From Amphibalanus amphitrite (taxonomy: Eukaryota > Arthropoda > Thecostraca > Balanomorpha > Balanidae), in contig NW_024883016.1 in NCBI RefSeq assembly GCF_019059575.1, positions 1-64,000 of the forward strand: DNA of 64,000 bases. The letters run 5' to 3'. Numbering within the stretch: the first letter of the stretch is position 1; every line of letters starts with the position of its first letter. Of this stretch, positions 1 to 64,000 are shown one piece after another. Below the pieces are notes generated by a model. That model saw only the letters and a program-made list of their open reading frames with translations, was not told where the DNA came from and made no database searches. The position numbers and the translations under genes are program-made.

Positions 1-190
1 TAAAGATCTTTCGGTTTTGTTTGTTTTTTGTTCGGTTAGGCCCTTCGGTCTAACGAAACCACTTCAGAGCCGGACAGGGCGTTAAGGTGTGGAGGAGGTG
101 GCTTTGAGTACCCTGAGGAGGAGACGACGGAACGGAGGATCTTTCTGTCTAGTAAGACGGACTTTAGGGCAGTTCCAGTCAGCCTTCGGC
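1..190 (-). repeat. SINE-like dispersed repeat, internally deleted copy
   Basis: The T-rich start followed by GGTTAGGCCCTTCGGTCTAA and a CAGAGCCGG block matches the start of the longer copy near 58.05 kb. The GAGTACCCTGAGGAGGAGACG block matches that copy's other end, so the middle is missing here. The CAAAACAAAC-like tail on the minus strand suggests retroposon sense is minus. Other copies are near 25.5, 36.9 and 58.05 kb. The left boundary is cut by the window edge. The SINE label is inferred from tail and copy number; no pol III promoter was identified. Confidence 0.55.
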
Positions 191-299
191 TCACGGATGG
201 ACGGGGGTAGCGGGCCAGCATGAGCCATCGCCATCGCTTGCCTTCAGCCTGGCTCAGTCCAGCCGGCCCTACCGTCCCTTTGTCCACTTTCAGACGGGG

Positions 300-905
300 A
301 GGGGCCAGCCTCTATCGCCTTGGGCCAGCCAGTCCTCATCGTCCGTCTCAGTGCGGGGGAGTCGGACCATCCCCATCGCCCGTCTTTGGGCTGGGTATTC
401 GGACCAGCCCGTATCGCCCGCCTCAGGGTGGGGAATCGGCCCAGCCTCCATCGCTTATCTTTGGACAGAGTGTGCATGCCAGCCCCATCGCTCGACTTTG
501 GACAGGGACCAGTCCCATTGTTCGTCTTTGAACAGAACGTGTGGGCCAACAACCCCCTATCGCTCGGCTTTGGGTAGAAGGCGCAGGCCAGCCCGATCGC
601 TCGGCTTTGGATAGAGGGTGCAGGCCAGCCCCATCGCTCGGCTTTGGATAGAGCTTGCAGGCCAACACCTATCCCTCGGCTTTGGATAGAGGGTGCGGGC
701 CAACACCTATCGCACGGCTTTGGATAGAGGGTGCAGGCCAACATCTATCGCTCGGCTTTGAATAGAGGGTGCAGGCCAGCCCGATCGCTCGCCTTTGGAC
801 AGTGTGTGCAGGCCAACACCTATCGCTCGGCTTTCGATAGAGGGTGCAGGCCAGCCCCTATCGCCCTTCTCTGAAAGGGATGCCAGTCCACATTGCCCAC
901 TGGAA
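300..905. repeat. 37-38 bp minisatellite
   Basis: A unit containing ATCGCTCGGCTTTGGATAG followed by a GTGCAGGCCA block repeats from about 440 to 880, with unit starts near 559, 596, 633, 671, 709, 747, 785 and 823 (steps of 37-38 bp). More diverged units reach back to about 300. Open frames across the array exist only because the unit lacks stops in some phases. Confidence 0.9.
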
Positions 906-3900
906 CTTTTCTCACCCATCTGCTGGAACGTTTCTCACCGATTGTCTGTACGGGCTGGCCGTCAGTAGCCCGGAACAGGGAGGCGTATCCAGTATGGCAA
1001 ATTGAGGGTGGGCTTACACCTGAATATGAAAGAGACGTTTGGTGATCGTCACATTGTACTTGAATCCTGTAAGCCCTTGTTGTGACCAGGGCTTGTATGT
1101 TATTTACTCACTGTGGACGGTAGTTCCGATTGGGAGTTAGTATTTTTTCTTCGCAAATGCCCAAAAAAATTAGGATAATATGGGCCTCTGGTAAGTTTTT
1201 AGATTCCATACAAATTACAATCATACATCATTCATCAAGATACATTTCCGGCGTTTTCTGGGCGCTTTTGTGATACCAAGAAATAAATCGATGCCAACAC
1301 AAATGAATAGGTACAGATACAAATGAATCATTTGTGCCCTGAGCATGGCTCGTTTTGTCGCTTCAGCTTGATAGTTATGCATTTAATGGTATTATCCTCC
1401 ACGACTCATATTTTAGTTGTTTTCTAGCCTTATGTTTGACTAAGGCTGATACTTTTTATCTAGTAATGCTGTATGCTGGATTCCCAAGTAATTATCGGCT
1501 TATCTCAAAAAAGTCATCAGATCTAATCCAGTGACAATTTTGAATGAATCGGTCGAGACTATGTCAAGACGGCGTTTTGTTGGAAGTCAACAAACCAGCT
1601 TCTAAGAACGGATGCATTCAATAAATCGTATTCATTATTCGTCAAATTTTTCCCGACAGGATATCAGACATAACAGAAATAGACTCATCCACCAATCGGC
1701 AGTCTGGGAGCACCGATCTGCGACGGTGATTGGCTGGCTGATTTCGTCAGCTGTCATCCGACCGGTGATCCGATGGGCATTGGTATCAATGGACTGTTTC
1801 CTGTGATGTGTTTGATATGATTTTGTGCCGATGTCTGATAGTGCCTCGACAAACGACAGCAGTGGCGGCGGAGCACCTTCAATTAAGGGGGGGGGGGGAG
1901 CACTGCCGACATTTGGTCCCATTCTTTCTATGCAACGCCCATTGGGCCAATGTTAAAATGCCAAAATCAAAGGAGGCACGGTGCCTCCTCGTTCCGCCGC
2001 CTATGAACGACAATGTATTCCATTTGGGTGTGACCGGATAGTGGATGTCCACATAAGGACGGTAGACCCAACTGTGTATGTGGTTCGTGACTGGTGAGGA
2101 CTGTAGAGTGTGGAGTGCTCCACATCAGCTCGAAAGTTTTGGGGATTCTACACACCACTTTTGTACTTCGAATCTTCCTCTCATTGGTATCCTTCGATAA
2201 AGGCCTGGTAGGGTCCGAGCTCTACCAATAACTTCGGTGCTTAAAAAAAAAAACGCTTTTGGCATGCTGGATGGTAAGAACGAAATTAGTTATTAGAGGC
2301 GTAACAACAGATTTCGAAAAGTGACGACCCTGCTTTAATGAAAATGATTCATTGACCTTTTGGAGATTGATCTTTGAAAAGTGTTAACACCTAATTAAAA
2401 GGGGCAATATTGTGTGGATCAGTAGCATATACACGTTTACATTTTATTCAATATACAGTTAGTATGCAAGCTTTATTACGGCATATGATCTTGCTCCTAA
2501 CTTTTGGAACGTTTCTACAAATATGCTTAGACGTTTATTTTATAGTTTATACAATATACGTAATATGCAAGCTTTATTACGGCATATGATCTTGCTCCCA
2601 ACTTTTGAAACGTTTCTACAAACATGCTCAGACGTTTATGAAGGAAAATATCGGTATTAATTATTGCATCTACGATCAATTGAACAAAATTCAAGCATCA
2701 TGCAACTTCATTAGCCGTAATAAGTTTGTATTACTTCATGGCTGTTTGTATTAGTTCATGGCTGGGCTGAAGCCTGAAAACTTTACGTAAGTGCGCGGCT
2801 GAAGTTCGCTTGCATCAAAATTACTGCATTACATGATTTGGCATTATGAATTTCCCAAGACTTGTCGGAAGCTGGTGATCACCATTGCAAAGTTCCGACA
2901 GGAAGTTTGTTCAGGGAGATGAACTGGAAGAAAGCTAACAGATGTAAGACAACCGTCCGCGAGTTAGCTTCAGTCTGCTTCCGTTTATGCTATGCTAATA
3001 ATGCTAGCATTATGAAATTGTGTTGGGTTATGCTACCGTTTTTTTACAGCTTTGAGAAGAAGCAAAGAATTCCTCATGCATCTCCAAAGCCTGCGACCCA
3101 ATTCCCAATATCTACCTGGAGGGTACGCTGGCTTTCTGTCTACTGGTTGTGACTCTTCAATGGTCTTTATAAAATAGTTACTCATTTTTTTTCTGTTCAT
3201 TCAAAGCATTTACTGTTTTGTGAAGGTTAGGCCCAGAACCCGACCCTACGACCCTGGTGTAAAAGGTTAATGTATTATTGTAATATTAATTATTTAGTGC
3301 ATGCCACCTGACATCGCTATCTGCGCCCAGCCTGTGCTCCAACATTTACTGTAAACGCTATGTGATTGTCATCTTTTTATGGTTTATGGAAGCGAGGGCA
3401 GTGAATGTACATCATAGCAGGGAGGCGACATTTACTTATGAAATAAGCCAATGTTGCGATGAGAAGCCTTATCGCCAGTTTGCGTATTGGGTAATGATAT
3501 GACGTTTATCTGGGGTTGCTACGAACATCATTAAAGATCAACTGATATAATGAAGGGAAACTGGTCGAACCACTTGTATGCCTTCCCTTTTATATAGAAG
3601 AAAGAGTTGTAATTTACCAACTAACCTCCTAACACTAGCTTATAACCTAAACCATGTATTCGTCTTTAAACATAAGGCTGATGCTTGTCTCGCACGTCTA
3701 TGGATAGTTGAGGTCGCTATAAGCAAACCGTGCTAAAATGTGCCACTGTGCTGTTTCCTAGCTGCATTTTTGAGCATATTGGTAGGCTTGTCAACAAATA
3801 ATCGGCCAAAATTTGCACGAACAGACGAGCTTATTAATATGTTAAAGTAGATTCCATCTGAAAACAGGTAAAACTGGCCAGTGGCTTAGAAGAATTACCA

Positions 3901-4049
3901 ATTAGAAGCTGTTTCGATTGCATTTTGAGATATCAACAGGCATGTTAATCGTTTTCCGCACGCTTTGTATGCACACTTTGTGATAGCTTTCATGCTTAGG
4001 TAAGCCCTTTTGAATATGTTAGCATGGTTAGACAGAGAGGAAATAACTA
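906..4049. other. no gene recognised
   Basis: AT-rich sequence with only short open frames on either strand and no recognisable protein motif. It contains a 101-bp tandem duplication (listed separately), a 20-bp duplication at 2725-2765 and a G homopolymer near 1889. Confidence 0.5.
2450..2650. repeat. 101-bp tandem duplication
   Basis: The block with TATGCAAGCTTTATTACGG begins at 2463 and again at 2564. The two units differ by a few substitutions (CTCCTAAC versus CTCCCAAC), so the duplication is not brand new. Confidence 0.85.
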
Positions 4050-4540
4050 AAGGGACACTCCCACCTTGACATTAGTTTTGAGTTGAGATAGCCAAATTGG
4101 TGGCCATGGCCTGCAAATACCGGTTTGGGCACTCACAACATCGAAAAATGCTTTAATTCGAAGATATGGAATTTCAAACTTGCAATTTTCGGATTCTAAG
4201 GGGCTAATGCATTGGAATGCCCCCTTAGAATTTGTGACGTCAGCGGAGATCTAACGATTTTTAAATCTTAGACTAAAACCATCGTTAACACGTGGTGGTA
4301 TACGCTGCTTTGCGCGCAACGTCTGCCGCACTTTAAGGCTGCCAAATTATTGCTTCCAAATAAAGTCGCTAGTAACAGGAGAGATCCCAAAAAGTAAACA
4401 AAAGTAAAAGCCTAATATCTTGAAAACCAGTGAATATTTTTCGGTGAAATTTGGTAGATATTCGTTTTCGCTCTTTCTGAACCAAGGGACATCACTTTCA
4501 TGCCAATTCATTAACTTTTTTGAAGGTGGGAGGGTCCCTT
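4050..4540. mobile_element. TA-flanked MITE (Tc1/mariner-type), 491 bp
   Basis: The left end AAGGGACACTCCCACCTT and the reverse complement of the right end AAGGGACCCTCCCACCTT differ at one of 18 positions, and weaker similarity runs about 20 bp further inward. Both ends are flanked by TA (4048-4049 and 4541-4542), the Tc1/mariner target duplication. The internal 104-aa frame on the minus strand is not a recognisable transposase. The element is likely non-autonomous. Confidence 0.65.
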
Positions 4541-5269
4541 TAAAGTCATGCGAATAACAAACTATATTCCAGGATTTTTTAAATTTATATCGTCTTCTAT
4601 CCACAAGCGAAGTTATTATGCATGAACTCGTGTATGGGTAGCGGTGTGCAGAGATCGACAATGTACGAGTAGTATGGGGTTCTTTAAACTCGCTTACTTG
4701 CTTTATGACGGCAATACAAGAAGATCAAAGATAACTTTGTGCGGTAATTGTCGGTGGTTTTCTGTGGCATTAGAGGGGCTAGAAGCCGAAGCTTTAATTT
4801 GAAACGTAATTCAAGTCTGGTTGGGTCCCTTCGAACGGTTAGGGTGTTTTGCAAGAACGGTAGGGCTTATTGTGATGTATAAAATCCTTTGGAGGTTTGA
4901 GTCACTTGACTTAATCCTGATAGTACGTCATCCTCCATCCGCATTGGGTCATCCTAGGCCACACTGGGGCATGATGGGTCACAGGAGTGACCACGGGATA
5001 TCCTACGATTTTGGACCCTCCTTCATCACAACCATTCCCGAAATAAATTTCCGGCATGAATTTTCATAGTACGCAAAAGCTGTGAGCCCGTGGCAGTAAG
5101 ACCACCAACGAATCGTTCGCTTCTCTATTGTATGCTGTGATGGAGCGGTTCGATCCCAAATCGGCGACCAGAAACCTGTTTGGTGTGTCGCGCCATTTTC
5201 AACGGCTACCCTGTCGGCCGCCGTGCGTTCGGGAAGAGGGATGGAGGAAGAGAAGAACAGTACATGGGA

Positions 5270-5274
<5 letters not shown>

Positions 5275-5356
<82 letters not shown>
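5275..5356. repeat. (GA)41 microsatellite
   Basis: Uninterrupted GA dinucleotides. They produce arginine-glutamate or serine-leucine open frames on both strands that should not be annotated as genes. Confidence 0.98.
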
Positions 5357-5360
<4 letters not shown>

Positions 5361-5382
5361 AAGGCAGGGAGATATTAGAAAC

Positions 5383-5768
5383 TAGTGGTGTCAATCGGAA
5401 CTTGAATCTTCGGAATTCCGATTTTGTCCAATGTCCAATTCGGAATTTGGTTGGACATGGACAATGACAGCGGGCTTTGGACAACTTTGGACAATCGCTT
5501 GCTACACCTCAATTTTTTTTTTATAAAGTAATCGTGTTTAACATTGATTGGCCATTAGAAAGCTCAGTTTTCCATATGATTAACACTTTTGGGCTGGTAA
5601 CGATACATTAAAAGCGAATTAAATAACGGTGTTGAGTGTAAACTATTGCGTAGATGTCGGACATCTTTGGACAAATGGCTGGCTTGGACATTTTTGGACG
5701 GACAGTCGACGTAAGTATTGGACATTGGACGGACATTAAACATACGTTTTCTGAAATTGACACCACTA
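5383..5768. mobile_element. hAT-type MITE, 386 bp, perfect TIR and TSD
   Basis: The left end TAGTGGTGTCAAT and right end ATTGACACCACTA form a perfect 13-bp terminal inverted repeat. The 8-bp sequence TTAGAAAC abuts both sides (5375-5382 and 5769-5776). An 8-bp target duplication with a TAGNGGTG-type end is the hAT signature. The interior has several TTGGACA/TGTCC motifs and no long frame. The perfect duplication suggests recent insertion. It lies just beside the 5.28-kb GA array. Confidence 0.85.
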
Positions 5769-5919
5769 TTAGAAACGGGATGTGGGTGAGGGAAGAAGAT
5801 CGTGGGAGAGGAAAATTAGACCGATAGTAATTTAATCCGTTTCATGCGTGAATGACTGAGCGGCACACCCAGCCTGAATCATGCCAGTCTGATCTGAAGC
5901 CATGGTATAGTCCTTCCGT

Positions 5920-6980
5920 CGTGTCCGTGTCGTTGCGGGCGGCGGATTTCGGCCCGGGTCGGGCGGCGCAGCCCGGCGGCGTCCCCTCCCATGCAGCGGC
6001 GGCGGCGCGACTGGCGCCCGGCCCCGCTCGCCGGTCAGCCGGCGGCCGGCCGGCCGATCGTCTGGCTCCGCCCTCATGGCCAGATTGCACGTCGGTGCGT
6101 TGCACAGGCTCCACCTCCGCCCCGGCGGCCCCTGGTGCTCAGCTGACTGAGCGGCGTTCATTACCCCGGGCCGGCGCGGTCGGCGGCGGGCGCGGCAGCG
6201 TGCTCCCCGCCGACCCTCCCGTCCGCCCGCCCGCCCGGCCGGCCGCCGCGGCCTACCGCAATCACAGGGTGCGTGTGCGTGTGCAGAGTGCGGCGGCGGT
6301 GGGGGGTGGTGCGCTCGATACGGTCGCCGGGGACCGTCCCGCTCGCGGTGCGCCGCTGCAGTGCTGTTGCGTGGAGCGGCGCCGGCCGCCGAGCCGGGTT
6401 TGCCGGCGCGGCCGGCCGCGCGCCGCCGCCGCCGCCGCCGCCGCCCGGGCGGCCCGCCGCTCCCGGAAGCGTTGGCCGCCGCCCCCGCCCCCGCCGCTGC
6501 CGCCCAGTCACGACCGCCGCCGTCGCCTTCTCAACCCTTCGTCTCTGCGTTTGAATTTCCCGCCGCGTTTTTACGACGCAGTGGGCTGTTGCTAGGCGGC
6601 CGGCGGCGGCGCGGCCACCGTCACCCCCGTCCGCTCGCCGGCACCGACTGGCACGCGCCCGCGGCCGGCTGTTTTTTCGGTCCTGTCTGATGTGGTTTTT
6701 GTCGACTTCAGGGCCGACGACGACCTGGCGAGGACGCAGCAGCCGTCAAGATGATGGTGACGCGGCGGTGACGATTGTGACGCGCCTGTGGCGAATAGTG
6801 ACGCGACGCCGGCGCCACGGCTGACGCTGAGATGAGACTGGATTTGGTGAGAAAATGCAGCAGTGTGAGACCTGTAAAGCTTCGCCGCAGTGAGTGTGAG
6901 TGTGACTGAGTTTGGTGTGCAGCGGATTTGGCCGTGGCTTCGCCGTGTGAGTCGTTGCGCCGTCGTGGGATCTCGAACAG
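5920..6980 (+). promoter_or_regulatory. CpG-dense region ending in strong splice donor; candidate promoter/first exon
   Basis: Very dense CpG from about 5930 to 6700 contrasts with the AT-rich surroundings. At 6978-6986 the sequence CAG|GTGAGT is a near-consensus 5' splice donor on the + strand. Together they look like a promoter and noncoding first exon. Long open frames here are low-complexity (Ala/Arg/Pro) and are best explained by GC content. The region is 14 kb upstream of mir-100 on the same strand, so it could start the pri-miRNA, but no transcript evidence is available and another gene is possible. Confidence 0.35.
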
Positions 6981-7404
6981 GTGAGTCGGCAGAGCCCCCT
7001 GGTGGGCCGTGGCCGAAACTACCGCGGGGCCTGGACTGACCCGTGATGGCCCCCGCCCCCCCCCCCCCCTCAGTCCCGTCCCGGGGAGCTCTGACTGGGA
7101 GACACTCTCTGACAATGGCGTGGGAAGGTATATAATGTTTATGATCGCAAATTATTACAAATGTGTTGACTATTCAATATTATTTTGACAAATATACCTT
7201 ACATGGTTTTTTGTGTTATAGGTACGGGTTAAAACTTGATCTCGTATCTTTTGCTTGTTTTCTGCTGATTCAGTTCTGGTAAATATTTGCTTTTGAATGA
7301 AGGGCGATGAAGGGCGAAGGGTGTGAGAGAAAGACCAAAAAGGAAAGAAAATGAAGAGAGAGAATGAGAGAAGAAAGAGAGAATGAGAGATGAGAGAGGT
7401 GAGG

Positions 7405-7540
<136 letters not shown>

Positions 7541-7710
7541 CCATTGTCTAACCACCTGCTCTGGTTTCGGGACACAATTGCACCATTTGCTAATTGCTGT
7601 TTTCCTGTACATGAGCGATAAGCTCGTATACGGGGACAGGTGCGATCCACAGTGGCTAAGAGCCCATTTTAACCTGCGTCCTGGAGGTCTGCTTATGACG
7701 CGACCTGATG

Positions 7711-8842
7711 TGGGGGGGGGGGGAGGGCTATTTTTTGCCAACCCCCCTCGTATCTCCAAAACTTCTGGACGGATTTGCAAAATTCAAACGGTGTTCGATA
7801 GTCCTGTCAAATCAGTTGAAGGAACTTCAAATGCAGTGACCTCGGGGTCACCGATGACGTCACAGGTCAGGTCAAAGATAAAATGTTTCATCGTTCGCGG
7901 GTGTTCTAGGGAATGCGCTATAACATCGAGTGAAACGCATTTTATCGGAAATCATCGATAGAGCATCAGTTGCCAAGTATATGTGTTGCTAGTAGAGGTC
8001 ACTGATACCAGGTCAGGTCCCAGAGGTCAGGTCACCAAGGGTCAGTACAAGAACCTAATGTTGTTAAGGCTGTGTGTTGCATATTTTATTGCCAATTTCT
8101 TCATTTCCAGCTCAATGATACTGGCTACACGACTGTCAGGAACGGTTTAGGCTACTTTCTGGTGGAGGTCAGGTAAATGTCAGGTCAAAGAAAGTCAACT
8201 TTCAAAATTGGTACTTAGGCATAAAATGGGTATCGATTCGATGCAGCTTGTCACGGGGAGTCTACTGGTGGTCTTTGTTTTGCGCTACGTGGTTTGGAAC
8301 TGCTAAAATTTGGGTTTGAAAATTTTACGTCAGCAATCTTGAGCCGCTTCTACACTATAACTTGGCAAAAAAAAATGAAGGTATCGATCTAAAATTTGGT
8401 ATGTGGATGGAAGACGTTGGGTTCTATCACATGTATTCTTTTTTTCGAAGTTCCATTTTTTCTTTGGGGGGTATTTTGGCTATTTTATAACAAACTACTT
8501 TTATCATATTGTCGAAATAAAACAAATTTAAAGTTTGAGATAGCAGTGTTATAGCCCTGGTAATTATACACCTTTTATTTCATTAACATTTTTCTGTATT
8601 TTTAAAACTATAGGCCTGATAGCTCTTCCCGCGGAAACTTTTTTGGGTCGAAAATGGCTGAACATGTCATCATTCTGAGGTCATTTGTGACCAGCCTATC
8701 AAAGCCTTTGGGAACATTTTTGGGCGCAATGTGTAAATTGATGCCCAGGAGGGTACTAAAAGTTTGGAGACGATCGGTGCAGTGATTTGGGAGATATAAT
8801 GAAAAGTCTGGAGGGGGGCGAACAATAGCCCCCCCCCCCCCA
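7711..8842. mobile_element. DNA element with G-tract inverted ends and GGTCA motifs, 1.1 kb
   Basis: The left end (G-tract, GGGCTATTTTTTGCC) and the reverse complement of the right end (G-tract, GGGCTATTGTTCGCC) are inverted repeats, with weaker similarity inward. The interior has several GGTCAGGTCA motifs, as in the piggyBac-like elements elsewhere in the window, but no TTAA flank is present. It may be a diverged or end-eroded member of that group. No coding capacity was seen. Confidence 0.5.
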
Positions 8843-10092
8843 CCAGAGAGCGGCAGCACTCAGGCACTCAGGTATCAAGCGGGATAGGGCAGTTACACGC
8901 TCCTGTACCCACGTGCGTGACACAAGTCCTCAATAATATGGCATTGACGATGATCAGGATCTCGTGAGATTTAATCATCTTCTGCGCATTATCACGCAAC
9001 TATCGTCCTTTTGTGTCATAATGATATTCAAGGGTGTCCACTGTACAGAAATTCCCGGAGCTTTGCAACATCTTTTTTTTTTACAAATGCGTTTGGTTCA
9101 TTTACATAGTAACGACATTTAAAATAATGACTGGGGACCCCAAGCCACATCCTTCCGCTAACTGATCATTCAATGTAACCACCGTTTGCGCCGACGACGG
9201 TCTCGACGCGGGGGCGGAAGCCTGTGCAGGATGGGTCTTGATGATGTAGTACAGTATATCTAAAAAGTATGTCCCCTGGTTTGGCTCTCCCACAGGAGGC
9301 GAATCGGTAACTTGGCTGAATCCCAGTTGCGGCACCCGGCCGCCAGGGTCGCTGCCGCGCGAGCGGCCTTGACCGCTCGCATGTCATTGGCAGTTCGGTC
9401 CCTCCCCATCTATACCGAGGTGGGGAGGGGAGAAGAGGGGAAGAGGGGGGAGGGAGCGGCATCCGCTCGGCACTTGGCGATACCTGGCTGACCCCGCGCT
9501 CCCTCGCTGACCTTTGTCCTGCCCTCAGGCGAAGCCCGACTTCCTGGCCTGTAGCGGCCCAGCGGAAAACCGAGCTCGCGGGGCGCGACTCCATTGGCCC
9601 AATCTTATAAATGGAATGCTGTCGTATTCACGGCATTAGATAATATTAATAGTGATACCAGCAGTGGATGTGGTAAAATACAGTCCAAAATAAACGAAAG
9701 CACTCGATTCGTGCATAATGCGCCCTCCCATTCAAATAAGCCCGCCCACTTCGATAGATGGTGTAGTTTCTTAGGGCGTAAAAGATGCAAAACACTACCG
9801 ATTTTTTTTTTTTTTTTTTAGCTCGGCCACTGGGACCGACAATATACAATTGACTGAAATGCATGAAAACCATTTTGCATTTAGGTAATAGCCGTTTTCT
9901 GCACCCACACTTTAGCCAGTGACGCCCTGTCCATTCTAAAGCGTTTATAAGATTGTTCCCAGCACCCGATTTTATATGAGGAAGTCGTTTAAAAAGCATC
10001 TTATTTTTAACGAATTTATTATTATGGCCACTTTTACAGGACGTCTGTAGAGCTTTGACTTTTACATTTCTTCCTCGTTCAGGAGAAACGTT
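8843..10092. other. no gene recognised; one GC-rich patch
   Basis: Contains a GC-rich patch at about 9320-9590 with a purine-rich strand (runs of GGGGAGG) and a T-homopolymer at 9803-9820. No conserved protein motif was seen. The hexamer ATAGCC and following TTTTC at about 9888 match the end of the MITE at 46341, but no partner end was found here. Confidence 0.4.
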
Positions 10093-10096
10093 TTAA

Positions 10097-11960
10097 CCCT
10101 CACCGGACCTTCAGGTTTTCTGAATACCGAGGGGACGTTGGGGGTTGGAAGTGAGGAAACACTTCCAACCCCCCTTCGCCGATTCGCCCCTAATTGAGCT
10201 AGAGCCTCACGAAAGAAACGATCGTGTGCGTCGTTACGAAATGCAGCGATTGGTCTCCGATTTAAGGACCAGGGTCAGCCAATGACTTCGGAGGTCAGGT
10301 CAAGTGGCCCAAGGCACAGGTTCGGTTTTTGGTAAATAACTTCGCTAAAAATGATCGCAGATCCGCGATTTTAGCAGCATCGTGTTTGTCTAGCTCAGGC
10401 GTGTCGAATGGTATACTTTTTCTTCGGGTGAGATCAACTTAACCCTCGCCCGTATAGGGGGGGGGGGGGTCGAACGGACTCCCCTCCCTCGGTTTTTCGC
10501 GAATAACTCGCGTAAAAAGCGGCCGATCGCGACGAAACTTTCGTTACCCTCGCGTTAATCAATTTTACACCCACCCTGAAATTGTCATGACCCTGACCTT
10601 TGACCTGCGACCTACTTTTCGAGAATATGTTTGGCCGGAATCGCGATTCGGCGTATGTCGGCTCGCATTAGCGGCGCGTTTGCAGTCTTTTCGTGGTTTT
10701 AAGCGTTCAAACATGGGATATGATGTTGCTTCCATGCATTAGGGTGGGTGTCAAGGTCACCGGAAAGTCAGGTCAGGTCATTGACCTTTGATGACCTCGG
10801 TTCACTTTTTCGAGTTTTACATGTTTCTAGGCCAGTTTTAGGAGTTGAATTCGAATTTAGCAGCCATATGAACATTAACGAAGTAGTTTTGGCGCCCTCG
10901 TAACATGTTGCGAAGCTGTCAGAGGCGGTTGCCACCTACTACGAATACCCTTACTGGTTGACCTGACCTGACCTGACCCGACCTGGCCTAAATGCATGAA
11001 GACATCATCTGTGATCAAAACTAACATGATATTCGTGATCAGCACCCCGAAAACCCCATAGCAGCCACGCTTTACGACTTTCTAACAGGGCCCGTTTTTC
11101 CCGACTTTTGGGTCATTGACCTGACCTGGAAAGTCAACCAATGACCTAGGACCTTAAAACTGGGTATCATCGACTTCCTCTCGTCACGGCCAACACGCTC
11201 GTTTTTTCCGCGAAGCTCTAGCTCGATCAGGGGCGAAACGGCAAGGGAGGGTCCAACGGACCCCCCCCCCCCCCCTTCCTTATACGTTTGCGGCTTGAAA
11301 AACACCAATACGGGCGAGAGTTAAGGTGTTAACCTCGGGTCAAGGTCAGGTCACAGCCCGTCAGGTCACGAAGCTGGTCAAAGGAGGTCATATTGCATAT
11401 CTCGATTCGGCAGGTCTTTTCATGTCCATTAGTGGCTTTATCGACTCGGTAGCTTTAGTTGATCGGGAGTTATTGACGAAAAACTGATACCCTTGGTTAC
11501 GTGATAAATGACGTCACGCAAGATCAACAAAGCAAAATTAAAGCAATGCTTTAATTTTAATAACAGACCTTGCAAGGAGCGCATGAAAGCACGATTCCGT
11601 GTGCTTGAGAATTTGAGATAGTTGTATATCATTTCCGGACCAAACTAGCAATTTCCATATTCCCCTGACTTTTAATGGTGAAAGACTGACCTGATCTCAG
11701 GCGACGCTTCAGAAAATCCGAGATATACATTTATACAAGCTGTGAGACTCTCGATCATACTATAAGATCCTGTAAGTTTCATCTCCCTATGAAAGCTCTG
11801 CACTGAGGGTGTTGCGAAGTTGGAACATTTTAGGAGTGTGCACACAGTCCTAAAATGTTGAGGACAGTTTAGGACAGTTTCACACAGTTCATTTTAGGAC
11901 TGCTCATTTATGACGTCATAGATCAGTGACCTGACTTGACTTAAAATGCGGTTTGCGTAA
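10097..11960. mobile_element. piggyBac-like element (subfamily B), interrupted, 3' end lost
   Basis: Begins right after TTAA (10093-10096) with CCCTCACCGGACCT, matching the copies at 31703 and 38270-39306 (reverse). It is split by a second element at 10443-11320. Its sequence resumes at 11321 with GTGTTAACCTCGGGTCAAGG, matching the uninterrupted copy near 32045. Similarity fades near 11960, before the expected second terminal repeat. A perfect 14-bp-stem hairpin sits near the left end (10139-10172). Noncoding. Rich in GGTCA and TGACGTCA motifs. Confidence 0.65.
10443..11320. mobile_element. piggyBac-like element (subfamily A), 878 bp, nested
   Basis: Terminal inverted repeats CCCTCGCCCGTAT and (reverse complement) CTCTCGCCCGTAT are flanked by TTAA at 10439-10442 and 11321-11324. 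The uninterrupted homologous site near 32040 reads AACTTAAGG, so one TTAA became two, which is the piggyBac signature. Homologous along its length to 42777-43663. The interior is noncoding and contains the palindrome AGGTCATTGACCT at 10775-10787 and GGGTCATTGACCT at 11110-11122. Confidence 0.75.
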
Positions 11961-12280
11961 AAAAATCCGACTTATCAAATCCCGACTAAAAAATCGACTT
12001 ATAATCCGGTTAATCAAATGATCAAATCCCGACCATGTTTTTACCTGGCCATTAATGTTCTAGCCTTACAGGTAATTGTTTGAACGCGGAAGATGCTGAA
12101 TCTTGGTTAACCCCATACTTATCGTATGATAAAGAACGTCAGTGTTAAAAAGTTGATTAACAATTTTATTTAGGATAGTTTAATTCAAGTGGGTATAATC
12201 CGACTTGATAATTTACTAGGAGGGTTTTGCAGCGCTATTAGTTCGGCATTTAATTATTTATAATTTCGATCCGGATATCG

Positions 12281-12420
12281 TTATTCAATGCTGGCCTTTG
12301 CGTCCTCAAAAAGTTGTTTATAGTCATGAAGGCTTGCATTGACCCATACTTTCCATTTTTCAGCACTATTATTCGCCGTAGTTGACCAGGTGTTTTCATC
12401 AGCTCTCCCCTGAATCCTTT
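12281..12420 (-). pseudogene. possible coding fragment, unidentified
   Basis: The minus-strand frame ends with a normal-composition stretch (reading ...ENTWSTTANNSAEKW, then KVWVNASLHDYKQLF, then a stop). It is unlike the GC-driven frames nearby. No family was recognised. No convincing splice acceptor precedes it, although a TTCAG lies at about 12413 in the minus direction. It could be a terminal exon, a gene relic or chance. Confidence 0.2.
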
Positions 12421-14029
12421 GGCTTAGACCTGGCGTATCACCCGTGCATCGCAAGACGCACCTACCACACACAAGTTCATGATCCCCACGAACCCACATC
12501 AGCGTCCGTTCGCTTGGTGTGTGACCCCTTGACCTTTGGCCGCGACAACTGCCAGCTTGCTGGAGCACCCCTCCCTACTGACGCGCTGCCCCGCCCGCTC
12601 CCCTCCCTCCCCCCCCCCCCCCCCCCCCGGGGTCGTGTCACGAAGGTTCGGGCTTACGCTACTACCGGCCGCTGCGCAGCTGTCACCTAGCGCCTGGGAA
12701 TGTGTGGTCTGGTGCGGATTCAGCCAACTACCGGCTCGCGACACCAGCGCCACGTAGTGGCGACGGTACATTCTTTTTAGACACACTGTACATTTCCAGA
12801 CCCTCCCATAGAGCAAGTCTTCAGCAACTTTATGTTCGCAATGAGAGGTGGCCCGGAGCTTATTCTGCAGAGTGCTCGGCACGCCTTAATCGAGTGAGCT
12901 GAGGTCGGGCCTAAAACGGCCTCACCACAGATGTTCCGGCCCACCGAACTCCTCTGTCAGTTTAGTTTAGACGGCAGCGGCGATGTTGGAGGGCGCTGCG
13001 TGCTGTTGAAATGCGAAGTGACCCTCCAGATAAGGAATCTTGACCCTCGAGTTGATCCAGTTAATCATTTCTTTGGCGTCGAAGATGACTTTTTCTGTCC
13101 ACCAGACCTCTGGACATCCTTCCGTTGCCACTGACATGTTGCTGCGTTTTCGTCAATTTTGGCCTACCGCGACTGTAACGGCATGAGGACATTTTCTGAG
13201 GAATTACTTAGTCGGATAATTACCTTTACCTTATGAACCGTTCACCGAGAAACGCCACATCGTGCTACAACTCGCGTCTTGTTCATGTCGCACCCGTTCA
13301 TTCACGTCTTGTTCATGTCGCACCTGGCCGCTGCTCGCAGGCAGCCAGCGACAAGGCGCACCTTCGAACCCATCACTGAACGTTAACACGATTTCAAGGT
13401 CATATTTGCACGGCCCTCAGCTGAACGGTCAACGAAGGGTCATTCATGCGGTGATTGGCTGATTGTCCACTAATCATAGCGCGCGTTAAATGACGTCCAA
13501 AACAATCGTCAGGACTTCTGGATATGCTGTATTTCACTCACTCGAACAGAGATTAGTAAACCTGTACAGTACACCTATTTTTTGTATCCCTGAGCTCTTC
13601 TTTGCTGCACATTAACTGTTCACTGTATTATCAGCATTATCATATGGTCATATCAATATGACAGGAATACATGGCATCTGCCACACCCCGTTTTCAATCC
13701 TAGCGTACGATAATACCCATTTGTGGTCGGGCTTTGACAAATGTCTCACGCGTCTGTGGCTGTCCGACTATCCCTTTGCTGTTGGGGTTTGATCAATGCC
13801 TTACAGCATATTCTGTGGCTGTCCGTACAGTCTTCGCCTAATCAGGACCGACGAGAGGGGAGGGTCAAACGAGCGCAACTGTCCACTGAACGGTGCCCCA
13901 CCACCCAGCACTTGCTGCTCCGATCGAGGGAATGGGTGCTGCCGAACATAAGGCTGGCGGCATCCACAGACCGTGGGTGATTTAAGAGGGCTGCCCGATG
14001 ACCACGGGAAGTAACCACGGGTGATGGGA
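12421..14029. other. no gene recognised
   Basis: GC-rich to mixed sequence with a C-homopolymer at about 12609-12628 and a short duplication containing CTTGTTCATGTCGCACC (about 13273 and 13308). Open frames are short and carry no recognisable motif. Confidence 0.4.
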
Positions 14030-14400
14030 CTGATGGGAGGTGGATGATTCGTGGTATGAGGTGGATGGTAGGTGGGAGGCGGTGGAAGATATGTGGTGGG
14101 AAATGGGTGGTGGGTGGTGTTTGGTGGATTACGGGTGGTGGGAGGTGGAAGGTTGTTGGATAGGCGGTGGGTGGTGGATGGCCAGTGGATGGAGTTTATT
14201 AAACCGCGGTGGGCGGTGTGAGGTGTGCGCTAGGTGGGTTAGTGGTGGACGGTGATGGGTGGTAGTTGGGTCGGCGGTGGGAAGTGGTAGGCGTGGGTGG
14301 TAGGTGGATGATTGGCGATAGACGGTGGGTGGTGAGGAGTACTGAGTGAGGCGGCACTTGCTGACCAGGTGGTCAGGAGGGTAAAATTTGGGTGATGTGT
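14030..14400. repeat. GGTGG-rich degenerate minisatellite
   Basis: Irregular repeats of GGTGG/GGTGGATGG/GGGAGGTGG on the + strand. The run of G-doublets and triplets could form G-quadruplex structures, which is inference from composition only. Confidence 0.75.
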
Positions 14401-14846
14401 GGTGAGCTACAAGCGCTGATGATAAACGAGGCAATCAAGAGATTTACCTTTGGGTCAGATCAGAACGGCACTCTGAAGAGCATGGTCGTATAGCCATGGT
14501 CGCTTAGTCTCTATGATGTAATTACTGATGACTTCAGATCTCGCCTCGTTAGTGTATGCTGGATATCTCTCTTCTCCTTGTCAAATTGAGAATAGAGATG
14601 CGAAATCTTGGAATGTTTATATAAAATTCATCCGTCAAATCCGTCATTGCTACCATATCCTATTTCGAGGTGTCTGCTAAATCTGGCAGTCTATTCCTTT
14701 ATACTGTGTCCATTGCACTCCAGCATAAGTCCGGCTTATTGTCTGGGCTCAGACTACAAAGGCACACCTGGGTCTGAATTTAGAACCAGCTTATAGTTTA
14801 TGCCACCACAGCTTCATATCAGTCCCCATGGTGATCCGCTCCTCCT

Positions 14847-15070
<224 letters not shown>

Positions 15071-15279
15071 CGTGTGGTCCATTTGAACCCGTATTTCCAT
15101 GGTCAAAGGTGACCCCGAGCATCTCTAATAGTCAAGCGGTCTCTAGTCCCGGTGGTCCCTCGCAGCTCAGTCGCTGCGGTCCCCGCGTGGTCTGGATTGG
15201 ACCGTCAGTCGCCTCTTTGTCTCCTCTCGTGTTCCACGCAGTTTTTTCTGCTCTTGAAGCTCTCAATCTCTAGTGGTCA

Positions 15280-15600
15280 CCACACGACCTCCACTGGTTC
15301 TGCAGTCCCTGGTCCAGCGGTCCCTGGTCTCCGCGTGGTCCCGTGTGGTCCCGCGTGGTCCGGTCCCCGGTCTCCGACGGGCCGTTGTCTCCTGTGACCC
15401 TCCTGGCCAGCCAGCCGGGCGGGCGGTGGGCCGAGTGAGGGGCTACGATCAATAGCTGGTTACCGGGCGCGGCGACTGGCCACCGGGCCTGGCGGGGAGC
15501 GTCGGGGAGTCGCCGGGGAGCCGGGGAGCGTCGGGGAGTCGCCGGGGAGCGCCGGGGAGCGCCGCGAGCCGCCGGGGAGTCTCTGGGACCGTGTCGCCAC
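15280..15600. repeat. GC-rich minisatellites (GTGGTCC and GCCGGGGAG units)
   Basis: Between about 15290 and 15380 the motif CGCGTGGTCC recurs. Between about 15490 and 15585 units of GCCGGGGAGCGTCGGGGAGT repeat with small changes. No gene is evident. Confidence 0.7.
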
Positions 15601-15751
15601 CTCAGCTGGGTCTAACAACGAAGTACCTATTTAGAACGTGGTGGGTGGAGCCGTTGCGTTTGGCAACGAGATGTTTCAGAGCTTGGACTTATAAGAGGGA
15701 CTTGCTTTTCATATTTTCTTTATTATGTGTACTGTGTGAATAATTAAGAGC

Positions 15752-15952
15752 AAATTTGATGAATTCCAATGCCCGCTTTGAGTGCAATGGTTTGAACCTA
15801 TAGGACTGAGCCATATGTTTGAACCTATAGGACTGAGCTTTATAAGATGAATCAAATTTGATGAGTTCCAATGCCTGCCTTGAGTGCAATGGTTTGAACC
15901 TATAGAACTGAGCTATATGTTTGAACCTATAGGACTGAGCTTTGTAAGTACG
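15752..15952. repeat. 102-bp tandem duplication with internal repeat
   Basis: CAAATTTGATGA begins at 15751 and again at 15853, with the following 90 bp repeated. Inside each unit the phrase TTTGAACCTATAGGACTGAG occurs twice, so it appears four times in all. Confidence 0.85.
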
Positions 15953-17490
15953 AGGCACGAGACATCAGCTGCGGCCTCGAGTCGTAGGTGATTTCTTGGA
16001 CTGTGAAGTTCAAAATAGGCTTGGAATCAGATTCCAGGCTTTTCATCGATTTTTGACCGCATCTAATCCACGACAATTGACCAATTAGAATATCCGAAGG
16101 CTTAGGCCATTTACATAGCTTTGATTAGGCCTGACATTTTGGGCCATTTTGGCCAGGAGCAGCCTGCAAGGAGGCTGATAACTTGGCTACCGCTTCCCGT
16201 GTGGCCTCTCAAGTGGACTTTCATAGACAGACGGCGTTGCAGCACCGCTGTAGCACAACAGCCTTTTTGCGCTGCCAAGTCCATCAGTTTACTTAGTTTT
16301 GAACTAATCGGTGCGTATGCAATGCATCTAGCTATGCTGGCCACTGATCAAGATTTGATGGTGTACTTGTATGCCAGACTGATCCACTTGCTAGGACCAG
16401 TACCGTGCCCGTATCGGCATCCCGACCCCTCCGCTCATCACTGAGCGCCATTTTGGTCCGACCCCGGTCGGGAACCGGCACTCGGGAACAGCCATCGGTC
16501 ACCGACCTTGAGGCTCCACAAATGAAGAAGATTGATGAAAATGGCCGTAAATTATGCCGCTGCCGTCATTCTAGGTCAGTTAATTAAACACAGCTCCGCG
16601 TAATTGGTCCAATTTGTATTGCCGCACCTGTACGCTACCTTGAAAGGGGATGCACTCAGTATGGCCACAGCGGTATTCACACACATAGTTGTGATCTCAG
16701 AGCTTTAATTAGTCATGGAGTTCGGAGAGTAGCATCATTGTAGCATCATCACGGAATTCATCTTGAAGGCATCATTGTAAAGTAGGAAATCAGACGGGCT
16801 CTCATCACAATTAAAGCAAACCCAGACATCTAGTATTGTATCTTCATTGTCGCCAGCTAGCTGCTCTGCATCTTTCGGCGTCTCAGTGTACCTGATTATG
16901 AGCATATTTTTAATTGACCGAATCCTCAATGTAATCTGAATAAAATGACAAATAGCAAAAATTCGGGTATATTCGATCACAGATCTTTGTCAACCGATAC
17001 CAGCAGGCGCCACAATTGTAGATGTCAAAATACTTTTTGTTCAGTACACATGCACAACAGTAGATATGTCCTCAGGGAAAAGATTTATGGTTGGTACTTC
17101 TAAAAGTCGCAGCAGTCAAACATAATATGTACAGGGAAAGCAGTCAAACATAATATGTACAGGGAAAAACCTATACACAAGATTAAAGTGCGTGTGTGCC
17201 TAAGCATATACGAATTTAAGATGAAACAATACTTGCGGATCAATTAAATGGGCAGCAAGTTACACTCTTACCCTGGACAAAGTTAGGGCACATATAACAT
17301 TTACACTGTGCGAAACAATTAAATGAGCATATTATACATAAATGAACATTATATACGTAAATGAGCATACATGAGCGTATTATCATACTATGACTACTCA
17401 TACCCTGGACAAAGTTAGGGCGCATACAGCATCTATGAAAACGATCTACACAATCACTTTTTAACGTGGTGAGCTCTTGAAAATGCTACC

Positions 17491-18234
17491 CTACTTTGGA
17501 AGTAGCTGCCAGGAGGTGCTGTTATCGTTAAGAGCTGGCATCCTATCGCGGATGGTGATGGATTCAGCAATCCTCCTGTCAGCTTCATCCTTACATTTGC
17601 GTACGATGCGTGCTATCAGAGTCGTGTCCGTTGGGGTCAGGTCTGGGTGCTCGTGCGCGAAATGTTCACCCATTGGTGTGCCTAGTTTCTTGTTGGTGCC
17701 ATCTCGTAAGTGTTCGTTATATCGCAGTCGTATTGGCCTACCGCTTTCTCCTACGTAAGTTTTGTTGCACAGACTACATTTCAATTCGTACACTACGTTT
17801 TTCGTGTGACACTTTCCCCGCAGCCCAGCTTGACATGCGTGGCAGTGCTGTCTGCCTGAAGGACACGGTGGGTCTTTGAGAGCTGACCGCACTAGCTGTC
17901 TTTTGAGTGTGTTTTGATTTGTCCATGCTGCAAGGATCGGAAACCCTGATGTTTTCAGCACTTTTTGGACCTTGGAGGCCACTTCATCATTTATGAATGG
18001 TAGTTTGACGTAAACTGTTCCCCTGCGCTTCCTTTTGTCCCTCTGCACCCTAGCTACCCCCCTGTTTGCACGAGAGCATTCCCGTAGCATGACACTTTTG
18101 ATGAGCTTAGCTGGATAACCGTTCAGCTTAAATAGGGACGTGATCACCTCTAGGCTCTTGTCCCTACTTGGGATGTCGGAACTTATCCGAATGGCTCTTT
18201 TTACATGTCCTGTTAAGACTGCCTTTTTGGTCGT
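17491..18234 (-). CDS. Penelope-like element ORF, 5'-truncated, GIY-YIG endonuclease domain
   Basis: The open frame runs from the inverted junction to a stop at 17491, about 247 residues with no start codon of its own. The first 35 or so residues (VLTGHVKRAIRISSD, then a nGYP motif) resemble the segment after the reverse transcriptase thumb in Penelope proteins. A Cys/His cluster (PCPSGRQHCHACQAG) precedes the GIY-YIG endonuclease: VVYELKC, KTYVGES, the IRLRYNEH arginine and a GEHF glutamate. In the family this nuclease helps target-site cleavage for retrotransposition. Frame and catalytic residues look intact, but without the reverse transcriptase it cannot act alone. A longer upstream frame does not exist here because the other inverted copy begins at 18237. 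Confidence 0.85.
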   Translation of the reverse strand, partial: TTKKAVLTGHVKRAIRISSDIPSRDKSLEVITSLFKLNGYPAKLIKSVMLRECSRANRGVARVQRDKRKRRGTVYVKLPFINDEVASKVQKVLKTSGFPILAAWTNQNTLKRQLVRSALKDPPCPSGRQHCHACQAGLRGKCHTKNVVYELKCSLCNKTYVGESGRPIRLRYNEHLRDGTNKKLGTPMGEHFAHEHPDLTPTDTTLIARIVRKCKDEADRRIAESITIRDRMPALNDNSTSWQLLPK

Positions 18235-18236
18235 TT

Positions 18237-18866
18237 GGTTATCCAGCTAAGCTCATCAAAAGTGTCATGCTACGGGAATGCTCTCGTGCAAACAGGGGGG
18301 TAGCTAGGGTGCAGAGGGACAAAAGGAAGCGCAGGGGAACAGTTTACGTCAAACTACCATTCATAAATGATGAAGTGGCCTCCAAGGTCCAAAAAGTGCT
18401 GAAAACATCAGGGTTTCCGATCCTTGCAGCATGGACAAATCAAAACACACTCAAAAGACAGCTAGTGCGGTCAGCTCTCAAAGACCCACCGTGTCCTTCA
18501 GGCAGACAGCACTGCCACGCATGTCAAGCTGGGCTGCGGGGAAAGTGTCACACGAAAAACGTAGTGTACGAATTGAAATGTAGTCTGTGCAACAAAACTT
18601 ACGTAGGAGAAAGCGGTAGGCCAATACGACTGCGATATAACGAACACTTACGAGATGGCACCAACAAGAAACTAGGCACACCAATGGGTGAACATTTCGC
18701 GCACGAGCACCCAGACCTGACCCCAACGGACACGACTCTGATAGCACGCATCGTACGCAAATGTAAGGATGAAGCTGACAGGAGGATTGCTGAATCCATC
18801 ACCATCCGCGATAGGATGCCAGCTCTTAACGATAACAGCACCTCCTGGCAGCTACTTCCAAAGTAG
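18237..18866 (+). CDS. Penelope-like element ORF, second (inverted) copy, GIY-YIG domain
   Basis: 209 residues starting at the GYPAKLIK motif and identical to the corresponding part of the minus-strand copy, ending LLPK-stop. The 23 codons that extend this frame upstream to 18168 are antisense to the other copy and are not part of the protein. The identity of the two arms implies a very recent insertion, gene conversion, or an assembly artefact. The same Cys/His cluster and GIY-YIG motifs are present. 5'-truncated, so a relic rather than a functional gene. Confidence 0.8.
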   Translation, partial: GYPAKLIKSVMLRECSRANRGVARVQRDKRKRRGTVYVKLPFINDEVASKVQKVLKTSGFPILAAWTNQNTLKRQLVRSALKDPPCPSGRQHCHACQAGLRGKCHTKNVVYELKCSLCNKTYVGESGRPIRLRYNEHLRDGTNKKLGTPMGEHFAHEHPDLTPTDTTLIARIVRKCKDEADRRIAESITIRDRMPALNDNSTSWQLLPK

Positions 18867-19839
18867 GGTAGCATTTTCAAGAGCTCACCACGTTAAAAAG
18901 TGATTGTGTAGATCGTTTTCATAGATGCTGTATGCGCCCTAACTTTGTCCAGGGTATGAGTAGTCATAGTATGATAATACGCTCATGTATGCTCATTTAC
19001 GTATATAATGTTCATTTATGTATAATATGCTCATTTAATTGTTTCGCACAGTGTAAATGTTATATGTGCCCTAACTTTGTCCAGGGTAAGAGTGTAACTT
19101 GCTGCCCATTTAATTGATCCGCAAGTATTGTTTCATCTTAAATTCGTATATGCTTAGGCACACACGCACTTTAATCTTGTGTATAGGTTTTTCCCTGTAC
19201 ATATTATGTTTGACTGCTTTCCCTGTACATATTATGTTTGACTGCTGCGACTTTTAGAAGTACCAACCATAAATCTTTTCCCTGAGGACATATCTACTGT
19301 TGTGCATGTGTACTGAACAAAAAGTATTTTGACATCTACAATTGTGGCGCCTGCTGGTATCGGTTGACAAAGATCTGTGATCGAATATACCCGAATTTTT
19401 GCTATTTGTCATTTTATTCAGATTACATTGAGGATTCGGTCAATTAAAAATATGCTCATAATCATCAATATGATTTTCCTCACTACGCTAAACTCTCTTA
19501 AATGTCTCAGTGTACCTACCTATTAGGATACCTAACTTGTGCCGAGGAATATGCAATATTGTTTTATATTTTCCATCGGCTGATATTGACTTCATCCGGC
19601 TGTTCGATATTCATTTATATATCAAATGCGTCTCTCCATGCACCGACGTTGGGAGGGTTTGCATGTTGCCGCCTCTGTTGCTGCGGTGGCTGTCAAATTT
19701 TCAGCCCCTCTCCTCCGGCCGAAGAGGGGGAGGGCGGTCTACCTCTCAGCTGATGAGGCTGTTCCGCCGTTACCAAGTCCGTCCCCCCCCCCCGTGTAAC
19801 CAGGACCCCTGCCCCGCCCCTCCTCTGCCCCCAATCTGA

Positions 19840-20834
19840 CCCTGGCCCGCGCTCTTGGCGGTGCGGCGGGCCGGCCGGCGTGCCAGCCCCGACCCCTCCC
19901 TGGGGAAGGGTTCAACCATTGGCCGTTCGCCGCGGCCATTGACCAATCGAAACACGACAGACGGCCGGGGAGGGGGTGCCGCGGTCGGGAAGAGGGGACG
20001 TGGCGGCCACGCCGGCCGGCGCCGCGCCAGTCAGCCCGTGCCAGCCACCACGCGGCACGTGCGCGCGAGCGGTGGTACGTGGCCGGCGGAACGTGCCCTG
20101 TGGAGCGCCGCTGGCGAGTCGTGGTGCCCAGACGGTGTTTATGTGAACTTCCGACCAATTGTGTCCCGGACCGCACGGCTCGCCTGGTTTTGTTGTGGCG
20201 TTTTATATATCACCACCAAGGAAATGGGCAAGACAAAGTAGAGCAATGTTGCTGTTGGCGTCTGATTTTCAAGATCACCAAGAAATCGATTTTGGCATTT
20301 TCTTTACGTAGTTTCTGCTCTTGTTTGTTTTTACTTATTTTCTGATTCTTCTCGCTTTTAAAAATGTTGCTGGTTTCTTGCTTGCCTTTTTTGCTCTATA
20401 CTTTAAATCGAGTCCGATTTGTGCTATGTTGCGTATTGCGTGCCCGTCCCTGTATAGCTCGGCGAAGCGCCGCTCCGAGCAGCGTCGCGCGCGCGCCGGC
20501 CGCGGACGACGAGCGTCGGCGCAGCGGCGCGGCGTGGCGCGCATGCGCCGTCGGCCGGTCGGCGGAGCCGTTTTCGAGCGGCGCGGCGCCGGTCGGGCCG
20601 CGGCCGCCGCCCGCGCGAGGACGCGCCCGAGCCCCGCCGTCTCCGCTCGCCTTTGTCGAGCAAAAAGCCGAAAGGGTTGCGGCGGAATTCGACAAAAAGT
20701 GGGCGGCGCGGCGCGGGCGACGCCGCCCGGTGTGGCCGGCCGAACCGTCAGTCGCCGGCGCGCCACCGCGACCGACGCGCACCTTCTCTGGACGCCAGAC
20801 GCCGCCCGACACCGCACGCCGCCCCCACCGGCCG
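19840..20834 (+). promoter_or_regulatory. CpG-dense region abutting mir-100, candidate proximal promoter
   Basis: High CpG density from about 19840 to 20110 and again from 20440 to 20834, directly upstream of the mir-100 hairpin. It contains CCAAT/ATTGG boxes at 19918-19922, 19943-19947 and 20155-20159 and a CACGTG E-box at 20056-20061. These are features of housekeeping-type promoters. Overlapping arginine- and proline-rich frames on both strands reflect GC content. The link to pri-mir-100 is inference from position; no transcription start can be read from sequence alone. Confidence 0.35.
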
Positions 20835-20911
20835 CCCCCGGACTCAACCCGTAGATCCGAACTTGTGGTGTGTTTGGTCTCAAGTTTGATTCTATGGGTG
20901 TAGGCCGGGGG
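20835..20911 (+). ncRNA. mir-100: mir-100 precursor hairpin
   Basis: The mature 5p arm (20846-20867) starts AACCCGTAGATCCGAACT and matches the conserved bilaterian miR-100 over 22 nt. The 3p arm (about 20881-20902) starts CAAGTTTGATTCTATGGG and pairs with it with a few mismatches and wobbles. The stem is extended by CCCCCGG (20835-20841) pairing with CCGGGGG-type sequence at 20903-20911. The loop is about 13-15 nt. Position 9 is G, as in vertebrates, whereas Drosophila has A. miR-100 is the first member of the mir-100/let-7/mir-125 cluster, which controls developmental timing through post-transcriptional repression. Downstream on the same strand lie let-7 and mir-125. Confidence 0.97.
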
Positions 20912-21959
20912 TCGCTGTCTTCAGGGCGGCGCGTCGCCTCCTTTGTTCTCGGACGCACGTGCTGGTTCGTTGGCGTCGGTAGTGCTCGAAAATTGGTGCC
21001 GTGCGCTGTTGGTAAGCCTGGAACTGGTCAGGAGTGAGTGAATAGCGCCTTTTTTATCTATGTTTGTGTTTTAGACGTTATCATTGTAACTTTTAGTGGC
21101 TATCATTCAAATTATTTAGGCGAATCGAAATCGTGTGCCTGTTGAATGCTAACTTTCGCGTTGAACAGAAGATGTACCTAAGTGTATTGTGTGATAGTTA
21201 TGCCCTGAAATGGTGCAATCATTGATTTACGAAAAAACAAATTTGTTGTGTTTAAAAACTGCAAATACACGTAAAATTCCACGATATTCAGAATTTGAGG
21301 TCAGGTGATGGTGATGATTCACAACGCCATGTAGGTTGCAGAATCAAGTAGCGTGCATTGCATTCAGCTGTTGTTTCAAACACACGAATTCGATATCGTA
21401 TGCTCTTCCTGCGGCTAGTGATTTCAGAAATCAGAATTACCGGTGCATTTATATCTCCCATTTCCGTATGATAGCTGCTCGAGGTTCGGATCTTCTAGAG
21501 CGCATGCTCTTTTGTGTGCTGGCTTTTCTCACTAGACCTGAAAACTTTTGATTGTAGACATTGCAAACGTTTAAAGAGCCATGATAAATAGTCCCCTGTA
21601 AATGTTGTTTTTTTTTTTTTAGTGCGGTGCGAGTACCAGCTTCCAGAAAACGTACTTCAAACAGAGAGCGTATTTGGTGGCTAGTCCCAGAGGAAGACGA
21701 ACTGCAAACCGCAGAAATATATTATACGGTTTACTTCTTATAGTAGTTAGTTCTTTGGACGACATTCACCGTACCAGGTCAACAGTTGTACCCCAATAAA
21801 CTTTTTCCATTCGCCATTTTCCTAAAATCTTACTTCTCCGCAGGCCTAGCCAGGTTGGTTACAAATGTCACCCACGACCTTCTGCGTTTTAATTTTGGCT
21901 GCTTATATTTTACTTTATTTTTTATCACGAACTGAATTATTTCTTAAAATGAAAGAACC

Positions 21960-22635
21960 GAATGCTGTCGTGGTCTTCTGAAGACACGCCGGCCCGTCGT
22001 GGCGACGTGGCGCTCACACGCATCACGTGCCGGGGACGTGCGGCGGCCATCTTTGCGGCGCCGGCTCCCCGCTCCCGCTGGCAGCCGGCGCTCCCCTCGC
22101 CGTTCTCCCGGCTCACCTCTCTCCCCTCTCCCCTGTCCTCTCTCCCCTCTCCCTGTCCTCTCCTCTCCGGTCGCTCCTCGGTCCCGGAGAGCCGCCTGCC
22201 GAGAGCTAATAACGCCTCACATACGGCGTGGGAAGCGAACCGGATTGATTTCCGACGGGAGATGATTTGAACATACGCGGCTTAAAACTGTTTGCAGCTG
22301 TTTATCTGCTCTGCGTGGCAGCAGCAGCCGTCACACCTTCCTTCTGGCCTACCTGGGGTCGCCCCTGTGACGGGTGGCCCGTTTTTGGCGTCCTCAGTGC
22401 GCCCCTGCCGACGTCTGTCTAGACGAGGCGGCGGCCGGCGCGGCGCGCGCTAGTTTTTGCCACCGGGCCGGCCTGGCGCGGCCGGCCGACCGACGCGCGC
22501 GCGCGGAGGAAGGGCGCGCCCGAGCCGGACACGTGGTCACAGACGGGCTGAGACACCGTCACCGCAGCCCTACCGGCCGCCCGGCACCCACCGACCCTTC
22601 ATATCGATCATGGACTTCGAGAGATCGTCCGTGAT
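21960..22635. promoter_or_regulatory. CpG-dense patches with E-boxes
   Basis: Two CpG-dense stretches (about 21985-22210 and 22370-22600) lie 1.1-1.7 kb downstream of mir-100. CACGTG occurs at 22024-22029 and about 22529-22534, and GGCGGCCATCTTTG, a YY1-like site, at about 22041. A pyrimidine tract (CTCTCCCCT repeats) runs at 22115-22175. No protein motif was recognised, and the function is not known. Confidence 0.25.
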
Positions 22636-22858
22636 TCGCAGGTTTTAGTTACGAAATCGTCTCAAAAGCAGGGCGAGAAATTTGAAAGGGGATGATATAA
22701 AAGTAAGTTGTTTTATGACAAAGCCCAGGTACACTAAGTCAAAAAGGAATTTGTTGCTGTGTTTGACAGCGGTCCATTGCATTCGTACTACGCCTGGGCT
22801 TCTTCATGATACGGTCCAACGGAACAGGATGAGCGGTTAAGAACGCAACTGTTGCTCA

Positions 22859-23120
22859 CATAGGCGCGGGAGCCGGGGGGGGGGCAGTGGGGGCAGCCTG
22901 CCCCCCCCAACTCTGGGGCCGTGGGGGCGGTGCCCCCACAGCTTTGAGACGGAATACCACACTTTTTTGCAAATGTTTTCTTTTTTTGTTGAAAAGGCCG
23001 AGGGGTGAAAAATAAGTGGCCTAAAACCGGTGAGAAAACTAGATTTGGGGGTACCTTAGGTTGTTCTCTATTATGGTGTGCCCCCCCCCCCCCAGTCGGA
23101 AAGTAGTTCCCGCGCCCCTG
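22859..23120. mobile_element. hAT-type MITE, 262 bp
   Basis: GTTGCTCA flanks both sides (22851-22858 and 23121-23128), an 8-bp target duplication. The left end CATAGGCGCGGGAGCC and reverse complement of the right end CAGGGGCGCGGGAACT are imperfect inverted repeats with the CA(G)GGGCG start common in hAT elements. The interior has G- and C-homopolymers and a pseudo-palindromic GGGGGCAG/CTGCCCCCC block. Noncoding. Confidence 0.75.
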
Positions 23121-23128
23121 GTTGCTCA

Positions 23129-24018
23129 TATGATTTTATCTTTCCGGACAGACTGTGTGACTGTTGTTGATTCAGCCAAGAGCGTTATTCCGCAAGAGTA
23201 ATTAGTAAAATATGTATAAACATTTCCATAGAGACAATTTCATGTTCTCAGTAGGCACAGGAATATGCAGCAAAAGTTGTGTCACGTGTCAGTCAGTTAA
23301 AACCGTTCTGATGTCCCCAAGTTCGTAGGTAAGTGACAATAAACTTGATATGCAACCACACGTAGTCACTCCTTCATTTCCATCTGAAGAGGACTCTCCT
23401 CGCGAGGACTAGAGAATATTGAAGAGGACTGAAGAGGACTCAGCAGCACCGTCAGCTCTCGCCACTATAACCGTCGGGTGTCGAACCGGACGTGCTTTCG
23501 CCCGCCGCCGGCCGCCGCGCCGGCTGCGGCCGCCGACCTGCCCCACGCATATGCGTGGTGCGCCGCCGTCCTGCGCACGCACTCAACGTCTGCAGTGGCG
23601 GTCTGCAGCGGGGGGGGGACTGACCTACCCCACTGGCTGCGTGCTGCACGACAGCAGGTGGGAGGGAGGGGAGGGGAGGGAGGGACGCTCCGCAACAGTC
23701 GCCGAGATTGGGTGGGTGTGGAGAGAAATGAGACGGAGGATCTCAGCCGGTGTGAGGTCCTCACTGGGAGTGGGATGCCTCGCGGAAACGCAGATGATGT
23801 TAGAAAACGCACGGATTATTATAAATGCGTTTAGTTCAGATTTGCATTGGCATTAGGATATAAGCAGCCTGTATGTCAGTAATACAGTAATACAGAAGCC
23901 TATGTCATTAGCCACGTGGTGAAGGTACACGTTGCATTGAAACAGAAACTTCTCTCTTGCTGTGAAATTATTTGAGACCAACGGATGATGCATGCAGACA
24001 ACAATATGAGATTACATA
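23129..24018. other. no gene recognised; GC-rich patch
   Basis: A GC-rich stretch at about 23460-23700 carries overlapping open frames on both strands with no motif. The rest is ordinary AT-rich sequence. Confidence 0.4.
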
Positions 24019-24997
24019 CCGGGTGTCCCAAAAGTAAGGTCATCATTTGTTTTGGCCACACTGCCAAAAATACGCGATGGATAGATATAAATAGGACATC
24101 ATATGAAAGAGCATTTTATAAAATTTTATTCTGACATACATATGAGTCAATACATTGGCTCGTAGCCCCACATTTGCTGCTTTTCTACATGGCTACCATT
24201 TCGGGCCGCGTGCATGAATAGACTACGTTTGACTTCCTCCACTATTCTGGAGCGATTCTCTGGTGAGATGCCGCCTATGTTTGCTCGAAGGGATCATCCT
24301 TTAGTTCTTCCCGGCTCGTTGGGTTGTCCTAAAAGACAATCTTTCTGTTGTGTATCCAGAGAATAAAAATATGAAGGTGTAACGTCAGGTGACCGCGGAG
24401 GCCATTCAATGGCGTTGCCCTGACTGAAAATTACGGGATCTCACATCCACTCTCGGAGACAATTGCATGATCTTCAGGACGGTGCAAGCATAGTCTCCAT
24501 CCTGCTGAAACCACTGCTGGCTGATGGTGTCGGCACAGCTGCGTTGCGACGAGCGGAAGAACCACTGGGAGGACTCTCGGCCACCTCTCTTGATTTACTG
24601 TCACCCGATTCCCGCTGTCGTCCTCAGGACCTCGAAGCACAGGTGGCTAAGTATACATGCCCTGTGCGTACATTATACCTTTTTCTGACGTTTTACCGGT
24701 TGAGGCGAAACTATGCATGAGTTCAGAGATAGGGCGAGCTGCTAGGGTCTGCTTAGGGCCGAAAACTGGGCGGTATTTACCCTTTGTTTTAATGACGGAC
24801 CCTCTTTAAGAGTTGAATTTCGACCTTCTCAGTTTTATGCCTACTGCTCGGTGTAGTTATGATCAAAAATGGTTTAAGCATGCAATAAAATAATTTTATG
24901 GATGTACCTTGCACGTGTTAAAATTGGAAGTGATTCGGACTCTTACTTCTCGAGATATTTAAGTTTTAAATCATGACCTTACTTTTGGGACACCCGG
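24019..24997. mobile_element. Tc1/mariner-superfamily element, 979 bp, decayed
   Basis: Perfect 25-bp terminal inverted repeats begin CCGGGTGTCCCAAAAGTAAG and are flanked by TA at 24017-24018 and 24998-24999. The interior retains a minus-strand transposase relic (separate entry). The size, below the usual 1.2-1.3 kb, and the stops indicate an internally deleted, inactive copy. The intact ends could still be mobilised by a full-length relative. Confidence 0.88.
24121..24640 (-). pseudogene. DDE transposase relic (Tc1/mariner superfamily)
   Basis: Reading the minus strand, fragments line up in order with the C-terminal half of mariner-like transposases: VTVNQERW, then WFQQDG carrying the second catalytic aspartate, then after a frameshift AIEWPPRSPDVTPSYFYSL (the usual IEWPPRSPDLTP motif), a stop codon, and SPENRSRIVEEVKRS ending near GSHVEKQ. 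At least one frameshift and one in-frame stop make it nonfunctional. The N-terminal DNA-binding domain and the first catalytic aspartate are not visible. The match comes from known family motifs read by eye. Confidence 0.8.
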
Positions 24998-25489
24998 TAG
25001 ATGGTAGAATATCAAGATTCAAACATGTTTCTTCTTGATGTTCCGTTATGTCTCCAAGACCGATATGTCTAAAATTACTTCTACCTTTGTGTTACCACAC
25101 AAGCTGATGCAATTTTGCGGAGACTGACACGGTATGTGCTCTGAAGCGTGATTTATGCGGATTGTCCGCTTGGCACCGCTAGTTTCGATATGTAATCCCT
25201 GTTATGTAGCTGAGATACGATGCGCCGGTCATTCCTTTGATCTGGGCGCCCAGCATGTAATCCGCCTCTCACTTTGTCATTACCTGTGCGTTCCGTTCGT
25301 TTGTTTCTATAGGTAGGAACGGGTAAGTACAGACAGAGTAACTTGCTTGTCATGCAACTTGCTTGATAACAAAAGATGCCACAACAGAACCGCTTTCTGA
25401 CACATACCCTCGCATTGGGACTAGTCCTGACATTTCAGTGATGGCTAGTCAAAAAGAATGAATCGTTGAGTGAATGCACCGTTCAGTCA

Positions 25490-25745
25490 TTTTCCATCCC
25501 CAGGACCTCCATGTATCGAACCTCCGATCCGGGCTGGACGGTCACCTTCATCGGGCGTGAGTAGCTCCTCAGGAGCAGGCTGATGTGAGGTGGGGTGACC
25601 GTTAACGGGGCTGGGTGGCCTGTCCATCGTGACGGGCTCAGCCCCGGCGGTGCACCAGGCTGGCCAGTGTCTCCACTGATTCCTTTCATCCTTCCGGCAG
25701 TGCAAAGGTCTCATCAGACCGAAAGGACCTAACACTAGAAAAATA
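25490..25745 (+). repeat. SINE-like dispersed repeat copy
   Basis: Shares GTGACCGTTAACGGGGCTGG, GGCTCAGCCCCGGCG and the terminal GACCGAAAGGACCTAAC with the copies at 36.5-37.0 kb (same strand) and 58.05-58.39 kb (opposite strand). Confidence 0.6.
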
Positions 25746-25899
25746 TAAGCAAAGAAATAACTTAACACTGGGTAAATGAATGAGCGTCGAAAGTTTGACC
25801 TTCCAGGACCACTCATATACCTAATGATTCTTTCCATACAAGAAGAGGCTAACCTATGGAGCTCAACTTAACTTACATCGAAAACTCCGATGAAAACAT

Positions 25900-26372
25900 A
25901 GTTGATAGTCGGAAAGGTTGACAACACTAGGGATTTAGATGTGATATTAGACAGCAAGTTACCTTTATCCGACATATCGATCAAACAGTCAAATAGGCAA
26001 ACAAATGAGCACTGGACGTCCTGTTCAGGTCGTTTCGGACGGCGAGCCCTAGAGGGTATGTGAAAACCGCATTAGTACTGACAGCGTACTTTTAGTGCGT
26101 TCGCTCGAATCTGGAGCATCGCTGTATCATGTCAGTGTGATATGGGGCGATGCAGCTCGGACCCATACCAACAGGCTAGACCGCAAAGAACGCAAGGTCC
26201 TAATGTGGCTAAAAGTTCGTACCCAGCCGCGTTACCAGAAGTGAGGCTGGCCATTGCGCCGTAACCCGTAACCCTAAGCCGTAACCCAGGGGGAGGGGAC
26301 AGGAAAGGAGGAACAGGAGCCGTCCTGTAAATGGGGACTTGGCCCGTTGTATGAAGATAAATAATAAAAATG
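25900..26372 (+). pseudogene. LINE 3' fragment (reverse transcriptase C-terminal region), decayed
   Basis: Across shifting frames the + strand reads DLDVILDSKLPFIRHIDQTV, resembling the DLGV..DSKL.F..HI motif after the reverse transcriptase core. This is followed by VRSNLEH and, after a frameshift, VIWGDAARTHTNRLDRKERK with VLMWL, resembling the VRS.LEY..VW......LE..Q region of non-LTR retrotransposons. A tail ATGAAGATAAATAATAAAAA ends the fragment near 26372. Several stops and frameshifts make it inactive. The clade cannot be set from this piece. Confidence 0.65.
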
Positions 26373-26456
26373 GTTACCGGGGCTCGCGCTCACAGTCCGT
26401 GGCATATACAGACCAGTAACCGCCACGCACTTTTAGAACGTGGATCGCTCATGATT

Positions 26457-26481
26457 GTTCAATACAATACAATACAATACA
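26457..26481. repeat. short (ATACA)n microsatellite
   Basis: About four and a half copies of the pentamer ATACA/TACAA lie 85 bp downstream of the LINE fragment. Confidence 0.85.
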
Positions 26482-29400
26482 ATTTTCTTTCATTTAAAGC
26501 TTTTATCTGTCTTAGCTCGTAGAACTTATGATTTCATGTTCCTCTGTAACGTTTTCAATGGTAAAATACCATAAAAGTTTTTACTTTTATCGGTTTCCAT
26601 TCCATATATATTCCATCCGATCTGTTTATCTTAACCTTTATATTTACTTTTAATTTACGTCTTATAAATTTTTCGCCCGAACCTATTGAATGGAAGGATT
26701 TAAAGTCACACCCACAAGCACCTGTGTAATGATTATTTTCCTTCTCCTTTTACATTCGTATTCCCTATCTAATGTTGGCTATATTATTTTGTGATGTAAG
26801 TGTACAATGTTGTACGTGTTTTGTCATTTAGTGTAGCGCGCTTTATCTTTTGACTTCGTCCACCATTCTCCCGTCGGCATTTTCCCGTCGGCATTTTTGT
26901 AGTAAATAAAAATATTTAATCTCCTTAGGGCTAAACTAAAACGAAGAAGCTGCGTTTGGATTGCAACAAATGCATTGCAAATGTGCGTCTATTCAGGGCC
27001 ATTACCGGATCATTTCCATCAATATCGCAAAACAACGAGCTTAACCGTTCCGTAAAAGCATGCAACAGCAACAAAAGTAGGTGCTAACTGTCTAAATGCT
27101 GAGGAGGAGTTCATATCGACATCCTGACGTGTTCCAAATGTTCCGTTAAGCTCCATTTGGTGATTGAAAATTGAGTCGTATCCGTGATCCTCATCAAACC
27201 AGTGTAACGAGTACCTACCAGTCCATAGCAGTGGTAGTTGTCTGCAGGCCATATCATATGCGACTGTTTCTGTTTTACAAAAGCCAGAGTCTTATTGGCA
27301 TTTATGTGTCTGCTGCGACATGTGAGGCCTATAACATCTCGGTGTTCCCATTAAATCTGTTTGTGTGCTGTAACTGTGCACTGTCAGTGATGTTACTTGC
27401 CCATCCTTTTTTAGGTATGTTTTTGGTTATTATATGAAAACGAATTATGAGGACAATTAAAGTAACTTTATTTTTATACAGGCTACCTCTCAGTTCGGCG
27501 TAACTATTGATACGCTTTTCGAAGACACGACTTTATTATCATTTACAGTATTTTCAAAACAGTGGTGCCGATCTCTGGGAACCGGACGCCACGCTGACGG
27601 TCTCCAGTGTCCGCCTTCCGTCACAGGCACGGCTGGGCGAGCTCGTGCGGGCGTGATAAAATACACACTCCTCGTGCCTCTTGACTCTCGGAACCCGCAC
27701 CGTGCGGCCTGTCATTCGATCTACCACATCCGCTATAGAGGTGCAATGCATGCATCACCCTCGTGCCGGAATGAGAGCCTACTGCATCATCAAATAAAAA
27801 CAGTCGATGCAACTAATGTCAAATTATGTGTATAGTTATTCTTTGCAACGGTCTTCAGACGAATCCTCACATAAAAATCGTTTCAACTATAGATACCGTT
27901 TGTTACTGTGAAAGTGAAAAATATATAGGAATATGCATGTCACGCACAAAGCGAACGAGAGCAAAAAGTGAAACTGGGTCGGATGAGTGAAACTCGGCGG
28001 TAAATGTGACGACATGGATCGTTCTCCGCTCCTTTTGAACGGAACAGACACCGGATAAGCTAGGAAGCCGAAGAGGCTGAACGAGAGACAAGGCCAGCGG
28101 CTATCATGGCCGCTTAGCTGCGCTCATAGCTTTAGGCATAGTCTATGCATAGTGTTATTAATTTTACAGCTTTTGGATAACTGTTTGCTCTTATTTTATC
28201 AACAGCATTGTCATGCTGAGATATCCAAACTTACCACGTTTCCAGCTATTTCCATTCCCTCCTAACTGATAGCACGCTATAAAAAGAATGCGCTCATGCG
28301 TTCTGGGAACGCTGACGATAGGGACTGGCCGATAGGGGTCCGAGCCTGTGCAACAAGCTCTGTTTAGTGTGGGTTCAGGGCGGCAGCCCTGTAAATCCTT
28401 TCATTAAACATTCAAGCTCATTAAAAAAACAGAAACACATTATCTAACGTGTTCACTGTACATTATATTAAAAATGTGTGTGCATTTAATGTAGATAGCA
28501 CAAGCAAGATGCTGTTGGGTATTGATTTGTTGACCCAGCCTTTCCACATATAGCTTTATTTTGAGGGGAGTATTTTCATTTTCCCTGTCAGGAAGCCCTG
28601 ACTGCATGTCTTGCAAGTTACTCTGAAAGTCACACAATAACAAAATAACAAATAGCAGCTGATACCTCGAGTGTGGTCTGTCGCCTCTTCGCGAGACATT
28701 TCAATCGCGTTCTTTTGTTGTGAGTTGCTGATATATTTATCGACATAGTATACTTATAGGTATAGGTAACCTGCCAATCTGCCATCTTTTAAGGTCAATA
28801 ATGACATTTGAAGCTAGGACTCCATGTTTTAGTTTTTCTTCCACGTCGTCAACAAACAGAGCAAAAATTCCTCATTTCAAAAACGATGCTTTTTCTTTCT
28901 CATAAGATCATCATCGCGCATACGAGTATACGAGACCCCGTTTTTATCTGTGTTTGGTACCATGCTGCGAAATGGACAACGTGTCTATGTACATAATTCT
29001 CAATTATGTTATGTCCTCCACCCACAGTTTCGACGCATTATAGTTGACCAAGTAATGTACTTGAGTTTTCCAATCACTTCAATCCTAAGCACTGATGTGT
29101 CTTTAGCTTGTGATGCTGGAAAAGTTTATCGGTGACTAAATGATATGTTTTTCTTAGATAAGAAAACTATTTATTTATCCTTGTGGAAACAAGTTACATG
29201 CAACTACATAGGCATTTTTATCCATGACTGATACCTATACATGACAATCTTGCATCGTTAAAATTTAATTTTTACGATGCCCTGCTCGTGATCCTTCAAA
29301 GCACGTCATCTGATATTGAACGAAATTAATTTCCTAATTCAACATTATTTCAGGTGAACATCGCAGGACTTCATTAATTGCATCAAATGGCTACCATAAG

Positions 29401-29627
29401 CAGGTTATACGCTACCACATTGCTTCCATCATTTAAGGAGCCCCTTGTTCTCCTCCACTCTGCTGTGTGTAAAGACGAACTTTGACATGAAGCCGGGAAC
29501 ACTTAGGAAACTAAGTGGGTAACTATGCATTAGTGACACGGATAGATCCATGGCGCCATTTAAATACCACCGATCTAGCTCAATTCGTCGCAGCTCGTGT
29601 CATATAGAGCCTCGCTAATGTCGGCTC
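26482..29627. other. no gene recognised between LINE fragment and let-7
   Basis: AT-rich sequence with short open frames only. A duplicated TCCCGTCGGCATTTT lies at about 26870-26897. A primary let-7 transcript would be expected to cross this region, but no exon boundary could be identified with confidence. Confidence 0.4.
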
Positions 29628-29693
29628 GGAGGTGAGGTAGTAGGTTGTATAGTTGTGATCTGAACAAACTGTACACTCGGCTGCCTCACCTCC
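29628..29693 (+). ncRNA. let-7: let-7 precursor hairpin
   Basis: The 22-nt mature arm at 29633-29654 starts TGAGGTAGTAGGTTGTATAG and is identical to canonical let-7. The opposite arm (29669-29690, starting CTGTACACTCGGCTGCC) pairs with it. GGAGGTGAGGTAG (29628-29640) pairs fully, with one G-U, with CTGCCTCACCTCC (29681-29693). Internal mismatches are limited to about two positions. The loop is short, about 12-14 nt, compared with many let-7 precursors. let-7 represses heterochronic targets at the juvenile-to-adult transition. It lies 8.8 kb downstream of mir-100 and 26.1 kb upstream of mir-125 on the same strand, suggesting one primary transcript. Confidence 0.98.
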
Positions 29694-30755
29694 CGTGTTA
29701 TCGTCCGCTGGAGCACAGCGTCTCCGCCGACTGTGGTCCGGATCGGAGAGACGGAGGGTCGTACGTCAAGAAACAGCTACGAGAGGTGACGAACATCAGC
29801 TCGACTGTCGTAACTGCGCGGCCGTCTCTAGGGACTGGAAACTGAAGAATACACTCGGTGCTGAATGGCGGCGCTAAATAAACTCGGTGCTGAATGGTGG
29901 AAGGATTTTACCTTCAAAGTGACAGTGGAGTGTGCAGTTGGTGAGAAAGCGCTGCTTTTGTGTGTGCATTATGTGCGCATCGAGGAACAAACGTTTTGTC
30001 ATACTACATACACTCTATTATTTGTGGTGGTAGGGCGTGATTATGGCTTTACGTTTAGCACGGATAGTACTGGCCACGTATTACGTAGGCATATAATTGC
30101 ACACTAATTTGTTGCTACATTTATTTTACCGTTATTGTTTTGCTTTATGAGTTTTGTTATTTGTAAATGAAGCATGTCTTCCTGCAATAATGAGTTTTGA
30201 GACGATGGGTGTTTTGTGCCCTGAAACTACCCTAGGGTCTAGACTGGTGGACTCCGGTGAGCGTTGCAACGTGTGCCTATTTCTGAGAGGCTGAACAAAT
30301 TGCGTACGCCGTGTGCCCTGAATAGCCTGACCAACATCCCTCAACAATCTAAGAAGATCGCTGAACGATCAGCCTGGCCCTACATTCGCCGTGGATGATC
30401 GTCTCAGCGAGAGCTCATTTGGCGCAACTATCGTAGTACCCCGTGGGTGTTGTACGCAACACAGCCTTTTGGTGATCGGCGGCGTTCATTGGCAATCCGT
30501 AGTTACTACAGTATGGTGACCGTCCTGTGCACTGTGCAGAGTCCATGGTGTCTGACCGATGGATATCCATCGATGTCCGCATGACCACCGTCCAGGCGTC
30601 ACGAATAACCGTCGTGTGACCGTTGTGCGTACGTTGTATGACAATGGTGATGACCATTGTCGCACTGTGACTGATGCCTTTCAAATGACCGAATCGGTCG
30701 TCATCCACTCGATGGGCGTAGCAATGATCGTTTACTGCTCTGAGGATCCAAGTGA
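29694..30755. other. no gene recognised downstream of let-7
   Basis: No coding motif. A short perfect stem (GACAATGG/CCATTGTC) lies at 30640-30661, within a stretch rich in GTGACC/GACCGT words. Confidence 0.4.
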
Positions 30756-31075
30756 CAGGGCTGCTGAGTCGATGGATTCTCGGTTGACTCCGACTCCAAC
30801 CCCGACTTCGGCTTAAAAGATCGACTCCGACTCCGACTGCAGCTCTTTCTCCGGACGTTTGCCTTAAAATCTATTCCGTGATAATAAAGCTCATAGTGGA
30901 GATGCTTTTATCGCCGCAAACAGGTGCAGAGCAGGACGCTGAGCCATGCAGCGTTAACTCCGACTCCGGAGTCGGTGTCGGTAAAATTTTGGCTACTCTG
31001 ACTCCGACTCCGACTCCGGGCAGAACTGACGACTCCGACCGACTCCGGCTCCGACTCTGACTCCGCGCAGCCCTG
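30756..31075. mobile_element. GACTCC-rich hAT-type MITE, 320 bp
   Basis: The left end CAGGGCTGCTGAGTC and right end GACTCCGCGCAGCCCTG are inverted. The 8-bp flanks CCAAGTGA and CAAAGTGA match at seven of eight positions. The interior is largely (GACTCC)n with interruptions. Related pieces lie at 34.0, 36.6 and 39.5 kb. Confidence 0.7.
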
Positions 31076-31702
31076 CAAAGTGACCCCTTATTTAGTGACC
31101 GCAGTGCGTATGAGACAGAGCTCCCTCCCTGGTGTGGGTCCGCTCAGCGTAGCTGTCATACATTTTACATACAGCACCGGCGGGGCTACATTGTTTGGTT
31201 ACCGACAGACGGGTCTGGAAAGACATCGCCTAGTCAGACAGCAAGCCAGACGCCTGGCGTACATGGTTCATGTACTTAGGTCTCACCAGAACTAAGGGTA
31301 AGGGGATGGTGGCCTTCAGAGTATTCCGATTGCTTAATGTTACCTGATATCAGTCCTCTTCCGCTTCCGATTCAGCTTCAAAAATACAATATCCCTGAAA
31401 ACGCATGGATCAGGTACTAAATTGGCCACGAGATAACACACAAATAACCCTAGTTCAGTTTTGTGCGTGCTGTGCGTGCATGGAACTGTTGAAATACCCA
31501 CGCATGTTTGTGAAGGTCCAGGTGAATGAATACCTTCTCCAACGTTATTTCTAAATTCTACCACCGTTATACCTTCCGCCTGTTTCCTCTTGGCACGACG
31601 CACACTGGGCCGGGGGTCCGGAAAAGTGCTAGAAATTATTTGTGATTGAGTTGTTGATCTCAGTGACAAGCAAACATGCTAAAAACGAAGTGGGGCTGCT
31701 TA

Positions 31703-32400
31703 ACCCTCGCCGGACCTATTGTCGGACCCCCCACCCCCTCAGCCGGCCGAGGGGGGAGGGTTGGTACGACCCCTTTTTGCCGTTTCGCCCCTAATGGAGC
31801 TAGAGCCTCGCGGAAAAAACAAGCGTGTGCGCCGTTTCAAGGCGGAACGATTGATATCCGATTTTAAGGTCCCAGGTCAACCGGTAACCTCTGAGGTGAA
31901 GTCAAAAAGCCCAAGGTAGGGTTCGGTTTTTGGCAAATAATTTCGCAAAAAATGGCCGCAGAGCAGCGATTTTGGCACCATCGTGTTCGCCTGGCTCAGG
32001 CGCGTCGAATGGTATACTTTTTGTTCGGGTGAGGTCAACTTAAGGTATTGACCTCGAGTCAAGGTCAGTTCAGAGCCCATCAGGCCACGAACTTAATCGA
32101 AGGAGGTCGTATCGCATATCATTCGATTCGGGAGGTCTTCCCGAGTCCATTGGTGGCTTTCCCGAGTCGCTGGCTCAATTTGATCATGAGTTATTGACGA
32201 GAAACTCCTATGACCGGTGTGACGTCATAAATGACGTCACGGAAGGTCAAAAATGCAAAAGTAAAGCATCGGATCTTGCAAGGAGTGCACGAAATCACGA
32301 TTCCGTGTGCTTGAGATAGTTTGAAATCATTCCATGCGCAAAAACAACAGTTTCCTTATTTCCCCTTTCACTTTTAATGGTGAGGTCACGTGACCTCGAA
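31703..32400. mobile_element. piggyBac-like element (subfamily B), 3'-truncated
   Basis: Follows TTAA at 31699-31702 with CCCTCGCCGGACCTATTG, the same start as the reverse complement of 38270-39306. Homology to that copy continues through the GGTCAACTTAAGGTATTGACC segment (the empty site for the nested insertion at 10.4 kb) and the double CRE near 32220-32243. It fades near 32400, before the second terminal repeat. Confidence 0.65.
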
Positions 32401-32900
32401 GAGTAGCAGGCATTAGCAAAAATTGCGAGTAGGGCATGACAGAAAGATGATTGGTGGTTTGTATGGCATGGCCATTTTTAACGGCTCGAAATAACATTTC
32501 TCAAAAAGTCTAGCTAAAGAGCAAGTTGTTGTTGATTATCACTGACTTGTGTTTAGGGGTTAATAATGACTGAATTTTTGAGTTTGGCCCAGAAATGTTG
32601 ACAGCATTGTGTGCGTTGATCAATTCTGAGCTCAGGGACATGTATTTCATTTAGATTATAAGCGTTTGTTTTTCACAACTTCCAGCGTTTTAAAGAGCGC
32701 CGGGCCTTCAGTAGAGCGGCGAGGTGACAATTGCCCCTACATCATGTGGTTTACTGGCGCATATCTCGAAAAGTAGCAGGGAAAAGCAGCAAAGCACCTA
32801 TATGGAACAAAAGATGAGTAATCAGAGGCTAGTATGAAATGTTCATTTTTAGCTGCTCGAAATAACGTTTTTATAAAAGTCTAATTAAAAAATTGGATAT
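32400..32900. repeat. diverged direct repeat, about 140 bp twice
   Basis: The block starting CTCGAAGAGTAGCAGG (about 32397) is repeated starting CTCGAAAAGTAGCAGG (about 32767). Each is followed about 100 bp later by GCTCGAAATAACRTTT and AAAAGTCTA. Origin unknown, probably a mobile element. Confidence 0.55.
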
Positions 32901-35046
32901 GATTTTAAATTACGTCTTGCAGCTGCTTGCAAACAGCTAGCTTATCTTGCAGAAAAGCGATGCAATATGTCAGAATGATGTTGGCACAGTGAACAACAGT
33001 GCCCTAAACTAGTCTGACAGGAAATTTCGTTCAAAACGACGATTGGTCAACTAATAAATTACCACTAAAGATCATCAATAAAATCGGTAAATGTGGTGGC
33101 CTATAGAGAGTCTAAATTGTTTTGTGTTTGGTGACAACTGACGACCTCAATTTTGACCTTAGGGCAAAACTAGCATCGGAATCGTATTCTTCGATCAATT
33201 TGGATTAAATGATACCTATTTTGTTCATATTGCGGACAGTCAGTTTGGGGGAATTTCTAGCGCTTTTTCAGGCTGCCGGCCTACAGTGCGACGGCAGCGT
33301 TAGCTACTCGTCCTAGTCCGTAGCAGAAGCTTCAATTTACTCTCCTAGATGGCGCTAGTAGTAGACGCCTGAAGCTAGACTGTGCCGCACGACAGCCGTT
33401 TCCCATCCCGTCCCATAGATGGCAGCAGCAGCGTATGTCTGAAGCCAGCGCGTGAGAGTCGCAGCAGTTTGGTACAAAACACGGGTTGGAATTCAATGGG
33501 GACTCAGCAAAGACAGCGAATAGTGCAAAACATTTGTCAAATTGTAAGCGATATGCTCGTAAGCATAGGTATTGAAACGACGGGTGTTTTGTTATGCGAC
33601 GCTTGAAAACTGGAACGTTAGATGCATTGCATCCCAGGCATGCTATGCGATCAATCTATTCAATAATTACTTGAAAATTGCAACCCCATTTCGGTTACAT
33701 GACTATGATTGTAGTTCAATATGAGGATTTCGTATATCAAGTCAATTTCAATGTCATCCTTTGATAAGGTATTGGAATGGGACGATGCAATCGTCGATGT
33801 AAACTGGCGGCACCAATAGCTTTTGTTGTTGTTTTTATTAAGCCTCGTCTTCTGTCTCATGCTTACTGTCCCCCCCCCCCTCCCACCTTAGGAGTGACAG
33901 TATGGCGCCTTTGGCTTTGACAACCTCTGCGTAGTGTATTCAAGTAACGGCCCACGAATAACGAGCGTTAGATTCTCCAACCGAATAGGCTCACAGAAAG
34001 ACTTGAAGCCAAGCAATGTCGACTCCAATTCCCGGCAACAGTTTCAATTTCGACTGACTCCGACTCCGACGCCGGCTTCTACACCGACTTCGACTTTGAC
34101 TCCGACTCCGAAATCACAGCCCTGGCTCTCAGTAGTGGCAATTCTTCACTATATATTCCTACATGCCGGGGTATGTCTTAAGCACAGCACGAGCCGGGCA
34201 GTAAAACTATGACCAAGAAACTGTCGGTGTCAAAATGCCAAGTTATTTGATAGGCCGGGCAGGAAACAAAAGTTTACTGCCTGGGTTTACTGCCCAGGGC
34301 AATGACCTCTGAACTATAGAGCTTATCGCATTAGCCCACCCAGGGAACGTATAATTGACATCATTATTGCATGATATTTGCATGGCAAAATTAGAAAACT
34401 AACATTTTTGGTAAAAAATATCTGCTTTGCTAATAAAGGGCTTTGAAATATTTTGTAGTGGTTACAAAGCCAAAATTATGCTTAGATATGCGCCTATTTA
34501 CCGAAATCCATTATCGCTTGTTGTCTTATCTTCGTTTTATATGTACATCGTTTCCTTGGGCCTACGTTTATTTATTTATTGAGTTATTATTTGATAGTTG
34601 TATAGTCCTTTCCTCGAAACAAACATGTAAAATATGGAAAATATAATGCATTTCACGAACGTTTTGCCATAGGACATCAATACAGCACGATTACATATAT
34701 AAAGCAAAGATTTTTGCAAGAAGACTGGAAAATTCACGTTTAATCACTAGGAATAGTACACCTTCTTCTTGTTCTTATGTCGTGACAAATCATCCATGCA
34801 TTATGTTCCTTGGATATCCAATTGTTGTGCCATTCTGATGTAGGTAATATTTTCATAGACGATTCCGTTTGAAGTAAGGTATTTTGATGCATTTTCTTCG
34901 ATGAATTTCCTTCAAAGCTTTATCCACAGCAGTAGCGCAATCATTGTTAGGAAATTATGGAAAAAAAACAATTGTATAAGTGTCACCAAAACCAGTCAAA
35001 ACATTTTTATAGGTATGCGGCATGTAGGAAAAATCTTACTGACCTC
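32901..35046. other. no gene recognised; GACTCC MITE fragment at 34020-34123
   Basis: Mostly AT-rich. TAGATGGCGCTAG (33349-33361) and TAGATGGCAGC (33416-33426) resemble CTCF core motifs. At 34020-34123 a piece of the GACTCC family ends in CACAGCCCTGG; its other end is not clear. Confidence 0.4.
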
Positions 35047-35203
35047 TCTATATAGGGCCTTGACTGACCTCAGCCGTACGAAATTATTTGGAAACTCGGC
35101 TTGCAAAATTTGACTCCGGCCCTCGTGCTCCGCACTCGGGCCTCCGTCAATTTTGCAAACCTCGTTTCCAAATAATTTCGTCGGCCCGGTCAGTAATATA
35201 TAG
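35047..35203. repeat. long palindrome (foldback MITE-like)
   Basis: Arms of about 60-75 bp: CGAAATTATTTGGAAAC (35079-35096) with TTGCAAAATTTGAC on the left, and GTCAATTTTGCAAAC with GTTTCCAAATAATTTCG on the right. A 15-nt loop lies at about 35123-35137, and CTATATA/TATATAG marks the outer edges. A transcript would fold into a near-complete hairpin. It is too long and symmetric for a usual miRNA precursor and is more likely a palindromic MITE. Confidence 0.8.
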
Positions 35204-36559
35204 TTCTTCAGTGTAGTTTCCTGCCATGCATGAAAATAATGACGTTAAAAACGTTGAAGTTAAATGCGACCTTCTCTGATGGTAAATCATGATAACCTCG
35301 GCAACTCATGTGGTTATGTCCACGCTGAAAAGAGCGAGGCCGACCCCGGAGTTGTCTGTTTTGGGGTTGTCGTTTCCATCTGTCCATGAGGGGAGCGAGC
35401 AGGCTCTCCGAACTTTAATGAGATACAGAGCGAGCGACCGAGAAAATAAAAAAGCAATTCGAATGCAGGGCATTTTCATGGAAAACTTACGGTTATTTCA
35501 CCCCTGCTGAATGCTTAGTTTAGGCTTTAGTTTGGAAAACGGCACCTTTGTTTTTTTTTAACAAATTACAACTTTAACTTTATATGGTGTATCGTGTAAC
35601 CAGCGGAGTAGAGACTGCATTCATAGTTAGACCTGGAATAATTTCTTACTCTAAAACGTCTTTAAATAGTTGAAACTTTGTGAGATCACCAGGCGACCAG
35701 ACCATAGATGCCTGATGACAAATGCAGGCATAATGTATATCACCCAGCCGTGGCCGATCAGAGTTTTATTTCTGGTTTTACTACGCTTCACGAGCTCATA
35801 TCCTCGTTTCGTTTGCTTTTGTTTTTCTTTCGTCGCAAAAGTCTTTCAGTCTGAAAAGGCCGAAAGTCTTTTCTAAAAGCAGGGCGATGGAACGATGGGA
35901 TAGGGCAGACTGGGAGACATTGGACGGTGCGGACCACTGACGGCGGTGCGCCGCAGCGGCAGAGACCGTCCTATGGAAGGACCGGATTGCCCCGTTGGGA
36001 CAGTCAGCCCTGCCGCTCAAACGGTCACCCCGGGGAAGGTGTATGCAATCCTGACGTTGATTTACCCTCACTGCTGCTTGTCTGGTGGGGTGACCGCTAG
36101 CCCGGAAAGGGAGACGTGAGAGGGGATTGCAAATGGATTTGTCCTGAGGAAGGCAAGAATGGAGAGTCGTGCCTTTCCCCACCGAAGAGTTATGAACCGT
36201 TCCTTTATTTTCAGATTAGCTATGAAATGAGCAGCAGAAGCTACCTGCTCGCACCGAACCCCCGATCGACGCGAACTTCAACTTCATCACCCCGGGCTGG
36301 TCGTCCCGTCCCTCATTCAGGCGCTGCTTGTCCGGCGCTGTGCGGCGCTGGCAGTGCCACCTGGTGCCGATGTTCGGAACTACGCCGACTGTGGCGTCAC
36401 CTACATAGACTGGCGACTGAGCAGTGAACATACGGTGATGGAATTCTGATTGGGTAAAAACCTAACTCGACGTCGGTGGGAAACCGCTGTTTTCATAAGT
36501 ACCAAAGTTTTGCTTTGGTCACATACCTTTAGAACCTAAACCCTCATCCGACATAAGTA

Positions 36560-37020
36560 CTACTAGCTTCCAAGGGGTATGCTCCCGGGCGGTGGAGTGA
36601 CTGTTAACGGGACCGGGCAGGGATGCGGAGTTGATGGATTTTTGGTGACTCCGACTCAAACTCTGACTACGTATCCGGCTTTCAAAAACCAGCTCCGACT
36701 CCGACTTCGGGCAGAACTGTCGACTCCTACCGACTCCAACCCCGACTCCGTCTCCGCAGACCTGGCAGGGCTGCGGAGTCAATTTGGGATTTTCGATGAC
36801 TCCAACTCCTACTCCGACTGTGGTCAGAACTGTCGCTTCGACCGACCCCGATTCCGACTCCAGCTCCGCCGCCCTGGGACCGAGCGGCCTGTCCATGTGA
36901 TTAGGTCAGCCCCGGCGGAGCGCCAGGGTGGCCATCCAGCACAATGTCTCCCCCTAATTCATATCATCCCTTCGCCACTGAAAACTGGTCTCCTGAGACC
37001 GGAAGGACCTAACCCAACGA
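36560..37020 (+). repeat. SINE-like dispersed repeat copy, interrupted by a MITE
   Basis: The left piece has GTGACTGTTAACGGGACCGG. After an insertion (36618-36876) the repeat resumes with GCGGCCTGTCC and GGTCAGCCCCGGCG and ends GACCGGAAGGACCTAACCC. Compared with the copy at 25.5 kb (GTGACCGTTAACGGGGCTGG then TGGCCTGTCC), the two halves join correctly. Confidence 0.65.
36618..36876. mobile_element. GACTCC-rich hAT-type MITE, 259 bp, nested
   Basis: Starts CAGGGATGCGGAGTTGATGG and ends CTCCGCCGCCCTG. Flanked by GGACCGGG (36610-36617) and GGACCGAG (36877-36884), a seven-of-eight target duplication. It splits the SINE-like repeat. An internal CAGGGCTGCGGAGTC at about 36765 suggests a second, nested or tandem copy. 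Confidence 0.7.
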
Positions 37021-38265
37021 AACCAATAAACAATGTCAGAAAAGCTCATAAAGGGAGACTAAGTGGGGCATCATTGTGTCTCGGTTTATGGGGAAGCAGA
37101 TCATATTTTTACAAGTTTATTGTGAAATGTACATTTGAAGGATTCGCATGCATGTCATGAACGTTTATCAGGCCTATCAAAGTTTTCCTGAGTTCATTGC
37201 TCATATTGAATACCACATGAAGGTTACGGCCGGGTATTTTATCTATTTAAACGTTGAGAACCGCGCATTACCGACGATTCAGTTGAACGAGTTGGTAGTC
37301 TGACGTTCAGATAGTGCCGAGAGCCGTTCATTTGAAACTTTGGCGTCTCATCTCTACACGTGACCTGAGTCTTCTGAGCCGGGAATAAATTCAGCACGCC
37401 AGTGAGCAAACACGCGAGCAGCCCAGAGGGCCCGTATTGGGGCCACCTGGCTGGCCCCGGGTTGGATATTTGCATCACAAATGGACACTATTTCTAACTG
37501 CTGTGGAATAGAAGAATGAATCATAACATACTGAAGCATAAGACAACAAGTTCTCTTTTGTTATGTTTGCAAATTCTTGGCACGAAAAAGCAAGCATCGT
37601 ATAAAACAGTATGCAAAATTGTTCTAAACCGACTTTCTGTTGGTGCATAGCATGCATGCATAATATGTATATAATTATATATTGTCACACTTAGTACCTA
37701 TCTGACGTGGTCTAGGAATCTTCAAAGTCATAAATCTTACATGTTAACAGCTGTCGATACGGACGACAGGGGAGTGTACCTGCGCTCAGAAGCAAAAAAC
37801 ACCAAAACGACACCTGACTGAGATCGGTTTGACAAGTACCCTGGGTTTGACAGCCCCGGTGCTGAATTATATTTGCTATGCCAGATGCCATGTGACCAAG
37901 ATAGCCATTGCAGCCCCAACTGACTCCTTAGCTATATATGTATGTGGTGACCAGAGAAGAGTGAACGCCCATCGGTGGCGGCCGAGTCGCGACCTTTCCA
38001 ACTATAGCTGAGCCGTCACAATCGAAAAGGTCACCGCCGACGGCCGGAAGGGGTCACCGGGTCAATGGTGTCCATATACCAGGCAGAAATAGGACTCTGG
38101 ACCACCCATGTCAACTGCAATTCAGTCCAATGTTTAGCTCCGGCGTGTGATTACACTTGATTTGAGGACATCTCATCTATTGCAAAAAGATTATGCTGAA
38201 AAACATATGCAGCCGAATAAAATTAGTCCATAATTGTGCGCAGCATTTCTCTTTGTGAGGTGGAT
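37021..38265. other. no gene recognised
   Basis: Only short frames without motifs. Ordinary composition. Confidence 0.4.
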
Positions 38266-38269
38266 TTAA

Positions 38270-39306
38270 CCCTCGCCGGCCGAGGGGGGGGGGCGGGTGC
38301 CGCCCCCCCCCCCATAGGGTTTTTTCGCGATAGCTCCGAACACACTGGCGATAGAAAGCTGAAACTTGGCATACCTGACCTTTGCTCCAAGCCGCATCTT
38401 TTGATACCAACCGCATTTTTGGGTCAGGTCAGGTCACTGACCTATGACGTCATAAGTGAACCTCTGCACGGTCTTCAGATGTCGCAACTTCGCAACGCCC
38501 TCACTGCCAGAGGAGATGTCACAGGGAAATGAAACTTGCAGGATCTAGTATCCATTATGAGTCCCACAACTTGTATATCTCGGATTTTTCCTAAAGGTCA
38601 TATGAGGTCAGGTCATTTTCGTGACCTCACCATTATAAGTCAATGGGGAAAAATTCAAACTGCTATTCTGGCGCCGGGAACGATCTCCAACTATCTCAAG
38701 CACACAGAATCGTGATTTTATGCACTCCTTGCAAGGTTAGATGCGTCACTTTTGCAATGTTGACCTTGCGTGACGTCATTTATGACGTCATCAAGGTCAT
38801 ATTAGTTTTTCGTCAATAACTCTTGATCAGATTGAGCTAGCGAGTCGGGAAAGCCACCAATGGACTCAGGAAGACCTGCCGAATCGAATGATATGCGACA
38901 TGACCTCATTCGACCAATTTCGTGACCTGGGGGTGCTGACCTGACCTTGACCTGAGGTCAACACCCCAAGTTGACCTGACCCGGACAAAAAGTATAGCAT
39001 TCGACGCGCCTGAGCGAGACGAGCACGATGCTACCAAAATCGGCGCTCTGAGGCCGTTTTTTGCGAAGTTGTTCACCAAAAACTGAACCATACCTTGAAG
39101 CACTTGACCTGACCTCAGAGGTCACCGGTTGACCTAGGACCTTAAAATCGGGTACCAATCTCTGCGACTCGTAACGGCGCACACGCTCGTTTTTTTCCGC
39201 GACGCGCTAGCTCCACCAGGGGCGAAACGGCGAGGGGGGGTCGTACCCGCCCCCCCCCCCCCCCTCGGCCGGAGCGTATGTAGAAAACCAATAGGTCCGG
39301 CGAGGG
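38270..39306. mobile_element. piggyBac-like element (subfamily B), full length, 1037 bp
   Basis: TTAA lies at both edges (38266-38269 and 39307-39310) and both ends are CCCTCGCCGG reading inward. This is the most complete copy and defines the subfamily. Sequence is antiparallel to the copies at 10097 and 31703. The interior is noncoding. It has G/C homopolymers near each end, a perfect AGGTCACTGACCT palindrome at 38431-38443, further GGTCAGGTCA runs and paired TGACGTCA sites around 38772-38790. It probably depends on a transposase encoded elsewhere. Confidence 0.75.
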
Positions 39307-39462
39307 TTAATAAAATGTCGTACCTGCATTGATATTCATCAAGAGACAGAAAGGCTCAAAGAGACTAGAAAGTTAAAAAAATTTTGGGCTGCTTTGGCCT
39401 TCACATTTTTAGCTACTTTTCCAAAATAAGATGTAGAACTCACCCACGTTTTTTTTAGTAAA

Positions 39463-39712
39463 GCAATGCCAGGGATTGGAGTCGGAGTCGGAGTCGGCTG
39501 GAGTCCATAGTTCTGGTCACAGTCGGAGTTTAGGTCGGAGTCACCGAACATCCATCGACTCAACAAACCTTCCAGGGCTGCGAAGTCGGGAGTCGGAGTC
39601 GGAGTCGGTCGGAGTCGACGGTTTTGCCCGGAGTCGGAGTCAGAGTCGGAGTTGATTTTTGGAAGCTGGAGTCGGAGTCGGAGTCACTGAAAATCCATCG
39701 GCTCCGCACCTC
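39463..39712. mobile_element. GACTCC-family MITE, two head-to-tail pieces
   Basis: GGAGTC repeats begin after CCAGGGATT (about 39469), and again after CAGGGCTGCGAAGTC at about 39572. The segment ends ATCCATCGGCTCCGCACCTCTG. The ends are imperfect and no clear target duplication was identified. Confidence 0.55.
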
Positions 39713-40330
39713 TGAATAAAAGCACAAAGTGTAAGTAACAAATCGTTATAAAATAGCTGTCAAATAAAGCATGCTGCGTCAGCCTGCTAAATTGTTGCCC
39801 ATGGCTCGTATTACTGCGACTGTTGCTGCACATTGCTGTGGATTAAGTATGTCATTTTGATATTAAATATTTCAAGCCCTATCGAACGCTTCGAAGGTTA
39901 ACCCTAACCGCCATTTGTAACCAACATACCAAAGCTTCACAAAAGTCCATGCAAATCTAAGCATCAATTTATCCATGCCACCAGCCGAATATCATTTACG
40001 ACTTGAATCTTATTGACGGACGTTGGCGCACAAATCATCCCGTGCATATTTCAACGGCTGGTCTGCAACGCTGCGTTTGGTAAGGTGCGTTGATGCAGCA
40101 GCAGTAATCAGTCTGGTGACCGGCCGGGCCATTATTTGATAGTGTTGGGGGATCATTGCAATGACACTGCAACCCCAGCGGTCCGAAACGACCTCCCGAT
40201 GGCCGTTTCAATGCTGCACGGTAAATACAGTCCGGACCTCGGCGGATAAATGAGTTGTGTCGCAGGCGAAGTTGTTCAGTCCTGTGCAGGTGACGACTGA
40301 CAGACCACCGCTGACACTCTTCGAGACAAC

Positions 40331-42433
40331 ATGTCGTGCCAGGCCGCTCACCCTCCGCTGTTACCTTCTCTGCAGACATCCCTCCTGCTGCTGCAGGTGG
40401 TGGTGGTGCTGCTGTCAAACAGCCTGCTGCCGAATATTGCTGCTGGGAGCGTTTCAACGAATCCCAGGGGGGCGCTGGTTCGTGGGACAGCTTTTTGGAA
40501 TGACTCTGAACTCATCTCGTGGGACACTGCCGAGCGACCTAAGAAGAGGCTTACGTCAGATGTCTGTGATGACATTAGCGACACCCAGACCCCTGGCTGC
40601 GTCCTAACATCCGCACCCAACATATCCCTCGTACCCTCCACCAACGAACATTCCACGTTGAAGTTAAAATCAAACATCAGTCAGCTGTCACGCATCCTGA
40701 TGAAGATCTGCAATGACGAAGATGTTGTTCTGGTAAAGGACGCTCCTCTGTTCCCTGACGCGTCTGAAGATAACAGTGCTGCAGCGGTGACCGAGCCCGC
40801 CGGCCTCTGGTCGCTGCTGAGTCGTCACAGCCGCTCTGTACAGCTAGTGGAACTGAAGGACAACATTCTACCATCGGCACCACACGCCCAAGCCATCACC
40901 GTGCGACACGCTACAGCCAGGGTCTGCATCTTCTGGCTGCGGGACGCCACCTGGAGTCACCTGGATCCGGACGACCCCGAGACGTTTGTGGACGGCTGGG
41001 GCACCCGCTGCCGCCGGCTGGTGGTGGTCGAGAGTCGCCGCGAGCCGGACGCCTCGGCCGTGACGCGTCTGGTGAGGTACAGCCACGCGCAGACGATCTC
41101 GTCTCTGCTGGTAGGCGAAGGAGGAGCAGATGACGTTCAGGTGCTGGGACACAGTATCGACTGCGTGCGTCAGCAGATGGAGCCGAGGGTTCTGTTCGAC
41201 TCGCGGCAGGCGCGGCAGTCGGCGGGGCCGCTCTACGTGAGGAACCGGGCGCTTCTGCAAGGCCACCATCTGCGAGTAGCCTCTACAGTGGACTCTGACA
41301 CCCCGTACATCACTGTCGACCCCAACAACCCGGATGATCTCATAGGTGTCGAGGCTGAGATGCTGCGCACTGTGTCGGCTGCTCTGGGCTTCAGCTACAC
41401 ACTGCTGAAGCCGGCCAGTACGGACGGTCTGTTCGGCTCTCAGCGTCCGGACGGGTCGTGGACGGGCGTTATTGGGCTGATTGTTGAAGGCGAGGCAGAT
41501 ATGGCGGTCGGGGATATCTCGGTGACGCTGGAGCGCAGCGCCGCCGTCGACTACGTGTACCCGTTCCACATCGAGCCGGTGTCGTTCTTCATGCTGCGCC
41601 CGGCGGCGCTGCCGCGCTGGCTGGTGATCGCGGCGCCGTTCGACGCCTCCACGTGGCTGCTGCTGCTGCTGGCGCTGCTGTCTATTGTTTTCACCCTGCG
41701 ACTGCTGGGTGTGACCGCCTCCTGCGCGGTGGGCGCCGCCTGGGCGGCCCTGATGCGGCAGACGATACAGCTGCGACCGCCGCTGGGCACCGGCTTGGCC
41801 CACCGGCTCCTGCTGGGTGCCTGGCTGGCCTTCTGTCTGACGCTGACCATCTGCTACCAGACGCTGCTGACCTCTCAGCTGTCCGTGCCGCAGTACCCGG
41901 CGCCCATCGACAGCCTCAAACAGCTGGCGCTCTCCCCGTACCGTGCCCAGGCTGCACACAAAATCGCCGTCAGCCAGTACCTGGAGACGTTCCGCGGCAC
42001 CAACTCTGTCATGGCGCGGATCCCGGAGAAACTGAGCTTCTTCGGGGTGGAGAACCGCCTGCGGGGGCTGCCCATCAGGTCCGACACCGCCTACATCGAG
42101 GAACTGGCCATGCTGCGACGCGAGGTGGCCGACCGACCCAACGGCGAGCGCTACTACATCTCCAAGGCGCGCTTCTACCTGACGGGCCTGGCGTGGCCGA
42201 TCCGTGCGGGGGCGTGCTTCCGGCCGCTGCTGGACCGCGCCGTGCTGCGCCTGCTGCAGGCCGGCCTGGTCCAGCACTGGATGTACGAGGACGTGCACGC
42301 TGCTGACGACCACGCCACCGCCCAGCCGCTGACCGTGGATGACCTCAGCGCGGCCTTCCTGGCGCTGGCGGCCGGCGCCGGCCTGGCCACCGTCAGCTTC
42401 CTCCTGGAGGTGGCGCTGGGGAAACGACGCTGA
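40331..42433 (+). CDS. divergent ionotropic receptor (iGluR-related chemoreceptor), intronless
   Basis: A 700-residue single-exon frame. Residues 1-40 form a signal peptide with a leucine/valine-rich core. An N-terminal region without a recognised fold (about 41-310) follows. Then S1 of the ligand-binding domain (about 312-430: HLRVAST, GVEAEMLRTVS, the motif GDISVTLERSAAVDYVYPF with its conserved arginine). TM1 is about 442-462, the pore loop about 463-490 (not SYTANLAAF-like), TM3 about 492-514 leading into SQLSVPQYPAPI, S2 about 515-655, and TM4 about 672-695. This is the order of ionotropic glutamate receptors, and the divergent pore and S2 motifs are typical of chemosensory IRs in arthropods, which act as cation channels in sensory dendrites. 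Length fits the family. Coding GC is high. The start at 40331 places the signal peptide at the N-terminus. No AATAAA is seen in the following 340 bp. It lies between let-7 and mir-125 on their strand. Confidence 0.88.
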   Translation: MSCQAAHPPLLPSLQTSLLLLQVVVVLLSNSLLPNIAAGSVSTNPRGALVRGTAFWNDSELISWDTAERPKKRLTSDVCDDISDTQTPGCVLTSAPNISLVPSTNEHSTLKLKSNISQLSRILMKICNDEDVVLVKDAPLFPDASEDNSAAAVTEPAGLWSLLSRHSRSVQLVELKDNILPSAPHAQAITVRHATARVCIFWLRDATWSHLDPDDPETFVDGWGTRCRRLVVVESRREPDASAVTRLVRYSHAQTISSLLVGEGGADDVQVLGHSIDCVRQQMEPRVLFDSRQARQSAGPLYVRNRALLQGHHLRVASTVDSDTPYITVDPNNPDDLIGVEAEMLRTVSAALGFSYTLLKPASTDGLFGSQRPDGSWTGVIGLIVEGEADMAVGDISVTLERSAAVDYVYPFHIEPVSFFMLRPAALPRWLVIAAPFDASTWLLLLLALLSIVFTLRLLGVTASCAVGAAWAALMRQTIQLRPPLGTGLAHRLLLGAWLAFCLTLTICYQTLLTSQLSVPQYPAPIDSLKQLALSPYRAQAAHKIAVSQYLETFRGTNSVMARIPEKLSFFGVENRLRGLPIRSDTAYIEELAMLRREVADRPNGERYYISKARFYLTGLAWPIRAGACFRPLLDRAVLRLLQAGLVQHWMYEDVHAADDHATAQPLTVDDLSAAFLALAAGAGLATVSFLLEVALGKRR

Positions 42434-42776
42434 GCGTCAACATCCTGATAAAGATTAGCGCCAGGCTCCAGTAGTGTCTCTAACAGAATGCACACATTTC
42501 AGTGCACCGCAGCTCACCAAGGGCTGCATGTAACCTTCGTGGCCTACGTGTGGCATTTAGCCCGCGTGGCTTTAACTGGTAACCAAAGAGCCTGGGGCAT
42601 TGGACCACTTTTTACCGGCACCTGCAATACGCTACATGTTCAGATTAAATCAACACCGGTAAATGGAAGCGCACGAGGTCGGGGTGGCGGCTCCTAACTA
42701 CGAAGCAGTATCTGCATTAAGCCCTGCTTATTGTATTGCACCTGAATCACCATCACCTGCTACCGAAATCAGTTAA

Positions 42777-43663
42777 CCCTCGCCGGCACAGGGGGGGTTG
42801 ATGCAACCCCCCCTAAGGTTTTTCGCGAATACCTCGCGTAAAAAGCGGCCGATCGCGACTAAACTTTTAGTGCCCTCGCAATGATCAATTTTACACCTAC
42901 CCTGAAAATTTCATGACCCTGACCCCAATGACCTTTGACCTGTGACCTCTTTTCTGTGACCATGTTTGGCCGAAATCGCGGTTCGGCGCATGTCGGCTCG
43001 CATTAGCCGCGCGTTTGCAAGCTTTTTGTGGTTTCAAACGTTCAAACATGTGAATTGATGTTGCTGCCATGGATTAGGGTGGGTGTCAAGGTCACCTGAA
43101 GGTCAGGTCAGGTCATTGACCTTTGGTGACCTCGGGTGACCTCGGTTCACTTTTTCGAGTTTTACTTGTTTCTAGGCTGGTTTTTGGAGCTGAATTCGAA
43201 TTTAGCAACCATTTGAACATTTACGAAGTAGTTTTGGTGCCTTCGTAACATGTTACGAAGCTGTCCGAGGTGGTTGACACGTATTACGAATACCCGTCAC
43301 AACCCCTACCGGCTGACCTGACCTGACCTGACCCGACCTGGTCTAAATGCTTAAAGACATCATCTCTGATCAAAACTAACACGATATTCGTGATCAGCAC
43401 CCCGGATAACCACATAGCAGCCACACTTTACGACTTTCTAGCAGGTCCCGATTTTCCCGGTTTTCGGGTCATTGACCTGACCTGGAAGGTCACCCGATGA
43501 CCTAGGACCTTAAAATTGGGTATCATCGGCTTCGTCTCGTGACGGGAAACACGCTCGTTTTTTCCGCGAAGCTCTAGCTCGATCAGGGGCCAAACGCGAG
43601 GGGGGTCGTACCCCCCCCCCCTTGTGCCGTCGAAGGACTCAAAATGGCCTGTGCCGGCGAGGG
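42777..43663. mobile_element. piggyBac-like element (subfamily A), 887 bp
   Basis: A 16-bp perfect terminal inverted repeat, CCCTCGCCGGCACAGG. TTAA is present on the left (42773-42776), while the right flank reads AACA, so that copy of the target site has probably mutated. Collinear with 10443-11320. It contains the perfect palindrome AGGTCATTGACCT at 43110-43122 and GGGTCATTGACCT at 43466-43478. It begins 343 bp after the stop of the receptor gene and could affect its 3' end. Noncoding. Confidence 0.75.
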
Positions 43664-44729
43664 AACACTGTCATATCACTCGTATCCACATGCCCACTCC
43701 ATTAGTTGATTGGGCTTTCTGTTCCATTAAGTTTGTACTCAAAACCATAACAGGACCACATAGGATAAGAAGATAAAGGGAATGGATGCATAAAACTGAG
43801 TCGACCACCGGGAAGCAGCTGAGCCCTTCCCGATGAGACTACCTATAACTGTTGATGCCCCATTAGATAATAGATTCCTAGTCATAAAGTGGTAGAAAAA
43901 GGCTGCGTTTCGATGATATCTTGGATGCCAAGAGCTTCTTAAACTGGTATGATGTGCAAAGCTCGCTATCTCTAAGCGATGACCGACGAACTCATACGGT
44001 AAAAATGACATGCTGAAACGGCAGAAAATACGGACTCCCCTCACACAGGAAAGCCACCCTGAGTCCGGCAGCAGCGCTCATCACTGGTTCGGTCCCTACC
44101 CAGCAGAGGGCGTCCTGCACCGGCGGTACCTCTCGCTTAGGTGGCGCTCAGGCTCGCTGTGCTGAGCGCTTCATCAAAGACAGTTAACATATAATCCAAC
44201 TTATTTCATTTTTGTAATGGTGGAAAATGTTGGTGTGCATGAGCACATTTCATGTCAAGTAGCGATAAGACAAGCTTGGAAAGCAAATGCTGAGCTCTAG
44301 ATCAGCACTGCAGTGTGTTGTCCAAAAACGGGATTGTAACGTAAGGTCAATAATGAAAGCGAGAGCGCATCTATGTCTATCATGACCCTCGCTAATCGCT
44401 TCTGAGGTGGGCTTAACAAAAAGTAACGTGGAAATTTGAAATAGATTATTCGAATCTCCAATAGGTATGCTTTAGCCGACCGTTTACGTGCATGCTTCCT
44501 TACATACCAACAGTCTCTAGGGAAATGCAGGTATCTTTACGTAATTCCTTAGCCGACGAAAATGATGTGTTTACAAATGGCCTTTTCACCGTTCAGCTGG
44601 CTGACCAGCTTCCCTAAAGGTTGTTACTTGTTATCGCGAGATTCTCCTAAACGACCTCGTCTGTATACAGTGCGGTGTTGACACAAAGGGTTCTCCAGTT
44701 CTGAATAACCTTTCATCCTCCCGTTGACT
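43664..44729. other. no gene recognised; CTCF-like motifs
   Basis: No coding motif. CCAGCAGAGGGCGT (about 44099-44112) matches 13 of 14 positions of the CTCF core consensus, and TTAGGTGGCGCTCA lies about 35 bp downstream. Confidence 0.35.
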
Positions 44730-44965
44730 ATCTGTCTGTCCCTCCGTACGTCTTTCTGACCGTTCGTCCGTCCGTCTGTCCGTTTGTCCGTATAACCTCC
44801 TGTTTGTCCGTCCGTCCGTCTGCCCGTTCGTCCGTCGTCCTCCTGCCCGTCTTCCCGTCCTCCCGTCTGCCCGCCTGTCCGTCTGCCCGCCTGTCCGTCT
44901 GCCCGTCTGCCCTCCTGCCCCCTGCCCCTTGCTCGCCTGCCTACCCGTCTGTCTGTCAGTGTCGC
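44730..44965. repeat. CCGTCTGT-type minisatellite
   Basis: Degenerate tandem repeats of CCGTCTGTCCGT/CCCGTCTGCCCG. Open frames on both strands (Asp/Gly/Arg-rich or Ser/Pro-rich) follow from the repeat. Confidence 0.85.
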
Positions 44966-45129
44966 TCCCTGATCACCATCAGACCGCACCTTACAACGGC
45001 TCCCTGCCGGAGCCGCCGTCCCGCCCGGTACCGGTCACCCCGAGCTGCCGTTGCACGTTTGAATTTCGAAAAGTCTGCCGCTCGACCGGGCCACGGTGAC
45101 CTTGGCGTTGCACGGTGCCGTGCTGGACG

Positions 45130-45225
45130 CGGTGCGATGACGTATGGACCGGCGCGGCGATGCTCCTCCCCCCCCCCCCCCCCGATGACGCATGGACCGG
45201 CGCGGCAATGCTCCTCCCCCTACTA
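45130..45225. repeat. about 51-bp tandem duplication with C-tract
   Basis: CGATGACGTATGGACCGGCG and CGATGACGCATGGACCGGCG begin two copies, each ending GCTCCTCCCC. The C-homopolymer between them is 16 bases. Confidence 0.8.
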
Positions 45226-45724
45226 ACCTTCACAGGGGAGGGAAGGCCACTGGGCCGCAACGGCAGATGCGACAATGGGGGCTTCTGTTCTTCGATATGT
45301 TCCCAAATTCGCGTTATATGTATTCATTATGCAACTCAGGGCGCACCGTCATATTATGGAAGAAGCATTTCGGGTTACTCACAATACAAGCTGAACTTTT
45401 TTCTCCATACCAATCGAAATCATATCGCGGCCATATTTACTACAACAGTAGTTTACAGCTCTCTCCCAAACAAAACTTGTAACGTCATCCCGATCTAACG
45501 TAACGTCCTCCAGCCGAGTGACCGGCCGACTGCAGCTCAGTCGACAGCCTCGATCCGGTGACTGACTGGTGCAGGGGCGGCCATCTTGCTGAACTCTCCC
45601 CCCCCCCCGACCCTCCCCGTACTGGCCACCCCAGGACCCGGACAGTTTTGGACAGATCCGTGAGCTCCGTACTGCCGGGCGCATCGGACGGCACTGAACG
45701 CTGAGCGAGCGCTGGAGGGACATA

Positions 45725-45880
45725 TGGAGGGACATCCTCGGGATTGTAGGGAACGGTGTTGTGACAGTGGTGGTGACGGCCACAGTCAGAAGGTGACAGT
45801 AGCGGTGGGACAGTGACGGTGGCAGTCGGTGAACGAAGACAGTGACGGTGACGGAGACGGAGACGGTGGCGGTAAGGGTT
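45725..45880. repeat. GACGGTGGCGGT-like minisatellite
   Basis: Irregular repeats of GACGGTGACGGAGACGG and GTGACAGTAGCGGTGG. A YY1-like site (GCGGCCATCTTGC) is at about 45575, upstream of it. Confidence 0.65.
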
Positions 45881-46340
45881 GATATCAGTGATGAAGACAT
45901 CCGCGGAGCTGAATAAGTCATGGAAATGTTCATGCATCCATACATTACGTGACACCAACTTTGTCTGAAGGTAATGCGCAAATGTTTAATCCCTACAATG
46001 TTGCATACAAAAGACAGCGACACTGTTGCGATAAATAGCACAATCTGTTTTCCGTTCCCGTTCGTGTGATGTTTAACTGCCGGACGAATTTCAGTAAGTC
46101 TATGTTAAGTTCGATTAGTTGTTTATACTATACTTGAGTCATTTGTAAACGTATACATGGTAGGACGCTTGTAGTTATGTCCAAATATATTGATAAAATC
46201 GTATATCCTTAGGGTTAACGCAACAGCGACTGAAATACAATACACAATAAGCACGTCAGTGTAGCTGGCATTGTTTTACAGACGTCATTCTAAAATATTT
46301 GAGTTTCGCACGTTTATCGTCTTTTGTTGGATACGAACTA

Positions 46341-46631
46341 ATAGCCGTTTTACGACGATCATCTAGTACACATTTGGTGCAGATAAGGTTGTAGATTTGA
46401 TGCATAGTTGGTCAAATTAGGTTTATTGCATTTCAAATGTTGTCAGTTTGGGTTCCACCGATGCTTATAGGCCTCATCTTTTTCAAATTATCAGGACATT
46501 ATGTTCGGTTAAAACACAGAGATAAGTTCATGATGTGAAGATATTTGTTGTCAAAGAGATTTGGTGCAGAGTTGGTCAAATTAGGTGCATTCGCCAGATT
46601 GAGATAGCCAGCCCGTCGGGAAAACGGCTAT
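46341..46631. mobile_element. TA-flanked MITE, 291 bp
   Basis: Ends ATAGCCGTTTTACGACG and (reverse complement) ATAGCCGTTTTCCCGACG, flanked by TA on each side (46339-46340 and 46632-46633). TTTGGTGCAGA plus GTTGGTCAAATTAGGT occurs twice inside. Noncoding. Confidence 0.6.
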
Positions 46632-46633
46632 TA

Positions 46634-47839
46634 TCGGCGAGTCAGGCTGCTCCTCGGGCCACGCTACGATAAAAGGAATCAATATAATTTTAGGTGTCCT
46701 AGCTCTGACCTCTCAATTAAATACCATAGTAAATACCATTTTGGTTATTGACAGAGGAAGTGGATTAGAGGCCACATGTTTGTTTGGAAAAGATATACTG
46801 CTCAATTCAGACAAATAGTGCCAATTTCGAATTGTTTCCTAATAAACTTATCATCTTTTGGTCACAAAACCGTATACAAAATTACCACTGACGGATCCAG
46901 AGCGGACACTGCGGAGGGGCATGCCCTAAATAATTTTCTCCTTAATCCAAATACCTACTCACCGGATTTCGACTCCTTACGTACTGCTGTGCAGTTTAAA
47001 GCAAACTTTTCCTCATTAAAAAAATTGTTTAGTTTTCATTTCATTCTCGAAAAACACAAATTTCCGTCGATTTCCGGAGCTGCGAGGAGGGGGAAGCATT
47101 TGCCCCAAATCCACCCCTCCCCTGAAATCGCTAGTGTGTGTGATATATAGGTACAAAGTTATGATATAAGAGGAAATGAATATGCACCATTATTTACAGG
47201 AGGCTCCAGCAGGGAGTTTCAGCAGTAAGGATGCTCAACTAATGTTGAGATAAGCAAAATTCGAGCGATGGTTTCCATTCCGATTCCATGTATGTCATGT
47301 ACTGTAAAATGCGTTACGTGATAAATCGGTCTTCTAGAAAAGAACATTGCGATCATAGGAAGGGCTTGGCTGTTGCCAGTGAAATACATTTGTTCCAGAG
47401 CAATAACTGTTTCAATTGTGTAAAAAATGTTATCACCCATTAGATGATTAGAAAAAAAAATAATAACCATGTTTTGGCTTTGACTGTCTCATAAACACAG
47501 TTATGAATGCTTAAAAATGTGGAAGAATTTCACGTTGTTCTAGCTGGACATTTATAGTTACATTAAATTTCACGTCGTGTTTTCTACCTCTTTGATGTCT
47601 GCCTTTACCTGAAGGACGATTGACAATATCATCATGTATTTTTATTGTGTTGATCTTCTGTAGTCACCATTAATAGAACGACCTTTGTTGAGTTTATCCC
47701 ATTATTAGGTATAGGTAGGTACTCGTATAAGTCATGCTATAGGTAGGTACTCGTATAAGTCATACGTTCCCCTGGACTTTGTTTGCCGGCTTTGTTTTTA
47801 TCGCTGGAGCAGACTAACCGTTCTGCACGCTGTCATTGA
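46634..47839. other. no gene recognised; 28-bp tandem duplication
   Basis: AT-rich. TATAGGTAGGTACTCGTATA begins at 47710 and again at 47738, an exact 26-bp repeat with period 28. No coding motif. Confidence 0.5.
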
Positions 47840-48177
47840 AATCAATAACAGTGACGCCCACAAAAACTGACCCAGTTCCCTATATTGCAAGGTTCGACGG
47901 CGTCGCAAAAACCGCCGGCCGTTTTTGGAGCGGCGCGACTGCAGTGCCACTCTGCGGCGGCAGCGCGAACTGACCGGGCGGCCGCGGTTGGGGAGCGGCA
48001 GAGCCGGTCTGACGTCGGCGGGGTCACCAGAGCCGGGGCGAGGCACCGTAGGCGGCTGCGCGGTGACCGCTCCTCGTGAGCGCCAGGTCTGTGACGACGC
48101 GAGCCTCGTGGTTGAAGATTTAGTGCCGATGGGAACATGCCACGACCTCATCTTGGGACGGTAGCGGGTGAGTCATG
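47840..48177 (+). promoter_or_regulatory. CpG-dense region ending in splice-donor-like site
   Basis: Dense CpG from about 47895 to 48100 followed by AGCGG|GTGAGT at about 48173-48183, a plausible 5' donor on the + strand. Both strands are open over about 100 codons, so composition rather than coding is the simplest explanation. It resembles the 5.9-7.0 kb region and could be a first exon of an unseen gene. Confidence 0.25.
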
Positions 48178-48183
48178 TGCTCA

Positions 48184-50870
48184 ATGATTGCTTGACAGGG
48201 CGACGAATTTGACCGACGTTTTTACTTTCGCTGATTATTGACATTTATGAATTTCACTCAAGGTTGGTGGTGGGGCAACTTTCGGCTCAAAGTAAAAGTT
48301 TTGAATTGTGGGAAGGCGTCTTGCGAAAAGCATTATTTAAAATCAACAACATTGGTATATTCATTATTTTCGTGAAACAAATATGGGAGTTGACACTGTT
48401 TGGAGTGGCGCACGCTGCAATGTACACGCCCATAAAACTTACAGGAAACTACAGATGTCTGAAAATCATTAACAGGCAGACGGTCCGATTTCAGATGGGC
48501 ACGTCAAACATTGGCATCGAACTCTTCCCGCGATTACCCCCCTGCAATCGGCACTGCCCGATCAGACGGCAGCGGTGGACATCGGTGCCTGAATTTGATT
48601 AGCGTGAGCTCCGGCTCTCTTTGTCCGTCTTTTCGAACATTACCAAGTACATAAAAACATAATTGAAGATCAAACTATCAGCAAACGATACATACACGTG
48701 TCATTATGGATGCACACATGGCAAATCTGGATATAAAGAAACCGTGAACTCGAAACAATCGTCCTTGGACATCAGGCTCGTCAAAAAATAGCGTCAAGTT
48801 ATTACCCATATCTAAAATACCGTATTACTCCCGTATAACTAACTTTTTGGCGCTAAAACTTGGCAACGCCTATACCATGTCTTCAAGCATTCGCAATAGT
48901 TTTCGGGTTGTTTCAAGAAGCATTTTTGTTTTTTGTTTGTTAAATGGCATACACCAGTTACGCTTACACTACATAGGTAGGTAATCCAAACTGACAACGA
49001 GGCTCTATAAAATCATGCTCATAGTCCAACATGCAAATTAATTTTTGTTCATTCTATACCTAAAGCATCGCCAGCTATTACGATATTTTATAGAAAGTAA
49101 ATGCAGTTGTAATAGCGAAGCTCGACTCTTCTCGATAAAAGACCTGATTGCCCATCATCTGAGTAAATACGTCCCCAGATCCTGCAGACCAAGTTCCATT
49201 CTTCTTACCACCGCGCCGGTCTAAAAGATAGATCTCAGTCAAAATTATAAGTGAATCAACAGATAATATATAACTTTAACCATTGTTAATTACACTCCAG
49301 CATTGAAAGGAAGAAAACGTATTCATCCCATTGTGGTTGCCTACTTTGAACCTTATGAGTTACGGACTGGCGATCCTTGTTTTCCAAATGTACAGACGGC
49401 GAATGTTTCATATCGCTATTTCCATCACACACCTACCTATGGAAGTCCCATGTCACTCATTGCAACTGGGTCATCCGGTAGTCATTATGTAACGATCCGG
49501 ATGGCTTACCGTGAATGTTTAGACAAAAAGTAGGCATGTAAAAACTTCGCCATGGCAACGAGCGTCACCGTTGCTCGACTGAACAATCCTATTTTTGTCC
49601 TCATTGACATACCTATGCGATGGATGCCTAAGTACTTAAAGTTGGCCAAACGTGACTGCAAAAATATGGACTCGAAAATGTCTTGCAGAAACCATACATA
49701 GTTTATAGATACGTATTTCGTAAAAAAATAAACATCGCTCAGTGTCCAGATGATTAGGGAGCATTGATTTACCATGTCACTGAATTTACAAAGTTAACCG
49801 TTATCCTAGTAGTCAGGGGAAGGAGGCCCAACTTTGGGCCGAATAACGCAAAATTGGGTAGAGCTTAGCAAAGGGTGGTTTCTGGGACAAAAATGACCGC
49901 TGAATCCGAATCTGACCGGTGCGCACCTCTAACTAATGTTGCACCACTTCCAGAGCACGTGCAACTGCGTGGTTCACCTTTTTTGGAGAATGGTACCTTT
50001 TTAATGAATTGCAGTGTAACGTCGTTGATATTTGAGATATTGTTTTGAGATTTTGTCCCTGTGCTACAAACACATGGCGTAATTGAAAGCTGAAGTTTTG
50101 CAATGTTCGGGCAGCCGATGACGTCACCGTGACGTCATTTACCTATAAATGAGTGGAAAAAGTCGTCTTGTCCTTAAAGCATTTAACTTTATTTCCGTCG
50201 TATGCAAATCAGAGAAGGGAAAATAATCAAACATGATCTATGAACATTTCTGAGTCGGATCATGCTAAAATCGTTTTAGCAGAGGTACATGTGAGTCACA
50301 TTGAGAACGTGACAGTCCAAGTCATCACCTGACAAATTTGGTCAAACTGGATGAAGTAGTACAGCAGATTGATGAATCACGTGAAATAGGATATTTTTAT
50401 ATCATTTTTACCGTGTTCTGGCGCTGCGACGGCATTTAAATCCAAATACTGTTGGCGTTGAATTGACTAAATATCGTTGCTTTGGTCTTATTTATAGTTC
50501 AAATTGTATATTTTTTTATTTATTTCAAGTAAATATCCATTCCTATGAATAACGGAAAGTCAGCGTGGGTTCAGCTTAGTCGTTCCGTGCGTTTGGCTAG
50601 CGATAAAAAATGATCCAGGATTGTGCTTGTCATGAAGACTGGGAAAGAAAATAAACAGCTGTGGTTTATGAAAAAGGGCAAAAATCACCTTTGTAAGAAA
50701 GTGAAATATCTTAGATATTTGAGGAAAACAATCCATGATCGAAGCGAGACCACACGATAGACGATGCAGGAACAAAACAGTACCTACAAAAATGATCTGA
50801 AACCGAATGCCTCCTCATAAACCTGTTTTGTGTGAAGTGCATTTTCTTTGGACTACATTGCAAGTGAAAA
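48184..50870. other. no gene recognised; paired CRE sites
   Basis: AT-rich, short frames only. At 50119-50126 and 50130-50137 two perfect TGACGTCA sites (CREB/ATF type) are separated by 3 bp. Confidence 0.4.
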
Positions 50871-51092
50871 TTCATTTGTATCAAAGGAGCATGGATTAGT
50901 GATTGCCCTATAAAGTTGAAGCTTGGTGACACCTTCAACAGGCATGTGGCTCGACACCATCAGATGCTCTTGGAACACACATGGAACCGTTTTAGACAAA
51001 GCTGCAGAATGCAGATTGATGATGACGGGCGCGACGAGCTGAATATGGAGCTCTCCCAACTCGCCCGTCTGAGTCCAAAAGAGATTGAATAG
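50871..51092 (+). pseudogene. upstream frame of LINE fragment
   Basis: A + frame reads GAWISDCPIKLKLGDTFNRH and continues through MLLEHTWNRF to a stop at 51090-51092, just out of phase with the RNase H frame that follows. It is probably the same retrotransposon ORF split by a frameshift, but this segment has no diagnostic motif. Confidence 0.4.
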
Positions 51093-52221
51093 TACCAGCA
51101 TGCGGCTGCTGGAGAAGGGAGAGCCGGAGCTGGCAGTACGGGCCAAGGAGCTGGCAGGCCGGGAGTATGGACGCCTGACGCGACTCCCTCCGGACGATCC
51201 CGCTCGGCAGCTCATTGATAAGACACCGCCACCTAGACTGCAGTACAGAGCCCACCTCCATTGGATGCGAAAGAAACAGGAAGCCCAGGAGGTGGGAGTG
51301 CCGGCGCCGTCGCCGCCAGATGAGGACGTTGCTGGCCTCCAGCATCGACCCTGTTTCCGACGAGTGGGGAAGTGGGTGTGCGAGGAAGCTGGACTGGGTG
51401 GAGTGCTCGTAGCCCCACTAACACTGCACCAGGGAGAACCACCGTGGAAGCAGTACAACACCAACGTCCACTTCGGCTTGAAGCTTCCGAAACCTACCAA
51501 GAGGACTGACCCACCAGAATTACGGAAGACTGCAACCCTGGAGGCCCTGGCCGCCTACCCAAATCAAGACCTCACAATCTGGTCTGATGGATCTGCCCTA
51601 GACGGTACCAAGAAAGGCGGCGGAGGAGCCCTCCTCGAACTGCACCGTGAGGGACGCAAGATCAAATGTACCATACCGGCAGATGTCGTATGCAGCAGCA
51701 TGCAGGCGGAGCTGGCGGCGATGTCGGAGGCGATAAAATGTTTCCTGGGACTGCCGGAGCCATCCCTCGCTGCCATTCAGTCTGTCCTGCTCTGCTCGGA
51801 CTCCCTGTCCGGCCTCCAACTGCTCAGCCGAGGCCCGGCAGCGCAGGAATCGGCCGTGACACAGGGTATCTGGGCTCTCCTGCACTCTGCCGCGGCCGGG
51901 GGCAGAGCTATCAGTCCCCAGTGGATCCCGGGCCACGCGGGGGTCGAGGGTAATAAAGAAGCGGACCGCCTAGCAAACATCGCGGCAACATCAGGCGACC
52001 AGCGTCGGATCCCAGTTGACCTGGCCTGTGCACGCATCGCCATCAGACACTGGGCCGGCCGGCTCACCCTCGATCGCTCCAAGCATCACCCACATCTGGA
52101 GAACACCCCTGGCCACGACGACCTCGACCGATGGGGACAGACCACTGTCTCGCAGATCCGCAGCGGCTGCTCACCCCTGGAAACTGCTGACGATGAAGCG
52201 ATGCTGTATGATCAGTTCTAG
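51085..52221 (+). CDS. non-LTR retrotransposon ORF2 fragment with RNase H domain
   Basis: 378 codons, with the first used codon (TTG) not a credible start. Residues about 1-60 resemble the C-terminal end of a LINE reverse transcriptase region. Residues about 163-300 are an RNase H domain with its four acidic residues: D168 (WSDGS), E209 (QAELAAM), D239 (CSDSLS) and D294 (GNKEADRL), with WIPGHAGVEGN just before the last. The post-RNase H motif TTVSQIRSGCSPL follows. RNase H removes the RNA strand during retrotransposition in I- and R1-type LINEs. The reverse transcriptase core, the endonuclease and the C-terminal zinc finger are missing, so it is a 5'- and 3'-truncated relic, with the domain still intact. 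Upstream frame is at 50871-51092. Confidence 0.85.
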   Translation: MNSTSMRLLEKGEPELAVRAKELAGREYGRLTRLPPDDPARQLIDKTPPPRLQYRAHLHWMRKKQEAQEVGVPAPSPPDEDVAGLQHRPCFRRVGKWVCEEAGLGGVLVAPLTLHQGEPPWKQYNTNVHFGLKLPKPTKRTDPPELRKTATLEALAAYPNQDLTIWSDGSALDGTKKGGGGALLELHREGRKIKCTIPADVVCSSMQAELAAMSEAIKCFLGLPEPSLAAIQSVLLCSDSLSGLQLLSRGPAAQESAVTQGIWALLHSAAAGGRAISPQWIPGHAGVEGNKEADRLANIAATSGDQRRIPVDLACARIAIRHWAGRLTLDRSKHHPHLENTPGHDDLDRWGQTTVSQIRSGCSPLETADDEAMLYDQF

Positions 52222-53552
52222 ATATGATTACACACCATTACACAACGGCACCAATGCCTGTTACCAAAATTGTCCCTTTGAAAGGTGGCACTTTGGAAAA
52301 GTGACACTTGCTTTCTGGCTTTTCTATATGAACTAGGCCCTGCTCTCTGCCCTACTGTCACATCTCTGAGCCTGGCCGCCGTGTTTTCCGGCGTTCCGTC
52401 GGTTCCCTGCGGCTCGTCTGTACCGTGCCCGCCTCCCAGCGGGGTCCGATGAACCCCTCTCCTCTCCAGGTGGACACCCCTCCGAAAACCCGCCGTTTTT
52501 GTCAGTGAATCGGCCCGTTTTTGCAGCCCCAGTCCAGCGGCGACGGTTGGGGCGCGGTCAGCATTCTGGCCCTCCTTCCTCTGTAATTCTGTGTTTTGTG
52601 TACGGATCAGCTGCATCTAGCGCTAAAGCCTACCACATACTAAAGTCCATCGTCATCGCAAACGCGGTAACCTCTAAGAAAAGTGTTAAACTTCTGGGAA
52701 GTCCAGCTACATGCTACTCCCGCGCTTTTCTATGTTAGGTGGTCCCACTCTTTTCTAGACAGCTGGCACGCTTCCCTCATGTGCTCTAGGATTCGATCCC
52801 GAGTGCTACGATCTGCATTCGTATGCTGGCTGCTTTTACACATCCATCAAGATTCCAAGAGACGGGAAAAAACCTTTTCCTGCATTCTTTAGCTGATTGA
52901 TCCGTTGTGTTGTTAGAAGTAGTGAACAACGGAGCAGCCCTCGAAACGTATTGCTCAGTTAAGCTCCCTTAAAACCGTTCAACGGTCGCATCGCGCCCAA
53001 GGCCGTCAGCCCTCCAATCTCATGAGCCTTTGCCGGGCCATCCGTTCCCGCCAAAATGCTCTCCTCTCTAACCCTTGCTTTGACGTAGACCCCTCCAACC
53101 TCCTTCCCAGCAGATGCTCCATGTGTGCCCTCTCCCCGTTTGTTGTGTTCGTTCCGCCTTGTTCCCCCGCGCCCCGGCACTCCGGCTACAGCGCCGACGG
53201 CGTTTTTGCGAAAACGTTTTAAATGCGGTTGGTATGCGTGCCTTGTTTTTGTTGACGTCGAGTTGAATGAGCCACAGCCTTCGCGCCACTGTCGCATCTG
53301 AGCCGAAACCGTCCCCGGGGCTCCGCGCCGGCCTCGTCGCAGCTGCGCCACCTCAAAAGTTCGCTCACGTCGTTCCGTGAGAGAAAAGTATCCAACTGGT
53401 GGGTTTGATGACGAAAGGGTGAGAAAGGCGCTGTGTGATTTTGGGTAGAGTGGGTCTGTAGCATGGAGGAAGGCTAATTAAGAAGCAGCTGTCGTATTTT
53501 ATCGGATTTGAATGGTTAGCTACAGTTGGGGGTTATGGCACGTTAGGAGCTG
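52222..53552. other. no gene recognised
   Basis: Mixed composition. A moderately GC-rich stretch at 52960-53350 has open frames on both strands without motifs. Confidence 0.35.
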
Positions 53553-53560
53553 TTCGAATT

Positions 53561-54880
53561 GGACGCCATTTAATTGCGTCCCAGAAAAGCTATTTCTGGC
53601 ACCTAAAAGCTGACTCGCCCCAAAATTGGTCCTCAGCACCTATTTGGTGGATACCAGCACCAATCATGGAAAATGACCTTAATTAGCTGTTTCTGGCACC
53701 TATTCATCGGTACGCCTTACTCTTTTTTCTGAATCTGGCACCTAAATGCTGAGCGTAGCACCAATCTAGTAGAAAAATGAACTACTGGCTGGTAGAATCA
53801 TGTTGTTCTGGTATAATGACCCCTGGAGTCTAGCCTAAAGGTTGCCAGTGCAGCTACACTCTAAGACAGCCCCGTAGTGATCTCAGCATTGTATATGACG
53901 TTTAAGTAAGCAAATAATATTGATAGAATTGATTTGTTTGAAAAAAACAATGTCATTTAAATATTTTAAATTATTTATTTGTAATGCTTAAAGGGAAACA
54001 TTTTTGTGAGTAATTGCCTCGATTTTGACCATTAAAACGGGTATTGTATTTTTTGACGTCATCAAATAGCTCCAAAAAAGAAATGTAATGTTTTCATTCC
54101 GTTCAAGGCCGCTGAAGAAACGCGAGATCTTTTGCGTGGGACATTGTCCGTTGTTTGCCGCGCAGAGTTGTGCCGTGGTTGTGCCTTTTTCATCCGTTTC
54201 TTACTTATGTGTGCATGAAGCTTTGATTTTGTTTTTGGTTATTGTGTGGCCGGTCAGTCAAACGCCCCTGTAGAAACCGGATGCTGCGTTTGATCGAGAT
54301 GGAGTCAGACGATGATTGCAGAAAGCTAATAATATTGAAAAGAGGGCCGGTTGCGTGGCATGTCTGTTCAGAGTTGACATTTTGCTTTACTCCAGTTTAT
54401 GACCTGAGAGCCTGGCTGGAAGTGACGGATCCAAACTTTTCACGTTAAAATGGCTGAGGGTGCAATAATCTCTAGTCTCTACATAGCGGGCTGGTATAGG
54501 AGCGTCTTGCTATGCTGCGCCATAGCTGGCTAGTGATTCTCTTTTGGCTAGAAATGGCATTAATCATTATCTCCACTGGCAAAAATGGCACTTGACATCA
54601 CCGAATGCAACGTTCATGTTTGTTAGGATACATAAAATCAGGAAGATTATGCGAATTAGGTAGGCAAACGTGGAATAAAATAGGTGCTGGATGTTTTGGT
54701 TTTGGTGCTGAATCAGCAAACAGCAAATACGGAGTTCAACTAGACGATCTGGCAACTTTAGGCTGTGTGGAAGCAATTAGGTGCCAGATTCAGATATTAG
54801 GGTCGAATAAGCATTTTGGGGCTGATCAGCAATTAGGTGCCAGAAACAGCTTTTTAGGGACCAGAAACAAATATTCCCCG
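53561..54880. mobile_element. DNA element with repeat-built inverted ends, 1.32 kb
   Basis: TTCGAATT (within a shared GTTCGAATTG) flanks both sides at 53553-53560 and 54881-54888. The left end has TTTCTGGCACCTAAAAGCTGA-type words at about 53592, 53691 and 53733. The right end has their reverse complements (AATTAGGTGCCAGAAACAG) at about 54832, 54776 and earlier. The interior is noncoding. The 8-bp flank suggests hAT, though the flank is itself palindromic, which weakens it as proof. Confidence 0.55.
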
Positions 54881-55149
54881 TTCGAATTGAACCAGTGCAC
54901 TTAACAGCCTAACAAAATCCATCGTGGAGAGACAGCGCCATGTTTTGGGATAGAGAATGACCTACATGATTTCATAAACCTGTTTTTACGTGTTACGCTT
55001 TGCGTTCTTGTCGATTCCATTTGTTCAGTCCCCTTGTCAGGCAAATGTCCATTTCCACTCGTGGTGTATGGAGCTGAAAGCCTCGCCTGTTCTCCGGTTC
55101 GATGGTCTCGTGCCCCCTAAACCCCTCTAACACCCAACCATCCCGCCGA

Positions 55150-55510
55150 TCTGCCCTCGCCAGGGTCTGTCTGGTATGACCCGGGCCGGTCCGGTCTGCG
55201 AGGACCCAGATCTGGTCCCAGGTGCCCCGGAGCGGCGCGTCGGCCTCGGTCGGCACGCCGCCGCCAAAAACTCTCCCGGCTCCGAGCATCGATCCTCTGT
55301 TTTTGCCGCAGGAGGAAAAACCCGGCGGCCGTGGCAACAGCTGAGCGGAGCGGGACGGTCAGCGCCCCGGCGGCCGCGCCGCCGATCGGCGCAGCGCGCC
55401 ACGAACGCCACGGTGCGCCACAGAACGCCACCGCTCCGCCGAACGCCGCACGGCACCACGTAACGCCACTTGGCGCCACGGAAAGCCAGCTGACGCCGCG
55501 CAATAAAACA
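55150..55510. promoter_or_regulatory. CpG-dense patch upstream of mir-125
   Basis: High CpG density ending 240 bp before mir-125, with overlapping frames on both strands and repeated CGCCACGGTGCGCCACAG-like words. No motif was recognised. It could be an internal promoter or an exon of the primary transcript. Confidence 0.25.
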
Positions 55511-55744
55511 CCGCAGCATTGACAAGCATGGCGACAGAGGCATGACAGAGGTCCAACTTGTTATCTAATGACTTTTAAGCTAGCTCGCGAAAATCATGGC
55601 GACTAGGGCATAAAGAGGCTAGTTTTAGGTACCTATCTGGTAAGTGGTGGTAGATATCTGTCACTTAGTCGTGAAGAGCTACATGATTGACTGTAGAACC
55701 CATTCAATGATTTGCCCTGTGCCACTTACGTCACAAAACCGTCT

Positions 55745-55808
55745 CCCCTTCCCTGAGACCCTTGAATGTGAGATTTAATACGTCACAGCTAAGGGACTCG
55801 GGACTGGG
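55745..55808 (+). ncRNA. mir-125: mir-125 (lin-4 family) precursor hairpin, divergent 3' half
   Basis: The 5p arm at 55750-55771 starts TCCCTGAGACCCT, identical to miR-125 over its first 13 nt including the seed. It then reads TGAATGTGA where canonical miR-125 has AACTTGTGA. The 3p arm (about 55783-55805, starting TCACAGCTAAGGGACTC) pairs with it: CCC with GGG, GAG with CTC, CCCTT with AAGGG, TGTGA with TCACA. There is a bulged T, one A-A mismatch and a small internal loop; the apical loop is 11 nt. Order and strand after mir-100 and let-7 match the conserved cluster. The divergent 3' half leaves a chance of a paralogue or other lin-4 family member, but position favours mir-125. A CRE and AGGTCA pair follow at 55826-55850. 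Confidence 0.86.
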
Positions 55809-55825
55809 CGTCGGCTAGTCTACGG

Positions 55826-55850
55826 TGACGTCACTGCTCAGGTCAGGTCA
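55826..55850. promoter_or_regulatory. CRE plus overlapping AGGTCA sites beside mir-125
   Basis: TGACGTCA at 55826-55833 and AGGTCAGGTCA at 55840-55850, 18-45 bp beyond the mir-125 hairpin. These motif types are concentrated in the piggyBac-like elements of the window, but no element end was recognised here. Confidence 0.3.
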
Positions 55851-56835
55851 GTGTCGGGTCAGACAGGCCGTGGAAGGTCAATTATTATGTTTTTAGGTGG
55901 TTTGAATTAATAGGTACTGACTCCCGCACACACAAGAAGTGTTGTAGAAATGTAATAAGGGTTACGAAATGATGAAGGGAACCCTAACAATCTAAAAATG
56001 TTGTGAAAATTTGGCTTTTGAGGTGATTCACTTTTTATCATTTAGGGATTTCCGTTCTTTCCAGCATAATCCAATAGAACGGCACTGAGTGAATAGTCCA
56101 AATCTGATCTTCCGCTTGATACAAATATCGCAATTGTTTGAGGTCAGACCAGATAGGTACGTAATCGGTGTGTTTGTGTTACCTACCGGTAGCGAACGTT
56201 CATAATCTTACAAAACCGGTGGTAGGGACAGGGTCTTCACCTCTGCCAATCACATAGCTATGCAAGTTTCGTCCCGTTGTGGACCGTGTTCGGGTGATAT
56301 GGAAAGTCGTCTTCAGGGCCAACCCCTTCATGAGGTGGGTCAGTGTACTCAGTTATAGTCCAGTGAAGCGCCACATGCGACCTTCGCCACCGTCAACAGG
56401 GAAATGACGGAGGTCAGTATAGATACGACACATCCTCAATCAAGCTCATACTTTTGACCCAAGGGTCAATAGTATGGCAAGACATGCAAGGCAAGGAAGC
56501 ATGTTGAAGCAAATAGAAATTTGCTTGAACCAGAAATTTGCTTGAACTAGCCCCTTCAAGCCCTCTTGGCATGGCAAGGAATGCATTTGCTTGCTTGAGA
56601 TGGCAAGGTTGCCATCTCACAAAATAAATTCGACACCGTTCGAAACTATATCTGAAGCCATTCGAAGCAAATGTCCCAGAGTCTCTATTGAAACAGGAAG
56701 CTGTGAGCTGTGGCCTGTGGGTAGATGACAATTGATCAGCCGATCTCGAATAGGGATCCCACAGCTCCCTGACCTCAGCGCCACCTGCATAGCACTAGCA
56801 CCACCTGGTGTTGAACATTACAGAGCACGGCAATA
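55851..56835. other. no gene recognised
   Basis: No coding motif. A GCAGGTGGCGCTGA-like CTCF motif occurs (minus strand) at about 56773-56786. Confidence 0.35.
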
Positions 56836-56844
56836 TTTATACAC

Positions 56845-58787
56845 GATTACGTGACAAAAGATCGTAAGACAAAAGATCGTATGGAAAAAGATCGTACGAA
56901 AATGATCGTAAGATAAAGATCGTATGTTGTAAAAGATCGTACGGTAAAAAGATCGTAAGCAAAAGATCGTAAAGCAATTGATCGTATGCAAAAGATCGTA
57001 CGAAAATGATCGTAAGATAAAGATCGTATGTTGTAAAAGATCGTACGACAAAAAGATCGTAAGCAAAAGATCGTAACGCAATTGATCGTATGAAAAAGAT
57101 CGTATGAAAATGATCGTAAGATAAATATCGTATGTCGCAAAAGATCGTACGACCAAGGATCGTAAGCAAAAGATCGTAAAGCAATGGCTCGTACAAAAAA
57201 GATCGTAGGAAAATGATCGTAAGATAAAGATCATATGTTGTAAAAGAGCGCTCGACAAAAGATCGTAACGTTACGTTCGTAAAGTAAATAATCGTATAGA
57301 ATAGTGTTGTTACGAGCGAGCGAGCGCAGCGAGCGAAGCGAAGTCTTTTCAATATAACGGCTGGAAGTATGAGCAGAGAACTAGAAGCTGCCAGAGCGAA
57401 CAGAGTGGCATGATATGGTCTGCGGGCCGCGGGCATTGAGCTTTCGTTAGGATGCAGGCAGGCTATCGGGGAAACTGGCCGGGTGTTTGTCGTTTGAACG
57501 GCTTGTATTTTGCATTTTGTCAAAAGAAATGATCGCATACAAGTTGTTTGTGGTTATTACCAATAATGGACAATTGACATCTTCAACCGGCCTTCGATAA
57601 CAATGACTCCTATAACTAGGATTGGATTGAAACTAGGATCCTATAACTAGGAGGATTGCGACTTCGATAGTGATAACGCGATAAACATCTGTTGATGACT
57701 CGTAAAGCGATGACGATTCTACATGAAAATGTAACAGTGCGAAGGAAAAAGTATTTTTAACGCCGTTTACTTCAGCCGCTTAAGCAACATTTTAACCTTC
57801 CAGGCGGTGGGGGAGGGGGGAGGAACATGGGTTTAGTTGTATTCACTTCAAATAGGTACATGAAAACGGCAGCACATACATTCATTTATTCGGCACATAT
57901 ACAACGCGTTGCTTTTAGGTGTCATTGAGCCATCTAAGCTCTGAAATAACATCAATGTATGGTCGAGCTTACGACGGCCACTTACTAAGCGAACATAGAA
58001 ATTGATAAGCTTTGTATGCGCTGGAGTTGGGCTGCACCATGTGCCATGTGATTGTTTGTTTGTTTTGTTTTGTTGGGTTAGGCCCTTTCGGCCCAATGAG
58101 ACCATTTCAGAGCCGGGAGGATGATAGGATATAGGGGGAGACATTGGTCTGGGCAGGCACCCTAGTGAGTCGCCGGGGCTGAGCCCGTCCAGAGGACAGG
58201 CCACCCAGCCCCAAGGCACTCACTGCACCCGGCTACGGGATGCGCTCCCTCGGGAGCAGCGGTGCCGCTCCAAGGGAGCAGCCCGCATGAGATAAAGTTG
58301 CCTATCCAGCCCGGAGGGAGGTTGCGGCGAGGAGGAGAAGGATTTCAGTATCCTGAGGATAGAAGCACGGAACGGTGCCTGCCATGTGAATACCATATGT
58401 TGACTGTACGATCTTTATCTCATACGATCATTTGGCGTACGATCATTTTCCTTGACGATCTTTAGCGAATACGATCTTTTGTCCATACGAGCATTATGTC
58501 GTACGATCTTTATCCATTACGACTTTTTGGCATACGATCATTTTCCTTGACGATCTTTAGCGAATACGATCTTTTGTCCATACGATCATTATGTCGTACG
58601 ATCTTTATCCATTACGACTTTTTGACATACGATCATTTTCCTTGACGAACTTAAGCGAATACGATCTTTTGTCCATACGAGCATTATGTCGTACGATCTT
58701 TATCCATTACGATGTTTTGCATACGATCAACTGCCTACGATCTTCTGCCATACGATCTTCTGCTTTACGATCTTTTGTCCGGTTACC
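56845..58787. mobile_element. Mutator-like element with GATCGTA tandem-repeat TIRs, 1.94 kb
   Basis: The 9-bp sequence TTTATACAC flanks both sides (56836-56844 and 58788-58796). The left end GATTACGTGACAAAAGATCG and the reverse complement of the right end GGTAACCGGACAAAAGATCG match well. Both arms are tandem arrays of AAAGATCGTA units, inverted relative to each other: left to about 57300 with a 104-bp higher-order period, right from about 58407 with a 95-bp period. A 9-bp target duplication and long terminal repeats fit the Mutator superfamily. The middle has no transposase; it holds a (GAGC)n tract at 57305-57345 and a SINE-like repeat copy. The frames reading RSFSYDLL-like repeats are products of the array. 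Confidence 0.7.
58040..58390 (-). repeat. SINE-like dispersed repeat, longest copy
   Basis: Starts with the T-rich GTTTTGTTTTGTTGGGTTAGG and ends near GATAGAAGCACGGAACGG. It contains GCCGGGGCTGAGCCCGTCC and the CCATTTCAGAGCCGG block. The longest copy, so the best reference for those at 1, 25.5 and 36.9 kb. It sits inside the Mutator-like element. Confidence 0.65.
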
Positions 58788-58796
58788 TTTATACAC

Positions 58797-59818
58797 AGCC
58801 CCCTGAAATGTGTGCATACTGCATAGCACAATCCGTTTATTGTATTGTCCGATTTGTGGTTACCCCTTATTTCTGCATGTATATGAAACATTAACTTGAT
58901 GGAATTTTATAAACATATTTTTTCTTGTGATGAGTAGAAGTGACCTCAGGCCTTTCAATGATCGGCAACATTTCATTGTAACATTAAATCCACACATAGA
59001 CGAGTCACCAAACTGCGTTCCAAAATTTTAACGATATCCCTTGCCCCGCCGATACCCTCTCCACAGCTGATATGTTTCACTTCCTCACAGCGTCCTGTTG
59101 CTAGGCGGACGACGCGCTCCCTGATTGGATACGAGATCACACTCCAGGCCGAGTCGGTCAAGGTCACACGGGTCAACCGCTGCGGGGCATGTAGCGCAGA
59201 ATAACTGTCAGTCGGTGACCGAAGGGGGAGGGGGAGTGGTGCGGTGATGTGTTACGGTGCTGTGGTAGAAAAGGGATATCGGTGTAACTGATGTAGGTAA
59301 ATATGTGTGTATGGGGGGGGGAGGTTAAAGTGCTAAGGTGTTTCAGGAAGTGAATCAACGGTGACACATTGATGGTTGGACAGTGAAATTCAGGGCAATG
59401 GAAGACGACGAATGACTTGCTGGTAGTTTGAGTATCGAGTCACTTGGGCTACTCTTTTTTACTACCATTGTGTTGCAATATTTTGTTTGCAGTCAATTGT
59501 GAACTGCTTTTCCTACCCAACAAGATATTTTATCGTAGTTTCTGGATATCGTTGCACGACGAATAGTAAGTTTTTTCTGAAGAATCTAATTGCGAATCTT
59601 TTGGCTGCGCGGCGAAACAAGACAAAGAAGAACGGTAGATAGGAAATACCGCGAGGATAATCGACTAGCCACTCTGAACGGAACATTGTATGCTGACCGT
59701 TTTATACCTCAGCCTGACCTAAGCGTTAAAAAGTGTTTTGACTAAATTGGCATAGCTATGGTGGCGGTGCAAAATGAGGCCACATAAGCCCTGTCTGCTG
59801 GGGTTGAGCCGAGCGTCG
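58797..59818. other. no gene recognised between the two Mutator-like elements
   Basis: About 1 kb of ordinary sequence with short frames and no motif. Confidence 0.4.
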
Positions 59819-60910
59819 CTTCGAGACGATTTTAGGACTAAAATACGTATCGCTAAAGTACGTAGGACAAAAGTACGTATGCAAATGTTCGTACGCAAAT
59901 ATACGTAGGCGATAAAGTTCGTATGCCAAAAGTACGTACGCAAATGTTCGTACGCAAAAGTACGTATGCGAAAGTACGTAGTGCATAAAGTACGTATGTC
60001 AAAAGTACGTACGCAAATGTTCGTACGCAAAAGTACGTTTGAAAAAGTACGTAGTGCATAAAGTACGTTTGCCAAAAGTACGTACGCAAATGTTCGTACG
60101 CAAAAGTACGTATGCAAAAGTACGTAGTGTAAAATGTACGTATGCCAAAAGTACGTACGCAAATGTTCGTACGCAAAAGTTCGTATGCAAAAGTACGTAG
60201 TGTATAAAGTACGTATGCCAAAAGTACGTACGCTAATGTTCGTACGCAAAAGTACGTATGCAAAAGTACGTAGTGTATAAAGTACGTATGCCAAAAGTAC
60301 GTACGCAAATGTTCGTACGCAAAAGTTCGTATGCAAAAGTACGTAATGTAAAAAGTACGTATGCAAAAAGTACGTACGGTTCGTATGCCAAAGTACGTAG
60401 TGTATAAAGTACGTATGCTAGAAGTAGGGTGTAGTAGTGTAAGTTGAACCACTTTTTCTTTATTGCTGCTCTGTTGCCATACTACAGGGAACTCATGAAA
60501 AATTCATATACCAAATGATATAGCTTTGTCCATTTCGCCCATTTACTCATCAAGAAATTTTGCTATGCCATTGCCCTGTAACAAATGCTCATTAAATAAA
60601 GAATAAGAAAGGTATTACACATTGATCAACTTAACCCAAGGGTGGGGTACGTTGGTTGCCAACATCAAAATAAGCGATCTGCATTGACGAATACGTCTAA
60701 TGGCTGTTGATAACCATTGCCGAAGTGTGTGCACGAACCCTTTTCTCATTTCTATTGAGTCATTTTACAGGAGTGTCCCTGTCATTCGAAGTTATTACAC
60801 CAAAAGCACATAGGCTAACCAACCACTCTTTTGCTGGAGGGCCGTACTTAATACCCTACGTACATTTGCTGTACGTACTTTTGTCCGTGACGTACTTTTG
60901 TCCACACGTA

Positions 60911-62465
60911 GGGTACACCAGGGCAAGTCGCCCCGCCGAGGTAAAACGCCTCACCGATGTTTCTCGGAACTGGCAGGGTTCTGGGGAAAGATCCTCTCTT
61001 CTGTTAATCCGGCCGGGCCCGGGGGGTAATTCCAACCACCGCAGCCCGGGAGGGGCGTTTTTCGCCCCCCTGTCTAACTCCGTAAATAAGGGAGCTACGC
61101 AAACAAAAGCGATACCAAACGAAAGGTCCTTATGAGACGATTCTAAAGCACCCAAATTTTTTTTACCTCTGGTCAATTTTCAAGGTCAGAGGTCAAGGTC
61201 AAAGGCAAAAACCGGCACATGTGTTGTGATCTCAAAGTGAGCGTTCTAGAGGACGGCAGGATGCATAAAACCGGCAAAATTGGGTGTCAAACGAAAGAAG
61301 AGAATCTGAGAATTCCGAAAATATGCTCAACATCAAAGGTCAAGGTCAAGGTCATGTTAAAAATTGACCTCAAACTTTGCACTTTTTCGTACATCTTGTG
61401 TGTCAACTTCCAAGATGTTTTGAAATGTTTTGAGGCTTATCAGGTCCCTATTTGTGGTTTATCTTACGATACAAGGCTGCTCAAAGGTCAAGGTCACAGA
61501 AGAGAGTCCTTGCTAGAGTCTATTTCACTGATTCAAGTTAGTAATAATAAATAAGACAATTTTGCCATCCGGAGGCTCTAAATAAAGGCTTAGAGGAAAA
61601 TAGATGCCAGGTTCGTGATCAGCGGGTACGAATCCATCATAAACGACTTTTGATGTGTCAAGGTCAACCTAAGGTCATTCCGAGGTCACATAAGGTCAAC
61701 ATAAAACTTGCCCTTTTCCAAACAAAATATATATCATTCGACGCGGCTTGACAAGGCAAATGCGATGGTACCACTGCCGTAGCTCTAGGACCATTTTTGT
61801 TGAAGTTATTTGCGAAAAACTAAAACCACAGCTCGGGGTCGTTGACTTGACCTCTGATCTCAGGTCACTAAAACTATTTTTGTATTTGTCTCTAGGTCAA
61901 ATGCTACACAACCATGCTCGTAATTTGTCTTTATCTCTAAAACTCTATTTTTTAGCAGCTATTTGAAGTTCGCGTCTGTGACACCGAAGTTTGCCGTGCA
62001 GGGGTCTAGAAAAATCGACTTTGTGACGTCATCAATGGGGCTAGGTCCAATTTTTTTTTACTTCAGAAGATGTCAAATTGATGGGAGAAAAGGTACTGAA
62101 AGTTTCGCGTCCTATCCCTAAGCGTTCGGGAGCTATCGCAAATATTCGCCTGGGGGGGGGGGCGAAAAACGCCCCCCCCCCCGGGCCCGCGAAGGTTAAT
62201 CTAGTGTATGGGGCTTCTTGCCTCAGGCCGTGGGGCGTTTTGCCCTGGGGTTGGGGCAAAATGTCCCATTTGCAGTTGCTTCACAAAGCACTTCCGAGCT
62301 GGGAGTCCGATCATAAGTGAATGAATTTGAGGGGTGGAATTTAAAGTTAAATGTCCAAAGAACACATTGAGCACAAATTTGGCCTTCCAGGTGATGTGAG
62401 ACAAAAGTAGGTAGGTACCTATGTAGCAAAATAAATTATCTGGGGCGTCGTGCCCAAGGCTACCC
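60911..62465. mobile_element. TA-flanked element inserted in the TACGTA array, itself interrupted
   Basis: Left end GGGTACACCAGGGCAAGTCG and reverse complement of right end GGGTAGCCTTGGGCACGACG, both continuing to CGCCCC, flanked by TA (60909-60910 and 62466-62467). The flanking array reads through correctly (CACACGTA|CTTTATACCC) if the insert and one TA are removed. Minus the inner element it is about 360 bp and noncoding, so a Tc1/mariner-type MITE. Confidence 0.65.
61008..62195. mobile_element. piggyBac-like element, innermost of a triple nest, 1.19 kb
   Basis: TTAA at 61004-61007 and 62196-62199. Ends TCCGGCCGGGCCCGGG and (reverse complement) CCTTCGCGGGCCCGGG, followed on both sides by G-tracts and GGCGTTTTTCGCC. 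The interior has many AGGTCA direct repeats, such as AGGTCAAGGTCAAGGTCA near 61339-61356, and no coding frame. It is diverged from the two other piggyBac-like subfamilies and so forms a third. Confidence 0.65.
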
Positions 62466-63104
62466 TACTTTATACCCTACGTACATTTGCTATACGTAGA
62501 CTTTTGTACGTGACGTACGTGTCCATACGTACGTGTCGATACGTACTTTATACCTACGTACTTCTGCGATACGTACTTTTGTCCGTGACGTACTTTTGTC
62601 CATACGTACTTTTTACCCTACGTACATTAGCTATACGTACTTTTGTCCATACGTACTTCATACCCTACGTACTTCTGCGATACGTACTTTTGTCCCTGAC
62701 GTACTTTTGTCCATACGTACTTTATACCCTACGTACTTCTGCGATACGTACTTTTGTCCTTGACGTACTTTTGTCCATACGTACTTTATACAGTACGTAC
62801 TTCTGCGATACGTACTTTTGTCCGTGACGTACTTTTGTCCATGCGTACTTTATACTGTACGTATTTCTGCGATACGTACTTTTGTCCTTGACGTACTTTT
62901 GTCCATACGTACTTTATATTGTACGTACTTCTGCGATGCGTACTTTTGTCCCTGACGTACTTTTGTCCATACGTACTTTATACTGTACGTACTTCTGCGA
63001 TACGTACTTTAATCCTACGTACTTTTGCTTACGTACTTTTGTCCTACGTACTTTAGCGATACGTAGGTACTTTTGTCCGTAACCCCTTCGAGACGGTCAT
63101 TTGA

Positions 63105-63190
63105 CCAGGGCGCCATCTGTGATCGCTGGAACTTCAGACTGTGCTGCCACCTGACGGCTAGTGTATGCTTCTTCTGCCAGGTGGCGCTAT
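63105..63190. promoter_or_regulatory. cluster of CTCF-like motifs
   Basis: ACAGATGGCGCCC on the minus strand (about 63107-63119), TCAGGTGGCAGC on the minus strand (about 63144-63155) and GCCAGGTGGCGCTATG on the + strand (about 63176-63191) all fit the CTCF core AGRKGGCRS. They are divergently arranged just outside the Mutator-like element. Function is inference from motif only. Confidence 0.35.
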
Positions 63191-64000
63191 GTGTGCCCGA
63201 TCCACAGTCGGTGGCTCGGCATCGAGCGAAGACTCGTCAAGGCAATATCAATGGTGGACGGGGAGGTTTAACCTTCCTGTGTAGGTAAGTCGATCTCGGG
63301 GGTGCCGGTCGGTGTAAGATGTGAGATGACATGTGACTTGTGAGCTCCTGCTTATTCATTTCCCGAAGCTAGGTCCAGGTTTGAGATGTGTTCATCAGCA
63401 ATCACGATTAGATAAACAGTACACCGGCGGCCCCGGAACCGACTGAAAGGGTGGCACGAAAACGTTGCCTGGCGAGTATTAAGGCCTTATGATAGGACTA
63501 CACAGCTCAGAAGCGAAACACAATAACTCAACAACTGACATAGCTCGGCAGATTGGAGGAGCCGTCAGAAGTCGGGATCCAGCCCCACCCATGACGGCCA
63601 CCAGCACCGGCCATGTTTCACTCCGTTCCGCCGTCTCCGGCCGCCTCGGCATGGCTCCCCTCCCAGCACCAGTAAAACCTGTCAGAGGGGCCGCGTCGAT
63701 GGCGGAGTTAGTGCCGGTCAGACCACCGCGGCCGGCCGGTCGGCACAGGGCTGCAAACAGGGCAGCAACATGCCGCTATGACGGTTAGTGGACGGAGCAG
63801 CTCCGCGAGACAGGCTGCGTCCACAGCACCACTGGAGTAGTATGGTGGGGTACCTGATAACGGAGCACAGCAGCGATTTTATATTATCATACAATATTAA
63901 CGTATTACATATACACATATACACATGTATATGTGTCCTAATCTCTTTTAATGATGTAAATTATTTCATATTCATTTAGGTATTTTCATCCGTTTGTTTA
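63191..64000. other. no gene recognised; GC-rich patch and donor-like site
   Basis: TGTAG|GTAAGT at about 63280-63290 is a good 5' splice donor on the + strand. A GC-rich patch at 63560-63790 is open on the + strand (about 99 codons) with no motif. An exon is possible but unsupported. Confidence 0.3.

Follow-up and report, generated by a model that had tools for sequence, protein, structure and literature searches.

In several animals, the microRNAs mir-100, let-7, and mir-125 are encoded in a common order. In the fly, the three hairpins of the let-7-Complex are described as part of one primary transcript (PMC3462697). Human MIR100HG (miR-100/let-7a-2/miR-125b-1) and MIR99AHG display the same order with wide spacing, the hairpins being intronic within long non-coding RNAs (lncRNA). 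In MIR100HG, let-7a-2 is reported to be separated from mir-100 by 5.7 kb and from mir-125b-1 by 47 kb within one host lncRNA (PMC11955196), which according to another account contains a coding region named BLID (PMC9544809). According to one published account, nematodes and flatworms have a broken up let-7 complex. In the spider Parasteatoda, one complete cluster is described, and other scaffolds carry additional copies of mir-100 and mir-125, that account recording no second let-7, and its authors leave it possible that the extra copies are assembly artefacts (PMC4987109). In the crustacean Parhyale, a 9.3-kb mir-100/let-7 cluster belongs to one lncRNA, and mir-125 is reported as not found there (PMC5111886). 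No description of a barnacle let-7 complex was present among the literature matches listed. We analyzed a 64,000-nt stretch (the window) of a contig from the barnacle Amphibalanus amphitrite. The let-7 complex in this window is probably one of a paralogous pair, which would have arisen by duplication and then been widened.

Three hairpins and the gaps between them

A search with mature-sequence patterns placed mir-100 at 20846, let-7 at 29633, and mir-125 at 55750 on the plus strand of the window, with start-to-start gaps of 8,787 bases (mir-100 to let-7, gap 1) and 26,117 bases (let-7 to mir-125, gap 2). These positions agree with the folded hairpins, which lie on the same strand at 20838..20910 (mir-100), 29627..29695 (let-7), and 55743..55811 (mir-125). 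The sequence-only reading, which had described three hairpins in the ancestral order on one strand with gaps of 8.8 and 26.1 kb, is thus borne out. Apart from a mir-10 query that matched the mir-100 site, five queries with up to 4 mismatches revealed no other mature-like site in the window. The mature 5p sequence of mir-100 (20846-20867, AACCCGTAGATCCGAACTTGTG) has one mismatch to the query form and is exactly that of dvi-mir-100 (PMC9170749), and mature let-7 (29633-29653) is an exact match. The mature-like sequence of mir-125 (55750-55771, TCCCTGAGACCCTTGAATGTGA) has 4 mismatches to the query (TCCCTGAGACCCTAACTTGTGA). As assessed against shuffled sequences, fold z-scores are -5.8 for mir-100, -5.4 for let-7, and -3.2 for mir-125, the last being -2.6 when a longer flanking stretch is folded; 2 and 5 of 200 shuffles, respectively, fold equally well as these two mir-125 sequences.

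Rfam models score the hairpins unevenly. RF00104 (mir-10 family) gives 51.9 bits on the mir-100 hairpin, above its gathering cut-off of 47.5, and RF00027 (let-7) gives 47.0 bits, which falls short of its 53.5 cut-off (E 9e-9 in a slice of 351 bases). RF03770 (mir-125) gives 25.9 bits, far below its cut-off of 88, with an E of 0.16 when 12 kb are searched and 0.005 when the search covers a slice of 351 bases. This last model is a poor judge here, because at E up to 0.5 it also fails to report the mir-125 on another contig, C105, which has the common mature sequence. The putative identity of the window mir-125 rests instead on homology to this second mir-125 locus of the genome, the two hairpins being 82% identical over 66 nt (E 9e-11). 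A mir-125-like hairpin arising by chance is ruled out by this homology, together with the constraint described below. As judged from its mature sequence, which shares 19 of 22 positions with the other copy of the genome, with an intact seed and changes in bases 15-17, the window mir-125 is a divergent paralogue. This variant was not found in a literature search.

The same three mature sequences, all identical to those of the window, are found in the same order and on the same strand on a partner contig, C1485. There, the gaps are 11.9 and 22.2 kb vs. 8.8 and 26.1 kb in the window, differences in part due to transposon insertions restricted to one contig. The hairpins are constrained relative to their flanks. 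Indeed, they show 1 difference in 211 nt between the two contigs, whereas the mean for three random aligned windows is 25.3, and one difference or fewer was seen in 0.016% of 200,000 draws. The single difference is in the mir-100 hairpin (1 of 73 nt), directly after the mature sequence, whereas the let-7 hairpin has none in 69.

The sequence-only reading had placed a protein-coding gene and transposable elements of at least six families in the gaps. The gene is present as an ionotropic-receptor-like open frame of ~700 aa on the plus strand (40331..42433), between let-7 and mir-125, with Pfam domains Lig_chan and Lig_chan-Glu_bd. It has nine homologues (39-73% identical), and the five named ones are all from barnacles. 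Its start codon is uncertain, since C1485 lacks the first Met used here and the frame extends further upstream there. Comparison with C1485 over 709 codons gives a dN of 0.027, a dS of 0.142, and a dN/dS of 0.19, and this glutamate-receptor-like gene is intact. The statement on transposable elements is confirmed in part, as insertions are supported by empty sites on C1485 and by short end duplications. Three insertions are missing from C1485: 979 bp in gap 1 (24019..24997), with a TA duplication and ~30-bp terminal inverted repeats, which we take on these two features to be mariner-like; 1688 bp in gap 2 (31601..33288), with a target duplication CGACG; and 1315 bp in gap 2 (53565..54879), with a 13-nt duplication containing one mismatch. 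Gap 2 also contains a retroelement remnant on the plus strand (51073..52221; Pfam RNase_H, E 1.5e-13), and a repeat copy (38264..39315) with an oppositely oriented counterpart at 31.8-32.4 kb and a further copy elsewhere on C1485. At E 0.1, there were no Pfam matches in 10 further open frames (nine of them in the gaps) or in eight downstream ones. Stretching solely by single-contig insertions was rejected, as the two contigs can be aligned with each other over 7.3 and 14.6 kb of these gaps.

A second mir-100 and mir-125 locus

Two other contigs, C105 and C949, carry a second complex, with mir-100 at C105:146337 and C949:147142. Its mir-125, at C105:225620 and C949:68472, has the mature sequence common in arthropods. 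The two hairpins are 79.3 kb (C105) and 78.7 kb (C949) apart, in the same order and strand arrangement as in the window. They are identical on both contigs, in surroundings 90.7 and 91.9% alike. They are 80-82% identical to the window hairpins, beside which nothing else matches except simple repeats, as an old duplication would give. The exact let-7 21-mer has two matches in the genome, in the window complex and its C1485 counterpart, and no let-7 was found in the second complex, using this 21-mer genome-wide and reading ~10.8 of the 79 kb on C105. The second complex therefore appears to be without an unchanged let-7, which may have been lost or may persist there as a variant. Hence, the window complex, which had been called complete, does contain all three hairpins, but its mir-125 is the divergent paralogue and the common form lies in the second complex. 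The mir-125 pattern had seven matches in the genome, three of them with one mismatch (C109, C585, and C1263); those on C109 and C585 were rejected as mir-125 since their hairpin fold is not mir-125-like. It had also been asked whether a compact cluster elsewhere makes the window hairpins dead copies. No such cluster was found in searches for exact let-7, or for the mir-100 and mir-125 patterns with one mismatch allowed, and this explanation was discarded.

If the functional mir-125 were the one on C105 and C949, the window mir-125 could be a decaying pseudo-hairpin kept only by chance, a reading suggested by three altered bases in an otherwise highly conserved mature sequence and by the weaker fold (z -3.2 and -2.6). 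However, all 69 hairpin bases are the same in the window and C1485, whereas 69-nt non-coding windows have a mean of 8.3 differences between both contigs (3.0% of them have none), and the hairpin sits in a 141-nt identical run (55723-55863), the seventh longest among those listed for the 58 kb scanned. We consider a pseudo-hairpin improbable. It is even less probable that C1485 is a recent segmental duplicate. Its divergence from the window in the gaps is high (8.2-9.3%), and identity is uneven, reaching 99.6% across the last 18.7 kb, but contig pairs at similar divergence occur elsewhere (C1283/C349, P0008 100 and 96%; C105/C949). Moreover, barnacles can be hyperdiverse, the coding regions of B. 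improvisus being reported to average 5.5% (PMC8270832). C1485 is most likely the other haplotype of the window complex, and C105 and C949 would likewise represent two haplotypes.

Proposed origin and transcription of the two complexes

Most likely, both complexes descend from an ancestral mir-100/let-7/mir-125 unit via the whole-genome duplication published for barnacles (PMC11331182). Both would then have widened, at least partly by transposon insertion, the window complex retaining mir-100, let-7, and a mir-125 altered outside its seed, and the other one retaining mir-100 and the common mir-125. The pair could instead stem from a segmental duplication that took place before or after the whole-genome event, a less favored origin that we regard as rather doubtful. 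It would fit with the lack of a demonstrated common flanking gene between the window contig (C1519) and C105. Indeed, the one flanking gene tested did not connect the two complexes: it lies 57 kb downstream of the window mir-125, and its close paralogue is located on C241/C136 rather than on C105/C949. On the other hand, the published duplication is barnacle-wide, and relatives of this neighbor are found on two different Pollicipes sequences, as expected from duplicated chromosomes. As for transcription of the window complex, a non-coding host RNA would begin directly upstream of mir-100, in a GC/CpG-rich block of 270 nt identical on both contigs (20523..20792), the longest identical run listed between the window and C1485 (CpG o/e is 1.42 in 20001-21000). 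This block is a candidate promoter or first exon for a host RNA that would carry at least mir-100 and let-7. The receptor-like gene, in the same orientation and with a promoter of its own, would be nested there much like BLID inside human MIR100HG. The mir-125 would be processed from this host RNA, expressed from a separate promoter at ~55.2 kb, or both, where a 170-nt identical GC-rich run (55219..55388) is a candidate separate promoter or exon. Alternatively, one primary RNA of more than 35 kb might cover all three hairpins with no split, the block upstream of mir-125 being an exon or enhancer. We rate this as a serious contender, although somewhat below even. Both complexes preserve order and strand on each of the four contigs, and human MIR100HG is listed with whole-cluster co-expression (PMC7369991). 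However, the same source also lists human mir-125b-1 with a predicted separate start, the invariant block 0.36 kb upstream of the window mir-125 suggests a promoter of its own, and so do 500-nt bins with 69-75% GC directly upstream of the C105 mir-125.

Comparison with known complexes

After duplication, the two loci may have divided their roles, one keeping let-7 and a new mir-125 with the same seed and a changed 3' region, and the other losing let-7 and keeping the common mir-125, a possibility that we judge to be slightly less likely than not. If so, timing microRNAs that other animals express together could come under separate control in the barnacle, perhaps linked to its metamorphosis, through which this pair of complexes makes co-regulation directly testable. 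Tight spacing is evidently free to vary by kilobases while order and strand are kept on all four contigs, which makes these two properties separable.

The 35-kb spread differs from the compact Drosophila complex (its spacing as given in the sequence-only reading), but it has a precedent in human MIR100HG, which extends over a greater distance and likewise has a coding region nested inside. Compared to the vertebrate locus, the barnacle complex nests a receptor-like gene, has a divergent mir-125, and varies in spacing between two contigs of one assembly. In the spider the duplicates are on separate scaffolds, whereas the second mir-100 and mir-125 of the barnacle share a contig. Although stretching as such was already known, a duplicated and unequally resolved complex with variable spacing is new.

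Hairpins of the window and their partner contig

Pattern matching confirmed three hairpins of the let-7 complex on one strand of the window, where the sequence-only reading had placed them, with matures on the + strand at 20846-20867 (mir-100), 29633-29653 (let-7), and 55750-55771 (a mir-125-like sequence). Start-to-start spacing is 8,787 bases from mir-100 to let-7 (gap 1) and 26,117 bases from let-7 to mir-125 (gap 2). All three fold as hairpins, with z values of -5.8, -5.4, and -3.2, respectively; extending the mir-125 stretch gives -2.6. As assessed by Rfam, mir-100 is above the curated cut-off (as mir-10 family), let-7 has an E value of 9e-9 with a score under the cut-off, and the mir-125 hairpin scores weakly.

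In the whole A. amphitrite assembly searched (G000; 807,550,619 bases, 2644 contigs), the exact let-7 21-mer has two genomic sites, the window's and C1485:22290. C1485, 134,001 bases long, is colinear with the window's contig, C1519 (the window being C1519:1-64000), with block identity mostly 81-98% and a few blocks at ∼71-76%; along C1519:120293-146273, identity climbs from ∼90% to 98.2% and then 99.6% (last 18.7 kb). Its three matures, at 10428, 22290, and 44515, are identical to the window's in sequence, order, and strand. The gaps between matures are 11,840 and 22,204 bases on C1485 versus 8,765 and 26,096 in the window, of which 7,272 (gap 1) and 14,648 (gap 2) align, the remainder being present on one contig only. 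The spacing of the complex thus differs by kilobases between the two contigs, though ∼21.9 kb is common to both.

P0008, a protein annotated as A. amphitrite, has a 100% match in the assembly on C1283 and a 96% match on C349, and other receptor genes matched in the same search appear paired between contigs with like scores (C734/C168 and C989/C365), a pairing read from scores rather than mutual alignment. We take G000 to be A. amphitrite with haplotypes assembled apart. According to the available text of PMC8270832, two individuals were pooled for a published A. amphitrite assembly; if this applies here too, C1519 and C1485 need not derive from one animal.

A second complex on C105 and C949

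When the genome was searched with a mir-125 pattern leaving five bases of the 3' part free and allowing one mismatch, seven sites were found versus one for the reversed control. Four of the seven have no mismatch: the window, its C1485 partner, C105:225620(+), and C949:68472(-). On C105 and C949 the sequence is TCCCTGAGACCCTTACTTGTGA, identical to dvi-mir-125 as given in the available text of PMC9170749. The mir-100 22-mer, with up to one mismatch, has four sites genome-wide, all exact (control, 0): the window, C1485, C105:146337(+), and C949:147142(-). C105 and C949 have identical hairpins and share 90.7% identity over 1,955 columns at mir-125 and 91.9% over 1,323 at mir-100; by sequence, they look like haplotypes of one another.

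Compared with the window's, the hairpins of this second complex are 82% identical over 66 nt (mir-125) and 80% over 80 nt (mir-100). Beside them, no match between complexes was found at E 1e-3, simple repeats excepted; when 11.1 kb of C105 were compared with contig C1519, further similarity lay in scattered stretches, which look like shared repeats. Resemblance confined to hairpins is the pattern expected of two old paralogous complexes. The window's mir-125 mature has the same seed as the second copy and is changed at bases 15, 16, and 17. The sequence-only reading of a stretched complex with insertions and a coding gene in its gaps stands, with the term "complete" qualified: this mir-125 is a divergent copy. 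No let-7-like or mir-100-like site was found in C105:216001-227141 at up to six mismatches, and judging by the exact 21-mer search, let-7 may have been lost from the second complex.

Insertions, constraint, and proposed transcription

Among 22 unaligned stretches examined between C1519 and C1485, nine are simple one-sided insertions and 13 are complex. End duplications of 2 to 13 nt were seen in 8/9 stretches tested, the shortest of which could be alignment ambiguity because they were read off overlapping alignment ends. Inside the complex, C1519 carries insertions of 979 bp (TA duplication, ∼30-bp inverted ends), 1688 bp (CGACG duplication), 1315 bp (13-nt duplication, one mismatch), and 260 bp (10-nt duplication, one mismatch), and C1485 carries insertions of 938 bp (TTAA duplication), 1808 bp (8-nt duplication, inverted ends), and 962 bp (GTTAT duplication). 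By these marks, the TA, TTAA, and 8-nt insertions are putatively mariner-, piggyBac-, and hAT-like, respectively. A 3536-bp insertion at 9254-12789, with an ACA duplication and inverted ends, is absent from C1485. Also missing from C1485 is a perfect inverted repeat at 16893-19464, whose two arms of 1228 nt flank a 116-nt spacer and each carry much the same ∼240-aa frame; by eye this is presumably Penelope-like GIY-YIG, and a Pfam search of the frame gave no match. Between 56850 and 63065, short tandem units that resemble one another (AAAAGATCGTA..., TACGTACTTTTG...) form arrays.

Gap 2 contains an open frame for an ionotropic glutamate-receptor-like protein (40331-42433, +; Pfam), with nine homologues, five of them from Pollicipes and Amphibalanus, both barnacles. 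On each contig the frame stays open; between them, dN is 0.027 and dS is 0.142 over 709 codons. Protein search of the genome counted one TGA within the C1485 match, which, from the coordinates of the codon comparison, we take to be the frame's own end.

Substitution rates between the contigs are 9.3% in gap 1 and 8.2% in gap 2 (including the receptor gene). The hairpins differ at 1/73 positions in mir-100 (directly after the mature), 0/69 in let-7, and 0/69 in mir-125, against a mean of 8.3 differences per fully aligned 69-nt background window, hairpins and receptor gene left out (n = 20,905; 3.0% with none). Three random windows summed to at most one difference in 0.016% of 200,000 draws, a rank rather than a strict probability because neighboring windows are not independent. 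let-7 lies within a 102-nt identical run and the mir-125 hairpin within one of 141 nt, the seventh longest listed in the 58 kb scanned. The longest, 270 nt (20523-20792), ends 45 bases upstream of the mir-100 hairpin. Another, of 170 nt (55219-55388), is ∼355 bases upstream of the mir-125 hairpin. Long identical runs also occur elsewhere, for example three of 150, 215, and 183 nt that lie close together amid diverged DNA upstream of the complex (13414-13967).

For the window's complex as a whole, we infer a transcription scheme by analogy. The simplest reading, modeled on Parhyale (available text of PMC5111886), is a host RNA that would begin in the invariant, GC-rich block ahead of mir-100 and run through let-7. 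The receptor gene would be a nested same-strand gene with its own promoter, much like BLID inside human MIR100HG (PMC9544809, as available). mir-125 could be carried on the host RNA or be transcribed from a start of its own at the second invariant block. Upstream of the other mir-125 (C105), GC-rich stretches are found too, and human mir-125b-1 has a predicted separate start (PMC7369991, as available).

Origin and precedents

The available text of PMC11331182 reports a whole-genome duplication before the thoracican barnacle radiation and, in Capitulum, a partial second Hox cluster including miR-993 and miR-10; its main text has no mention of let-7. Two complexes agree with such a duplication. 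Linkage was assessed with one neighbor gene, an open frame 57 kb beyond mir-125 (C1519:113005-113523, -) with small uncharacterized relatives. These include relatives on two different Pollicipes sequences, possibly an ohnologue pair. Its close paralogue in G000 is on C241 and C136 (95 and 94% to P0011) and not on C105 or C949, with two additional weak matches, one on C241 and one on C789, so that this test does not support the duplication; rearrangement after duplication could account for this.

Among the matches listed in open-licence literature, as far as their available text goes, there is no description of a barnacle let-7 complex, of a second complex in which mir-100 and mir-125 remain linked and in order across 79 kb, or of the window's mir-125 variant. 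Loss or displacement of mir-125 is already known: it was not found in Strigamia (PMC4244043) or, in the available text, in Parhyale (PMC5111886), and is on another scaffold in Diabrotica (PMC9170749). Wide spacing is not new either, the human cluster being a clear precedent, with mir-100 5.7 kb upstream and mir-125b-1 47 kb downstream of let-7a-2 (PMC11955196, as available). Spiders, according to the available text of PMC4987109, have duplicated clusters, in which mir-100 and mir-125 also occur as solitary copies and let-7 has no second copy.
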